A stretch of 64,000 bases of DNA, taken from assembly GCA_009829735.1 (NCBI GenBank), contig CM020620.1, positions 23,472,020-23,536,019 on the forward strand, read 5' to 3'. The notes below the pieces were generated by a model that worked only from the letters and a program-made list of their open reading frames with translations, was not told where the DNA came from and did no database searches. The stretch is from Pyropia yezoensis. Taxonomy: Eukaryota > Rhodophyta > Bangiophyceae > Bangiales > Bangiaceae. Both the position numbers and the translations under genes were made by a program. This document shows positions 1 to 64,000 of the stretch, in pieces (position 1 is the first letter of the stretch; each line of letters starts with the position of its first letter).

Positions 1-1848
1 AAAGCCCGAGCCCGGGACGCCCGGGTGTCTGCTCGACATATGCTCGTCCCGCCGCGTTCGGACAGCCCGGCGTCGAGTCGGGGCGTTTCTCGGGAGCGCA
101 TCCGAGACGTTCTGTGCAACCGAACCGTCAGTGCTGGATAGTGGCGTCACTGCCGCGTTCTTTCATCACAGATGCTCCTGAGGACAGCATACGTCATGTT
201 CTCTGCTCTGGTGTACTCTCAACGGCGTTCCGTTATCGATTCGTTGTCTCATTGAGAGGGTTTCCTGGGCGTTTCCTGGCCTGCAATGTGTATTTCCTGG
301 GCCAAATAACCAGCGTAAAAACCGGGTTATTGTCCGCAGGAAACGGTCCGCGGCCGACGCCGCCGACGCGGTGCCGACCGCGATCGCCAGCTCAGGCTGA
401 AAAGTTGCACACCAGCTGGCACCGCGTGGCGGCGTGGCGGTGCCGCGCCGCGGTGGCGGCGTGGCGGCGTGGCGGCGTGGCGGCGTGGCGGCGTGGCGGC
501 GTGGCGGCGTGGCGGCGTGGCGGCGTGGCGGCGTGGCGGCGTGGCGGCAGCGGTGGCTGCGGAGGCGGCAACGGAGTCGGCTGGCCTCCGCCCCCACCCA
601 TCAGCAGCAACACCACCCCCACCTCCACCACCACCACCACCAACCCCACCACCGACCACAGCCGACGGCGCGCCGCCGCCGCCGCCGCCGCCGCCACGGC
701 GTCGGCCGCCCCCCCCACACGTTCGCGTCGGCCGCTCCCCCCACACGTTCGCGTCGGCCGCCCCCCCCACACGTTGCGGACGGCGGTGGCAGCGGTAGCG
801 TCGGCGGGGCGTGTCGCCACGGCACCGCGGCCCGCGCCGGCCTCCCCCGGCTGCGTGGCCGCGGCGGGCGGCCGCCCCCCCCCCCACTAGTGGTGGTGGC
901 GGCGGCGGCGGCGGCGGGCGTGGGGAAGGCCCGGGAGAAGGCGGGGGCGGGGGGCGCCCGTCGACGCGGCCCAGTGGATTGGGCCACCCGCACGGAATCT
1001 CTCCACGCCTCGCTCCGCGCAGTGTTCCTCAGGAACGAATTCCGGCAAGTGCCGCAAACCTGTGGGAAGTCTGGTCGCTACAGGTGAAGCGTCAAGAAGG
1101 CGTGACAGCCCCTATGCCAGAGGCAAACAATACTATATGTATGTGTACTTCTGAGATAAGGCCTGTCCAAAGGCCGGCCGACTGCCCGCGGCGGTCTGTC
1201 GGGTCACTCATAAAGCACACAGGATCCGCCACCCCTCTCTCGTGCGCACTCGTGGGAGTCCCCCTCCCAGCAGCCCCGCACAGGGCAGTGCACGGTGGCT
1301 TGTTCTCGGTAGCGCATTGATAGAGGCGCACAATTTCTCATGTATTTAGTTCACAGTCAAAAAAGATACAAAAAATGACACATCGGTGATTCATTAAATA
1401 ACGTCTTTAATTAAAGCATGCTGTAATCAAAGGCGACTCAAAAAATGCATGCATTTTGCCAACCATGATACGGGCCAGCCTGCGGGCGTGCCAACTGCGA
1501 GCTGGACCAGTACATACATACATGGATAGGCACGCCTTATGTCTTTTAGTTGAGGGCGGTCTTGTGAGTCTGAGCTGAAGCCATTCATTGGTTGACAACC
1601 CCGGCAGACGCCCAGAAATGGAGTGTAAAGAGGGCCAAGAGAGACACAATCGAGCACCTGTGGCGAGACAGGAAGGAGGTGGACATGCTACCAATGGACC
1701 ATTAAAAGCGTTATGAGCTGATCTTTTACATGCTCATTTTTTTTTTGTCTTCGCCGTTTGTGCTTCACGCTGCTTCAGGGGTAGCAAGCCACATGTCCGC
1801 TTGTGGGCCGTCTTAACTAAAGACAAAGGTCTATTCCATATTGCTAGT
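1..1848. other. No gene supported; low-complexity then AT-rich spacer
   Basis: All frames in 1-1100 are dominated by simple GC-rich repeats, and the open frames there (Ala/Arg/Pro/Gly-rich on both strands) follow from composition. From about 1320 to 1760 the sequence turns AT-rich, with short A and T runs and no open frame that resembles a protein family. I see no RNA gene. The stretch ends where the R1 LTR begins. Confidence 0.6.
453..548 (+). repeat. 8-bp tandem satellite, (GTGGCGGC)12
   Basis: Twelve uninterrupted copies of GTGGCGGC fill 96 bp. Because 8 is not a multiple of 3, all three forward frames read the same eight-residue cycle (WRRGGVAA permutations), which creates long spurious open frames on both strands. 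Related imperfect units precede it from 424. Confidence 0.95.
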
Positions 1849-2491
1849 TGTGGGGGTTTACCGCACCCCTCGGACTAGGGGCATCCCCCTTCAGGGGGAG
1901 GCGGATCGTGGCGACCTCTGCCCCTGACCAATCGGGGGCAGGAGGGGGTCGCTCCTCCCTCCGGAGGGGCACGCCACGTCATCCTCGCTGGATCCCCCCA
2001 TGAATGGGGGGGGAAGATAAGATAATATCGGGTAGAGCGATTACGCCCGCCCGATTGGAATTGGCCTTCTGGCCAGTGAAGGGAAGCTACCTAGGGCGGG
2101 CTACTTCCGCCCCAAACCGGCCGAGATTTAGTGAGATCCCACCACTGAGCGTGTTTTCCGTGGAGAGATGGGTTGGAGGGTTCTACGTGTTTTGATTGGG
2201 TGTTTAGTGTAGGGAGTGTTGGCCCGCACTCCGGGGTCCCACAGCGGGCCCTGGACCGGCAGGCCAAAGAGGGATGTCTGCGCGTGGAGCTGTGCCCGTT
2301 GCTTCCCCCTCACAAAAAAATCAACCTTGCGTTACCCTCGTGTTCCCCGTCCCGGACGCTTCCACCTTCGCGTGGAGCTCTACGTTCCGGCGGTTCTGAC
2401 TCTAGGGTTTATACCCCGGGTTCCCCACCTTTCTCCTTCAGGAGGATAAGGTACCCCGTTGGTGTGGGCAGACGCCCAGATAACCACCACA
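1849..2491 (+). repeat. R1 5' LTR
   Basis: About 643 bp, bounded by TGTGG at the left and CCACA at the right, so the ends form the usual short TG...CA inverted repeat. The right end lies 2 nt before the primer binding site. The left boundary is inferred from the terminal repeat only, because there is no second LTR to compare. Confidence 0.7.
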
Positions 2492-2493
2492 TT

Positions 2494-2511
2494 TGGTGGA
2501 GCAGCAGGGGA
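2494..2511 (+). other. R1 primer binding site (PBS)
   Basis: TGGTGGAGCAGCAGGGGA, identical over 18 nt to the PBS of R2, R3 and R4. Its reverse complement ends in CCA and fits the 3' strand of a tRNA T-stem plus a 7-bp acceptor stem (5' acceptor strand GGAGCAG, discriminator A). The tRNA identity is not assigned. Confidence 0.9.
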
Positions 2512-2637
2512 GGGGATTCGCTCCGCCTTCTGGTGGAGTCTCCTCTCCTTTTGTTGGGTGGTTTCTTGGTCGTGTGCTCTGTGGTTGGGTTGTGACCCTT
2601 GGTACCTTTTCTTTCTAGCCTTTACAGGTGGGTCAAG

Positions 2638-3795
2638 ATGCAGTCTGACACTTCTGCTCCTCCTCAAGGGGGAGGTCCTACACCTGTGGAAACGTCAAAC
2701 GTGACAGCAAGCACCGGCGAAGCTCCCGGTGGCGCCTCACGGACCAACCCTGGTGTTGAGTCGGCCGCTCAGCGGGAACGCACGAGTTTGTCCCGTTTGG
2801 ACCTGCCTCCGGGTGGAGTGCCAGGCGCCGGAGAGGCTCCCGGCCTGGCACAAGCCACTCCAGGCGCGACCCCTGATGGGGAGGCAGCCCACGGCTTCGG
2901 CGACCGCTCTACCTTTACCTCCCGTGAGTGGGGGGCCTGGGCCTCACCCGCGGGTGGGGGTACGTTTGCATCGCCCACCCAGGACCGTATAGATACGGAT
3001 AATCTTAGAGGCGCCCCTTTGGGGGGCGTACCCGCTGTGGGGGGGTCGTCCTCCACGGCTATGGGAACTGTTCCTCTGACGGCTTTCCGCCAGATGTTGA
3101 CTGAGGTGGTCTCACCAATTTCGGCTCGACTCGAAAAGGTCGAGGGTTCAATCTCTCGATCTGGTCGGCGGACTCGCCGCCGACCCCATGGTTATTCGCA
3201 GACATCTTCCTCTTCGGAGGCAAGTGATGTTGATCCTGAGAGGCGTGGGGCGAGGCGCTTAAGCGCTTCGACCCACCGCCGGGTGGCCCGTGTGCTATCC
3301 CCCGGACGTAACGGGGAACCGGAGCGGGTTATCCCGCTCAAGATAGTACCCGATGATGATACCTTTAAAGGTATCCTGGATTGCGAGTCTTATGCACTCG
3401 CCAATAAGAGCGTACGCTATGATGAAGAGATGGCTCACGGCTTAGGCCGGAAGCGCAAAGAGATTTCCCTCACGTTTGGGCGTGACGCCCTTTGGGACGG
3501 GACCCCCCCTCTAGGGGTGTTCGAATTTCTAAATCGCTTCCGTAAGGCTAGCGATGACAACGACCTCTCAGAAGGTCGGGCTATGTACCTCCTTCCGGAG
3601 TTTACCAAAGGGGAACTCAAGAAGGAGCTCCTCTCCCTTATCCCCTCTAAGGCGGGGGGACGAGCGGGAGAGGTCACTTCGTATCTGGAGCTGGTTAACT
3701 GGCTCCTCCGCAGTTATGTGGACGAGGAAATTATATCATCCCAAGTGGCAGCGTTTCATAACGTTGCCTAAGAGGAGGATGAAACCCGTGCCCGT
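2638..3795 (+). pseudogene. R1 gag, N-terminal part, truncated
   Basis: The frame opens at an ATG 126 nt after the PBS and runs to a TAA at 3769-3771. The first 230 residues are low-complexity (Gly/Pro/Ser/Thr). From about residue 230 there is a gag core that matches R2 gag: 'DCE.YAL.NKS', 'WDGTPPL.VFEFL.RF.KA.DDN..SEG' and 'GEVTSYLELVNWLLR'. After the TAA the same frame still reads acidic gag-like codons up to about 3795. The CCHC knuckle and the C-terminus are gone. In an intact element this protein would form the particle shell that packages the RNA. Confidence 0.85.
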
Positions 3796-4531
3796 CTCAC
3801 GCTGGACGGTGCGGCGCGCCCTGCGCGCGCAGGGCTTCAAGTCCGCCATCCTCGCGCGCAAGCCCTTCGTGTCAGACAAGAACCAAGCCAAGCGTCGGGC
3901 GTGGGCCCGCACCCACAAGCACTGGGGGGCCGAGTGGGAGGCGGTTCTCTTCACCGACGAGAGCAGTTTTGAAGTGCGCACCGTCAACAAGCGCGCTCGT
4001 GTCTGGCGGCGCGCCGGGGAGCGCTTTACCCCCGCCTGTCTCCAACCTACCTTCAAAAGCGGCCGGCAGTCCGTCATGGTGTGGGGGGGCTTCTCGGCGC
4101 GTGGTCGCACCCCCCTGGTGCTCGTCAAGGGCTCCATGAATTCGACCCAGTATGAGGGGGTCTTGGGCGACTCCATCTTCCATCACATTATGGCCTATTT
4201 TGGGGCGCCTGACGCCGCCCGGCTGCAGGAGGACCTCGCCCCATGCCACGCATCCAAGTACAGCCGCGACGTCAAGGCCCAGCTCGGGTTCAAGTGCCTT
4301 CCCTGGGTAGGCCAGAGCCCAGACCTCAACCCGATTGAGAATGCATGGGACGAGCTCAATCGCCGTCTGGCGGCCCGGGAGGAGCAGCCCGGGAACAAGG
4401 AGGACCTCTATAAGGTCCTGTGTGAGGAGTGGGAGGCCATCCCTGACGCCTTCTTTGCCCGTCTGGTGGATTCGATGAAGCGCCGTGTGCGGTGTGTGAT
4501 TGCCGCCAAGGGGATGGGGACCAAATACTGA
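3790..4531 (+). pseudogene. Tc1-like (IS630/Tc1/mariner) transposase, N-terminally truncated
   Basis: This open frame gives about 245 residues aligning with residues ~110-352 of the intact transposase at 15812-16870. The DDE catalytic core is present: 'FTDESSF' holds the first Asp, 'QEDLAPCH' the second, and 'SPDLNPIENAW' the Glu 34 residues later (DD34E spacing, typical of Tc1). The N-terminal paired helix-turn-helix DNA-binding region is missing and replaced by R1 gag. The frame upstream of 3790 belongs to another reading frame of gag and is not transposase. The protein could not bind TIRs, so the copy is inactive. Confidence 0.9.
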
Positions 4532-4625
4532 GCGAGGGATCCAATGGGGCAACGTTTTTCTTGGTGTACAATAAATCGACCGGAGGTTCGGATCAAATCG
4601 GGCAATGATTTCTGCTTACCGACTG
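3790..4625 (+). mobile_element. Tc1-like transposon, right part only
   Basis: The right terminus reads ...TTACCGACTG followed by TA at 4626-4627, the expected target dinucleotide. Its reverse complement starts CAGTCGGTA, the same nine bases that begin the TIRs of the complete element at 15635-16965; further inward the two TIRs differ, so they are separate families. The left TIR and 5' third are deleted. Confidence 0.75.
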
Positions 4626-4893
4626 TACATTGTCCCTGTTCGAACTCTGGAGAACTGCGCATGGCACAAAGAGGCACAGAGAGAAGAAAGCCAGGACATA
4701 AACAGAGAAGAGCAAAAAAAATCAAGAGAACGTCGACCGTTCGCCGTCCACCACACTAGCCACAGCGCTCCCAGAAAATCATCTACACCAGGCCATTCGC
4801 CTCACACTCCCCTCCCCCGCCGCCCGCACAGCAGGGGCGCGCATCGCGTCATCCCACCGTCCCCACCCTTCGCCAACCCCTCTGCCAGCCACA

Positions 4894-6228
4894 TCAGCGG
4901 CGGATGACCAATAGAGCCCCCCGAGGGAGCAGGCCAGCCCCCGCACAGGTGGTCCCGTCCAAGTCCCCCTCCGTGTACACTCGCCGTGGTGGAGCCAGCT
5001 GCTGCAGTGCAAAGGCGCCAGCCAGCTCGGGCCGCTGCCCCGCCACGTACGTGGCCACGTCCCGCAGCGGCGTTTCCGCACCAAACGTTGACGTCAGCCG
5101 CTCCCCACCAGGCAGCCGCAGCTGCACCACCCCCTCGGTGGGGGCGGGGCCCGGCGCAGGACGGGCCGCAGCAGCGGCAGCTGCGCGCTCCGTAGCAGCT
5201 CGAGATGCCTCCGCCTCGGCAGCCGCGGCGGCGGCGGCGGCGGCGGCGGGGCTTGCCCGCGCCATCCGCTCGGCCTTGTCGGCCGCCAGTAGCGCGCGGA
5301 TGCGAGCCTTGGCGGCCGCAGCGTCCGCCTTCTCCTTCTTGCGCGCCTCCATGTCCCGCTTGCGTTGGAGGGCGTCGAGCTCCTCGCGGGTCTTGCTGAT
5401 GGCCTTGCCCGACGAGATCCGCGACTTCTCCCGCTCAATCGCCTCGGCCTTTTCAATGGCCTCCCGCTTGGCGCGAGCGGCGGCGACGAGCGCACGCCCT
5501 TTGGCGCGCGCCTCCTCCTCTGTGAGGGTCGGCTTGGCAGGCGCCCCGTCCTCGGCCGACGTCACAACCTGCAATGGCTCGTCAATATCCGCATCATCGG
5601 AGTGCGCAAACACCCACTCCATCCCTGCATCCACGCTCTTGTTGCCAGTGAGAATGAGCGCCTTCTCCGCACGCACGCGCGGAAAGCCCATCTCCAACAG
5701 GGCCGCCAGGAAGGACTCATTCACAGGCAAGCGGCGATCATTCTTTGGCCCCGCCGCCGCCGCGCCCTCCGAGGCGGCGGCTCCCTCGCTACCAGCCGCG
5801 GCTGGCGCTGCAGCTGGCGCTGCAGCCGGCGTTGAAGCCGCGGCGGCCGCGCCAGATCCGCTCCCGGGAAGGGACGCCGCCACGTTGGGCGCGCCCCAGT
5901 CGATGCGCGGCGCCCCCCCGGACGACGAGCCCAGCCGGTTGCCGGATCCCGAAAATGACACCGCCGCAGCCGACGGCGCGTGCTGCGCAATCGCCGCGTT
6001 GAGCTGCGCCGGGTCTGCCCCAGAGAACTGGTGCACCAGCGACCCAGAGCGGTAAAAGTGGAAGGTGGGCATAGACGACACGCTGCACTCACGGGCCACG
6101 TCGGCCGCGTCATCCACATCCACCTTGACAAACACAGCCACCGCAGAGTGTTCAGAGGCAAGGCGCTCAAAGAGGGGAGCGATGGCCCGGCACGGACCGC
6201 ACCATGTCGCTGTAAAGTCGACTACGAC
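4894..6228 (-). CDS. Thioredoxin-UBA-UBX domain protein (5' exon unresolved)
   Basis: Reading on the minus strand, the exon begins at 6228 with a thioredoxin fold: 'VVVDFTATWCGPC' (WCGPC at 6204-6190, both active cysteines present) and the conserved cis-Pro loop 'SSMPTF'. After an Ala/Gly-rich linker comes a UBA-like domain ('LLEMGFPRVRAEKAL', about 5700-5600), then a charged Glu/Arg/Lys-rich coiled coil, an Ala-rich stretch and a C-terminal UBX domain ('VQLRLPGGERL...TF'). UBA-coiled coil-UBX is the SAKS1/UBXN1 plan, used by p97/Cdc48 adaptors that bring ubiquitinated clients to the AAA ATPase; the redox-active thioredoxin in front is extra. The frame runs back in phase to an acceptor AG at 6229-6230. 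A 94-nt intron and a short upstream exon fit, but I cannot find the initiator ATG: in the upstream frame a stop occurs at 6388. Stop at 4894-4896. Confidence 0.85.
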   Translation of the reverse strand, partial: VVVDFTATWCGPCRAIAPLFERLASEHSAVAVFVKVDVDDAADVARECSVSSMPTFHFYRSGSLVHQFSGADPAQLNAAIAQHAPSAAAVSFSGSGNRLGSSSGGAPRIDWGAPNVAASLPGSGSGAAAAASTPAAAPAAAPAAAGSEGAAASEGAAAAGPKNDRRLPVNESFLAALLEMGFPRVRAEKALILTGNKSVDAGMEWVFAHSDDADIDEPLQVVTSAEDGAPAKPTLTEEEARAKGRALVAAARAKREAIEKAEAIEREKSRISSGKAISKTREELDALQRKRDMEARKKEKADAAAAKARIRALLAADKAERMARASPAAAAAAAAAAEAEASRAATERAAAAAAARPAPGPAPTEGVVQLRLPGGERLTSTFGAETPLRDVATYVAGQRPELAGAFALQQLAPPRRVYTEGDLDGTTCAGAGLLPRGALLVIRR

Positions 6229-6322
6229 CTGCCCCCATCAGATAAAAAAGAAAAAGAACAGAGAAAGAGCAAGGAGGTCGCCAGAGAGAGAAGCAGGGCA
6301 AACACAGCTAGGGCCAACTCAC
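6229..6322 (-). other. Probable intron of the thioredoxin-UBX gene
   Basis: On the minus strand the donor GTGAGT starts at 6322. A pyrimidine-rich tract with CTTTTTCTTTTTT lies just before the acceptor GGGGGCAG, ending at 6229. Joining the two sides reads through in phase into the thioredoxin beta strand ('LL' + 'VVVDF'). Confidence 0.65.
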
Positions 6323-7144
6323 AAGAAGGTGGTTAGATCCCAGCGTGACACAGACAGCAACATTCACATGACCAGCCCTGGTCGCTCACGCGCTCCCTTG
6401 CGCCACTCGGCCACCGCTGCGCGCGCTGCAGGCGCGCGTGGCAGTCGTCCCCTTCGCTCTTGCCCCTACCTGCCCACCATCTCCAACACGACCATCACCC
6501 CCTCCCCTTTTCAGGGCAATAGCCACACGCCCACGACCACAGACAGCAGTCCACCAACACAACGTACCAGCTTATTCCCCGAGGAGGAGAGGAGCGACCG
6601 AAAGTCTGCCACGTTGTGGATATAGTCCACCCCCATGGCGAGAGGAACAGTAGCGCGGGCAGCAACGAGACAAGAAGTCCCCCACGTGCCAAGGCTGCTG
6701 CAGCAGTGACAACCGGACTTGATAGCAGCCTAACGCCCAGGCTCTGACGACCACAAACAAGGCAGGGCAGCTTGAGCACACGCTCACTCTGGGAGATAAC
6801 TGGGGGTGCGTCAGCCAGGAGAGCGCGTCCAGAGGCCCCGGCCGGCAGCTGCGGGGGCGGACACGACCTGAGCCAGACGGGACGTCCCTTCAGCGTCTGC
6901 GTTGCTGGCTGGAGCTGGGGTCGACAGCGGTTGCAGCAAGGCTCCCACCATCCACTGTACCGAGTGCTGGAAACGTGTCATTCTCAATGCCACTCCATTT
7001 CCAGCGAAGCTCAAAGTAGTGCCACTCAATTCCTGGCCACTTGTCACTGCTGTGATACGGAGGGCACACTTCGTGACCTGGCCAGCAGTCACGTCAGTTG
7101 TGCCTTACCAAACATCCACATGACCAGTGTCCTGCCGCCTACCA
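6323..7144. other. Divergent intergenic region plus unresolved 5' exon(s)
   Basis: The two host genes are head to head, so this ~800 bp must hold both promoters and the missing 5' exon of the UBX gene. I see no TATA box, known element or further convincing open frame; the ORFs here are short and lack family features. Confidence 0.45.
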
Positions 7145-9952
7145 ATGGCCGCCTTCGCGACCCAGGTGAGGCTGTCTTGCCACGGTAGCCGCGGCTCGTC
7201 TGCTTGCTGTGGCCGCCCTCTTGTTTCCGCTCCGATTTCTGTCTCCGTCTCGCGGGCCCTTGCGGCCGCCCATCGGGCCGGCCACAGTGGGAGGTCGGCG
7301 CCGCCAACGGCAACCATGGCGCCCCCCCCCCCTCACTCGGCAGTTGGTGTTGCCTTGACCGGCGACGGAGTCGGCGCTCATCCCCCCTCCCCTACCATTG
7401 ATGTCGGATGCCTTCTTGGTGCGGCCACCGACGCGGTCGCGCGCGCTTGTAAAGTGATTCGTTCGGTGCATGCAGGGCGGGGCGCGGCGACCGGTGACAC
7501 CGCCGGCCTGGGCGTTCGGTACAAGGAAGAAGGGGACCCTCGGTCGGCGCTGACTGTCGCGGATATTGCTGCTCAGCGGGCGATGCTTGGACCCCTCCGG
7601 GCGGCCTTCCCCAGCTTATCTATTGTGGCTGAGGAGGACGAAGATGGGGACGGAGCTGACGGTGGCGGAGCGCCTGGCAGACTCGCGGCGGCGGTGGCGA
7701 CGGCTGCGGCGGTAGCGGGCGACGAAGCGCTGCTTGCTGAGGCGCCTGCGGGGCTTGTCACCCCCCCTGAATTGGCAGCTGTGCCACTTGCCAAGGTGTG
7801 CCTTTTCATCGATCCCGTAGATGGGACGGGGGAGTTTGTGGCCGGCCGACTGTCGTCTGTCCAGTGCTTGCTGGGCATCTCTGTGGACGGCCGCGCCGTC
7901 GCCGGGGCTATTGGTTTGCCTTTTCACGAAGGTGCACCAGTCATTGCCGCGTTAGTCGGGTCGGGGGTGGTGGGTCTGCCTGCCTCAGTGTCGCACCCAT
8001 CGGAAGGCGAAGGGCTGGTGCTGACGGGCTCGGCGGCACCTACGGACGCCGTTCTTCGGGCGGTCACCTCATTGGTGAACGCAGATACGGTGGTGCCCCT
8101 CGGTGGCGCGGGCGCCAAGCTTCTCACCGTTGCCAGCGGCGCCGCCCACGTGGGTGTGTTGAATCTCGCGTCCAGTGTTTGGGATACGGCTGCGTATGAT
8201 GCACTCCTTCGCTGCGTCGGTGGTACCCTCACCGACCTGTTTGGCTGCCAGCTGGTGCATCGCCGCGGGGGGCGTGTGGGACATCGGTACGGGCTGCTGG
8301 CGACGGGGCCGGCGTATGCCGCTGTTTCGGGAAGGGAGGGGGGACACGCTGCGCTCGCAAGGGCCATCCGCGCAGCAGGCGTTGCGGACTCGCTGTTGCA
8401 CCACGCGGGGGTTGCGGTGGTGCCGCCGCCGTCGACTGCGGGCGTTAGTGGCGATTGCGGCGGGCACGCCGCCGACGTGGCCCGTGACTTGGATGGCGAG
8501 CCCCTTACCGCGGAATGGCTGTCGACCGTCATTGCAGGCGCCCCTGGGCTGCTTGCCGCGTATGCTGCCCCCGAGTCCACGGCCGTGCGTTACCTGATGA
8601 GCGACGCGGTGCGGCTGGTGCTAATGCCGGCGGAGGGCGTGCACGTGGACCCATTGCCGGCGAGCGTGTTTTACAAGCGGGTCGTCATGGCGGACTTAGC
8701 TCACGTGTGGCTCAAGGCGGCGTCGGCGCCGTTTAAAATCGCGCGGGACATGCGCTCCTACGCTGTGGAAGCGGCATTCCTCTCCTCTACGGCCGCAGAG
8801 GCGCTCGAACGGCGCGGGGGGGTGCGGCTTTCCCGGCCGTACCACGTGGCCACGACCGCGGGTGGGCAGGGGGGTGTGGGGGGTGCACAGGGGGGTGTAA
8901 CGCTGGCTACCCCCGCTGCGGCGGCCTCTGCCGCTGCTGCCGCTGCAATGGCGAGCTCTGGAGCGCCCCTTTCGCTGGCTGACTGCCGGTGGGGGCTGCT
9001 TCTGGCAGACTACTCGCCGGCTGACGGGTGGGCCCAGGCGGGGCTGCTTGATGGTCCGCAGCTGAAGGGGGTACTGACACTGCTTGCGCAGGTACACGGA
9101 TTTTTCTGGGCGAGCCCCTCGCCAGACGGGCCTGTCGCCAATGGCGGCACTGGCGGCGGAGGCAACAGCCACGGCCTGGACGGCCTGGTGTGGGAGCAGG
9201 GCACTTACTGGGCGCCCGGCCGTCAATCCCCCGTAACGCCCGCTTCGTTGGCCGACGCGTGGTCCGCCACGGCCGCCCGCTTTGACGCTGCCGGGGAGTC
9301 ATTGTGGGCGGCCGTCCCACCAGGCACGCCCTTGAAGCCTGAAGCTTACGGGGAGGCGCTCGGGGGAGTTGCGGCAGAGGTGGCTGCCGCCGTCCACGGT
9401 GGGCAGGGGGCGCGCTGTCTCCTTCATGGGGACGCCAAGGCGGCCAACTTTTTCTTCCGGGACCCTCCCTCCTCGGCCGCCAGCAGTGGCGATGCCGACG
9501 CAGCCGGCAGCCCCGAGGTTGGCGTCATTGACTGGCAGTGGACAGGCTGGGGCAACCCCGCCACGGATGTGGCCTATTGCCTCGCCACGTCGGCTGCCGC
9601 GTCGTGTCTGTCGGCCGACGGCGTGGCCGAGGAGGCGTGGCTCCGCCACTACCATTCCGTGCTGGTGGCGGCGCTTGTGGCCGCCGGCGCGGCCCCCGAC
9701 GCGGCCGCTGCTGCGCGCATGGCGCCGTTGGACGAGCTGCTGACCGCCTATGAGGCGGCGCTGCTGGACCTGGCGGTCCTCGTGGTGTCCTACCACTGGG
9801 TCCGCATCCGCGCATCGCCAGCAGTGCTGGGCGCACGAGCGGGCATGTGCGGGAGCAACTCGTACAACAAGAGCGTGTGGCACGCGCGCTGGCTCATTGC
9901 TCGCACTGCGGGCCTGTTGTCGACGCGAGGGGCCGCGTCCGCAGGGGGATGA
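7145..9952 (+). CDS. BPNT1/CysQ-like bisphosphate nucleotidase fused to an APH/EcKL-like kinase
   Basis: A single 935-residue frame from ATG 7145 to TGA 9952; an in-frame GTG 18 nt upstream (7127) is not preferred. Residues 1-60 are rich in Arg/Ser/Ala with almost no acids, like an organelle transit peptide. Residues ~75-420 form a lithium-sensitive-type phosphatase: metal ligands in 'VAEEDED' (~161), the signature 'DPVDGTGEF' (~223; CysQ/BPNT group has DPxDGTKEF), 'GGAGAKLL' and 'WDTAAYDALL' (~346) followed by 'GGTLTDLFG'. Such enzymes hydrolyse 3'-phosphoadenosine 5'-phosphate to AMP. From ~520 the protein becomes a choline/aminoglycoside/ecdysteroid-kinase-like domain: N-lobe 'YKRVVM', the catalytic loop 'HGDAKAANFFF' (761) and metal motif 'IDWQW' (795), then 'GNPATDVAY'. 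No intron is needed. The kinase substrate is unknown. The fusion could be real or hide a missed boundary, but there is no stop or frameshift between the halves. Confidence 0.88.
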   Translation: MAAFATQVRLSCHGSRGSSACCGRPLVSAPISVSVSRALAAAHRAGHSGRSAPPTATMAPPPPHSAVGVALTGDGVGAHPPSPTIDVGCLLGAATDAVARACKVIRSVHAGRGAATGDTAGLGVRYKEEGDPRSALTVADIAAQRAMLGPLRAAFPSLSIVAEEDEDGDGADGGGAPGRLAAAVATAAAVAGDEALLAEAPAGLVTPPELAAVPLAKVCLFIDPVDGTGEFVAGRLSSVQCLLGISVDGRAVAGAIGLPFHEGAPVIAALVGSGVVGLPASVSHPSEGEGLVLTGSAAPTDAVLRAVTSLVNADTVVPLGGAGAKLLTVASGAAHVGVLNLASSVWDTAAYDALLRCVGGTLTDLFGCQLVHRRGGRVGHRYGLLATGPAYAAVSGREGGHAALARAIRAAGVADSLLHHAGVAVVPPPSTAGVSGDCGGHAADVARDLDGEPLTAEWLSTVIAGAPGLLAAYAAPESTAVRYLMSDAVRLVLMPAEGVHVDPLPASVFYKRVVMADLAHVWLKAASAPFKIARDMRSYAVEAAFLSSTAAEALERRGGVRLSRPYHVATTAGGQGGVGGAQGGVTLATPAAAASAAAAAAMASSGAPLSLADCRWGLLLADYSPADGWAQAGLLDGPQLKGVLTLLAQVHGFFWASPSPDGPVANGGTGGGGNSHGLDGLVWEQGTYWAPGRQSPVTPASLADAWSATAARFDAAGESLWAAVPPGTPLKPEAYGEALGGVAAEVAAAVHGGQGARCLLHGDAKAANFFFRDPPSSAASSGDADAAGSPEVGVIDWQWTGWGNPATDVAYCLATSAAASCLSADGVAEEAWLRHYHSVLVAALVAAGAAPDAAAAARMAPLDELLTAYEAALLDLAVLVVSYHWVRIRASPAVLGARAGMCGSNSYNKSVWHARWLIARTAGLLSTRGAASAGG

Positions 9953-11462
9953 GGACCTGCCGGTGTTGGGAATTGGCCCTTTGCTGGTCGTTCACCCACC
10001 GGTGGCGCTGCCCCCGTCAACTGGTCCCCGCCCCACTCCCCCCCCTCCGGCGCGCCCTCCCGCAGGGTGTGGTGTGCCTGGCGTACGAGGTGGGCGCCTC
10101 ATTTTCGTACCTACGTGCGTGGGCACTTGGCTTGTGCCACAGAATGGGCTGTGCCACAGGAGGGGAGAAGGCGAGGTGCCGTTGGCAGCTGTGAGGTACC
10201 AGTACTTTTGGTACCATGGGGTGGGGTGAGCACAGGGGTGGCGCATGCGGTTGAGGGGGTCATATTTTTGGGGGGAAAAGGCGAGACGCACACACCACAC
10301 TGGGTCCTTCCGAGCCATGGCCAAGGCAGGGACATCGCGTGCCCAAACGTGCACGGTCAAGGGGGTTGTTGCCTTCAGCTGCGGCAGAGGGTGGCGGGGC
10401 AGAGCGCCGCCAGGACGCCGGTAGCAGCGGGCGCGCGGCGCGACGGGGGGGCGCGGGGCGGCGCTGGGGGGGTGGCGGCTCGCGGCCCCCCGCCTGCGCG
10501 GGCGCTCCCGCCGGTGGTCCTGCAATCGTGTGCGACGGGCGCGCGCCCATCCTGTGACGGTGGCCGCCTGCCTTGGCGCGCGCGTGAGGCGAACCGCCCC
10601 TCGCGGCTGAAGCGGAAACAGAAGCGGAGACAGTCGCGGGGGAAACGCGGGTATGAGCGGGGGGGGGGGGGGGGTATCCCAGGGGGGGGGCTGGGGAGGG
10701 AGGGCGGGGAACGCTGGGCAGGGGGGTTTGGTGGACGCGGGGCAAGCGGCGGGAGTTACCCTCTCCCATGGCCATTCCCCGAGCGCTGCCTTAGGTTGTT
10801 TGCCCTGCCTCGTTTCCTACTGTATGTATGTACTGTACGTCTGCACCGCCGGTCACACCCCCATCCCTCTCCCCGCCCTTTGCTATCCGCTGCGCGCGAT
10901 GGATCCGAGGTTCCCGGGGACCTCCCTCCCCCTAAAGCGTGCCAGTCACTGGCAATCAATCATCCGTCCCTCTCCCACGCATGCACGCCCTTACCTTCAT
11001 GGACCACCCGCTGCTCTTCCCCGCCCCCACCGTCTTCCGCTCCTCGACCCCGACCACAGCACCCGCCCGTGTGCGGGGGCGGTTATCCCATCCCGCCCGC
11101 ACCGGCACGCCACGCCTGCCCTGCCAACCTCCCACCCCACCGCATCACGGCGGGCGTCCACAGCGGTGGACAGTCTGGAGACTGCCACCGACAGCGGCAG
11201 CGGCGCATCAATCGCGCTGCCGTCCCTGCCGTGGCAGCCGGTCCGCCCGACACGCCCCCTCCCGCCGGTTGTCAAATTCCCCGCCACGGCCCACCCGCCA
11301 CACGAACAGAACAACCAGCACCACTTTTTCTGTGAGGACGTAGCCCTTGACGTCATGGTCGTCATAGGCGAGAAGCAGAGAGGAAAAATGAACCTCCCAG
11401 CTCGTGGTGGTGCAGAGGGCAAGAATGGAAAACGAAAAGCCTGTGGCAAGATTGGATACGGC
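9953..11462. other. No gene supported; GC-rich with G and C runs
   Basis: Open frames occur on both strands but consist of Gly/Arg/Pro/Ala strings without domain motifs, and they overlap one another. A 12-bp G run lies near 10660. I see no RNA gene or transposon end here. Confidence 0.5.
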
Positions 11463-11644
11463 GTCATCAGCACCGACATCCGCCCGTCCTCAGCACCAGC
11501 CGTCTGTCATCAGCACCAACCGCAGGTCATCAGCACCGACATCCGGCCGTCATCAGCACCAACCGCATGTCATCAGCACCAACCGCCCGTCATCAGCACG
11601 GACATCCGCCCGTCATCAGCACCAACCGCATGTATTCAGCACCG
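11463..11644 (+). repeat. Higher-order minisatellite, 63-bp period (23+20+20)
   Basis: Units starting GTCATCAGCACC alternate in length 23, 20, 20 nt; this triplet repeats nearly three times (11463, 11526, 11589). The 23-mers carry 'GACATCCG', the 20-mers 'AACCGC'. The 63-nt period is divisible by three, so one frame reads a 21-residue repeat containing 'STDIRPSSAP' and 'CHQHQP'. I cannot show that it is translated. Confidence 0.9.
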
Positions 11645-11708
11645 AATCAGCGCGTCGCCCCTCCGCAACAATCCACGGCAGCCACCCCCCCCCCGCGCAG
11701 TGATGGTT

Positions 11709-12310
11709 AAAGGGAGGTTCTGAAAAAAGGCCCTAAATCGGGTTTGCGGGTTGCGGATGCGATTGCGGACCCCCTCTCACGGTACCGTCCGCCCCAGCAT
11801 TCTCTATTTTTTTTTGCGTACCTACTGTGGCCGTTACGTCGGCCGACGTACGCGCTGCATACGACCATCTCGTGAAGCACCATGCGCTGTGCTACAAGAG
11901 CATATTACGCGGAGGGCGTATGTCTCCCGACCATCACCGTCGTGTGCGCCCCAGAGCAGCTGTCAAAACAGACCCACAGAATATGGTGGAAACAAGACAC
12001 CCACTGTGGAAGGGGCCTAAAAACGCGCACTTCTCAGATGGAGGTGCTGGACGTAAAAGAGTGCTGGTTGGCTGATAGTCGCCCAGCCATCAAGACCAGA
12101 CCGCGTGCTGAGTTTTTATAGGTTGATCCTCGCCAAGTCGTCACCCGGAGCCTTCCCGCAAACGTGTGCCCCGCAAATTTTTGCATAGGGTCCACAGCAT
12201 TTGCGCAAAAACCGAGAGAAGACGGCGTGACACGGCCATCCGCAAACCGTCTGTGGATTTGCCTGCGGGTCCATAAACTGGTCAAAACAGGCTTTCCTGA
12301 ACCTCCCTTT
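11709..12310. repeat. Possible 602-bp inverted-repeat element (MITE-like)
   Basis: AAAGGGAGGTTC at 11709-11720 is matched by its exact reverse complement at 12299-12310, with weaker similarity continuing inward (TGAAAAAAGGCC versus AGGAAAGCC). The interior has no coding potential that I recognise. No target duplication is evident at the two ends, so this may be chance or a decayed element. Confidence 0.3.
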
Positions 12311-12659
12311 GAGCACCACTGCGCCGCCTCCAGGGGCCACGGCGGTTGCCATCAGCAACCACGACGCAGGGGGGGGCGGTACGGCCGCCGCACCGCCGGT
12401 GGCCCACGCCAAAGGCACGGCGGGAAAAGAAGCCGCGCCGTCCCAGCCTGGCGCTACGGTGGGTGGTTGGACTCGGCCAAGAGCACGCCCAAATTTAGTT
12501 AAGGTGTGCAGCCTGGGTTTCTTCACGCCAGCCTTTTCAAAGAAACGTGCAGCCCTGTGGGTGGCATGACCCCAATTTTCACCGCACGCCACAGAGCAGG
12601 GTTATTACGGGGTTCAATGAATTCGTTTTAATTTCAGTAATGTATAATTTAATGAATAC

Positions 12660-14782
12660 ATTAATGAAGGGGCCCGAGAGACCGACCATTCATTGAATGT
12701 ATATTTATGTGATCACTTGTACTGAGAAACATGGACAACTTGAACGTGGATCGTAGTTGTTCAGGGTGGGTCTCCACACGCTCGCGGAGGCCTACCTCTC
12801 CCCGTGCACTGCCATCTGCGAGTGCCCCTCCGTCGAGACCGCGCGAGGGCCCTGCCAAGGGGCAGTGCCGGCGCCCCCCCCCCCTCCTGCGGGGTCGCGG
12901 GGTTGCCCCCCCCCCCATTGCAGCGTCGTGGCGGCATCGACATCGAAGGCCCCTCCCCGCCCCCCCCCCCACAGTCCTGGCTAGCGGCGGCGGCCGTGGT
13001 GATGGCCCCACCGGTACCAGCGCGGCGCTCGCGGCGGTGTTGGCCACCCGCGGCGGCGGGCAGCCCGTTGCCCCCGCTGCGGCGTCCAACGTGATGACGC
13101 TCGCGGCGTTGGCCGCCACAACCACCGCCCTGTCGACGGTGGCGGCGACAACGTTGGCGCTGGCGCCGGCTATCGCGGCGGCCGCTACCGCCGCCGCGTC
13201 TGCGTTGGCGGCGAGGGTGGTGAGGTGATGACGCCGCCGTTGCCGAGGCGGCGGGCGGAGGCGGGGGGGCCGGTGAGGGAGGTCCGGGGGGTAGTGCGCT
13301 GCCGTCGCTCCCGGCGCCGGCGCCGGCGCCGCCGCCACCAACGCGGCACCCGCCGCGGCCGCCGCCGTTGTTGTCGCCTCTGGAGGGGGGCGAAGAGGGC
13401 CCCACGACGTTGGCCAGTGGCGGCGGCGACGGCGGCGGCGGGCACGATCGGGATGGAGACGGCAGCTGCGGAGGTGGCGATGGTGTCCTGCCGTGGCGCT
13501 CGCCGCCCGCAGCAAGGGCGTCTGTGGGCGCCCATGGCAACGGTGGCGGTGGCCTCACTTGCGGCCAAGATGTCGGCGGTGGCGACGTCGGCGAGCGTCC
13601 TCGTCGGTGTTGCCGGTCGATGCCAACGTCGACGGCAGAGGCAAGTGTGGACGCATGTCCGAAGCGGGGGGCGGGGGGAGTTCCGGGAGCTGTCGTCGGA
13701 GCGAGGGTGCGGGCGGGTATGGCTGCGGTGAGGTGGGCGGGAAGAGCATGTCCGCAGGGCCCTCGTGGTGGTGGGCGGGGGGGTACGTGGGTGCAGGGAT
13801 GGAGGAGGGAAATTGGGGTGAGGTGGATGCTTGCGGTGGAGGGGGGCATTGGGGTCGGTGGGGTATCGCGGGAAGGGACGTGTGTTGGGGGGGGTCGTTG
13901 ACGGCGCCCCCACCGCCTCCGTTCTAATCACCAAGTCTTCTTTGCACAGTTGTGGTGGGGGTGATGGGCGAGTCTTGTGGCGGGCTCGTTGCTCTTCGTT
14001 CGGTGTTCAGGAGGCGGCGGCGAAGGCGGCCGTGGGCTTCTGAAAGATCGGGGAAGCACCGGTTGTGGCGGTGTCGTCGCTGTGGTTGATGTCGTGGTGC
14101 TGTCGGCATAGCCGACCCCGGTCAACACAGTGGCGGCGACAGCAGGGTGAGCTTGACTGTGGCGGCGATTGTACCGGTGGGGTGCTGGAGAGCAGCGTCA
14201 GCGGTTGTAGCTGGTGGCGGAGATGGCGGTTGTTGTTGCGCGCCTGGTGTTCAGGAGGGGAGGGATCGACGGCACCGCAGGTGCCGCCAGTAGGGCGGGA
14301 CCATCTGTGCGAGGCCATCACCTCCGCGTCGACGCAGCGGTTGGCCGCCGGTGCTATGCGTGGGTGGGAGGTCATGGATGGGTTGTGATGGTGCGGGGGG
14401 GGCGGGGGGGCAGCGAGTGGGGGGGGGGAGGAGGTGCGGTCGAGGGGAAGGGGTGCGACTAGCCGACGCGGTGCTGGTGCTAGCGTCTATGTGCCAGACG
14501 CGGGCGGGGGTGGGTGCGCTCGTTGTGGGAGAGCCAGAGTCAAAGAACTGCTTGACTGGAACTGCTGTCGTCAACCGCCGACGGCGCGTGAAGGAGAGAC
14601 CGGGGGTCGGCGGGAACGGGGCGGGGGGGAGGGACTCTGCCGGCTGCGAGTCAGCGCCGTACCACGACATTGACTCTTGCACCCTTAACGGAAACCTCTT
14701 GGAAAACTAGCGCGAGCTGAACGGGCAGTCGTTTTATCGTCAAGAAATATTCTCCTCGTACCGGTATCACAAAGAATTCACT
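12660..14782. other. Interior of the hAT element, GC-rich, no gene supported
   Basis: About 2.1 kb between the left terminus and the 3' end of the transposase. Long open frames overlap on both strands, all rich in Ala, Arg, Pro and Gly and without a family motif. It may be cargo or captured sequence: it is far more GC-rich than the element's ends. I do not call a gene. Confidence 0.45.
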
Positions 14783-15632
14783 TCAGTCACCTTGAGCAGG
14801 GACTCCTTCGCCATCCTCACCCGCTCTCTCAGCCTCATCATCCCCCGCATCATCCCCCACATCCAAGGCCACAGACTGCAAAAGTCCTAGCTCTTCCTCC
14901 CCTAAAGCGACCTCGCCCATCAGGTTGAGATTGGTGTGGACGAACATAAGCTTGGAAACCCTGTCGTGGGTCAGCCGGTTGCGGATAAGAGAGTGGATTG
15001 ACTTCTGCAGGGAGAAGGAGCGTTCGACGTCGCATGAAGAGGGTGACATGCCTGCCAGAGCCTTCCCAATCTCGCGTAGTCCAGGTGTCGAGCCCCCGTA
15101 CAGCGACCACCACCCCCAGAGGTCCCATTCTGAGTTTCTCAGCGACTCGACATTCACAGTAGCCCCAGGCTTACGCGCGGCGTCTGCCCCGTTCATTAAG
15201 GAGCCAGATAGGGCGGTATAGGTGGTGACTTCGTCGCGCAGCGCCCGCACGCGCTCTTCATCCGAGAGTTGCTGGAGCTGACCGGAAGAGAACACGAGTG
15301 GGGAGAGAAGGAAGCACATGCTGATCGCTCTAAAAGAGCGCTCAACCACCGAGGCGACGTCGGTCGCCTGTGGGTCGAATCCTCTGGGGACCAGAGTGGC
15401 TGCCAGGTAGTGCACATCAGAGAGAAGCTGCACACGCACGCTGCAGTCGACCGGTCCAGAGACTCGCTTGTCCTTGGCGGCACGAATATGAGAGAAAACT
15501 GCGGACGAGGCCGTTGCGGCCAGTCCAGAGGTGCGAAGGGTCTCTTCTAGACTGTCCATCTCGTCCTGCAGCTGGAGGGTGGCGGGGAGCACAAGGGACA
15601 GCCGCGCGCTCTGGCCGTCAAAGACCCGCACG
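14783..15632 (-). pseudogene. hAT transposase, C-terminal part (dimerisation domain)
   Basis: The minus-strand frame continues the transposase beyond the nested Tc1-like insertion. It contains the hAT C-terminal dimerisation region: 'SPSSCDVERSFSLQ' followed by 'RNRL' and 'KLMFVHTNLNL', with conserved 'W' residues upstream ('NSEWDLWGWW'). It ends at a stop at 14783-14785 after an acidic tail. Without the insertion, reading through the TA target would join this frame in phase with the part at 16968-18481. Confidence 0.88.
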
Positions 15633-15634
15633 GA

Positions 15635-16965
15635 CAGTCGGTACCCAATTTTTGTCCGTACGCTTCTGAGAGAATGTTGAGATGCCAGATCCGGCGTGAA
15701 GATGAGTCATCTGAAGCGAGATCGCCGCATTCCGCGCGTGACCGCGCCCAAGTGCTACGGCACGGCTCATATAGATCAGCGCCCAGGACCTAACCGAGGT
15801 AGGCAGGCGCCATGGCGGGCTCACCACGTCGCCCCCTGTCCGACGGCGAGCGCGCTGCCATTATGGCCCTCCTGCAACAGGGCAAGTCCCTGCTGGCTAT
15901 CGGTACGGCTTTGGGCCGCTCGAAGAGCACCGTCGCCTACGCGGCTATGGCCATGCGCGCGGCGGCAGCCCGCGCCGTGGTGGACAAGCGCGGCCGTCCC
16001 AAGGTGTTGTCGGACCGTGAGCTTCGTGGCATCAAACGGTCGATGGACGAGAGCGGATCTACCTCTGTGGCCGCCCTGACGGAGATGGTGAACAACACGC
16101 GCTCCCAGGCATCGGGCGGGCCCAGAGAGGGCGCAGTGTCACCCTCCACTGTCCGTAGGGCCGTCCGGGCCCTGGGGTTCCACTCTCGGACGGCCGCCAA
16201 GAAACCCTTCCTGTCGGAGAAGAACGTCTCCAAGCGCCTGGTGTGGGCGACAGCGCTCCGGGGCTGGACGGCTGAGTGGGCCTCCGTGATATTCACCGAC
16301 GAGAGCTCGTTCGTGGTGCGAGACGCCAGCTCGTCGTGCGTGTGGCGCCGCAACGGCGAGCGGTACGCCCCGCATCGCCTGCGCCCCACCTTCAAGAGCG
16401 GGCGTCAGACGGTGATGGTATGGGGGGGGTTTTCGGCGCGCGGCCGGACGCCTCTGGTGCGCGTGGAAGGTTCCATGAATGCGGCCAAGTACTCCGGCGA
16501 GCTGGAGGACTACGTCATGCACCAGATTTGTGCGGACTACGGCACCCCGGACGCTGCGTGGCTGCAAGAGGACTTAGCACCCTGCCACGCGGCCAAGGCG
16601 TCGAAGGAGGTCAAGGCCCAGCTTGGGCTGCGGGTTCTTCCTTGGGTCGGGCAGAGCCCCGACCTCAACCCCATCGAGAACGCTTGGGCCGAGCTGGAGA
16701 GGCGCCTGCGAAAGCGCCGCACAGTTCCCAAGAACAAGGACGAGCTGTTTGGGGCCCTCTGCCAAGAGTGGGACGCCATCCCACATAGCTTTTTTAAGGC
16801 CCAGGTCGAGTCGATGCCCCGTCGTGTGCGCGATGTCATCGCCGTTCAGGGCGCCAGCACCAGGTATTGATGGGCCCAGTGCGTGGAATCGAGGGCTTGC
16901 TTACTGTCAAATCGCTCCGTACGAATCTCGTTATTGGCCGTACGGATAAAATTGGGTACCGACTG
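15635..16965 (+). mobile_element. Complete Tc1-like transposon inserted in the hAT transposase gene
   Basis: A 1,331-bp element. The left TIR CAGTCGGTACCCAATTTT (15635-) and the reversed right TIR (ending 16965) match over ~27 bp, continuing as TCCGTACG after a 1-2 base difference. The right flank is TA (16966-16967); the left flank is GA (15633-15634), which I read as a mutated TA. It carries one intact transposase and nothing else. It is younger than the hAT element it interrupts. Confidence 0.92.
15812..16870 (+). CDS. Tc1-like transposase, full length (DD34E)
   Basis: 352 residues from ATG 15812 to TGA 16870 with no break. Residues ~1-125 form the paired helix-turn-helix DNA-binding region: an 'LSDGERAAIMALLQQGKS' helix, 'RSKSTVAYA', the GRPxxL-type linker 'RGRPKVLSDREL' and a second HTH 'SPSTVRRAVRALGF'. 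The catalytic domain has Asp in 'FTDESSF', Asp in 'QEDLAPCH' and Glu in 'SPDLNPIENAW' with exactly 34 residues between the last two. 'VMVWGGFSARGRTPL' is the usual core strand. The enzyme would cut at the flanking TIRs and integrate at TA. TIRs, gene and catalytic residues are all present, so the copy may be competent. Confidence 0.93.
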   Translation: MAGSPRRPLSDGERAAIMALLQQGKSLLAIGTALGRSKSTVAYAAMAMRAAAARAVVDKRGRPKVLSDRELRGIKRSMDESGSTSVAALTEMVNNTRSQASGGPREGAVSPSTVRRAVRALGFHSRTAAKKPFLSEKNVSKRLVWATALRGWTAEWASVIFTDESSFVVRDASSSCVWRRNGERYAPHRLRPTFKSGRQTVMVWGGFSARGRTPLVRVEGSMNAAKYSGELEDYVMHQICADYGTPDAAWLQEDLAPCHAAKASKEVKAQLGLRVLPWVGQSPDLNPIENAWAELERRLRKRRTVPKNKDELFGALCQEWDAIPHSFFKAQVESMPRRVRDVIAVQGASTRY

Positions 16966-16967
16966 TA

Positions 16968-18481
16968 CACAGCCACTGGATCTAGGATGCGGCACGCTGC
17001 CGCCCAGTCGCGCGCGTCGCTGGCCGATTCCGCCACGCGGAGAAAGGTTGCCTGCGCATCCCGCGCGGTCTGGTCCCGGGGTTTGACCAGCCGTCGCACC
17101 TCGGTCCCATCGTTTCGCTCCAGAAGATTTCGAAGCGCCGGCCGATTGCGGACACATGCCCAAAGCAAATCTCTGTTGTACAGGAGTCTGGTGGCACAGG
17201 GGGAAACGTAAGCCACAGCTGTTCGCTTCTCATGCGCAGCACCCTCGTACAGAGTGCGGTTGTGGATGTCCTTTTCCCGAGAGTATGCAGCCAGCAAGCG
17301 TTGGTGATTGCGGACGTACTGCGACACTGTTGTCGCCGTCTGGATAGCGCCTCGCACCCACGGAATCTTACTTAGGTCACCAAGCGGCAGGTTGGCCACG
17401 TGCGCTTGGTCGTTCAGTGATACCAAACCTGGATTCTCTTCCGTGACGAGCCGCCGCATCTCCAGGCATGAGGCAGTGTTGTCCGAGCCGACAGCATTAA
17501 ATATCTCCAATCCACCGTAGACTTGCAGCTTCCGCTGCAGCAGCAGCGCCTGCCCCTCTGCGTCTTGGCAGTCGCCGCCACAGTACACAGAGTCGGTAAC
17601 ACGGGTGTGCCCCCCACGATGGCCATCAGGTTGACGATGTGATCACGTCGGACGTTCTCCCAGGCGTCCAGCACAAGCACAGCCTCACGCCGCGAGCACC
17701 ATTGGGATAACATCTGGAGCACACGCGCCCTGATCTCCTCGAAGAGCCTGTCAAGCTGTGGTCCAGCCATTTTCTGCCGGGTTGGAGCCAGCTTTCGGGC
17801 GACATACGCCGGTCGAACGAGCTTCAACAGTGAAATGAAAGTGGCGCTTTCCACAGACCGAAACGAAATGCGGCAAGCCACGAAGAAGCGTAGAATCGCT
17901 GCGTCAATGGCGGCGCCCTGGTCTGGAGTAACGCGGTCGAGGAAGTTGAGCATGCCTGACGATGAAACGTTGACTGTAACAGTAGTTGCGGATGGGCCAC
18001 TTGCTCCACTGCCGGACGCCATGGTCGGACCGCCGGACGCCGCCACCATCGATGGAGGCCGACCAATAAGCCGGTCAATAGGACGTAGCATTGTCTTTTG
18101 CAGAATAGTGCTTGAGCCCCAGGACACTTGCCGCACCGTGAGCGGACTCCTGCTGCAGTTGTAGAGATGCCTCGCCAGCAGGGTCCCATTCAGCTGCTTG
18201 TCATTCACCAGCTTGCTACAATGGCGACACACGGCGCCGACGTCAGGCAGCAAATTAAATTCCGACCTCATGTCACTCACCCTACGGCCCGAGACAATGC
18301 TGGGACGCGTGGATGGGAGCGCTGAGCCTCCAGCACCGTCTTCCTCAGCCTCTCTGACTCGCCCCGTAGCACCATCTCCAGCCGCAGCCATCGCCGACGT
18401 GTCAATCAAAACGCTCCCCCTGAACACGTTAGAATCTCGTGCGCCGGCGCCGACCGCAGGAGCTGTGCGAGAGCCCATCAT
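16968..18481 (-). pseudogene. hAT transposase, N-terminal and central part
   Basis: Begins at ATG 18481 (two Met in a row) on the minus strand. A BED-type zinc-finger-like motif 'CRHCSKLVNDKQLNG...HLYNC' lies near residue 90. A DUF659-like region follows ('FFVACRISFRSVESATF', 'LDAWENVRRDHIVNLMAIV'), then 'GSDNTASCLEMRRL' and 'DQAHVANLPLGDLSKIPWV', the segment around the second catalytic Asp of hAT enzymes. A one-base deletion near 17600 breaks the frame between the two blocks, and the gene is interrupted at 16965 by the Tc1-like element. It is therefore doubly inactivated. Confidence 0.88.
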
Positions 18482-18805
18482 GCGTCACCACATGAAGCGA
18501 TGCGCACAGTAGGCGCACGTGCCAAGGAGACCGCGCGGGGCTTTCCGGGGCAAGGGAGGGCCGGGTCGCAACAGTGCTTTACAGGCACGCAGCTTAGCTC
18601 ACCTACGGGGTTCATCGGAGCACGCTGGCCGACGCCGTGAACAGCAATCAGCGACCAACCAGCACCCCTCAACACGACTTGCTAGTGTATTTACCTAAAC
18701 CAATAAATGAGTTAATACTGAAAATGACAAATGAAGGCAATTAATTAATACATTAATGAACGCCGCGACAAAAAATGATTCATTTTTAATAACCCTGCCA
18801 GAGAG

Positions 18806-21800
18806 GCCGTGAGGGACGGTCGGGCGCAGCCCCGGTGACGCGGCCACCCGGATCGTGCGCATGAATGTGTCCCCGCGATTGAATCTACCCCACCCCTTGC
18901 ACGACATTTCCACCCCTCCCCCCCCTCCTCCCGTCGCCTTGACGCCTCCCCCTCCAACCCCCCCCCCCGCCGGGGTCTGAAGGTGACAGCGCTTCCCCCA
19001 TCAATAACTCCATTCCTGTCGCTGTTACCCCGGGCATTCTCAGACATCTCTGAGATGCCCCGGGGAAGCGTCTGTAGGTGTACTATGAGGGTCAAAAAGT
19101 CTCCGAGATGCAGAGGACGGTGCATCCGCCACAGATGGTAGAGTCACAGTCATGGGGGGACCGCACCTCCCCCGAGACGTGAAAAGACGCTCCCTGCGCC
19201 AGGCCCATTCCTGCGAGACCTCGCCAACCCCGGGTGTGACGGGTAGTGAGCCTTTCGGGGGTGCGACGGGCGAGGGTGGGGGCCTTTGCGTGCTGTGCGA
19301 GGGAATGAGGTGGGGTGGGTGGCACTTTACCAAGGTGTGGTGTTTCGTTCCGGCAGCCGTTCTTTGAGGAACGGTTGACTCTCCACTAGGCATTCTTTTC
19401 CATGCTTTTCTAATCTCACCTGCCTCACACGGCCGCGACAACGGGTGCAGGAGAACACGTGTACATTCTTCAACGTCCTGTGGCCCAACGTAAGAAAAAC
19501 ACCTGACACCTCGCTCTTGAGCCAATGCGGTGACAGAGTAGCATCTCAGAGCGATCGAATTGACCTTCGTCGGCCACTGAGGAGATGAGGGAGCCCGTGA
19601 AACCCAGACTGCAAAAGAAATGCCCTCTTATACTGCGTCCTGTAAAAAGTGGACGTGCTCGTGTCGTGATCATGTGAAATATCGGCCACTGGACCAATCA
19701 AACCCACACTGCACGACCCGTGCACGTCCACTTTTTGCGGGACGCACAATACCTAGGCGTGAGAGGGGGGAAGTGGGCCTGGCGCGCCGGCACACACGCG
19801 ACAGGCATGCCTGTCTGCCTGCCTGCCTGCCTGCTCGCTGGCGCGGTGGCGGGGGCGTGAGGAGGAAGCGGGGCGGCTCGAGCAGCCGTGTGATTCTTTT
19901 TTTCGTTTTTTTTGCGCAACAGCGGGGTCCACAAAACTAACGGGCTAGACTTGGGCATTTTATTTTCTCCATCGTCAGGCTGTCGTCGGTAGCAGCGCGT
20001 GGTGCGGCGGCCTGGTGGTCGGCCGGGGGAGAAGCCGGCCAAAAGGGAGACGGTGTAGAGAGGAATGAGGAGGGGGCAGCGCCATTCCCTGACGGCCGTC
20101 GCATCACCGCCGCCGCCGCTGCCAGCCGTCGCGGCTTGCGGTCGGTCGGAGCGTGTTCCACCGACGGGCACTCAATAGTGGAAACCGCACGCCGCGGCGG
20201 CGACTGCAGCGGAGACGCCGCGCGGCGGCGGCGGCGGTGGCGGCAGAGGCAGCGGCGGCGGTGGCGGCGGCGGCAGAGGCAGCGGCGGCGGCGGGGGCGG
20301 CGGCGGTGGAGGCGTGCTCCCCCGCCGCCACTGGCGCCACCGCCAGAAAAGGCAGCAGCAACGGAGAAGTACGGGGAGATGAACCCCTTGCGGCGGGCAG
20401 AGCCAACGCACGCCACCTCGTTGGAAGTCAGACTCATCCAGTCACGAGTTCCTCCTCTACGTGTTTTTCGAGGGTGCCGGCGTCCCCTCCGTGGCGCGCA
20501 AGCTACAGGGAGGAAACGCGGCGGCGTCGTAGAGCGCCCCCCCCCGGCTGCACGTCGCGACGCGCCGCGTGGCGGCGATGCGCCCGCCAGGCGGCGCCAC
20601 CCTGCCGGCGGAGACCCCTCTTACAGGTAATGGAAGGGGTGCCGCGGCCGGCGGCGGCTGCCGCCCGGCCGCCGCCGCGGCCGCCGGGCCGCCCGTCGGC
20701 AGCGCCGGCCGACGGGGGCGGGCGGCGGCGGCGCGGCCCACCACGGCCACCTCCACTCCGGCGGGCGGCGGGGCGGCCGCCGCGAGGGCAGGCGTGTGCG
20801 CAGGGCGTCGGCTGTCCGCCCAGCGCGCGGCAGGCGCCCGCGGCAGTAGCGGCCGGCCCGCTCAGCGAGGCGCCGCGGCGACGACTCGCACCGGCTGCCC
20901 CCGGTTTTTGGCGTCCGAGTGCTGGGCCACCGCCGCGTCTGCGACAAAAAACCGCCCTGCGGCGGCCACCGAGGACCGCCGGAGCGAACGCGTGCCCCCC
21001 CCCGCACGCCCACCTGCCCCTCATGCGGCTGGCAACGGTCTTGTGGAACCGCTTTGGCGCGGCCGCCGCTGGGGCAGCGGCGCTCCCTACCCACTGGCGG
21101 CCAACCCCGTGCCGTCGCTGCCCAGCTGCACGCGCCCTCCCACCGCTGTCCATTCCGCGAAGGGCGGCACCAACCGGTGGGGGGCGTTCAAGCGGCGATC
21201 CAGACGCGCCGGGGGGGCCCGCCGCGCCCGCGCGCCGCCGCCACCCCACCGACCCGGCCATGCAGAGCGGGTGGCCGGGCGTGCTGCGGCAGCCCAGGCC
21301 GGCCGGCGGGCCTGCCGCCGTCGCGGCACGCGGCATGTACCTACGGGGCGGTGCGTGCGGGCGGGCGCCGCCGTCGGGCCGCGGCGTTGCTTGTCGACGC
21401 GTCCGCGTGCGCCACGACCCGGCGGCCCGGCGCGGCGGCCGGCCGCCCCGAGCGCCGCCGTTCCCACGCCTTTTCAAAAGGGCGGCGGCGACGAGTGCGG
21501 GGGGGGACTGGCCCAGGAGGGGCGGGCCCGGCATTGGGCTGTCGCGACGGTTCGTTGACGCCGTCCGCCGCGCTCCCACGGCGGCCACCGCCGCCGGCAT
21601 GTCCTGCCAGCTGGCACTGCGGCGGCCGCACGGCGGCGGCGTGCGCGGGGCTGCCCTTCGAGTCGCTGCCGCCTTCTCCCGCCCGCCGCTGCACCCAAAC
21701 GCCGCTGGGGGTGGCGGGCGCCCACGCCGCCGCGAGCGCTCCCAAACGCCGCTGGGGGTGTCCGGCGCCCCCGCCGCCGCGACGGTTGCGGCCGCCGCGG

Positions 21801-22036
21801 ATGGCGCGGCGCCGGCGGGCGGCGCCGCCAGCGACCGTGGTCTAATTGCCGTGCCCCGTGAGTCCCCTGTGCCCGTCGGCGCGACGGTGGCGGTGCGGCC
21901 CACACGGGTGACTATCGCGGAAACGCGCGTCGTCAACAGACACACGCAGCCGGTGCGGCGTGTAATTACTGGGAGGTGCTGGGGAGAGCGCCTGCTGCTT
22001 TTCTGCTGACTCTGCTGCCCCCCTACGGGAAACTTC
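18806..22036. other. Gene-poor GC-rich spacer
   Basis: Long open frames between 19940 and 22110 run on both strands through (GGC)-rich sequence (densest at 20217-20320) and through the left end of the next transposon, so I treat them as compositional. A perfect (CTGC)5 lies at 19815-19834, and an 18-bp hairpin with arms CCGTTC/GAACGG at about 19360-19378. A near-duplicate of ~17 bp (CCAAACGCCGCTGGGGG) occurs at about 21697 and 21750. No RNA gene is recognised. Confidence 0.5.
19634..19746. repeat. 113-bp MITE-like inverted repeat
   Basis: The left arm TGCGTCCTGTAAAAAGTGG and the right arm, read in reverse complement (TGCGTCCCGCAAAAAGTGG), match at 17 of 19 positions and stay complementary for about 28 bp (ACGTGC then CGTG/CGGG). 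The ~55-bp centre is non-coding. Long arms with a short spacer fit a miniature inverted-repeat transposable element or a strong hairpin RNA. No clear target duplication is visible. Confidence 0.6.
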
Positions 22037-22070
22037 GGGCAGGATAACCAGGCACACAGCTGGATAACCC
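22037..22070 (+). repeat. Left TIR of the tnp2-type transposon
   Basis: Pairs with 45957-45991 with substitutions mainly at the A/T positions of GGATAWCCWGGCA. A second GGATAACC lies at 22062-22069. Further CCAGGCAG and GGATATCC copies occur up to about 22300. Confidence 0.75.
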
Positions 22071-22531
22071 GCCGTTTGCCGGGGTACTCAGGCAGGCGAT
22101 AGGAACTGTCCAATGGCGTGCCTTCTATTTTGATCCGACCAGCTCGTCAGTCGGGCCGAGGATATCCAGGACAGTGCTGGCTTGTTGTCCAGGCAGCTCA
22201 GAAGAGTGTTCCAGAACTGTCCAGTGGCGAGCCTTCCAGAACCATCCATCTTGATCCAGAAAGTCCTAGCAATCCGCCTGGCGTTATGGCCAGGCAGTGG
22301 AGGCTTACACTTTCTCCTCATTGGCTGTCGTGCGATGCTGGCGGAAGCCTTCCACCAACCCGTTCGCGGAGACTGGTCCGAGGCAGCGTCCGAGAGGAAA
22401 TAAATACGCAGCTGGTGGGCGTGCCAACGATGATCCCATCAGTCGTCAATCCATTGTACCGCGCTTTGATTGCCGACCCCCAGTCACCCCCACTGGCCCT
22501 CATACCGGCTTGCCCCCCCCCCCCCTGCGCC

Positions 22532-25385
22532 ATGTCCCAGAGGCGCCTGTGCGGATGCTGGCGCTGCATGGATGACGGCGCAAGGGGACCTGCTCTCGTC
22601 AGCCGTTCCACATTCTTCGTCCACGTGGGTCGCAAGCGACCGTTCGCTGCACGCGCAAGCGGTGACGAGAGTGCTGTTGATCGCGAACGAACGGGAGACG
22701 GTATACGAGGAGCAGAGACGAGGGAGCAGCCGGTGGTGGAGGCTGGGCTACCGGCGGTGGGAGGAGCTGCTGGAGATGTCGGGGGTGCTGACGGTGAATG
22801 GGAGGACGATGATGGTGGCGAGGCCGATGAGGACGATGGTCCCTGGGCGGGTGGGGGCGTGTTAGACCTTGGTGGTGGGGGGGCGGAGGAACCTGACTAC
22901 GAGGAAGAGAGCGAGCTCTTGGACATTTCTGAGAACGGCTCCGTGGCCGACGAGAAAGATAGGGACATACTTGACCTCCCCCCGGCGCCTGCCACTAGCG
23001 ATGACCAGAGAAACCAAGTCCTTTTGCCTGTCGAGCAGTTCCGCCACGTCTTGCACGACCTCGTTTTTTATGCGGTGAGCGTGCAGCACCATCTCTCTAG
23101 AGAGACCGTCGGGGACATCCTACGGCTGCAGTGTCACTCGCTCAAGTACCGCTCTCCGTATCGCCAGCAGAAGCTAGCTGGCGCTGCGGTCGACCTCCGG
23201 GAAAAACTCATTGATGCTTGCCCTGGTGGGTGCGGCGCCTTCACGGCCGGGAGGTCCACCCTCAACGCCTGCGACATATGTAAGTAGGCAAGGTACAAGA
23301 CGGGCACCACCACTCCTCGGAAGCAGGTCACGTATTGGCCGATGATCCCGTGACTGACAGCGATGCTGGGAGATCCAACCCTCGGATTGGACATGACTGC
23401 TAGCATGGCGCACGCGAGAAAGCGAGCATCCCAGCCAAGAATCAGCATCGAGAATTGGTACGACGGGTCAAACTTCCGAAATGCAGTCCAGCAAGGCTAC
23501 TTCCAAGCAGACACGGACGTTGCTTTCAGTCTTTCCACCGACGGTTTTGAAGCTTGGCGACAACAAGGATTTCAAGGATGGCCAGTCGTGGCAACAGTTC
23601 TCAACTTACCAGCAGATTCTAGAACGAGCCTGGTCAACCAAATACTGCTTTGCGTCACTCCTGGACCGAAGCAGCCGGCGGACTTGGAGTCATATCTTGA
23701 CCCGATTGCGGAAGAGCTAAACACCCTTGCTATGGGAGTGCCTGGGGTAACCGTGGCGGGCAGGCAGGGGCTGCACACCCTCCGCGGTTTCATGCTGCAT
23801 GTCTCCACCGACATGCCCGCCGGAGATAAGATCGCGAATGAGGACGAACCAAGTCCTCTTTGCTGTGGACAACTGCCCAGCTCCCCGCCGCACAGCTGCT
23901 TCAGTAGCCGCGCAAGTTAATCTGGTTGAGGGAGCGCGTCGATACGGCAGGCCGCAGAGCCATGTGAAGGAATTAAGCAAGCGCACTGGCTTCAAGGGAT
24001 GTTCCCTGTTATGTTCGCCAAGTCCTGAACAGCGAGCCAAATTTCCGGCGCTGAAGTACTTGTGGGACGTCGGGCCTTCTCTGGTGCCCCACGACTGCAT
24101 GCACCTTCTCCTTTTGAACGTGACGCCCCTCCTGTGGTTGATTTTTTCCGGCCAGCTCGGCGGGCCAGCGGAATTGAGCCACCTCGCTCTTCCTCCATCT
24201 GTTGTCGCAGATATCGGGGCGGAACTACGCAATGCACGGGCTACTGTGCCGTGCTCTCAAGCGCGTTCTCTCCGGAATTTGGCGATATCTTTCCGGTCAT
24301 GCAAGGCTGTGGACTGGATGTCTTTCTTGTTAAGCACGGCCGAAGTTGTACTTGCCAACCGCGTGTCGCCCGCCCTGTATGACATGCTGATGCACCTGGC
24401 ACGGGCCAGTTGCATCCTGTTTTGACCTCAACCTGTTTCATTAAGCGAGGTCGAGGCCGCAGACGCCAGCTTCAAAAGCTTTTGTCGCGAGTACTACACA
24501 TACGTCTACGGGGGGGTGGAGGCCAGGCTGCCTCTCTGCCGGTCAACAGTTGCTGCTGTTCTGGACATCGTATCGAACGTGCGCGGCTGTGGTCCAATCT
24601 GGACTTACTGGCAATTTGTCATGGAACGATTGAATGGAACTCTTCCAAAGCTCGTCAGGTCAAGGTCAAATCCGTACCTGAGCTTAGTCAAATCCATCTC
24701 GCGCAAGTATCAGGCCGAGCTGATTACGGCGTTCGGTGAAACATTTTTACCTGAGGAGTGGGCTGAGGCCAATGGCAAGATACATCCGTTAACATCTGCG
24801 GTTGAAACTCCGTTTCCATCGGGCGATAATTCAAGATTTGTGCTTCTGCCGTCGCGAAGCAAGCCAGCATTGCCGTCCGGACTCGAGCTTGACGCGATGA
24901 AGGCTGTGCTCGCGGAGGAGCGTGTGGACCCGGTGCTGGACGCCATATGCGGTCTAAAATATCTTCGCGTGCGACTGGAAAATGGCGTTGTGGCGGGCTC
25001 ACGGAGCTGCCCGTCAGACGACGGCGGGGCACGTCGTCGATACAATTTCGTGCGCGTGCGGTCCAGCGACCGTGCGGAGGGTGCCGACGGAGCGGAGAAA
25101 GCGGTGAGCGTCACTGTCTATGGACCGGTCTTGCACTACGTGGCCGTTTTTGCGTTCGGATCACCCATGGCTTTTGATTATATTGAGTGCATTCGGTCCG
25201 GCGGAGACCGTCTGGGCAAGTACGGTCTGCCTGAGACTCGCTTTGGGCTGCCTTGCTTCTCGAGCTTTGGGGGGCTCAGGCGTTTCGTCACCGTGGGCGC
25301 CATTGACGCTGTTGTCGGAACGCTGTTCACCCGTGGAAAGCACCACATCCTTCATCCGCGCGAGCCATTTTCTGGCCTTTCATGA
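22532..25385 (+). pseudogene. tnp2-like (Transposase_21 family) transposase, decayed
   Basis: From ATG 22532 ('MSQRRLCGCWRC') the frame runs through an acidic N-terminus, then 'CPGGCGAF...CDIC' and 'RYKTG', the zinc-ligand-like region of this family. The core follows: 'FSLSTDGFEAW', 'LPADSRTSLVNQILLCVTPG' and 'LDPIAEELNTLAMG', which match the tnp2 pattern 'STDG...W P...NLP...PGPK.P...L'. Later parts, 'DCMHLLLLN', 'RSCKAVDWMSFL' and 'GPIWTYWQFVMERLNG', are also family-like. In-frame stops interrupt it at 23285 (TAG), about 23351 (TGA) and 24423 (TGA). A frameshift near 23850 separates the 5' frame from the 3' frame. It ends at 25383-25385. Introns could explain one break but not all. Confidence 0.8.
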
Positions 25386-25458
25386 AAAAAGTCACTGTTC
25401 GTAAAGTTCTTTATTTTTTGCCCTTGAAAGGTTGCGAATCGACCAGTAAACGTTCGCC

Positions 25459-26917
25459 ATGAGTGCCCTGCCGCGGCGACTCGTCTGGGCTGGTGCTGGA
25501 GGGTTGATAAAGCGGCCGTGGGTCCGTAAAGATCGCTCGTCCGTCACCTCCGCTCGTGCCCTGGTCATCGTGTTCGTGTACCTCCTCTCCTCGACGACCA
25601 AGGTTGTCACCACCAAGTGCAATGCCACAGCGACGGAGGCAGCCGGGTAATGCTCCTTCACCGCCCCCACGTCGTTTTTCTCTTTGGCGGCGAGCACCTC
25701 CCCCGGGTACGTACCTTCCCGTCGTCTCACGTCAGCATTACTAGTCCATGCGCCCCCCACCCCCTTCGTGCCTCACTCTATTTTCCTTTTCCCTCTTTTG
25801 CGTTCGCCCCTCGCGGGCGCACGGTCAATTTACGACGTACGCAATCCGGTAGGCGCATACTCTGACTCTTCGGCGGCGTGCTTTATCTTATTTTGGAGCG
25901 TTTGTCTCTTCGCCTGCACACCTCTGCTTTTTTTTCTTTCTTAGTCAATGGACTGGCGGCTGCAGCTGCTGCGGCAGCCGATCTAGAGATCAGTCCGGCA
26001 AGCGCCGCAGTTCCTTGGCCTGTGGAGGTGGCCCATTTCCCAGCGGGCGTCGCCCCCCCCCCCCTTGCCGCGAGCGGCGCCGCCCCCCCCCCTGCTGCAG
26101 GCGTCGCCGCCCTCCCCCCTGCCTCGGGCGTCGCCACCTCCTCACTGGCTGCAGGAGGTGTCGCCGTCCGCCACCCTGCTTCGGGCGTGGCCGCCCCCCC
26201 CCCTGCTGCGGGCGTGGCCGGCCCCCCCCCTGCTGCGGGCGTGGCCGCCCCCCCCTTCTGCTGCGGGCGTCGCCGCCCCGCCCCCTGCTGCGGGCGTCGC
26301 CGCCCCCCCCCCTGCTGCGGGCCTCGCCGCTCCCTCTCTTGCTGCGGGCGTCGCCGTCCCCCCCACTGCTGCGGGCGTCGCCGCCTTTGCCCTTTCTTCG
26401 AGCGTCGCTGCCCTCCCTTTTGCTGCTGTCGCGCCGTCACCCTCGGCTTGGGTGCGGCTGCCTCGACCGTCGTCGAGTGGACAGGGCCGGCGGGTCGCAC
26501 GGCCGTCGCGTAGGCGCACCAACGGCCGCGGTGGCTTCTACATCTCGGAAGGCAACACAGACCACCAGACGGTGATTGCGCCCAAGAATGCCATCGCAAA
26601 GAACAATATGTACGGCTCTGTTTTAGGCATCAATAAGAATGATCCAGACCACTTGTCGAAGGCGGTGTCGGCGGCCGTGGTGCACTTTCCAGGTAAGACG
26701 TTTTGCAACCACTCTGACCGGCAGTTGGAAGCGGCGATTCGCACTGTTAAGGCCGCGGACGCCCGTTTGAAGGTTTGCGTTGCGAGTTGGGGGGCTTGCT
26801 CTTTACTGGCTCGCTCACTTATGGGGCAAACGTGTAATTTTTCCGACGGCATTTCCATGACGCAGCCCGCCGCCCCTTCGGCGTCTGCCCCAGAGCCTGC
26901 CTCGAGAGCCCCCAGAC
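25459..26917 (+). pseudogene. Second gene of the tnp2-type transposon, 5' part (split by R2)
   Basis: A first short frame opens at ATG 25459. A donor-like GGTAATG near 25648 and a strong acceptor (T-rich tract then TTAG, ending 25944) suggest an intron. The next exon reads 'VNGLAAAAAAAADLEISPAS', then the (A/S)AGVAAPPP minisatellite, where the frame shifts once near 26256 inside a C run. It then enters a non-repetitive segment of about 115 residues ('GGFYISEGNTDHQTVIAPKN', 'MYGSVLGINKNDPDHLSKAV', 'ADARLKVCVASWGACSLLA'). I do not recognise a family. The frame runs straight into the R2 LTR at 26918. By position it could be the accessory (TNPA-like) DNA-binding protein some tnp2/CACTA elements carry, but that is inference. 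Confidence 0.55.
26040..26400 (+). repeat. Coding minisatellite, ~27-bp units with C runs
   Basis: About a dozen units resembling GCTGCGGGCGTCGCCGCC followed by 6-10 C and CT. Each reads as a nine-residue (A/S)(A/S)GVAAPPP repeat. The C runs vary in length, and one change near 26256 moves the same peptide repeat into another frame. That may be a real mutation or a sequencing error. Confidence 0.85.
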
Positions 26918-27386
26918 TGTGGCAAAAACCACTAGCACACACGGCACCCAAGTTGGGGCGGTGTGCTAGGGCTGCCTCCCGTGTCGGGGGAACCGGAAGA
27001 AGTGCAAGTCGCACACACTCTGTCCCTGTTGTGGGGCAAACCCCCCACGGACAAACAAGAGGATGGTGTGTGGTCCAACAGTTTCTTGGTCGGGACGGGG
27101 ACGCAGGGCCAAGCCCCGCTGTCCCACCCCTTATCCCCCCAGGGTCCACTCAGAATCTCGCCACTCAGAATCTCCCACCCCAGCACCTGCCCACCGGGCC
27201 ACACGAAAATTCAAGACGATAAATGCAGAAAACCCTCAAATCCAAGTTGGATTTACTACTAAGCTAACTATCCCAAACTTAGGGAATATGGACCCAAATG
27301 CAGGGGGAGGAACGGATCAGGCTAGTGGCCTGCCGCCCCTTGCATGGCACGTGTTGCCCCCCTACCTGGGGGTCAATACTGCCACA
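26918..27386 (-). repeat. R2 3' LTR
   Basis: Starts TGTGGC and ends GCCACA, a perfect 6-bp terminal inverted repeat. It matches 44345-44813 except at about three bases, giving roughly 0.6% divergence and so a recent insertion relative to R3. Confidence 0.95.
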
Positions 27387-27399
27387 CTCCCCTCTCCTC
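27387..27399 (-). other. R2 polypurine tract
   Basis: On the element strand GAGGAGAGGGGAG directly abuts the 3' LTR. This is the expected plus-strand priming site for reverse transcription. Confidence 0.85.
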
Positions 27400-27724
27400 A
27401 GTTCCGACCGACCCGGTCGGCCCTGTGAGGGAGTGCGTAAACGCACGTCTCGGCGTTGGGGGCGCGACTTGCTGTCCCCCATCGAGTACGTAACACGGAT
27501 GTGGAGGCGGTCACGTTGACCGCTCCTCTCCTCAAGCTTGCCCACTCGGCAGCTTGCTCTCCTCAGTTCACACTTCACCATCACCACCACCTCCCCTTCA
27601 CCTTCCACTGGGCCGCCCCACGCTGGGGAGGCCACCCGTATACCCACGATCCGAGTCCCCCTCAACTCGAGGCGGGTCTCGTGCTGCGATAGCCAGAGCG
27701 TCTCTCCCCAACTTGGGGAGAGCC

Positions 27725-29679
27725 ATGGCGACTCCGGGAGTGGAGACGGACTCTCTTGACGAGCGCATGGAGGACACCACCTACGGTGCAGCACCCGCCG
27801 GGACTTCCGGCGGGGGCTCCGCGATCGCTCCGGGGGACGGGACTCCCGCGTCACCCGGCTTTGGGTTGACGGCGGGGTCTCCCCCGGAGGCGGGACAAGT
27901 TGTCCCGCGTGAGGCCTTAGGGCGGTGGTTTTACCCCGCTTGGCCTCTCTATGAGGAGGGGCTGACTGTTCTTCGCTGTGGCCGACTTGGCGCAGCGATG
28001 GGCCGGGTATGGGACCGCCTACGGGAGAAGTATCCCCGTAGGGTCGGGTTCCCTGCCGGCTTCAGGACGGACCAGTTTGCCTTCCTGGACGATGAGGAGG
28101 TTGAGGACGTTCAGCGTGCCAAGGCCATGGTGGACCGCGGGGGAGCTATCCCAGGTCCCGGCGACTTGCCGACCTTCACGTGGGACGCTGTGGCAACTCG
28201 CCCACCGTACCTCCACGAGGCCGATCCGCACACTCATCACTTTGATGAGCGGATGGAGAAAGACTTCCGGCGAGGTCCCTACTTGGTGACCTCGGCTCAA
28301 CTTGAGTTTCCTCAACAGTCTGCTGCCAGTAAGGAGCAGTACTATCCGAAGAAGCCCGAGTGGTGGCCTCAAGTTGAGGTCCCCTACGGGTTCCCGGCGT
28401 TGTTGCCACGGTTGCTTGACCACTTCGGCTCCGTCATGTTGACGGCTGCCCCTGATCACCTGGTATGGGCCATGTTGGCCACCCAGTGGCTCCTCGAGGT
28501 CATGTCGACCTGGGTGTCCTGTGTTCAGCGGCGGGGGATGCTCTGGCATCTCCCCCTCCGGCTCCTCCAAGGATTGGAACAGCTCACCCCTCAGCTCGTT
28601 GCTGAGGGGTGCTCATCAGGACAACTCACTCTACTTGAGGAGATGCTCCGGCTCCATAAGTTTATCGAGTGGGAGAGCATTGAGCACAAGTTGCGCCGCC
28701 CCACTCGTGGGCCCAAGGACGATGGCGCACTTCGCCAGTTCGTGTGGGTCGCTCGTGAACTTCACGACGGCCGTGTGGTCCTACGAGAGGGGTTGGGCAT
28801 CGGGGACTACCCGTATGCCCCGGGGGTGGATCGCCACACTGCGCCACCCCCGGACAAGCCCATCGTTATGGCCGTGCCGTCCTATGATGACCATATGACT
28901 CAACCCACTGCGGGGGCCCCAAGTCGGGGTCGCAGTTACACCCGGGTATCGCCACCTCGGCGGGCCCCTCCGCTTCCTCCTGCTCCTTTCCAACCTCACG
29001 GGAACATCCCGATCAGCGTGGCCGTGGAGTCTTCCACCCCGGTGTCCCCCCACTGTCCCCCCACTTGGGGGCCACCCTCCTGACGGTATACCCCAAGTTG
29101 GTGTTGCCGCCCACGCCTCTAACCTCAGAGATGATGATCACCACGTTGGTGCGCACCATTTCCTGGTTGGCCGCGTCGACCGCAACCCTACAGAGTTCCG
29201 AGACTCCTCAACTTGAGGAGCGCGTTCGTACTGCAGCGGCGACCGCGAGTTGCGAGTCGGTGACGGAGTTTATGACAGACGAGTTGGCTCGCATTGGGGC
29301 TATTATGCCCCAGCCAGCCCCACTTGGGCGTGGCAAACGTCGCGCGAGCCGGGCATACTCGCCTCCTCGCCGTCGTCGCCGACACTCGCGGCGCTCTCCT
29401 TCCGTATCGGAAGACGAGTTGTCTTACTCCGTTTCGGAGTCCTCTACCCCGTCGGAGACGGAGTCTGTCCAGCGTCTGCGTCGCAAACTTGCGCGCAAGA
29501 CCAGGCAGAAGAGTGGCCACGGTCGGCGCCACTTGCGCGACCGTGAGGGGCGCGACGGTTCCGACTTGGAGCCGCCGCCCCCTCCAACAAGTGGAGACCG
29601 TTATCGGCGTGGGTCTCGCCGCTCGCCTCCACGTGAGGGCGAGGGCCGTGGAGTGGGAGAGTCTAGCATGCGTGCCTAG
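27725..29679 (+). CDS. Antisense ORF (aORF) of R2, left copy
   Basis: It lies on the strand opposite to gag/pol, between the chromodomain end (29791) and the 3' LTR, and reads toward pol. ATG 27725 opens a frame whose product is ~651 residues once a one-base C-run difference at about 29046-29051 is allowed for; the right copy has 7 C there and stays open. Order: low-complexity Gly/Pro N-terminus; a conserved block with 'EEVEDVQRAKAMVD', 'VATRPPYL', 'YYPKKPEWWPQVEVPYG', 'LVWAMLATQWLLEVMST' and 'LEEMLRLHKFIEW'; a Pro/Ser linker; an Arg/Ser-rich tail ('SRAYSPPRRRRRHSRRSP'). The same blocks occur in the antisense ORF of R3. I do not recognise the family. Its promoter would have to lie in the 339 bp before the ATG or in the 3' LTR. 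Codon-level conservation between diverged elements argues that it is a gene, not a shadow. Confidence 0.75.
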
Positions 29680-29790
29680 TTGGTCGCTGCCTTTGTTGTG
29701 AGAGTGTGAGGGTTAGGGCTGTAGTTAAAAGCCACTCTGCGTACCACTTCGACTTGAAGCACTCTCTTGGCACTGTTGCTCGGCCTTCCC

Positions 29791-32787
29791 TCACGTTGAG
29801 GGAGGGCTCTTAGGGTCTATCTCATTCCGGTCACAGTACGCCCGGACCTTCTCAGCGGGAAGGTCCTCCACATACTCCCACGTATCATCCTTGGCTTTGT
29901 AGCCAAACCAACGCACCCTCAACATGAGGCGGTCAGTGTCTTCATCCCTTCCGTGGTCGATGAACTTATCGAACACGTACTCCTGCGGGCCCTGTTTGGC
30001 CGCAGGCAGTCAGGGGAGGCGCCACGCTTCCAAAGCACGCGCCCAAGCTGGGTCGCCTGCAGGCGGTGGTGCAACTTTGACCACGTCCTGTCCGTTCACT
30101 GTGCGGACCCCATCGTCACTTTCGATGGTGAAGCGCCGCCCATCAGTACGAAGGACCTGGTACGGCCCCTTCGTCTGGAATACCAGCTTACCCCCAGTTG
30201 GGGTGTGCGAGTGTACCAGCACCCAGTCACCCTGCTCGGGGACATGTTTAGCATTGCGCACCTTTTTGTCAAAGGTACGCTTGTAGCGCTTTTGTGCTTT
30301 GTCCATCTCAGCCCTGACTTTAGGGATGAGGTTTTCAAGCCTAGCGGCGAACTCCGCCTTACTCTCAGTAGGAGTAGGCGTACTGCCACCATCATCCCTA
30401 GTTGGGAGCGACCGCCGCACGGCAATAGACCGCACGCGACGGGGGGTCACAAAAGCGAGGGGTACTTCCCCTGTAGATGAGTGAACCTGCGAATTGTAGG
30501 CAGTAGGAAGGATAGAAATGTATTGGTCCCACGTCTTCACGTGCTCACTCACATTGTGGCGCAGCTGCCTAACAATAGTTTTGTTGAAGCGCTCCACCTG
30601 CCCGTTAGTTTGTGGGTGGTAGGGGGTGGCATAGTTTGCCTTAACCCCCAACATATCCAGCACTCCCTGAAACAGTACAGACGCAAATTGCGGTCCATTG
30701 TCCGATAGTGTACTATCTGGGATGCCATACGCGGCAACCCAGTGATCTAGGAAGGCTGACACGACCGACATGGCCGTGATCTCTGCCAGTGGGATCGCTC
30801 GCGTAAGTTTCGTGAAGCGGTCACAGATGACCAGGAGGTACTGGTTGCCCTCCTCGGTCACGGGCAGTGGCCCAAGGATGTCCATCGCCAACGCGGCGAA
30901 GGGCTCCTTGGCCGGGAACAATAGCATAGCCGTAGTAGGCCGCCGTTCCATCAGACGATTCTGTGCACAACTTGTGCAGGCAGCCACCCAACTGTAGATG
31001 TCCACCACCATGGACGGCCAGTAGTACCTGGTCCTCAGGGTCTGGTACAGATTACTAGACCTCAGGTGTCCACCCGTGGGAGCGTTGTGCTCCCTCTCAA
31101 GGATACTGTCCTTGAGAGATGCGGGGACGACAAGTTGTTCGGTCCCCTGGAATACCCCCCTCCTCATGAGGAGGCCATCGTCTCCCAGAAAGAAACGCGT
31201 CTCTACCACTGTATCCAGTATATCCCTCTGCGACTTGCAGAAGGGATCCTCGGCCTGGGCCTTTACCACCTCGTCCAGGGACAGGGGCAAGTACTTCTTG
31301 TTCCCTGGCGCCTCGGGGTTCAACGCCTGACCCGAGCGCGTGACTACCCCCACGATGGGGATGTCCTCATCGACTGGGTTAGTGTCCAGCCCCTCGGTAG
31401 GTACCCGAGAGAGGCCGTCGGCAAGGGCATGTTGCCTGCCAGGTCGGTATTCAATGTCAAAGTTGAAGGGTGCCAGTCGCACCCTCCACCGGTTGAGACG
31501 AGTGTTCGTACAGTCCGTCTTAAAGATGAACTGCAACGCGCGGTGGTCACAGCGGATGAGGAACTTCTCAACCTCCAGGTAGTGACGAAGTGACGTCACC
31601 GCCCACACCACTGCGAGTCCTCCCAACTCGGTGACTCCGTAGTTCTTCTCGGCCGAGTTCAGCCCCTTACTAAAGTATCCCACCGGCAAGTACTCCTTGT
31701 CCGGCTGCTGCTGAAGCAGCACACAACCAAGTTGGTCGTAGCTAGCGTCCACATCCAGGATGTAGTGGCCTCCCAACCTGGGAATAGCCAAGATGGGGGG
31801 CTTCAGCAGAAGGTCCCGAAGAGTCTCAATGGATTCCTGCTCCACCCGACTTGGGGGAGGCAGGTTCTTCGGTAGCGTTGAGCTCACTAGCTCATTCAAC
31901 GGCTTCGCCACCTTGGCGAAGCCCTTGGTGAAACGTCGGTACACGTTACACATCCCGAGGAAGCTCCTCATCTGGGTCTGGGTCCGGGGGTACTGAGCCT
32001 TACGAATGGCCCTCAAGTTCTTCTCGTTAACACTGAGACGCCCCGGATGGACAACATGTCCCAAGTACTCCACCTCTTGAGTAAAGAGGTGGCACTTACT
32101 CGCCTTCAGTGACACACCGGCGTCAGCAAGTAGCTTGAACACCTGGCCAAGATGGCCAATGTGTTCCTGCGGACTTCGGGAGACCACAATGATATCGTCT
32201 AGGTACACAAGACAGATCTGCCACCGTACTCCGGCCAGAATCATGTCCATAGCGCGCTGGAAAGTTGCCGGCGCGTTACACAGACCAAACGGTAGACGCT
32301 TGCACTGGTAGGTACCACAGTGACAGTTAAAGATAGTTTTATGCCTGTCCTCCGGGGCAATGGGAATTTGCCAGTACCCCGCGTTACAGTCCAGGGTAGA
32401 GAACACGTTTGCCTCCCCCAGAGAGTCCAGACAGTCATCCATCCTAGGTAGGGGATAACTGTCCTTCACCGTGCTCTCGTTGAGCTTACGGTAGTCGATA
32501 CAAAACCGGGGGGTCCCATCAACTTTGGGGACGATAACCACCGGACTCGCCCACTCGGCGTTGCTGGCCTCGATCACATCGAGGGCCTCCATGCGAGCAA
32601 CTTGCTCCTTAACGAGGGCCCTTGAACGAGGTCCTCCCCTATACGGTTGTTGGCGTATAGGGGGTGCACCGGGCTTCAACTCGATCCGGTGTTGGGTGGC
32701 TCTCATGAGTCCCAATTGACCATCCCACAACTTATGATATTGGTCCAAGAGGCGTTCAACTTGAACCCTCAACCTGGGGGGGGACAC
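29791..32787 (-). CDS. R2 pol: reverse transcriptase, RNase H, integrase, chromodomain (left copy)
   Basis: The frame covers a full RT ('FCIDYRKLNESTVKDSYPLP', active site 'YLDDIIV' at about 32192-32207) and an RNase H with all four acidic positions ('LDVDAS', 'VTELGGL', 'IRCDHRAL', 'ALADGLSR'). The integrase has a zinc region H-x6-H...CTSC and a DDE core ('MDILGPL', 'LSDNGPQF', 'NGQVERF'). A TGA at 30010-30012 then interrupts the frame; in the same frame beyond it is a chromodomain ('LRVRWFGYKAKDDTWEYVEDLP') ending at 29791. The TGA is present in both copies, so it is not an assembly slip. Catalytic residues are all intact. The chromodomain places the element in the chromovirus branch, whose integrases are guided to modified histones. 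Confidence 0.93.
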
Positions 32788-32830
32788 CCTCCATGTTCAC
32801 ATGGGGTCGAGGAGAGGCGGCCGACTTGGC

Positions 32831-33775
32831 TTAATGCTTCTCCTTTCCGGACTTCGGGTCGCTACTTGCGCCCGCGTTGAGGGTGACCGCTACTACCGGT
32901 CCCTCGTGTTGGTCGATATAGCCGAACTTGGCTCCCGACTTGAAGTACTTGGGCGTCGGGCTCAGGTTCATCACCTGGATCCTCCACGGGACTCCGGCTT
33001 TGGAGTCCATCGTGCCAAGGGCAACATGCACTTGGTGCTTGCGAGCAAGACGGGGGTGAGGGTGCACCAACCCGTTCCCCGAAAAATCAGTTACAACATC
33101 AACGTGCGCCACCGAGTTGGGGGGCAACATGACTTTGCGGGCTAAACGCAGGGTAGCAGTAAACCCTTCCCTCACCGAACAAACAGGCTTCGACTGTGAG
33201 ACTGTCACAGGAGCCACAGACTTTCCCTTACCAAGGATGGGGATAGTCTCCCCATTCATCAACTTGACCCAGTACTCAGGGCCACAAACCAAAGGCACTT
33301 GTGTAACAACATAAGGGGTACCCAGAAGCAGGGGTACCGATATATTCTCAACTACGCCATAGGTCACGTCGACCTCATGGGTCCCCAACCTAGTTGGTTG
33401 GGTTACGGCACCAACGATGGGAAGTACCCCACCATTGATGTCAATCATATGGTCAGCTTTGGACCTCCAGCGTTGGAGCTTCACCTCCTTTGGTAATAGC
33501 GACTTGCGTATCAAGGAGGCTCCTGACCCGGTATCAAGTACGATACGGGTACAGCATGCACGGCCGGGGGCAAGTTGCACCCGTCCAGCCACCTGGAAGC
33601 TCTCACCCGTCAGCACCGCGATGACCCGACGTGGGTTTACGTTCTTGGGGAGTCCTACCCGAGGTGGGCGGACTCCCTTAGGTCGCCGCAGTATCCGGCA
33701 CGGTTGGTTCGTCCTCCTGGCCCACTTGGCCGAGGCTGCCGTTGTGAGCTTCGGACGACCAGCCCCAACGGTCAT
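32831..33775 (-). CDS. R2 protease region (left copy)
   Basis: A 314-residue frame whose ATG overlaps the gag stop as ATGA. It contains the retropepsin motif 'LDTGSGASLI' and 'LLLGTPYV' downstream (the Ile/Leu-Leu-Gly strand of aspartic proteases), followed by a long spacer to RT. It ends at a TAA. In the right copy the next open frame (pol) follows in the same phase, whereas here an extra G in an 8-G run near 32776 shifts it. Confidence 0.9.
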   Translation of the reverse strand: MTVGAGRPKLTTAASAKWARRTNQPCRILRRPKGVRPPRVGLPKNVNPRRVIAVLTGESFQVAGRVQLAPGRACCTRIVLDTGSGASLIRKSLLPKEVKLQRWRSKADHMIDINGGVLPIVGAVTQPTRLGTHEVDVTYGVVENISVPLLLGTPYVVTQVPLVCGPEYWVKLMNGETIPILGKGKSVAPVTVSQSKPVCSVREGFTATLRLARKVMLPPNSVAHVDVVTDFSGNGLVHPHPRLARKHQVHVALGTMDSKAGVPWRIQVMNLSPTPKYFKSGAKFGYIDQHEGPVVAVTLNAGASSDPKSGKEKH

Positions 33776-35597
33776 TCGTTTCCCGCCGACTTGGCGTCCG
33801 AGTCTGAGGGCGGGGAGGAAGACGACGATTCCGAGGACGACGTGTCCGCCTCCTCCGCCGAGGGTGTGGCGACCGCAACGACCGGTCGAGACCCACCCTC
33901 GCGGCGTGAACGTACTTCGTTCGTAGCCGACTTTTTACTCGCATTCCTAACAAGTTGTTGGATGCGTTTACTCAACTTGGGGCAATCATATGCCCAGTGA
34001 CCATCGGAGTTGCAGTTCCAACACCGATGGTCCGTTCCGGGAGGGGTCTTCCCAACTGGGGAAGACGAAGGGATACCCTGGGAAGTTCCCACGGCAGCTA
34101 CCACCCTCTCCTTGCGGAATCGGCGTGCCTCTCTCAACTCTCTGGCCTGGCGCGCCTCCTCCCGTTCCTTGGCCAACTCGGCCTGACGCTCCTGGCGTTG
34201 TTCCTCCCGCAACTTGCGGTAGGCCTCGCCTCTGCGATAGGCGAACCTGGCCAACTCGGCCAGGGTCGCCCGGGCAGTGTTATGCTCCCGGGTCTCCATC
34301 CGGACTGACCAATGGAGTCCCTCCAAAAACCGACTCTTCACCACAGCTTGTGGATGAAGAAACCCACAAAGATTGTTGAGCTTACGGACTCGCTCCGCAA
34401 AGCACAACTCGTCCTCCGCCTCTTCCTGATGGGCTTGCGTAAACTCCTCGACTTGAGAAGCCAACGCTGCCTCATCAACCATGGCTCTCAACAACCAGTT
34501 GACGAGCTCCAAATAGGACGTCACCTCCCCAGCGCCTCCACTTGAGGAGCTGGGCATGACGGACATAAGTTCTGTCCGTAGGTCGCCCTTCGTAAACTCC
34601 TGTAGCATGTAAAAAGCCATGCCTTCACTTATGGCATTGTCGTCACAGGCTTTTGTGAAACGACGTAGGAACTCAAAGACACGGAGGGGGGAGTTCCGTC
34701 CCACTCCGCTTTGTGCCCAAAAGAATGAAGTGCATTCTTCTTGGCACGGCCCATGGCTCGGGCCTGGTCAGGACCATACGCCACCGACTTGTTGTGGAGG
34801 GCGTAGGTCTCACAGTCAAAGATCCTCTGGTAGACCGGGTTGGCTACCTGGATCTTGGGCGGCACCTCACGTTGAGGGAACAGCCGCTGTGGCACTGGGG
34901 TAAGTTCACTCTCAGTGCCTGTAGTCCGGCGCGGCGCGCTTGGTGTAGCCGCCGGGCGTTTCCGGGGGGAACTCCCCCGTGAAGGGCGTACGCCCCACCG
35001 AGTATGGTGTGGCTCCCTTATTGGGAGTCACAGGTGTCGCCCCCAGCTCGGGGCGACCAGAGATAGGCGTAAGGGGGGATTCCCCCTGCGCCTGCGGGCT
35101 CGAAAGCCCCAATCCGGTTTGGACATTAAGGCCATCTGGCAAACTCGCCACAATCTGATTCAGAATAGTATTCGTCATCGTGACCACCAGGTCCGGCAAA
35201 GTCTGCCGCAACACATTGGTCGCCTCCCGACGGACAGTTTCCGCGAGGAGTGGATTGACGACTCCAGTTGAGTCTCGGTCCGCCTCCGGGAGTCCACCTG
35301 AGGGGTAACCACGTTCCTCAGGGGTCTCAACCGGGAACATGGGCGCGAGCCCATCGCCGACCAACGGAGGTCCACCGTCCTCCGAAAGCCTAGTTGGCGA
35401 CGAATCTAAGCCAAAGTTGGCTCCAACCCGAGTGGAACCCGCGGGACAGTCCTCACCCCTTGGGACGTTCCCGTTGAGTATACCACACGGTGGCCAGACT
35501 TCGGCCCACCCACATCAGAAGTGTCACCCGAGTGAACTCCCGACTGAGTCGGGGTGGCCTGTTGCCCGCCCGTACTTCCAGTCCTGCTGGCTTGAGG
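33772..35597 (-). pseudogene. R2 gag (left copy, broken and cut by the gap)
   Basis: Same protein as the right copy, with a G-run shortened by one near 34686 and an extra G near 34956, each shifting the frame. The N-terminus is lost in the N gap. The capsid core, CCHC knuckle and GNE end are present. The lesions are homopolymer changes close to a contig end and may be sequencing errors. Confidence 0.85.
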
Positions 35598-36097
35598 NNN
35601 NNNNNNNNNNNNNNNNNNNNNNNNNNNNNNNNNNNNNNNNNNNNNNNNNNNNNNNNNNNNNNNNNNNNNNNNNNNNNNNNNNNNNNNNNNNNNNNNNNNN
35701 NNNNNNNNNNNNNNNNNNNNNNNNNNNNNNNNNNNNNNNNNNNNNNNNNNNNNNNNNNNNNNNNNNNNNNNNNNNNNNNNNNNNNNNNNNNNNNNNNNNN
35801 NNNNNNNNNNNNNNNNNNNNNNNNNNNNNNNNNNNNNNNNNNNNNNNNNNNNNNNNNNNNNNNNNNNNNNNNNNNNNNNNNNNNNNNNNNNNNNNNNNNN
35901 NNNNNNNNNNNNNNNNNNNNNNNNNNNNNNNNNNNNNNNNNNNNNNNNNNNNNNNNNNNNNNNNNNNNNNNNNNNNNNNNNNNNNNNNNNNNNNNNNNNN
36001 NNNNNNNNNNNNNNNNNNNNNNNNNNNNNNNNNNNNNNNNNNNNNNNNNNNNNNNNNNNNNNNNNNNNNNNNNNNNNNNNNNNNNNNNNNNNNNNNN
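35598..36097. other. Assembly gap, exactly 500 N
   Basis: A round-number gap inside R2. The sequence left of it corresponds to about 44104 in the right copy, and the sequence right of it corresponds to 27598 in the left copy. The two sides overlap rather than adjoin, so the gap probably has no real content. Confidence 0.95.
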
Positions 36098-36224
36098 TCA
36101 CCTTCCACTGGGCCGCCCCACGCTGGGGAGGCCACCCGTATACCCACGATCCGAGTCCCCCTCAACTCGAGGCGGGTCTCGTGCTGCGATAGCCAGAGCG
36201 TCTCTCCCCAACTTGGGGAGAGCC

Positions 36225-38190
36225 ATGGCGACTCCGGGAGTGGAGACGGACTCTCTTGACGAGCGCATGGAGGACACCACCTACGGGCAGCACCCGCCGG
36301 GACTTCCGGCGGGGCTCCGCGATCGCTCCGGGGGACGGGACTCCCGCGTCACCCGGCTTTGGGTTGACGGCGGGGTCTCCCCGCGAGGCGGGGACAAGTT
36401 GTCCCGCGTGAGGCCTTAGGGCGGTGGTTTTACCCCGCTTGGCCTCTCTATGAGGAGGGGCTGACTGTTCTTCGCTGTGGCCGACTTGGCGCAGCGATGG
36501 GCCGGGTATGGGACCGCCTACGGGAGAAGTATCCCGTAGGGTCGGGTTCCCTGCCGGCTTCAGGACGGACCAGTTTGCCTTCCTGGACGATGAGGAGGTT
36601 GAGGACGTTCAGCGTGCCAAGGCCATGGGTGGAGCCGTCGGGGGAGGCTATCCCAGGTCGCCGCGACTTGCCGACCTTCACGTGGGACGCTGTGGCCAAC
36701 TCGCCCACCGTACCTCCACGAGGCCGATCCGCACACTCAATCACTCTTGATGAGCGGATGGAGAAAGACTTCCGGCGAGGTCCCCTACTTGGTGACCTCG
36801 GGCTCAACTTGAGTTTCCTCAACAGTCTGCTGCCAGTAAGGAGCAGTACTATCCGAAGAAGCCCGAGTGGTGGCCTCAAGTTGAGGTCCCTACGGGTTCC
36901 CGGCGTTGTTGCCACGGTTGCTTGACCACTTCGGCGTCCGTCATGTTGACGGCTGCCCCTGATCACCTGGTATGGGCCATGTTTGGCCACCCAGTGGCTC
37001 CTCGAGGTCATGTCGACCTGGGTGTCCTGTGTTCAGCGGCGGGGGATGCTCTGGCATCTCCCCCTCCGGCTCCTCCAAGGATTGGAACAGCTCACCCCTC
37101 AGCTCGTTGCTGAGGGGTGCTCATCAGGACAACTCACTCTACTTGAGGAGATGCTCCGGCTCCATAAGTTTATCGAGTGGGGAGAGCATTGAGCACAAGT
37201 TGCGCCGCCCCACTCGTGGGCCCAAGGACGATGGCGCACTTCGCCAGTTCGTGTGGGTCGCTCGTGAACTTCACGACGGCCGTGTGGTCCTACGAGAGGG
37301 GTTGGGCATCGGGGACTACCCGTATGCCCCGGGGGTGGATCGCCACACTGGCGCCACCCCCGGACAAGCCCATCGTTATGGCCGTGCCGTCCTATGATGA
37401 CCATATGACTCAACCCACTGCGGGGGCCCCAAGTCGGGGTCGCAGTTACACCCGGGTATCGCCACCTCGGCGGGCCCCTCCGCTTCCTCCTGCTCCTTTC
37501 CAACCTCACGGGAACATCCCGATCAGCGTGGCCGTGGAGTCTTCCACCCCGGTGTCCCCCCCACTGTCCCCCCACTTGGGGGCCACCCTCCTGACGGTAT
37601 ACCCCAAGTTGGTGTTGCCGCCCACGCCTCTAACCTCAGAGATGATGATCACCACGTTGGTGCGCACCATTTCCTGGTTGGCCGCGTCGACCGCAACCCT
37701 ACAGAGTTCCGAGACTCCTCAACTTGAGGAGCGCGTTCGTACTGCAGCGGCGACCGCGAGTTGCGAGTCGGTGACGGAGTTTATGACAGACGAGTTGGCT
37801 CGCATTGGGGCTATTATGCCCCAGCCAGCCCCACTTGGGCGTGGCAAACGTCGCGCGAGCCGGGCATACTCGCCTCCTCGCCGTCGTCGCCGACACTCGC
37901 GGCGCTCTCCTTCCGTATCGGAAGACGAGTTGTCTTACTCCGTTTCGGAGTCCTCTACCCCGTCGGAGACGGAGTCTGTCCAGCGTCTGCGTCGCAAACT
38001 TGCGCGCAAGACCAGGCAGAAGAGTGGCCACGGTCGGCGCCACTTGCGCGACCGTGAGGGGCGCGACGGTTCCGACTTGGAGCCGCCGCCCCCTCCAACA
38101 AGTGGAGACCGTTATCGGCGTGGGTCTCGCCGCTCGCCTCCACGTGAGGGCGAGGGCCGTGGAGTGGGAGAGTCTAGCATGCGTGCCTAG
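36225..38190 (+). pseudogene. Antisense ORF of R2, right copy (5' half with many indels)
   Basis: From 36098 to about 37190 this copy differs from 27598-28680 by many one-base insertions and deletions, mostly in homopolymers, so its 5' half is shattered into frames. From 37177 to 38190 it is open for 337 residues and includes the Ser/Pro linker and the Arg/Ser-rich C-terminus. The C run at about 37556 has 7 C, which keeps the frame that is broken in the left copy. Confidence 0.8.
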
Positions 38191-38301
38191 TTGGTCGCTG
38201 CCTTTGTTGTGAGAGTGTGAGGGTTAGGGCTGTAGTTAAAAGCCACTCTGCGTACCACTTCGACTTGAAGCACTCTCTTGGCACTGTTGCTCGGCCTTCC
38301 C

Positions 38302-41300
38302 TCACGTTGAGGGAGGGCTCTTAGGGTCTATCTCATTCCGGTCACAGTACGCCCGGACCTTCTCAGCGGGAAGGTCCTCCACATACTCCCACGTATCATC
38401 CTTGGCTTTGTAGCCAAACCAACGCACCCTCAACATGAGGCGGTCAGTGTCTTCATCCCTTCCGTGGTCGATGAACTTATCGAACACGTACTCCTGCGGG
38501 CCCTGTTTGGCCGCAGGCAGTCAGGGGAGGCGCCACGCTTCCAAAGCACGCGCCCAAGCTGGGTCGCCTGCAGGCGGTGGTGCAACTTTGACCACGTCCT
38601 GTCCGTTCACTGTGCGGACCCCATCGTCACTTTCGATGGTGAAGCGCCGCCCATCAGTACGAAGGACCTGGTACGGCCCTTCGTCTGGAATACCAGCTTA
38701 CCCCCAGTTGGGGTGTGCGAGTGTACCAGCACCCAGTCACCCTGCTCGGGGACATGTTTAGCATTGCGCACCTTTTTGTCAAAGGTACGCTTGTAGCGCT
38801 TTTGTGCTTTGTCCATCTCAGCCCTGACTTTAGGGATGAGGTTTTCAAGCCTAGCGGCGAACTCCGCCTTACTCTCAGTAGGAGTAGGCGTACTGCCACC
38901 ATCATCCCTAGTTGGGAGCGACCGCCGCACGGCAATAGACCGCACGCGACGGGGGGTCACAAAAGCGAGGGGTACTTCCCCTGTAGATGAGTGAACCTGC
39001 GAATTGTAGGCAGTAGGAAGGATAGAAATGTATTGGTCCCACGTCTTCACGTGCTCACTCACATTGTGGCGCAGCTGCCTAACAATAGTTTTGTTGAAGC
39101 GCTCCACCTGCCCGTTAGTTTGTGGGTGGTAGGGGGTGGCATAGTTTGCCTTAACCCCCAACATATCCAGCACTCCCTGAAACAGTACAGACGCAAATTG
39201 CGGTCCATTGTCCGATAGTGTACTATCTGGGATGCCATACGCGGCAACCCAGTGATCTAGGAAGGCTGACACGACCGACATGGCCGTGATCTCTGCCAGT
39301 GGGATCGCTCGCGTAAGTTTCGTGAAGCGGTCACAGATGACCAGGAGGTACTGGTTGCCCTCCTCGGTCACGGGCAGTGGCCCAAGGATGTCCATCGCCA
39401 ACGCGGCGAAGGGCTCCTTGGCCGGGAACAATAGCATAGCCGTAGTAGGCCGCCGTTCCATCAGACGATTCTGTGCACAACTTGTGCAGGCAGCCACCCA
39501 ACTGTAGATGTCCACCACCATGGACGGCCAGTAGTACCTGGTCCTCAGGGTCTGGTACAGATTACTAGACCTCAGGTGTCCACCCGTGGGAGCGTTGTGC
39601 TCCCTCTCAAGGATACTGTCCTTGAGAGATGCGGGGACGACAAGTTGTTCGGTCCCCTGGAATACCCCCCTCCTCATGAGGAGGCCATCGTCTCCCAGAA
39701 AGAAACGCGTCTCTACCACTGTATCCAGTATATCCCTCTGCGACTTGCAGAAGGGATCCTCGGCCTGGGCCTTTACCACCTCGTCCAGGGACAGGGGCAA
39801 GTACTTCTTGTTCCCTGGCGCCTCGGGGTTCAACGCCTGACCCGAGCGCGTGACTACCCCCACGATGGGGATGTCCTCATCGACTGGGTTAGTGTCCAGC
39901 CCCTCGGTAGGTACCCGAGAGAGGCCGTCGGCAAGGGCATGTTGCCTGCCAGGTCGGTATTCAATGTCAAAGTTGAAGGGTGCCAGTCGCACCCTCCACC
40001 GGTTGAGACGAGTGTTCGTACAGTCCGTCTTAAAGATGAACTGCAACGCGCGGTGGTCACAGCGGATGAGGAACTTCTCAACCTCCAGGTAGTGACGAAG
40101 TGACGTCACCGCCCACACCACTGCGAGTCCTCCCAACTCGGTGACTCCGTAGTTCTTCTCGGCCGAGTTCAGCCCCTTACTAAAGTATCCCACCGGCAAG
40201 TACTCCTTGTCCGGCTGCTGCTGAAGCAGCACACAACCAAGTTGGTCGTAGCTAGCGTCCACATCCAGGATGTAGTGGCCTCCCAACCTGGGAATAGCCA
40301 AGATGGGGGGCTTCAGCAGAAGGTCCCGAAGAGTCTCAATGGATTCCTGCTCCACCCGACTTGGGGGAGGCAGGTTCTTCGGTAGCGTTGAGCTCACTAG
40401 CTCATTCAACGGCTTCGCCACCTTGGCGAAGCCCTTGGTGAAACGTCGGTACACGTTACACATCCCGAGGAAGCTCCTCATCTGGGTCTGGGTCCGGGGG
40501 TACTGAGCCTTACGAATGGCCCTCAAGTTCTTCTCGTTAACACTGAGACGCCCCGGATGGACAACATGTCCCAAGTACTCCACCTCTTGAGTAAAGAGGT
40601 GGCACTTACTCGCCTTCAGTGACACACCGGCGTCAGCAAGTAGCTTGAACACCTGGCCAAGATGGCCAATGTGTTCCTGCGGACTTCGGGAGACCACAAT
40701 GATATCGTCTAGGTACACAAGACAGATCTGCCACCGTACTCCGGCCAGAATCATGTCCATAGCGCGCTGGAAAGTTGCCGGCGCGTTACACAGACCAAAC
40801 GGTAGACGCTTGCACTGGTAGGTACCACAGTGACAGTTAAAGATAGTTTTATGCCTGTCCTCCGGGGCAATGGGAATTTGCCAGTACCCCGCGTTACAGT
40901 CCAGGGTAGAGAACACGTTTGCCTCCCCCAGAGAGTCCAGACAGTCATCCATCCTAGGTAGGGGATAACTGTCCTTCACCGTGCTCTCGTTGAGCTTACG
41001 GTAGTCGATACAAAACCGGGGGGTCCCATCAACTTTGGGGACGATAACCACCGGACTCGCCCACTCGGCGTTGCTGGCCTCGATCACATCGAGGGCCTCC
41101 ATGCGAGCAACTTGCTCCTTAACGAGGGCCCTTGAACGAGGTCCTCCCCTATACGGTTGTTGGCGTATAGGGGGTGCACCGGGCTTCAACTCGATCCGGT
41201 GTTGGGTGGCTCTCATGAGTCCCAATTGACCATCCCACAACTTATGATATTGGTCCAAGAGGCGTTCAACTTGAACCCTCAACCTGGGGGGGACACCCTC

Positions 41301-41309
41301 CATGTTCAC
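38302..41309 (-). CDS. R2 pol: RT, RNase H, integrase, chromodomain (right copy)
   Basis: Nearly identical to 29791-32787 (YLDD at about 40701-40717). One C is missing near 38676, which scrambles the last ~50 residues of the integrase frame; the left copy has the base. The TGA before the chromodomain (38521-38523) and the chromodomain itself (38302-38487) are unchanged. Upstream, only a TAA at 41340-41342 separates this frame from protease, in the same phase. Confidence 0.93.
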
Positions 41310-41339
41310 ATGGGGTCGAGGAGAGGCGGCCGACTTGGC

Positions 41340-42284
41340 TTAATGCTTCTCCTTTCCGGACTTCGGGTCGCTACTTGCGCCCGCGTTGAGGGTGACCGCT
41401 ACTACCGGTCCCTCGTGTTGGTCGATATAGCCGAACTTGGCTCCCGACTTGAAGTACTTGGGCGTCGGGCTCAGGTTCATCACCTGGATCCTCCACGGGA
41501 CTCCGGCTTTGGAGTCCATCGTGCCAAGGGCAACATGCACTTGGTGCTTGCGAGCAAGACGGGGGTGAGGGTGCACCAACCCGTTCCCCGAAAAATCAGT
41601 TACAACATCAACGTGCGCCACCGAGTTGGGGGGCAACATGACTTTGCGGGCTAAACGCAGGGTAGCAGTAAACCCTTCCCTCACCGAACAAACAGGCTTC
41701 GACTGTGAGACTGTCACAGGAGCCACAGACTTTCCCTTACCAAGGATGGGGATAGTCTCCCCATTCATCAACTTGACCCAGTACTCAGGGCCACAAACCA
41801 AAGGCACTTGTGTAACAACATAAGGGGTACCCAGAAGCAGGGGTACCGATATATTCTCAACTACGCCATAGGTCACGTCGACCTCATGGGTCCCCAACCT
41901 AGTTGGTTGGGTTACGGCACCAACGATGGGAAGTACCCCACCATTGATGTCAATCATATGGTCAGCTTTGGACCTCCAGCGTTGGAGCTTCACCTCCTTT
42001 GGTAATAGCGACTTGCGTATCAAGGAGGCTCCTGACCCGGTATCAAGTACGATACGGGTACAGCATGCACGGCCGGGGGCAAGTTGCACCCGTCCAGCCA
42101 CCTGGAAGCTCTCACCCGTCAGCACCGCGATGACCCGACGTGGGTTTACGTTCTTGGGGAGTCCTACCCGAGGTGGGCGGACTCCCTTAGGTCGCCGCAG
42201 TATCCGGCACGGTTGGTTCGTCCTCCTGGCCCACTTGGCCGAGGCTGCCGTTGTGAGCTTCGGACGACCAGCCCCAACGGTCAT
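41340..42284 (-). CDS. R2 protease region (right copy)
   Basis: Identical in layout to the left copy: 314 codons, retropepsin 'LDTGSGASLI' at about 42025-42052 and 'LLLGTPYV'. The frame lies -1 relative to gag and is reached by the GGGAAAC site at 42287-42293. An independent ATG overlaps the gag stop (ATGA), so reinitiation is an alternative way to make it. Confidence 0.92.
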   Translation of the reverse strand: MTVGAGRPKLTTAASAKWARRTNQPCRILRRPKGVRPPRVGLPKNVNPRRVIAVLTGESFQVAGRVQLAPGRACCTRIVLDTGSGASLIRKSLLPKEVKLQRWRSKADHMIDINGGVLPIVGAVTQPTRLGTHEVDVTYGVVENISVPLLLGTPYVVTQVPLVCGPEYWVKLMNGETIPILGKGKSVAPVTVSQSKPVCSVREGFTATLRLARKVMLPPNSVAHVDVVTDFSGNGLVHPHPRLARKHQVHVALGTMDSKAGVPWRIQVMNLSPTPKYFKSGAKFGYIDQHEGPVVAVTLNAGASSDPKSGKEKH

Positions 42285-44225
42285 TCGTTTCCCGCCGACT
42301 TGGCGTCCGAGTCTGAGGGCGGGGAGGAAGACGACGATTCCGAGGACGACGTGTCCGCCTCCTCCGCCGAGGGTGTGGCGACCGCAACGACCGGTCGAGA
42401 CCCACCCTCGCGGCGTGAACGTACTTCGTTCGTAGCCGACTTTTTACTCGCATTCCTAACAAGTTGTTGGATGCGTTTACTCAACTTGGGGCAATCATAT
42501 GCCCAGTGACCATCGGAGTTGCAGTTCCAACACCGATGGTCCGTTCCGGGAGGGGTCTTCCCAACTGGGGAAGACGAAGGGATACCCTGGGAAGTTCCCA
42601 CGGCAGCTACCACCCTCTCCTTGCGGAATCGGCGTGCCTCTCTCAACTCTCTGGCCTGGCGCGCCTCCTCCCGTTCCTTGGCCAACTCGGCCTGACGCTC
42701 CTGGCGTTGTTCCTCCCGCAACTTGCGGTAGGCCTCGCCTCTGCGATAGGCGAACCTGGCCAACTCGGCCAGGGTCGCCCGGGCAGTGTTATGCTCCCGG
42801 GTCTCCATCCGGACTGACCAATGGAGTCCCTCCAAAAACCGACTCTTCACCACAGCTTGTGGATGAAGAAACCCACAAAGATTGTTGAGCTTACGGACTC
42901 GCTCCGCAAAGCACAACTCGTCCTCCGCCTCTTCCTGATGGGCTTGCGTAAACTCCTCGACTTGAGAAGCCAACGCTGCCTCATCAACCATGGCTCTCAA
43001 CAACCAGTTGACGAGCTCCAAATAGGACGTCACCTCCCCAGCGCCTCCACTTGAGGAGCTGGGCATGACGGACATAAGTTCTGTCCGTAGGTCGCCCTTC
43101 GTAAACTCCTGTAGCATGTAAAAAGCCATGCCTTCACTTATGGCATTGTCGTCACAGGCTTTTGTGAAACGACGTAGGAACTCAAAGACACGGAGGGGGG
43201 GAGTTCCGTCCCACTCCGCTTTGTGCCCAAAAGAATGAAGTGCATTCTTCTTGGCACGGCCCATGGCTCGGGCCTGGTCAGGACCATACGCCACCGACTT
43301 GTTGTGGAGGGCGTAGGTCTCACAGTCAAAGATCCTCTGGTAGACCGGGTTGGCTACCTGGATCTTGGGCGGCACCTCACGTTGAGGGAACAGCCGCTGT
43401 GGCACTGGGGTAAGTTCACTCTCAGTGCCTGTAGTCCGGCGCGGCGCGCTTGGTGTAGCCGCCGGCGTTTCCGGGGGGAACTCCCCCGTGAAGGGCGTAC
43501 GCCCCACCGAGTATGGTGTGGCTCCCTTATTGGGAGTCACAGGTGTCGCCCCCAGCTCGGGGCGACCAGAGATAGGCGTAAGGGGGGATTCCCCCTGCGC
43601 CTGCGGGCTCGAAAGCCCCAATCCGGTTTGGACATTAAGGCCATCTGGCAAACTCGCCACAATCTGATTCAGAATAGTATTCGTCATCGTGACCACCAGG
43701 TCCGGCAAAGTCTGCCGCAACACATTGGTCGCCTCCCGACGGACAGTTTCCGCGAGGAGTGGATTGACGACTCCAGTTGAGTCTCGGTCCGCCTCCGGGA
43801 GTCCACCTGAGGGGTAACCACGTTCCTCAGGGGTCTCAACCGGGAACATGGGCGCGAGCCCATCGCCGACCAACGGAGGTCCACCGTCCTCCGAAAGCCT
43901 AGTTGGCGACGAATCTAAGCCAAAGTTGGCTCCAACCCGAGTGGAGCCCGCGGGGACAGTCCTCACCCCTTGGGACGTTCCCGTTGAGTATACCACACGG
44001 TGGCCACTTCGGCGCACCCACATCAGAAGTGTCACCCGAGTGAACTCCCGACTGAGTCGGGGTGGCCTGTTGCCCGCCCGTACTTCCAGTCCTGCTGGCT
44101 CGAGGGACCTCCAGTCCCTCTGCGACCCCAGGTAAACCCACCTGTGTCTCACCAGTATTCAAAGGCACTGAAGTACGTGCGTCACCCGTGTACTCCCCGG
44201 ACGACGGGGGGTCCGAGCTAGCCAT
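42281..44225 (-). CDS. R2 gag (right copy)
   Basis: ATG 44225 ('MASSDPPSS') lies about 100 nt after the PBS, making it the natural start. A small indel at about 44005-44012, where the two copies differ, moves the N-terminal ~70 residues out of phase with the rest; from there one frame is open to TGA 42281. Order: Pro/Gly/Thr-rich N-terminus; capsid-like core ('DCETYALHNKSVAYG', 'WDGTPPLRVFEFLRRFTKA', 'GEVTSYLELVNWLLR'); a charged Glu/Arg helix; a CCHC knuckle 'CWNCNSDGHWAYDC'; a Ser-rich acidic tail ending 'SAGNE'. The protein would package element RNA. Confidence 0.9.
42287..42293 (-). promoter_or_regulatory. R2 -1 frameshift slippery heptamer GGGAAAC
   Basis: On the element strand G GGA AAC lies in the X XXY YYZ phase of gag, one codon before the stop. 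A -1 slip enters the protease frame at once. Six nt downstream CCGTTG can pair with CAACGG. The same heptamer occurs at 33778-33784 in the left copy. Confidence 0.75.
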
Positions 44226-44324
44226 GTTGGCTGACGATCCGTATGACACGTTCCAAGACCACCGTTCCTCTGAGACAGAGGGCCCCCTACACCCGGGTGC
44301 ACCCGGAGGTAAAGTTTACCTCTG

Positions 44325-44342
44325 TCCCCTGCTGCTCCACCA
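44325..44342 (-). other. R2 primer binding site
   Basis: The reverse complement is the shared TGGTGGAGCAGCAGGGGA; a 2-nt spacer separates it from the 5' LTR. Confidence 0.92.
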
Positions 44343-44344
44343 AA

Positions 44345-44813
44345 TGTGGCAAAAACCACTAGCACACACGGCACCCAAGTTGGGGCGGTGTGCTAGGGCT
44401 GCCTCCCGTGTCGGGGGAACCGGAAGAAGTGCAAGTCGCACACACTCTGTCCCTGTTGTGGGGCAAACCCCCCACGGACAAACAAGAGGATGGTGTGTGG
44501 TCCAACAGTTTCTTGGTCGGGACGGGGACGCAGGGCCAAGCCCCGCTGTCCCTCCCCTTATCCCCCCAGGGTCCACTCAGAATCTCGCCACTCAGAATCT
44601 CCCACCCCAGCACCTGCCCACCGGGCCACACGAAAATTCAAGACGATAAATGCAGAAAACCCTCAAATCCAAGTTGGATTTACTACTAAGCTAACTATAC
44701 CAAACTTAGGGAATATGGACCCAAATGCAGGGGGAGGAACGGATCAGGCTAGTGGCCTGCCGCCCCTTGCATGGCACGTGTTGTCCCCCTACCTGGGGGT
44801 CAATACTGCCACA
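44345..44813 (-). repeat. R2 5' LTR
   Basis: 469 bp, TGTGGC...GCCACA, partner of 26918-27386. The host sequence resumes at the CAGAC duplication (44814-44818). Confidence 0.95.
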
Positions 44814-44818
44814 CAGAC

Positions 44819-45727
44819 CTGTCTCTCTTCACCCTCCGCTTGCTCCTGCTACTCGGTTCGCGGCCGCGCCAGTGGGTGGTGCCAACATCGCCCGGGCTGC
44901 TTGGCCATTGCCCGCTGGCGCCCCACCCAAACCCCACGCCCCCGCTGTCTGGTCGGCTGCCGCACAGGTCGGCCGTGCCAACGCCCTCGGAGGTGCTGGG
45001 TCGAAGCCCGCTGGCGCCCCCCACCTTTCTCTCGCCCCCGCTACTCAGTTTGCGGCCGCGCCGGGGGGTGGCGACGAGACCTACCCGGGCTGCCTGGCCA
45101 GTAGCCGCCACTTCTCGCCCCCCTTCTCGCGCTCCCGCCGGCAGGTCGGCCGCCGCGCCGGGGGGTGGTGCCGGCGGCACCCAGGCTGCTTGGCCGGCGT
45201 CGGCAGGCGCCGCCACTACCTTCCCCACGTTCGCGGTCCCGTCGGCGGCCGTGCCGGTCGGTGGTGCCTACACAACCTGGGCTGACTGTTTGGCGGCCGC
45301 TGGCGCTCCCCCCCCCTCTCCGATCGGCCCCACCGTCCTGTCCGTGGCCGCACCTGCGAGTGGCGCGTGGCGTACCACGCCTGCAGTGGCACCGGCGGTT
45401 GTGCTGGAGGACGACACGCCTGCGAACCGGGCTTCTTGGGCCTCGCCTGGGTAAGTCGCCGCGACGCCCCCCACCGCCCCTACGCGTTCGCCGGCTGCGC
45501 CGGTGGGCGCGGAGGGCGTCAGCGCGGCTGGCTGGGCTGCGCCCGGGGTGGTCGCCTCGGCGCCCCCCTCTTCTGTTGCTCGGACCGCGCCTGCGCCAAC
45601 GGATGGACCGGGGTCATCACCGGCTGCTGCAGGACCAGCGCCCGGGCCTGTTACCACGAGCGGTGAGGCTCCGGTTCGTGGGCTTCCCAGATCGGAAGAT
45701 GAGTTGTTTCGTCGCCTCGTGGGCTAG
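44819..45727 (+). pseudogene. Second gene of the tnp2-type transposon, 3' part
   Basis: Joined across the CAGAC target, the codon phase of 26917 continues here into an Ala/Pro-rich frame with spaced repeats ('RAAWP', 'QAAWP', 'FAAAPVGG', 'AAAPGGG'). A frameshift near 45075 is needed to keep the same repeat pattern to 'ASWASPG'. There a TAG-free donor GGGTAAGT follows (about 45448), so a further intron and a last exon ending at 45725-45727 ('SEDELFRRLVG') are plausible. No family is recognised; the right TIR of the transposon begins 230 bp later. Confidence 0.45.
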
Positions 45728-45797
45728 TCATAAATTAATTAACGAGTGAAAAGAAACGATGAAGCGTCGTTTGTAAGCACAAAGAACGCTTCCAAAT

Positions 45798-45991
45798 GAC
45801 CTGGTTATCCCGGCACCAGGATCTGGGCATCCAGGCACCCCGTGCCTGGTTATCCAGGTAGATCGTGATGGTTATCCTGGCCACTTGGGCGGGATAACCA
45901 GGCATCTCGATCGCGGAGGAGCAATGTCCGCCTATCAAAGTCCAGCCGATCCAGGGCCAGGATAACCAGCCACTGCCAGGATATCCCGCCC
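45798..45991 (+). repeat. Right subterminal repeats and right TIR of the tnp2-type transposon
   Basis: Copies of the motif occur in both orientations: CCTGGTTATCC (45800), GCCTGGTTATCC (45844), GGTTATCCTGG (45870), GGGATAACCAGGC (45892), CCAGGATAACCAG (45957) and the terminal CCAGGATATCCCGCCC. The cluster mirrors that at 22037-22300, as expected for transposase-binding sites of tnp2/CACTA-like elements. Confidence 0.75.
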
Positions 45992-47313
45992 TACCTTTGT
46001 GACGTCTATTCATCCACGCACAGCCTGCCGCTGCGGCGACGAAGGCAACCAAAGCCATGCTGCCGTCGCCACCGTGGCGCGGTGACCAGGCCGCGGTCAC
46101 GCTTCAGTACCCGCTACCAGGCCTGTGCAAGGGTACTGGATTTGGCCTTGTGTACTGTATAGGACCGCACAAGTGGGTCAGAGTATCTAGCTGACAGTGG
46201 CCTGTGGTTCGGTCAAGTGTATTCAGCTGCGAGGCTAGTGCGAATGTATGTGTCGTATATCATGTATATTCCTAGTCGATCGTCGGAGTGCCGTCGGACC
46301 GTATTGATTGGTGGAAACGCACAATCGTGCGACGATCGCGCCCGCACTCTGACGCCTTTGGGGGATAGAGAACCTGCCCGCACACACCCCCCAGCGCGAT
46401 CGGTACCACGCCCGGCGCGGTCGTTCCCGTCGCGCGGTCGTGGCCCGAGCGTCGCGGGTCGACGGTCGTGGCCCCACCAGACGCTCCTGCCACGCACCCC
46501 TGTCACTGTCACTGACAAGTCGACGAACGGCGTGACGGCTGGCATCGGGCCCCCCCTCCCTCCCCCCCCCCCCGCCAAAGACCAGCCGGCCGTGCGGGGC
46601 AGTCCCCATGCCGCGTTGCGGCGGCGGGCGGCGGTGAGGGGAGGGGGGAGGGTGGGGGGAGGGGGGGGGTGGGGGGGGTCTGTGAGAATAACTTCACTTC
46701 CTAGAGGCTGGCTGCCTTCCTGCTTTTGTTTCTTTTCTGCTCCTTCAACCGGCGGAGGGGGGAGGGGTGGGTGGGGGGGGGGGAGGGCGGCCGCCTCCTC
46801 CACGGGGGAGGAGGGGGGGGCGGGGCGGGGGGGGGACACGAAAAAAACGTCACCTCCTTCACCCGAGGGGGAAGGGGGGAACGCTACCACCTTCACGGCG
46901 GCGGGGGGGGAGGAAGTCCAAGAGGAGGGGGGGGGAGGGTCCCCATGGAAGAAATGGGGGGAGGGAGAGGCGCCACCGCCATCGCGGGTTGGCGGGGGAG
47001 GGGCACCACCGCCACCGCCGTGCCGACGGCGCCCTCCTGCGGTGGGTGAGACGACGGAAATTGGGGGGGGCGGGAAGGGGTGGCAGCACGGGGGGGGGGG
47101 CGGCGGGGCAACCAGCCGCCCCGCCCAACCGCGCGACGCGTCGCCCCCAAAAACGGCAGAGCTCCAACTGGTGGCGCTTGCTTGGCACCGCGCCCATGAC
47201 CAGCGGGACGCGGTGCCGTCGCGCCGCGACGCCTCTCGCTCGTTGCCACGACCGCCGCCGCCCGACGCGCGGCCGCCTCAGCACAAAAAAGAAGACGACA
47301 GAGGCCCCCCCCC
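45992..47313. other. No gene supported; G-run-rich low complexity
   Basis: From 46550 to 47100 the plus strand is dominated by runs of 6-10 G, which gives Gly/Arg frames on one strand and Pro/Ser frames on the other. Such G runs could form G-quadruplexes. No motif, RNA gene or transposon end is recognised before the R4 LTR. Confidence 0.5.
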
Positions 47314-47675
47314 TGTAGCAATCTGGATGACCGTATTGTGACCCTAATGTAGAGGGACTACTTCTAACCCTTAACGTTCAATTTGAGAGTCCGAACTGGT
47401 CACGGTATCTATAAGTTACGTATGACCAGTGGGACTTGCATCTTGGGGTGGAGGGTAGTTAGTGGTGTCTCCGAGGGTTTATAACGAGGGGGCCGGCGGC
47501 GAATCCACCGCCGGCCATGGTAGAACAACAAACGCCTCCCATTCGGGCTTCCATCTTGGTCCCGTGGCTTGCTCTCCAAGGACAACAACCTTGGCCTCCC
47601 GGTGACGTTGGAGCCGATCCCCCTTGGTGAGTGTTCCCTGAGAGTGGACGTGCGACGGTTCCCTATTGTGCTACA
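47314..47675 (+). repeat. R4 5' LTR
   Basis: About 362 bp from TGTAGC to GCTACA, a perfect 6-bp terminal inverted repeat, ending 1 nt before the PBS. The left boundary rests on this repeat only; the 3' LTR lies outside the window. Confidence 0.7.
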
Positions 47676-47676
47676 T

Positions 47677-47694
47677 TGGTGGAGCAGCAGGGGA
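47677..47694 (+). other. R4 primer binding site
   Basis: The same 18 nt TGGTGGAGCAGCAGGGGA as in R1-R3. Confidence 0.92.
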
Positions 47695-47900
47695 TGGGTT
47701 TCCGTCACCCTGGTGGGGACGCCGTCTTCGGCCCTGGCACACGGATAGGGATCCGGTCCTTTTCTTGTACTCGTGGTGTTGCGATCTGGTGGATTGTCTT
47801 GAGTGGTTACGTGTGACTGCGATCTACTGTTACTCTCCCCAACCTACCCCCTCGCTCTCTTATTTGTCGTTACCATTTCGTCGGTTGACTGATTGTGACT

Positions 47901-48905
47901 ATGTCTACCCAAGAGACGAGGATCGCTCAAGATGACAGATCGGCGTCGACGCCGACCCCGGAGGTGAACACGGGAACAGGGATCCGTAACCCGATCGACA
48001 ACGATGAGACGCCGATGCTCTCCGGGGCCAGATCGACGTTTGGTACGGCTCGGACATCCGGAGGCGGCGGACCGCCTCAACCGTCTTCTGCCGACCTCAC
48101 TCCGCCGCCACCTTCACCAGGGGATTCTCTGATGGCATCATTCGCCCGCATCGAGGCCCGGTTTACCGGACTCGACGCACGTCAAGAGCGTACGGAGGAG
48201 GCAATGGCAGTGCTGATGTCAACTCGCCACACGACGGTACCTCGTCGTGTTCCCCCCACACCGGTACGGTTCGAACCGGCCCGACTACTTTCGGAGTTCA
48301 CCGGGGTCGACCCCGGTGCAGCTGCCCCCGGACATCTCCCGGATACTGCGGGTTACGGATCCGACTCGTCAGCCGAGTTGGAACGTAGTCACACGAAGCG
48401 CTACGTTCGGAGTACCCGGAGCGGACTCCGCGGACATGGTCCGGCGGATACTGACGCCGGACCAGAGTCGGCTATGGGGGGGGGCGGTACCCTATCGCAG
48501 TACCCCCTCGACGACAAAAGCCAAGCAACTCGGGTACCCGAGGTGCAGACGCCGGACGTTTCAGCGTCACTGGTGCAGGCGATGACAGCGCAGGTTACTG
48601 CGAGCATACTGACGCGGATGGAGTCCGATGAGTTTACTCATCAACTGGCAAAGCGACTGGATATCCAGGACGCTGACACGGAGATCGTCACCGAAGTCTT
48701 CCAGTCGGTACTGACTCATGGACGTTATCGTTTGGAGAACAGATCCACGACCGCATCGGAATCGATGCGTACTACCTCGCATCGAGCGATCCGCTCTATG
48801 CAGACCCTTATGAAGGGAGTCTCTATGTTCGGGGGCCCGAACGGACGTCTTCCTTTGACAGTCATTGGCTTTCTGACCAGCTTCAAGGCAGCCGCAGACG
48901 AGGCA
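47901..48905 (+). pseudogene. R4 gag, 5' part
   Basis: From ATG 47901, 206 nt after the PBS, the frame gives 335 residues: a Thr/Pro-rich start, a 'RIEARFTGLDARQERTEEAM' coiled-coil-like segment, a long hydrophilic region, and from ~240 a gag core ('SLVQAMTAQVTASILTRMES', 'MFGGPNGRLPLTVIGFLTSF', 'AAADEA'). It stops at the R3 insertion. Across the AGGCA duplication it continues in phase at 58560. Confidence 0.85.
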
Positions 48906-49476
48906 TGTAGCATCCCTGGCCCTGACTTGGCGCCGACCCGGGACTACAACCAGAGGGCACCAGGTGCCAGAACACGCCCGCCGTGTGGTGATGGTTGGCG
49001 GCCGTGGCCCGTGCCCGGCACTGGGATGCGGTGGACTACGCTATCCACACGTGAGAGAGGGATTTCTGATGGGTTTTTGCATACTTGTGAGGGACTTGAT
49101 TTGAGAGAAATTGAGTGTGAGATTAGTGAGTGGGAATAGAATTAGTAGTGATAGTGGCCCCCGACCTGACGAGGTTAGACTCGGGTCGGGGCCACTCGGG
49201 GGTATGGGGGAGCTACCTGGCCAACGTGCCGAGGCTCCCCCAGATGCACGTTAAGAGGGACAGCGAGGCGCCCTTGGCCCGCACCCTCAGGAAAAAGACA
49301 ACTGCGCGTTTGCTTTCCTCTTCCCCGTGTGCACTACCGTGCGTATCTGTTTGCTCTGCGAGCAGGCACGTGAGGCAACAGGCATACCACTCTCGTAGTT
49401 CCCCTTTCTGTGTTACCTGTCCGTTTTCTCCGAGGGATATTGACACGTGTCGGAGAGGATCGAGTTTTAAACCACA
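48906..49476 (+). repeat. R3 5' LTR
   Basis: 571 bp, TGTAGC...ACCACA, followed by TATT and the PBS. It contains a strong inverted repeat around 49155-49200, where GTGGCCCCCGACC and GGTCGGGGCCAC flank a short loop; this is present in both LTRs and could be a regulatory or terminator hairpin. Confidence 0.95.
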
Positions 49477-49480
49477 TATT

Positions 49481-49498
49481 TGGTGGAGCAGCAGGGGA
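49481..49498 (+). other. R3 primer binding site
   Basis: The shared TGGTGGAGCAGCAGGGGA, 4 nt after the LTR. Confidence 0.93.
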
Positions 49499-49688
49499 TG
49501 ATTGGAGTGTTTGAGAAGAGACATTTGGGAGCAGCGGTTGGTTTGTTCCTGTTCTGTCTTTTTCTGTGGTTTGGGAGTTATTTGCACCCGTTCACGGGAA
49601 CCCCATTCCTGGCTCTCCAACCCCTCTCTTGTGGTCTTGCGATCTTTGGACACGCAGGCAACTGGACTGTGGCTGTCAAGAGACCAAC

Positions 49689-51449
49689 ATGGCTACCCTC
49701 CCTGGCACGACGGTGCCCGAAGGGGTAGACCCCGCGTCCCTTGACACATCCCTGGTCACCGCGGGGGACGGTGCCCAACCCGGCGTTCTCCCTACGGGTG
49801 AAGCAGACCTGGGCGTGACATCTGGTAGCGGACTGGAGTCTACAGGCGGCCAAGCACCTCCTGCTCCCGTTCCTCCGGCTGTTTCTCCTGTGGGAGCCAC
49901 CCCGGGGTCAACGGCGTTTGAGTCCGCTCGCAGCAGACGTCTCCCTCCTGTCGGTTCTACTCCTCAACCTCCAGGGATAGCCCCTGGTGTGTTTACTCCT
50001 GGACCCACACATGGCAGCTGGGTGTATACACCTCTTCCTGTGGGCACTAGCAGTGCCAGAGGCACCGCTTCAGCTGGTTTTACGGGTCACCCTGAGACCA
50101 CGACTCCTGGGACCGGCCAAGCTTTTCCTCCCCTTGCATCCTATGTGGCGGGGAGCTCCAAGACCGGTAACTGGAGCAGCCGGAGGCGTCGGCGTCGTCG
50201 TCGTCGCACTAGCACCAGCGAGTCCAGTTCCGCCAGCTCTGAGGAGGGATATGACTGGGACGCATCTCCTGGTCCCACCCGGCGCAGGCCAGTCGAGTTT
50301 GACTTCCCTGCCCACCAAGTGGGAGATGCCACCCTGAACAGGGTCACGTATTGGGGTAACTACCGGCTGAAGAACCAAGACCAAGGTCACACTCAGAAGA
50401 TGGCCAAGAAGATGGCATCCCTGAACCGGCGAATGCAGCCGAGCGTCGGGGGACATCCCAAGTTTTCCGGGAAGAAACCGGCGCTTATCTTTGCCTTCCT
50501 GCGCCGGTTTGTCAAGGCATGCAACGACAACGATGTGTCCGAGGGGAAGGCACTCTTCCTCCTGGTTAAATTCATGACCGGAGAAGCGGAACAGCGGTTC
50601 GCACAGGTTCTACTAGACTCAGCTGGACACATTGTCGGGCAAACCGTGGGGAGCTATCCAGAAGCGGTCAACTGGCTCCTGTCCAACTACGCTGACGCGG
50701 ACTCCCTGCGCAAGGCAGTGGGCAGGTTGAACCGGGCAACCATGGAGCGCCAAGAAACTCCAGAGGCCTTTGCCCTCTGTGTTCGGAGGATGAGCAAGGC
50801 TTGTGGCAACGTTTACCCTCAGGACAGGCTCAAGATGATCTTCTCGGAAGGGCTTCCTGAATATCTTCAAGTGGATGCGGAGAACTACAACCAGGAACAT
50901 CAAGAACATACCTTCCAGCAGTTGATGGCCAACACCCAGGGCAAGTACCGGCAAGCCAAGGCCCTCCAAGCTCCCATGGTATCAACTCACAAGCCGTTCT
51001 CGCGGGTTCGTCCCGGACCCGACAAGTATAAGGGAGGTGATAGCGCTGTACCGGTACTCGCAGTTAGCGAGGCCTCACCCGTGGGGTCAGGAGACAAGTG
51101 GGGCGGCTTCGTTTCTAAGGAGCAACCTTCCCTAGTCGCCCCCAAGCAGGTCAAAAACCAGCGATTCCGGGCTTGTTGGCTGTGCCAGAAGGAGGACCAC
51201 ATGTCCTACCAGTGTCCACCCATTCCCAAGGACCTCCAGGAGAAGCTCAAGCGTCAAGGGTTGGTGTTTGCAAAGGCAGTCAACTGGGCTGAGCGGCGAG
51301 CACCCTCCAAGATGGACAAGGTACAGGCACACGCAATCCGGGTGGCAACCTTGCAGAGCATCACGGAGGCCCTTGCAAGGGAAGCTCCTACGGACTTTGA
51401 CCTGCAGACCGAAACCTCTAAGGACTCCTCGGACCCGGGAAACGAGTAG
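49689..51449 (+). CDS. R3 gag
   Basis: An intact frame of 586 residues from ATG 49689 to TAG 51449; an in-frame upstream start at 49566 is not ATG. N-terminal Pro/Gly/Thr-rich half with an Arg cluster ('SSRRRRRRRRRTSTSES'); capsid-like core ('KKPALIFAFLRRFVKACNDN', 'SEGKALFLL', 'VNWLLSNYADADSL', 'RMSKACGNVYPQDRL'); a CCHC knuckle 'CWLCQKEDHMSYQC' at about 51174-51215; the end is 'DPGNE'. It aligns with R1/R2 gag over 'RF.KA..DN..SEG' and 'VNWLL', but most of the protein has diverged. Confidence 0.92.
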   Translation: MATLPGTTVPEGVDPASLDTSLVTAGDGAQPGVLPTGEADLGVTSGSGLESTGGQAPPAPVPPAVSPVGATPGSTAFESARSRRLPPVGSTPQPPGIAPGVFTPGPTHGSWVYTPLPVGTSSARGTASAGFTGHPETTTPGTGQAFPPLASYVAGSSKTGNWSSRRRRRRRRRTSTSESSSASSEEGYDWDASPGPTRRRPVEFDFPAHQVGDATLNRVTYWGNYRLKNQDQGHTQKMAKKMASLNRRMQPSVGGHPKFSGKKPALIFAFLRRFVKACNDNDVSEGKALFLLVKFMTGEAEQRFAQVLLDSAGHIVGQTVGSYPEAVNWLLSNYADADSLRKAVGRLNRATMERQETPEAFALCVRRMSKACGNVYPQDRLKMIFSEGLPEYLQVDAENYNQEHQEHTFQQLMANTQGKYRQAKALQAPMVSTHKPFSRVRPGPDKYKGGDSAVPVLAVSEASPVGSGDKWGGFVSKEQPSLVAPKQVKNQRFRACWLCQKEDHMSYQCPPIPKDLQEKLKRQGLVFAKAVNWAERRAPSKMDKVQAHAIRVATLQSITEALAREAPTDFDLQTETSKDSSDPGNE

Positions 51450-51477
51450 GGAAGGCGCTCTCCCCAAGTGTCTTCCC
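51437..51477 (+). promoter_or_regulatory. R3 -1 frameshift signal: GGGAAAC plus 11-bp stem-loop
   Basis: G GGA AAC (51437-51443) is in X XXY YYZ phase with gag, one codon before its TAG. After a 5-nt spacer (GAGTA), GGGAAGGCGCT (51449-51459) pairs with AGTGTCTTCCC (51467-51477): 11 bp with two G-U pairs and a 7-nt loop. The heptamer, spacer and stem together match the classical retroviral -1 signal. The -1 frame carries a TGA 41 nt later in this copy. Confidence 0.82.
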
Positions 51478-51487
51478 GAATCTCTGA

Positions 51488-52276
51488 CGGCAGGGTACTT
51501 CTACCCGTTCTCCCCTTGCGTGCCGGGAGAAAGGACGGCAGTTACCTGCTCAACCGGTAGCCGCCTGGACACCCTGTTTGTTCAAGGGGACCTTGGTTGT
51601 CCTGCGTAAGGAAAACCTCAAGATTAATGCTCGTATGCGTGTGGGGGATAACCTCCCCCAAGCTGTTACGCCGGTGGTTGACACGGGAGCCGGACCAAGC
51701 GTCATCACTGAGAACCTGCTACCCCCGGGCTGGCGTCGACATGCCTGGAGAGCGCCTACCCGGACCCATATCGTCGACGCTTCGGGTCAAACCCTACGAC
51801 CGCTTGGCCGTCTTCCTGTCGCCATCTATGTCAACAATGAACCAATGCTTTTTCCTTTTCTAGTCGTCAAGACTCTATCAGTCCCCCTCATCCTAGGCTG
51901 GGACTTCCAGAAGCAGCATGGCAAGAGTATCCGGCCCGGAAAAGGAAAGGTGCAGTTCAACCATGGGTTTGTGTCACCGGTGCTGGAGCGTCTGGACGCC
52001 AAGGTTCGGGTAGTAAAGAACAAGAAGGAACGCATCCCACCCTCTACCTTGACTCTCTTCAAACCGGTGCTCCTACCTCCTCGCTCGGAGACCAAGGTTC
52101 AAGTAACCACCCGGACTACGGGTCAATGCTTGATCTACGGACGTAAGGAATTTCTGGCGAAACACCGGTTATACTTGGCCCACGGACATCACAAGAAGGT
52201 GGAAAGGCACACTCCGTTCTCGGTGCTAATCGCCAACGTGAGCCAGAAGCCGATAACCCTCGCCAAGAGCACTTGA
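51488..52276 (+). pseudogene. R3 protease region
   Basis: It lies in the -1 frame relative to gag, entered at 51443 but interrupted by TGA 51485-51487 before continuing. It contains retropepsin 'VDTGAGPSVI' (about 51677-51706) and 'LILGWDF'. It ends at TGA 52274-52276, after which pol follows in the same phase. No ATG opens the frame near its start, so expression depends on frameshifting. Confidence 0.85.
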
Positions 52277-55200
52277 GTTGGAACAGCAGAGCCTTACCGG
52301 GGGTTTGCCCGTGCTATGAGCAATGAGGACCTCCTGAACCTGCAACAAGAACTGGCATCCAATTCAACGGCCTTAGACGTACCTTCGAGACAAGAGCAGG
52401 CTAGCAGCGTCACCCCGAAGCCCGATCAAGCACCATCCGGGATGCCGAAGGTCAACCAGGAAAATGTCCCTCCCGACTTGAAGGAGGCACTGGAGAAGCT
52501 TCTCCAGGAATATCGGTACCTGTGGTCTGGAGAGCTGGGCAAGATGGACGCCACTCTACACCGGATTCAACTCAAGCCAGATGCCAAGCCAGTGCACCTG
52601 CAACCATACCGGGCTGGACCTCATCGCCGGGATGAGATTGGAAAGCAGGTTAACAAGATGCTCAAGATGGATGATATCGAGCCGTCTGATGGCGAGTGGG
52701 CCTTCCCGGTGGTAGTCGTCCAGCAACCTGGCGGTCACTTCCGTTTCTGCGTTGACTACAGGCGCCTGAACGAGATGACAGTCAAGGATGTATACCCGAT
52801 ATCCCGGATGGATGATTGCATCGACTTTCTTGGCGATGCCACCCTCTTCTCAACGCTGGATTGTAATGCCGGTTACTGGCAGATCCCTCTGGCTGGCGAG
52901 GACAAGGACAAGACCACCTTCACGTGCCACCTGGGACTACTCCGGTGCAGGCGTCTTTCTTTTGGTCTCACCAAAGCTCCGGCGACCTTCCAGAGAGCCA
53001 TCGATATCATCCTGTCGGGGCTCAGGTGGAGAACATGTTTGGTCTACCTGGACGATATTATCGTTTTTTCCAAGACCCCGGCGGAACACCTGGAGCACCT
53101 TCGAGAGGTCCTGGCTCTCCTGTCCAAGGCTGGAGTTACCGTGAAGGCCGAGAAGTGCCACCTGTTTGAGACTGAAGTGGAGTACCTGGGGCACGTGCTG
53201 AGTCCGGGGGAGATCCGAGTCAATGAGAAGAACATCAAGGCCCTCCGGCATGCACGACAACCTAAGACCCAGACGGAACTCAAGAGCTTTCTGGGTATGT
53301 ACAACGTCTACCGCCGGTTCGAACGGGAGTATGCCCTGATTGCCCGGCCATTGACCAAGCTCACCAGCAAGAAGCTCCCCGCACAACTCCCGGTGTTTGA
53401 CGAGAAGCAGACCGCGGCCTTCGAAGAGCTCAAGAAGCGCCTGAACACAACTCTAGTACTGGCGTTACCCAAGCGGGAGGGCCAGTTTGTTCTGGAGACG
53501 GATGCCTGTGGCGTCCAGGTGGGGTGCTCACTACTCCAGCAGCAACCTGATGGGCACTTTCTCCTGATAGGCTACTACAGTCGCGTCTTGACTCCAGCCG
53601 AGAAGAAGTATTCCACGACGGAGCGCGAGTGCTTGGCGGTCGTCTGGGCTTGCTTCCTGTTACGCCCATATCTTGAAGGACAAGAGTTCCTCATCCGGAC
53701 GGATCACGCCAGCCTAAGGTGGCTGCTATGCATGGACAGCAGCCAAGGAGGGGTCGCCCGGTGGCGCCTACGTCTTTCAGAACTCAAGTACAAGGTGTGC
53801 ACCAGAGCAGGGAAGGAGCACCACTGCGCCGACACTATGTCCCGGCTGGAGACTCCTGCAGCCGACACCGGTCCAATCCCGGAGGAAATACCCTGTTTCA
53901 TCCTCCCGAATGTCGGACGTGGCTGGCATGCTCCCCTGTATGGGACACCTGAAGCTCATCAACCGGTAACCATTCACCGGATGCTGGAGGCACAACTGAC
54001 GGATCCTCAATACTTGGAGCTTCGCCACCAAATGGACCTGAACCGGAACAGTCGCTTCTCCGAGTCTACAGATGGACTCCTGGTACGGGTGTCACTCTCG
54101 ATGGGGCAACTCAAGTCTACGTACCCCGGAGTCTACGGGCTGGAATCCTCCGCCTGGAGCACTCGTCTCCCCAGGCCGGACATCCTGGCATCAACCGGAA
54201 GTATGCTTCGATGCGACGACACTATTTCTGGGAAACCATGGCCAGTGACGTCCATAAGCACCTGGAGGCTTGTGTCTCTTGTGCAAGGAACCGGTTGTCC
54301 CAGAGGAAGAAGACTTCTAAGCTACGCCTATTGCTTGCGGCGGAGCCCTTTGCAAGCTTAAGCATGGACATCCTGGGGCCCCTACCTGAAACATCCTGTG
54401 GCAACGTACACCTGCTCATCATTTGTGACCGGTTCTCCAAGTTCACTCAAGCGATCCCGCTGAGCACCGTTACGGCCCTGGATGTCACGTCAGCCTTCTG
54501 CGAGTACTGGATAGCTGCCTAGGGCCCTCCAGACTCCGTCTTAACAGACAACGGTCCCCAGTTTGCATCCCTGTTCTTCCAAGGAGTCTGTGACCTGATG
54601 GGTATCAAGAACTTGTTCACCACGACGTACCACCCGCAAACGAACGGCCAGGTGGAACGATTCAACCGGACCCTTGTGGATATGCTACGGCACTACGTGG
54701 AGGAGCACCAAGAAAACTGGGATGAGCTCCTGGCTGTCCTCACGCTAGCCTACAACTCCCGAGCTCACCGGACAACGGGGGTCGCTCCACTCGACTTTGT
54801 CACCCCAAGGCGGCTGACCGACTTCTCCCTGGAAAGAATACCAGACGGTCTCCAGCCTGCACTGAAGTCACGTCCCAAGGCAAAGGATGAGTTCCTGGAA
54901 CAACTGAAGCTCCTGCTCCCAAGAGTCACGGAGTCAACCCCAAAGACCCAGGAGCGATACAAGCGGGACTATGACAAGGGAGTCCAGGAAACGAACAAGG
55001 AACAAGGTGGTGGCGACTGGGTTTTTGTGGACAATCATAGCAAGACCCGGGGAAAGCTGGACTCTAAGACGGATGGACCTTATGAGATCCTGAATACGGA
55101 CGGCTGGACCTTTCTTCTTGACGTGGATGGCTCTCCGTACCGGGTAAGCAGCGACCATGTCACCCGAGCTCCACCGCCAAGCAAACGGGACTTGACCCTG

Positions 55201-55536
55201 CGCAACCGGGCCGCAGTACCCTGGTTATCCCAAGAAGAAGGCCGAGAATTTGTCTACGTCAAGGTTGTCGACCACGCCTGGAGGGACGGGCGCTTGTACC
55301 TGCGAGTACGCTGGTTCCGTTTCAATCCGGCAGATGATACCTGGGAACCCTGAAACCGGTTACCCATTGCGGACGTCTGCGCCTACACGCGACGGAACGG
55401 GACTGAGGGCACTCCGGTGGCCAGAGCCGACAAGATCCTCGAATCGGACTCGGAGGATGACCAGGAGGAAGGATCTGATCAAGACCCGCGGGACGAGCCG
55501 AGCTCACCCGTAACAGACGCGGAACAAGAGGATTGA
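52277..55536 (+). pseudogene. R3 pol: RT, RNase H, integrase, chromodomain
   Basis: RT is intact ('FCVDYRRLNEMTVKDVYPIS', active site 'YLDDIIVFS' at about 53044-53070), as is RNase H ('LETDACG', 'TTERECLAVVW', 'IRTDHASLRW', 'HCADTMSRL'). A frameshift at about 54088 moves the integrase into another frame. There H-x6-H ('HSSPQAGH') and 'CVSCARNR' precede the DDE residues ('MDILGPL', 'LTDNGPQF', 'NGQVERF'); a TAG at 54520 replaces a conserved Tyr. A chromodomain ('LYLRVRWFRFNPADDTWEP') is cut by TGA 55351-55353, beyond which the frame runs on to 55536. Two stops and one shift make this copy defective. Confidence 0.92.
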
Positions 55537-55681
55537 GAAAAAGGGAACGGGTGTATCAAGGAAAACACGCAATGCAAGCATGGAACTATTAAGAAAAACA
55601 AGCACCCGCTCGAGCAACCCTTCTCTCCGACTCTTCCCTCCTCGCTCCTTCCTAGACTCTCATCCTCCTTGCCTCCAAGTA

Positions 55682-57799
55682 CTACTCCCGGCGCGGACGC
55701 TGCGCCGGGGGAGCGTCCTCCAGCGCCGCCTCCGCAACACGACGGGATCCGGAGGAAGGCGGGATGGCGTAGTGCGGTGGGAGAGGTGCTTCCATGTGTG
55801 ACGCCATCGGGGCAGTACCGGTAGTTGCCGGGCGCTCCCGCTCGTCCAGATATACCTGTCGGCGCCCCTGGAAGCCAGTGAAGGTCTCCGACCACTGGTG
55901 GGCCAAGCCATGCCGCGTCAAAGTCGCCGGAAGTTCACCAACCACTGGGCTGTCCGACATCTGGCCGCTGTCCGCGCAAGCAAACACCCGGTCGACCACA
56001 TCGTTCAAGACGCTGGCGTAAGTGCCCGGCACCAAAGAAGATCCGACGCCTTCGACCTGCACCGGAAGACGACCCAGCTGTTCCTCAAGCATGCCAACGT
56101 CATACTGGTCGCACGTCGGGCCACCTTGGTTCAGGTACGAGTCAGGCACCCGGAAGCGGGTAAGGCGCAGAGTCGGCGCCGGGATCTCGAACCGCCCCGT
56201 GGTTGCCACTACCGGACGGTCCACAATAGCCCCAGAAACCGAAGTCCCCAACTCAAGAGGAGGCACAGGGCCGCCAACAGTTGAAGAGGGCGCCCGAGGA
56301 GGAACGTCCGGAGTAGTCGGCGACTGGACAGCCACGCCAAGACTAGCTGCATACAAGCGCAGTGCCGGAGGAGCCTAAAGTACAGGCACCGCCGGAGCGG
56401 GGCGCAAAGGCGCCGGCGACGGTTTAGGTGAGGCCACCGGGGCGGCAGGTGCAACAGGAGGAAGCGGAGCCGCCGCAGACGCCCGACCGACCGCCGCGGC
56501 CCATCCCGACTCTTGTACCGGCGGCCCAGTTGGCAGGAGATCGAGGGCGACCGGAGCCGGAAGGCTGCCTAGCTGCGGCCTCGCCGGCAGCGGCGTCGCC
56601 AGCTGCACCTTGGCTGGAGAAGACTGGTAGATCACCTGCACCCAACCTCAGCCAACCCGACGCGGGCTGTTCTGGTCGGCGATCGCGTTCAAGAAGCTCC
56701 GGTCATGCACCGGCAGCTGACGCCGGAAGTCAATCATCGCCTGGAAGAGCTCCTTGTACTCCTCGTCCTGGCTGCACAGGAAGTCGACGGTCAACTTGTC
56801 GACGTTCCAATCCATCAGGAGGTCTGGGAGGAGCCAGAGCCGGTTGGACACCAAGACTTCGTGGAGCCAGTGGTTGGCCGCCAAGACCGTCATCTCGGAA
56901 GTGTACATCATGGACGGGTTGGAATGGAAGAAGCCCTTGATAGACGCCTGGGTCAAGGCGTCGAGAAAGTACCAGGTGAAGGGGATGCTGGATGGAGCAA
57001 GCCCGACCGGGATCTCGACTTCCTGCTGCTGCGGGATGACCTTGGGGTAGTACGTCACACGGTTGGCCTTGTCCAGCTTCCACAACTCTTGATGGTTGCA
57101 GCTCACGATGAAGTCACGCTGGCGCCCGCGCCGCTCGCCTTGCTCCCGTGCCGACGACAACACGGAGTATTTCCGGGTCAAGAAAGGCGGCTCCAGAGCG
57201 ACCATGCTCGGATGGGGATCACAGTTCAGGCTCCCCGACCCCTTGAGCGCCTCGTCCCAGACCTTGAGCGCTCGATGCACGTACTCTTCCTCCTCTGGCC
57301 GCCGGAGAACGGACCCAGACACGCGACGCTCGGTCAAGGGTAGATCTAGCACCAGCGCGAAGCGGAGCTTTTCCAGGCGAGCAACCCAAGAGGAACTCGA
57401 AAAGCTCTGGGAGCGGTCTTGTGCCAGGCGCATCTGGTGCGCTGCATGTAGACGAGTCTTGTCCATCTCCGTCAAGACTCTGCGCTGGAGTTCCTTGCGC
57501 CAGATGACCAGGCGATCCTGCTGGCACTGGGCCGCGCTGGCGTTGCCGACCACCGTGGAGTAGCGCCGGCCCGCCAGAGGATCCTGCCCAAGAAGCATCT
57601 CCGGGAGACCCACCTGGGGGGTCTCGACCGGGTGCAACGCAGAAGCCGGGGGAACTCGATCCGCCTCCGCCGTGGCGACCGACGCCGGCACCGCCACCCG
57701 AGGAACCGGGGGCAGGAGAGGGGCACGGCCGCCCGAGCTCTCCTCTGTCACACTCGCCGCCGGCGCCTCGGTCCCAGCTTGGATCTCGGAACTGGACAT
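55682..57799 (-). pseudogene. Antisense ORF (aORF) of R3, homologue of the R2 antisense ORF
   Basis: It lies on the strand opposite to gag/pol, from ATG 57799 ('MSSSEIQAG'), 184 bp inside the 3' LTR, toward the end of pol. One frame of 705 codons is interrupted only by TGA at 56648-56650 and TAG near 56375. Its N-terminal half has 'EEEEYVHRALKVWDEA', 'MVALEPPFL', 'YYPKVIPQQQEVEIPVG', 'MTVLAANHWLHEVLVSNRL' and 'LFQAMIDFRRQL', aligning in order with the R2 antisense blocks. The C-terminal half is Pro/Ala-rich, then a second ordered stretch ('QYDVGMLEEQLGRLPVQVEG', 'YASVLNDVVDRVFA'), ending basic ('PPAQRPRRE'). The family is unknown. That so few stops occur in 2.1 kb supports past selection. Confidence 0.78.
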
Positions 57800-57970
57800 G
57801 ACGTCCAGAATCCGGGGGAACGGGAGGGTCAAGGTGAAGGCGGAGGGGGGGGGGCAGGATTAGAGCAGGTGATCGTGCCCGGGGTGAAGACGCTCGACCT
57901 CGGCACCGGTGTGGACGTTCTCGAGGCTGTACACGGTGGCACGTGGTTCGGCCCGAGGACGTGCCGGACT

Positions 57971-57980
57971 AGGGAGGGAG
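57971..57980 (+). other. R3 polypurine tract
   Basis: AGGGAGGGAG, 3 nt before the 3' LTR. Confidence 0.8.
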
Positions 57981-57983
57981 CTT

Positions 57984-58554
57984 TGTAGCATCCCTGGCCC
58001 CGACTTGGCGCCGACCCGGGATTGCAACCAGAGGGCACCAGGTGCCAGAACACGCCCGCCGTGTGGTGATGGTTGGCGGCCGTGGCCCGTGCCCGGCACT
58101 GCGATGCGGCGGACTACGCTATCCACACGTGAGAGAGGGATTTCTGATGGGTTTTTGCATACTTGTGAGGGACTTGATTTGAGAGAAATTGAGTGTGAGA
58201 TTAGTGAGTGGGAATAGAATTAGTAGTGATAGTGGCCCCCGACCTGACGAGGTTAGACTCGGGTCGGGGCCACTCGGGGGTATGGGGGAGCTACCTGGCC
58301 AACGTGCCAAGGCTCCCCCAGATGCACGTTAAGAGGGACAGCGATGCGCCCTTGGCCCGCACCCTCAGGAAAAAGACAACTGCGCGTTTGCTTTCCTCTT
58401 CCCCGTGTGCACTACCGTGCGTATCTGTTTGCTCTGCGAGCAGGCACGTGAGGCAACAGGCATACCCCTCTCGTAGTTCCCCGTTCTGTGTTACCTGTTT
58501 GTTTCCTCCGAGGGATATTGGCACGTGTCTGAGAGGATCGAGTTTTATACCACA
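57984..58554 (+). repeat. R3 3' LTR
   Basis: 571 bp, TGTAGC...ACCACA, partner of 48906-49476; followed by the AGGCA duplication and the resumption of R4 gag. Confidence 0.95.
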
Positions 58555-58559
58555 AGGCA

Positions 58560-59734
58560 CTCGTTAACGAGGGGCTAGCCCTGGAGATCCTCCCGTTCTT
58601 TGTTGATGAACGGGTACAAGGCATCCTCCGCCAGGCATCCCCGATGCCGGGAATGAGGATCGCAGCCACCCCCATGGATTACCGTGGTATCCTGAAGGAG
58701 CTGCTGAGCAGCTGATCAGTGAGGACAAGTGCGAAGACCATTACCGGGCCCTTCTCAACGCCACCGCCCAGTCCCGGGAGGATGAGGATATGTTCGGACG
58801 CCGGATACAAGAGCTCGATAACGAGCTTGGGAAGCTCCTCGGAGAAGATGAGCTGCGGGCCATCCTGTTTGCAGGAGTCCCCAACTACGTGCCGATATCC
58901 GCACGGGGAGCCAATACGGCTCGGACGAACGTTAGTTGACTGATGCACTTGGGCAAGTCCCTGAGGGACGCCGACCGGGTGCTACACCCGTAGTGTGCCG
59001 TAGCGTCGAAGCCCATGGGTGAGGGGAGCAAGCTCAGTCTTACCCTGGTAACGAGGCGGGAGAAGGTGGAACGCAAGGCCGCATCAGCACTGGTGGCGAC
59101 CGAGTACGCCCCCACGCGTGAGGATAAACCTCTGGTAGACCAGAAGGGCCACCTGTTGCTACCGGCGACACCGGTGATTGATGAGCAAGGTACGGTAGCG
59201 CACATCGCCTTGGCTGGTAGCCATTTCCAGGTCAGCGAGGGTGCGGGACGTCGCGTCCCGTATGTATGGACTACGGGGTAAGACCCGGTTACGGGTAACA
59301 CCCATCAGCCCTTGTGAACATGGGCGGTGCGTACGGAGGCACCTCCGCAGATCGCGGATAGGACCATCCGTCTGGGGGAGTCCAGGTTCCGTTTGGCACC
59401 GGGACCCAAGGCGTACCAAGGGGCAGGCACTCGGGCGCCCGAGGCAGGCAACCGGGCCTATATTGCCACCCCGACGCGGACGCCCGGGACGGCCGGCACT
59501 TCCGGAGGTATGCTGTGCGGAGACCCCCAGCACTGGATGTCCTCATGTCCGCTCATCCTGGAGGAGCCTCGACGGGCAGCGGGGCAACACAAGGCATCCA
59601 CTGGGTGGTATCCCGCCGGAGCACCAGCACCTGGTAGGCAGCCAGCTCCAGGGGGAGTACTGGCAGTCGAGGAGGCACCTCCTCTCCCTGATATCCCGGA
59701 AGACAGTACGCTGCCAAGCGCGGGAAACGAGTAA
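58560..59734 (+). pseudogene. R4 gag, 3' part
   Basis: In phase with 48905 it reads 'LVNEGLALEILPFFVDERV' to a TGA at 58713. A shifted frame from 58703 ('EQLISEDKCEDHYRALLN', 'ELDNELGKLLGEDELRAILF') then carries gag onward through stops at 58937, about 58990, about 59279 and about 59315. A knuckle remnant 'MLCGDPQHWMSSC' has lost its first Cys (Gly instead). It ends 'PSAGNE' at TAA 59732-59734, the same tripeptide end as R2 and R3. Confidence 0.8.
59722..59728 (+). promoter_or_regulatory. R4 -1 frameshift slippery heptamer GGGAAAC
   Basis: In X XXY YYZ phase with gag, one codon before the TAA. The -1 frame is open from here straight into the protease region, with no stop before 60403. A hairpin GCTGGGG/CCCTAGC lies about 30 nt downstream, further than is usual. 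Confidence 0.75.
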
Positions 59735-60813
59735 GAGGGAGGAAGACACGGAGTCGCTGGGGCAACCCTAGCCAGGCACCCCGGACTGCCGCGGGGAAAG
59801 CCCCACGGAGATCGCTGTTGAGCCGACGCCGCATCAATCCCCGGGTACAACTTCCGGCCCCGACGACGAGGCGTCAGGGGAATGATGACCAACCTCCAAG
59901 GAAGGGAAGCGAGGACGGGAAGCCCCGTCACGTTGAACCAGACAAGGGCCCTGTCCAGGATGCCCAAGCTGCACCGGATATCTGTGTAGGCCACGTACTG
60001 TTCACCTTGGAGATCTTCACGGTCTCAGCCACACTGGGGGTTGACCCCCAGTCGACCCGATCGAGTTACCCTGCACTCGACACAGGGGCTTGGCCGAACC
60101 TTATCTGGAAGGAGATCCTCCCGGACAAGTGGCTCCCGCGAATGAGAGTGACTCGGGGACCCACCATCATGGATGCGAATGGTCGTCTCATTCTTACGAC
60201 AGCAGCGATGTCGCTGCGGGTCACCATCGGGGAACTCACCACGGAAGTCGACTTCCTGGTATGTGAGACCCTATCTGTGCCCTGCATACTGGGGTGCACC
60301 TTATCAACGTTCACGTGGATGCAATCCGGCCGAGCCGGAGGACCATTGAGCTACAAGAGGCCGACGGGACAAAGAGAGGACAGACAGCTATCGTCAGGGA
60401 CCTGACGCTACAAGGGAGCCACGTTAACGTAGCTGAGGTATACGCAAGCGTAGAGCCGAAGACACTCCAGCTGGCCAACTGGACTCGCTTCGAGCCGTTA
60501 TCGGAGACAGTCCTCCCGGCTTACTGTGACTTAGCAGGCATCTGCAGAGTCCAGTCCAACCTACGAACCTACAAGCGCCATCATGGCCAACGGCATCATA
60601 GACCTCCCGGCGGGGGTGTCATCACTGCTCGTGATGGCGAACTATTGCCGTAAGGCAGTCACCCTTCCAAAAGAGACTATTCTCGGGATCGCCGAGCTCA
60701 ACGAAGGAGACGTGCTTACCCCTGACGAGAAAGGTCAAGTGGAACCACTTGAAGTACTGGCCGCCGGACGCCGAGACCACCGAGCTGAAGGAACCCGACG
60801 CCGGGAAGCCTAA
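59735..60813 (+). pseudogene. R4 protease region, frameshifted
   Basis: The -1 frame reads an Arg-rich lead, then 'YPALDTGAWPNLIW' (the retropepsin D-T-G, near 60073-60090) and 'CETLSVPCILGC'. A shift near 60298 moves the same protein to another frame ('VHVDAIRPSRRTIELQEADG'), and a further shift brings it to a third ('MANGIIDLPAGVSSLLVMAN'). The D-T-G is intact, but the gene is dead. Confidence 0.8.
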
Positions 60814-63800
60814 CCAATCACCGGCTCTGGCGGACATTCTGCCGAAGGACCAAGAAGCCCTGAAGGCACTGGCCGAAGCTGCCCTCGACCACCTTCCCCC
60901 TTCGGTAGCCGTGGGGGTACGACGGATGCTACAAAAACATGACGTCATGTGGACCGGCGGGGCCTTGGGTACCATTGGGGCAACCCAAAATCGTATAGAC
61001 CTGGTACCAGGTGCACGACCAGCGCGGTCGCAACCGCATCGCGCGGGACCTAGTCAACAAGAGATCGTTGATTGAGAAGTGAAGAGGATGAGCGAAGCTA
61101 AGGTGATCCGACCTTCGATGTCGAAGTGGGGCGCCCCAGTCGTTATCGTACCGAAGAAGGATCAAACCCCTCGGTTCCGCATCGATTATCAACGCCTCGA
61201 CTTGGTTACCAAGAAAGACTCATACCCCTTACCAAGGATGGACGAGTGTATCGACTCCCTGGGGGAAGCCACAGTGTTTACCGCTATCAACTGCATTGCC
61301 GAGTACTGGCAGATCATAGTTGCAGAGGAGGATATCCCCAAGACGGCGTTCGTCTGTCACAGTGGCGTGTACGAGCTCCTAAGGATGCCCTTCGGCTTGT
61401 CCAACGCCCCCGCCACATTCCGGCGGGTCATCGACATTATACTGTCGGGAGTGAAGTGGCGTAACTGCCTAGTGTACTTGGACGACGTCATCGTCTTCTC
61501 GCGTAACATGGATGACCATGTGCAACATGTCGACGAGGTACTCACCCTCTTGCGGAACGCCGGGGTTACCCTTCGTCTCAAGAAGTGCGCCATCTTTCAA
61601 CAGACAGTCGAGTATCTGGGTCATCAGATCACACCAGGTAGTCTGGGAGTGCTCGAAGCTAATACCCGGGCACTCCGGGATGCGCGATTCCCGACCACCC
61701 AGACTCAGCTGAAAAGCTTCCTAGGGATGTACAACGTATACCGACGGTTCGTCAAGGACTTCGCTCGTATAGCCAAACCGTTAACGGTTCTGACGAGCAG
61801 CGCCTTGCCAAAGGTACTCCAACCTCCCTCGCTGAGCGAGAGAGAGGCATTCGAGCTGCTCAGGCAAGCCCTGCTAGCCCCACCCGAGCTTGCGTTGCCG
61901 CATAGACGCGGGACCTTCGTCATCGATGTCGATGCCTGCGATACCCAAGTGGGATGCACCCTGCTACAAGAAGAGACGATCATCGGTACCAATAATGCTA
62001 TTCCGGACCTACATCCGGTGGAGTACTTCAGCCGGACACTCAACCCGGCTGAGCGTAGCTATAGTGCCACCGAGCGCGAGTGCCTCGGAGTCAAATGGGC
62101 AGTGCAACTGCTCCGGCCATACCTGGAAGGATCCAGGTTCATCGTGAGGTCGGACCACGAACCTTTACGATTGCTCCTCAACCTTGGTGACAAGGACTCC
62201 GACAGCCATGGACGGCTAGCCCGGTGGAGGCTAAAGATGGCCGAGCACGACTACCGGACCATATATAAGGCCGGCGCTACCTATCATCTGAGAGACGCGC
62301 TGTCGCAACTCGATACACCGAGCGGGGATACCCAAAAAGTGGACGAGGACATCCCGGTGGTACCAATTTGCATGGTCGGTAACGCCACCCAAGGTATGGT
62401 TGACCATACCATGGCACACCTTGCGTGCCCATTGACCCTCGCGGACTTCCGCGAGGCACAGGCCAACGATGATGACTGTAAACGCCATCACGCTAACCTC
62501 CTGGCCGGCACGGCCGGCACCATGTCCGAGAATGAGGACGGACTCATACACCGGCGGGCACCCGCCGATGGACGACATCAATTCGTGGTTCCCGTGTCCA
62601 TACGACAAGCCGTCATCGATTGAGAACACGAGAACCCTACAGCCGGACACCCGAGGGGTTCGCGCATGTTCGCAGAAATGCGGAGGTTCTTCTACTGGCC
62701 AGCAATGGCCGTCGACGTGGTCGACCACGTGCGGGGATGTCACCCGTGTGCACGGAATCGTATGAGTCTTCATAGACGGGCATTCGCTAAGAAACAATTC
62801 CCACCCGACGGGCCCAACGAGCAAGTCGCTATCGACATACTCGGGCCACTTCCGGTATCGGAAGAAGGGAACAGGTACATCCTGGTCATGTCCGACCGGT
62901 TTACCAAGCTGTCACGAGCAGGAGCCCTTCCGAATGACACGGCATATACGATCATGAACGCAGTGGTTGACCACTGGATCAGTGCATACGGAGTAATCAA
63001 GCAACTCCTCTCCGACAACGGAGCAAACCTTACGCCCGCATTCTGCACTAAGGTCATGGGCATGTTCGATATCGAACCACGTCGGGCCTCCAACTACCAC
63101 CCGCAGTCCAACGGGCAGGTGGAGCGGTTCAACCGCACCATCGTCAAGATGCTCCAATGCTACGTGGCGGAACACACGAACAACTGGGACAGGCTCCTGT
63201 CCGTATTGACCCTGGCATACAATGCCAGGCCCCACCGGAGCACCAACATTGCTCGACTGGAGTGGGTCATGCCAATGGGCGTCGGTAACCTGACGCTGCC
63301 ACCGGGCAGATGCACTCGGTATGACAAACCGAAGGGCCGACCGGCCGAACGGATCCACTTAGCTTGGTTGGCCAAGCTATCGTGGATGATACCTAAGCTC
63401 AAGGGTGCCCTTGACCGTACAAAACTTCGATACAAGAAGAACTTCGACGCCCGACAACGGGTACGCAACGCAACCCTGGTAACAGGTGACTGGGTCTATA
63501 TCAGACACCAGAAGTTCCGAGGGAACCAGCTTATGCAACCGGTCAAGGGACCGCACCAGATCCTACACAGAGATGATTACTCTGTCATCCTGCACTCCGA
63601 TACGGAGATACAACGCATCAATCTCAATGATGTGACACCTGCTCCGAAGCCGGAACAGCCTCGGCCGGTACCGGCTGGGTTGATACATGAAGCGCTTACT
63701 ACCCACCGGTCAGATCATCCGGTGGGGCCGGATGGGATTCCATACCAAGTATAGAGCGTGGTCGGACACACCGACTCGGACCTACCAGGACCCTGGTACG

Positions 63801-63902
63801 TCAAAGTGATGTGGATCGGATACGACTCACCCACCTGGGAACATGCGGCGAATATACCCCGCCAACTTCTCGTGCCTTACATGAGGCGACGACGCCTGCT
63901 GT
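60749..63902 (+). pseudogene. R4 pol: RT, RNase H, integrase, chromodomain
   Basis: One frame throughout, broken by TGA 61073, TGA 62621 and TAG 63752. RT has 'FRIDYQRLDLVTKKDSYPLP' and 'YLDDVIVFS' (61475-61500). RNase H has 'IDVDACD', 'ATERECLGV', 'VRSDHEPL' and 'HLRDALSQL'. Integrase: 'EHENPTAGH' and 'CHPCARNR', then DDE in 'IDILGPL', 'LSDNGANL' and 'NGQVERF'. Beyond the last stop is a chromodomain remnant 'WYVKVMWIGYDSPTWEHA'. Conserved catalytic residues survive although the frame is interrupted, so decay is moderate. Confidence 0.9.
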
Positions 63903-64000
63903 AACAACCCAACCGACACCGACTTCGGCTGTTGGGGGGTGAGGCTTATACCTACTAAGTAGGGTGTGACATGGATTCGGCAAGACTTAGGTTCACTAAG
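63903..64000. other. R4 region after pol
   Basis: 98 bp with an imperfect inverted repeat (CCGACACCGACTTCGGCTGTTGG, near 63910-63933). No antisense ORF end or LTR can be identified before the window stops. Confidence 0.4.

Follow-up and report, generated by a model that had tools for sequence, protein, structure and literature searches.

The window analysed here, a 64,000-nucleotide stretch (G000:C3:23472020-23536019) of a 107.5 Mb assembly, comes from the red alga Pyropia yezoensis, whose genome is reported to consist of 48% repeats, with LTR retrotransposons foremost (PMC7423979). It contains two Ty3/gypsy elements, R2 and R3, the latter nested inside an element of a third type, R4 (target duplication AGGCA). 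Behind pol, in the interval before the 3' LTR, all three families carry an extra ORF that is antisense to gag/pol (hereafter aORF). The relevant features are:

26918..27387, minus (the sense strand of R2): R2 3' LTR (window self-blastn; ends TGTGGCA...TGCCACA)
27725..29083, plus: window copy of the R2 aORF, first of two frames; the ATG at 27725 opens 452 codons
28891..29679, plus: R2 aORF, second-frame continuation with an Arg-Ser-rich tail in the frame-shifted window copy
30010..32796, minus: R2 pol with RT, RNase H and integrase (Pfam RVT_1, RT_RNaseH, Integrase_H2C2, rve)
36225..38190, plus: R2 aORF, second copy, with several frame changes, beside the N gap at 35598-36097
38607..41339, minus: R2 pol in the second interior copy, 99.6% identical to the 30010-32796 region
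42281..44158, minus: R2 gag (from its translation, with a CCHC knuckle seen by eye; identity with R3 gag 26.6%, E 3e-33)
44345..44814, minus: R2 5' LTR (window self-blastn)
48906..49476, plus: R3 5' LTR (window self-blastn)
49515..51449, plus: R3 gag (window self-blastn; gag comparison)
52277..54361, plus: R3 RT and RNase H, 48.8% identical to R2 pol
54523..55353, plus: R3 integrase end with a chromodomain-like C-terminus (PF00385, 21.1 bits; cut-off 25.1)
55685..57799, minus: R3 aORF, window copy with in-frame stops (segments 57799-56651, 56647-56378 and 56374-55685)
57984..58554, plus: R3 3' LTR (window self-blastn)
61076..63754, plus: R4 pol with RT, RNase H and integrase (blastn, Pfam, protein comparison)
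64514-66226 in continued coordinates (L069:814-2526), minus: R4 aORF, just beyond the window end

Element anatomy and the placement of the antisense ORFs

R2 has the target duplication CAGAC and LTRs that are 99.4% identical (26918-27387 versus 44345-44814); the R3 LTRs are 97.4% identical (48906-49476 versus 57984-58554). Two R2 interiors, 99.6% identical, flank a 500-N gap at 35598-36097 (window 27598-44105) and represent either tandem elements with a common LTR or an assembly effect. Closely spaced RT matches elsewhere in the genome point to tandem arrays as a possibly common arrangement. A tandem repeat of about 27 bases (26005-26439) lies just outside the R2 LTR.

R2 and R3 have in common the stretch TTTGGTGGAGCAGCAGGGGA after the 5' LTR. 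Among the three families, identity is 47-49% in RT-RNase H, 37-47% in integrase and 23-28% in gag, the R4 gag in this comparison being that of an adjoining R4-like element past the window. R2 scores 22.2 bits (E 1.4e-4) and R3 21.1 bits (E 3e-4) against the PF00385 chromodomain, both under the cut-off of 25.1, and the Pfam scan did not find this chromodomain in R4.

The original prediction described a long ORF in R2 and R3 on the strand opposite to gag/pol and tail to tail with pol. Our coordinates for both ORFs agree with it and place them next to the 3' LTR, the R2 aORF starting 338 bases behind it. Place and strand hold for every window copy, whereas none of these copies is a single open frame. 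Across 30 R2 loci, the aORF extends from its ATG for 647 codons in 23, for 641 in one and for fewer in six. The corresponding 30 R3 loci include 18 of intact length (705 codons in 15, 704 in two and 693 in one) and 12 that are shorter, and the R4 copy L070 has an aORF of 789 codons. Among the matches listed, the matched stretch is free of stops at 92 of 93 R2, 94 of 107 R3 and 54 of 76 R4 places. These figures overstate intactness because the sampled copies are the best-scoring of larger candidate sets. L074, an R4 copy selected on its RT rather than on its aORF, also has the aORF on the opposite strand, where it is frame-shifted and contains an N gap. The presence of the ORF in further copies, on which the original reading depended, is borne out by full ORFs in R2 and R3 copies and by the third family, R4.

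The arrangement recurs across the genome. The distance from the LTR to the aORF start is constant in 30 of 30 R2 loci; sequences beyond the LTR of these loci are unrelated (63% difference), and the insertions are therefore independent. For R3, a listed aORF lies no more than 10 kb from 23 of 64 listed RT places, giving 24 pairs (64 RT and 107 aORF places, among the matches listed). In all 24 the strands are opposite; the aORF is downstream in 23, of which 21 have a spacing of 2293-2546 bases, and upstream in one. The three R4 pairs (84 RT and 76 aORF places, among the matches listed) are likewise all on opposite strands, with the aORF downstream at 1.9 kb. Unpaired RT or aORF places among the matches listed for R3 and R4 carry no information. 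This is the placement of the aORF-3R architectural class (antisense, between pol and the 3' LTR), and in the best-scoring copies the aORFs are, as in that class, present in most copies and conserved like other element proteins.

Homology and features of the antisense proteins

The original prediction drew on four pairs of ordered blocks shared by the R2 and R3 proteins. The similarity is beyond noise (42.0 bits, 0/2000 shuffles; core z 11.9, 0/2000). Three of the block pairs fall within the BLAST alignment, whereas the fourth (LATQWLLEVMST with LAANHWLHEVLVS) is 8 residues out of register, because the alignment pairs the W and LWxLP that follow. R2 also matches the window R4 aORF (34.7 bits, 0/2000 shuffles), the core of the R4 copy L070 (z 18.0, 0/2000) and the core of a relative from Pyropia vietnamensis (z 13.2, 0/2000). 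Direct R3-R4 homology is not significant, either in the aORF comparison (18.9 bits, 580/2000 shuffles) or in the core alignment with L070 as R4 (z 1.8, 122/2000), and R3 and the P. vietnamensis core give z 0.6 (507/2000). Profile comparison aligns R2 with R4 over 186 columns (probability 85, E 6e-6) and with R3 over 99 columns (probability 57, E 1e-4), and finds no match between R3 and R4. R3 is linked to R4 through R2 only. In local alignments, aORF identity between families is 22-27%.

Two further candidates were rejected. A C-terminal domain common to the families looked likely by eye, and five cross-family segment pairs gave 58 to 1953 of 2000 shuffles; in this test the segment is strong only for R4 against its own P. 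vietnamensis relative. Sequence comparison also ruled out the ORF at 46213-47277 (minus) as an aORF relative.

We searched 5.8 billion proteins for relatives, with about 8000 candidates scored per search. Among these, the R2 aORF has one close relative (97%), the R3 aORF one (90%) and the R4 aORF seven, of which two are at 90-94% and five come from P. vietnamensis. The latter are hypothetical proteins that align over 24-77% of the query at 45-54% identity; one stands for 19 sequences. Viral contigs contained no aORF relatives. A protein that matches no known domain might be a host gene or other mobile element that was captured in reverse and then carried along. The aORF, however, occupies the same position and strand in three families that diverged deeply, and it is still selected; the matches listed from the own genome and the protein searches include no non-element homologue, those in the own genome being element copies. 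We regard capture as quite improbable, though a captured gene can also be functional today.

The full-length R2, R3 and R4 aORFs gave no passing Pfam match (hmmscan, E up to 1), and a DUF641 candidate in the R2 second frame (E 0.064) fell far under the cut-off. PDB sequence searches returned one chance-level match (E 0.18) in one case and none in the other. Structure prediction, which had been proposed as a check, gave two AlphaFold models with mean pLDDT of 31.6 and 31.9 and no usable fold. Neither Pfam nor the AlphaFold models provided a fold or domain supporting nucleic-acid binding. The aORF N-terminus is of low complexity; the R2 tail is basic and Arg-Ser-rich, with NLS-like motifs, and the NLS-like cluster is strong in R2 only.

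A role as env substitute had also been suggested, and the position between pol and the 3' LTR is indeed that of env. This role is unsupported because the most hydrophobic window is too weak: top 19-residue Kyte-Doolittle means are 1.23 for R2, 1.54 for R3 and 1.37 for R4, with no transmembrane-like stretch. Env-like proteins combine sense orientation with a transmembrane segment, whereas the aORFs are antisense and have no such hydrophobic stretch, which makes an envelope-like or cell-to-cell movement protein scarcely credible.

Selection on the antisense frame

The original prediction would have been refuted by dN/dS near 1. We calculated pN/pS for each of the six frames by pooling pairwise comparisons, in which the pairs are non-independent and the estimates pairwise rather than tree-based, and found the lowest value in the aORF frame of both R2 and R3, as expected under purifying selection. 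For R2 this value is 0.127 (codon bootstrap 0.091-0.163), as compared with 2.04, 4.20, 1.24, 0.24 and 3.13 in the other frames; for R3 it is 0.326, as compared with 1.33, 1.34, 1.10, 0.39 and 1.46. Four of the five other frames exceed 1 in R2 and in R3 alike. The exception (0.24 and 0.39) is a stop-rich opposite-strand frame that has its third codon positions in common with the aORF.

The R2 aORF and the R2 pol end (pN/pS 0.146 over 186 codons) are under equally strong selection, and the R3 pol end (0.539 over 66 codons) is under weaker selection than the R3 aORF. In R4, a first pair aligned as DNA over the whole ORF gave 0.562 versus 0.607 for the shadow frame. With five sequences and a protein-guided alignment of about 540 codons, the aORF frame is lowest in 10 of 10 pairs (0.29-0.49), and by segment pN/pS is 0.07-0.20 in the core and 0.43-2.1 in the outer parts.

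These results bear on two explanations that do not involve a functional protein. A shadow ORF or chance frame might be expected in DNA with a G+C content of about 60%, and the window does hold other long chance frames. This explanation is refuted by the stop-rich opposite-strand frame with its higher pN/pS and by homology that beats 2000 of 2000 shuffles, and the aORF is not a shadow of pol, in line with the original prediction. Alternatively, the antisense RNA itself might matter, for example in double-stranded RNA control, with the ORF being incidental; PMC7264820 discusses comparable effects of RNA in other elements. Amino-acid selection in one frame, with four others above 1, strongly disfavours this RNA-only explanation, to which we give very little credence. 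With position, orientation, homology, intact reading frames in many copies and selection all documented, the antisense ORF is almost certainly a selected protein-coding gene.

A separate observation concerns the R2 LTRs. R2 copies (loci L039-L068) differ by 1.4% in the LTR, by 2.2% in the spacer between LTR and ATG and by 5.0% at aORF synonymous sites. LTR diversity is thus far under aORF synonymous diversity, a pattern compatible with an LTR that is constrained or subject to gene conversion.

Function and known parallels

Antisense ORFs at the same place are already known in plant and fungal elements, according to PMC7264820. Maize Grande gene23 and the rice RIRE2 antisense ORF, which are like the aORFs in place and strand, are described there as conserved in most copies, and the Grande protein as nuclear with its own promoter; the likeness is one of architecture. 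Similarly likened by architecture is brtn of the Botrytis cinerea element Boty/BcGypsy1, an antisense gene that this non-plant gypsy element carries between its pol and 3' LTR (PMC7264820, PMC8365987). The aORFs belong to this architecture with a different protein. Retand-lineage plant gypsy elements have antisense ORFs encoding TRP28 (PF04195; PMC11963269), whereas TRP28 is absent from R2, R3, R4 and P0005 (hmmscan, E up to 5 and up to 1). The lack of likeness to plant antisense ORFs noted in the original prediction is thereby upheld at the level of Pfam domains. Retand is also a non-chromovirus lineage of flowering plants, whereas R2 and R3 end in a chromodomain-like C-terminus and have a red-algal host. 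HTLV-1 HBZ is another antisense accessory gene of an LTR element (PMC11963269), expressed from an antisense promoter in the 3' LTR (PMC7264820). HBZ contains a bZIP, whereas the Pfam scan found neither a bZIP nor any other family in the full-length aORFs. What such ORFs do in LTR elements has yet to be established, according to PMC7264820.

It seems reasonably likely to us that the aORF is a third Ty3/gypsy gene, kept by purifying selection and encoding a nuclear accessory protein from an antisense transcript; we infer the transcript, the location in the cell and the function. The gene would have been inherited with the element since at least the common ancestor of the three families, which are now 47-49% identical in RT-RNase H. 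A separate antisense transcript, starting in or near the 3' LTR, would give rise to a soluble accessory protein whose low-complexity N-terminus is followed by some 200 conserved core residues and a variable tail, which in R2 is Arg-Ser-rich with NLS-like motifs. This protein would most likely be nuclear and act on nucleic acid or chromatin, and may tune the element's own expression or help a nuclear step of its cycle. Analogy with the nuclear Grande protein (PMC7264820) and the R2 tail make a nuclear accessory protein from an LTR-proximal antisense transcript the most likely arrangement; a nuclear regulatory mechanism is possible, if short of probable.

The protein could instead be a structural or life-cycle helper, acting in the particle, the reverse-transcription complex or the pre-integration complex as a second gag-like factor and not as a regulator. 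It diverges between families (22-27%) as fast as gag (23-28%), and in R2 is selected as strongly as the pol end. From the opposite strand, however, it cannot be made from gag-pol RNA, and Pfam gives no capsid or zinc-knuckle match; we therefore consider a helper role unlikely. A bolder reading would make the aORF an ancestral, near-obligatory antisense third gene of a red-algal Ty3/gypsy lineage: one protein family that predates the three-family split and is unrelated both to TRP28 and to every domain described so far, driven by a 3'-LTR-proximal antisense promoter, needed for propagation and independent of HBZ-like genes in origin. We advance this reading tentatively, as a shade short of an even prospect.

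Searches of the open-access literature turned up no account of antisense ORFs from gypsy elements of red algae. The aORFs appear to form a protein family not described before, in a host remote from both plants and fungi. Selection has been measured for each frame and in R2 matches that on the pol end, and each family is represented by dozens of near-identical copies in a seaweed whose genome has been sequenced. This combination makes it testable whether elements need such proteins and whether the genes arose more than once.

The window also holds genes of other kinds. Two ORFs on the plus strand (3533-4528 and 15803-16867) encode Tc/mariner-type DDE transposases (DDE_3, HTH_Tnp_Tc3_2) and are in part 73% identical in DNA, and a minus-strand ORF (14786-15706) has a hAT dimerisation domain (PF05699, E 2e-8). 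A 942-codon ORF on the plus strand (7124-9952) joins inositol monophosphatase and EcKL/APH kinase-like domains in one frame and is apparently a host gene fusion.
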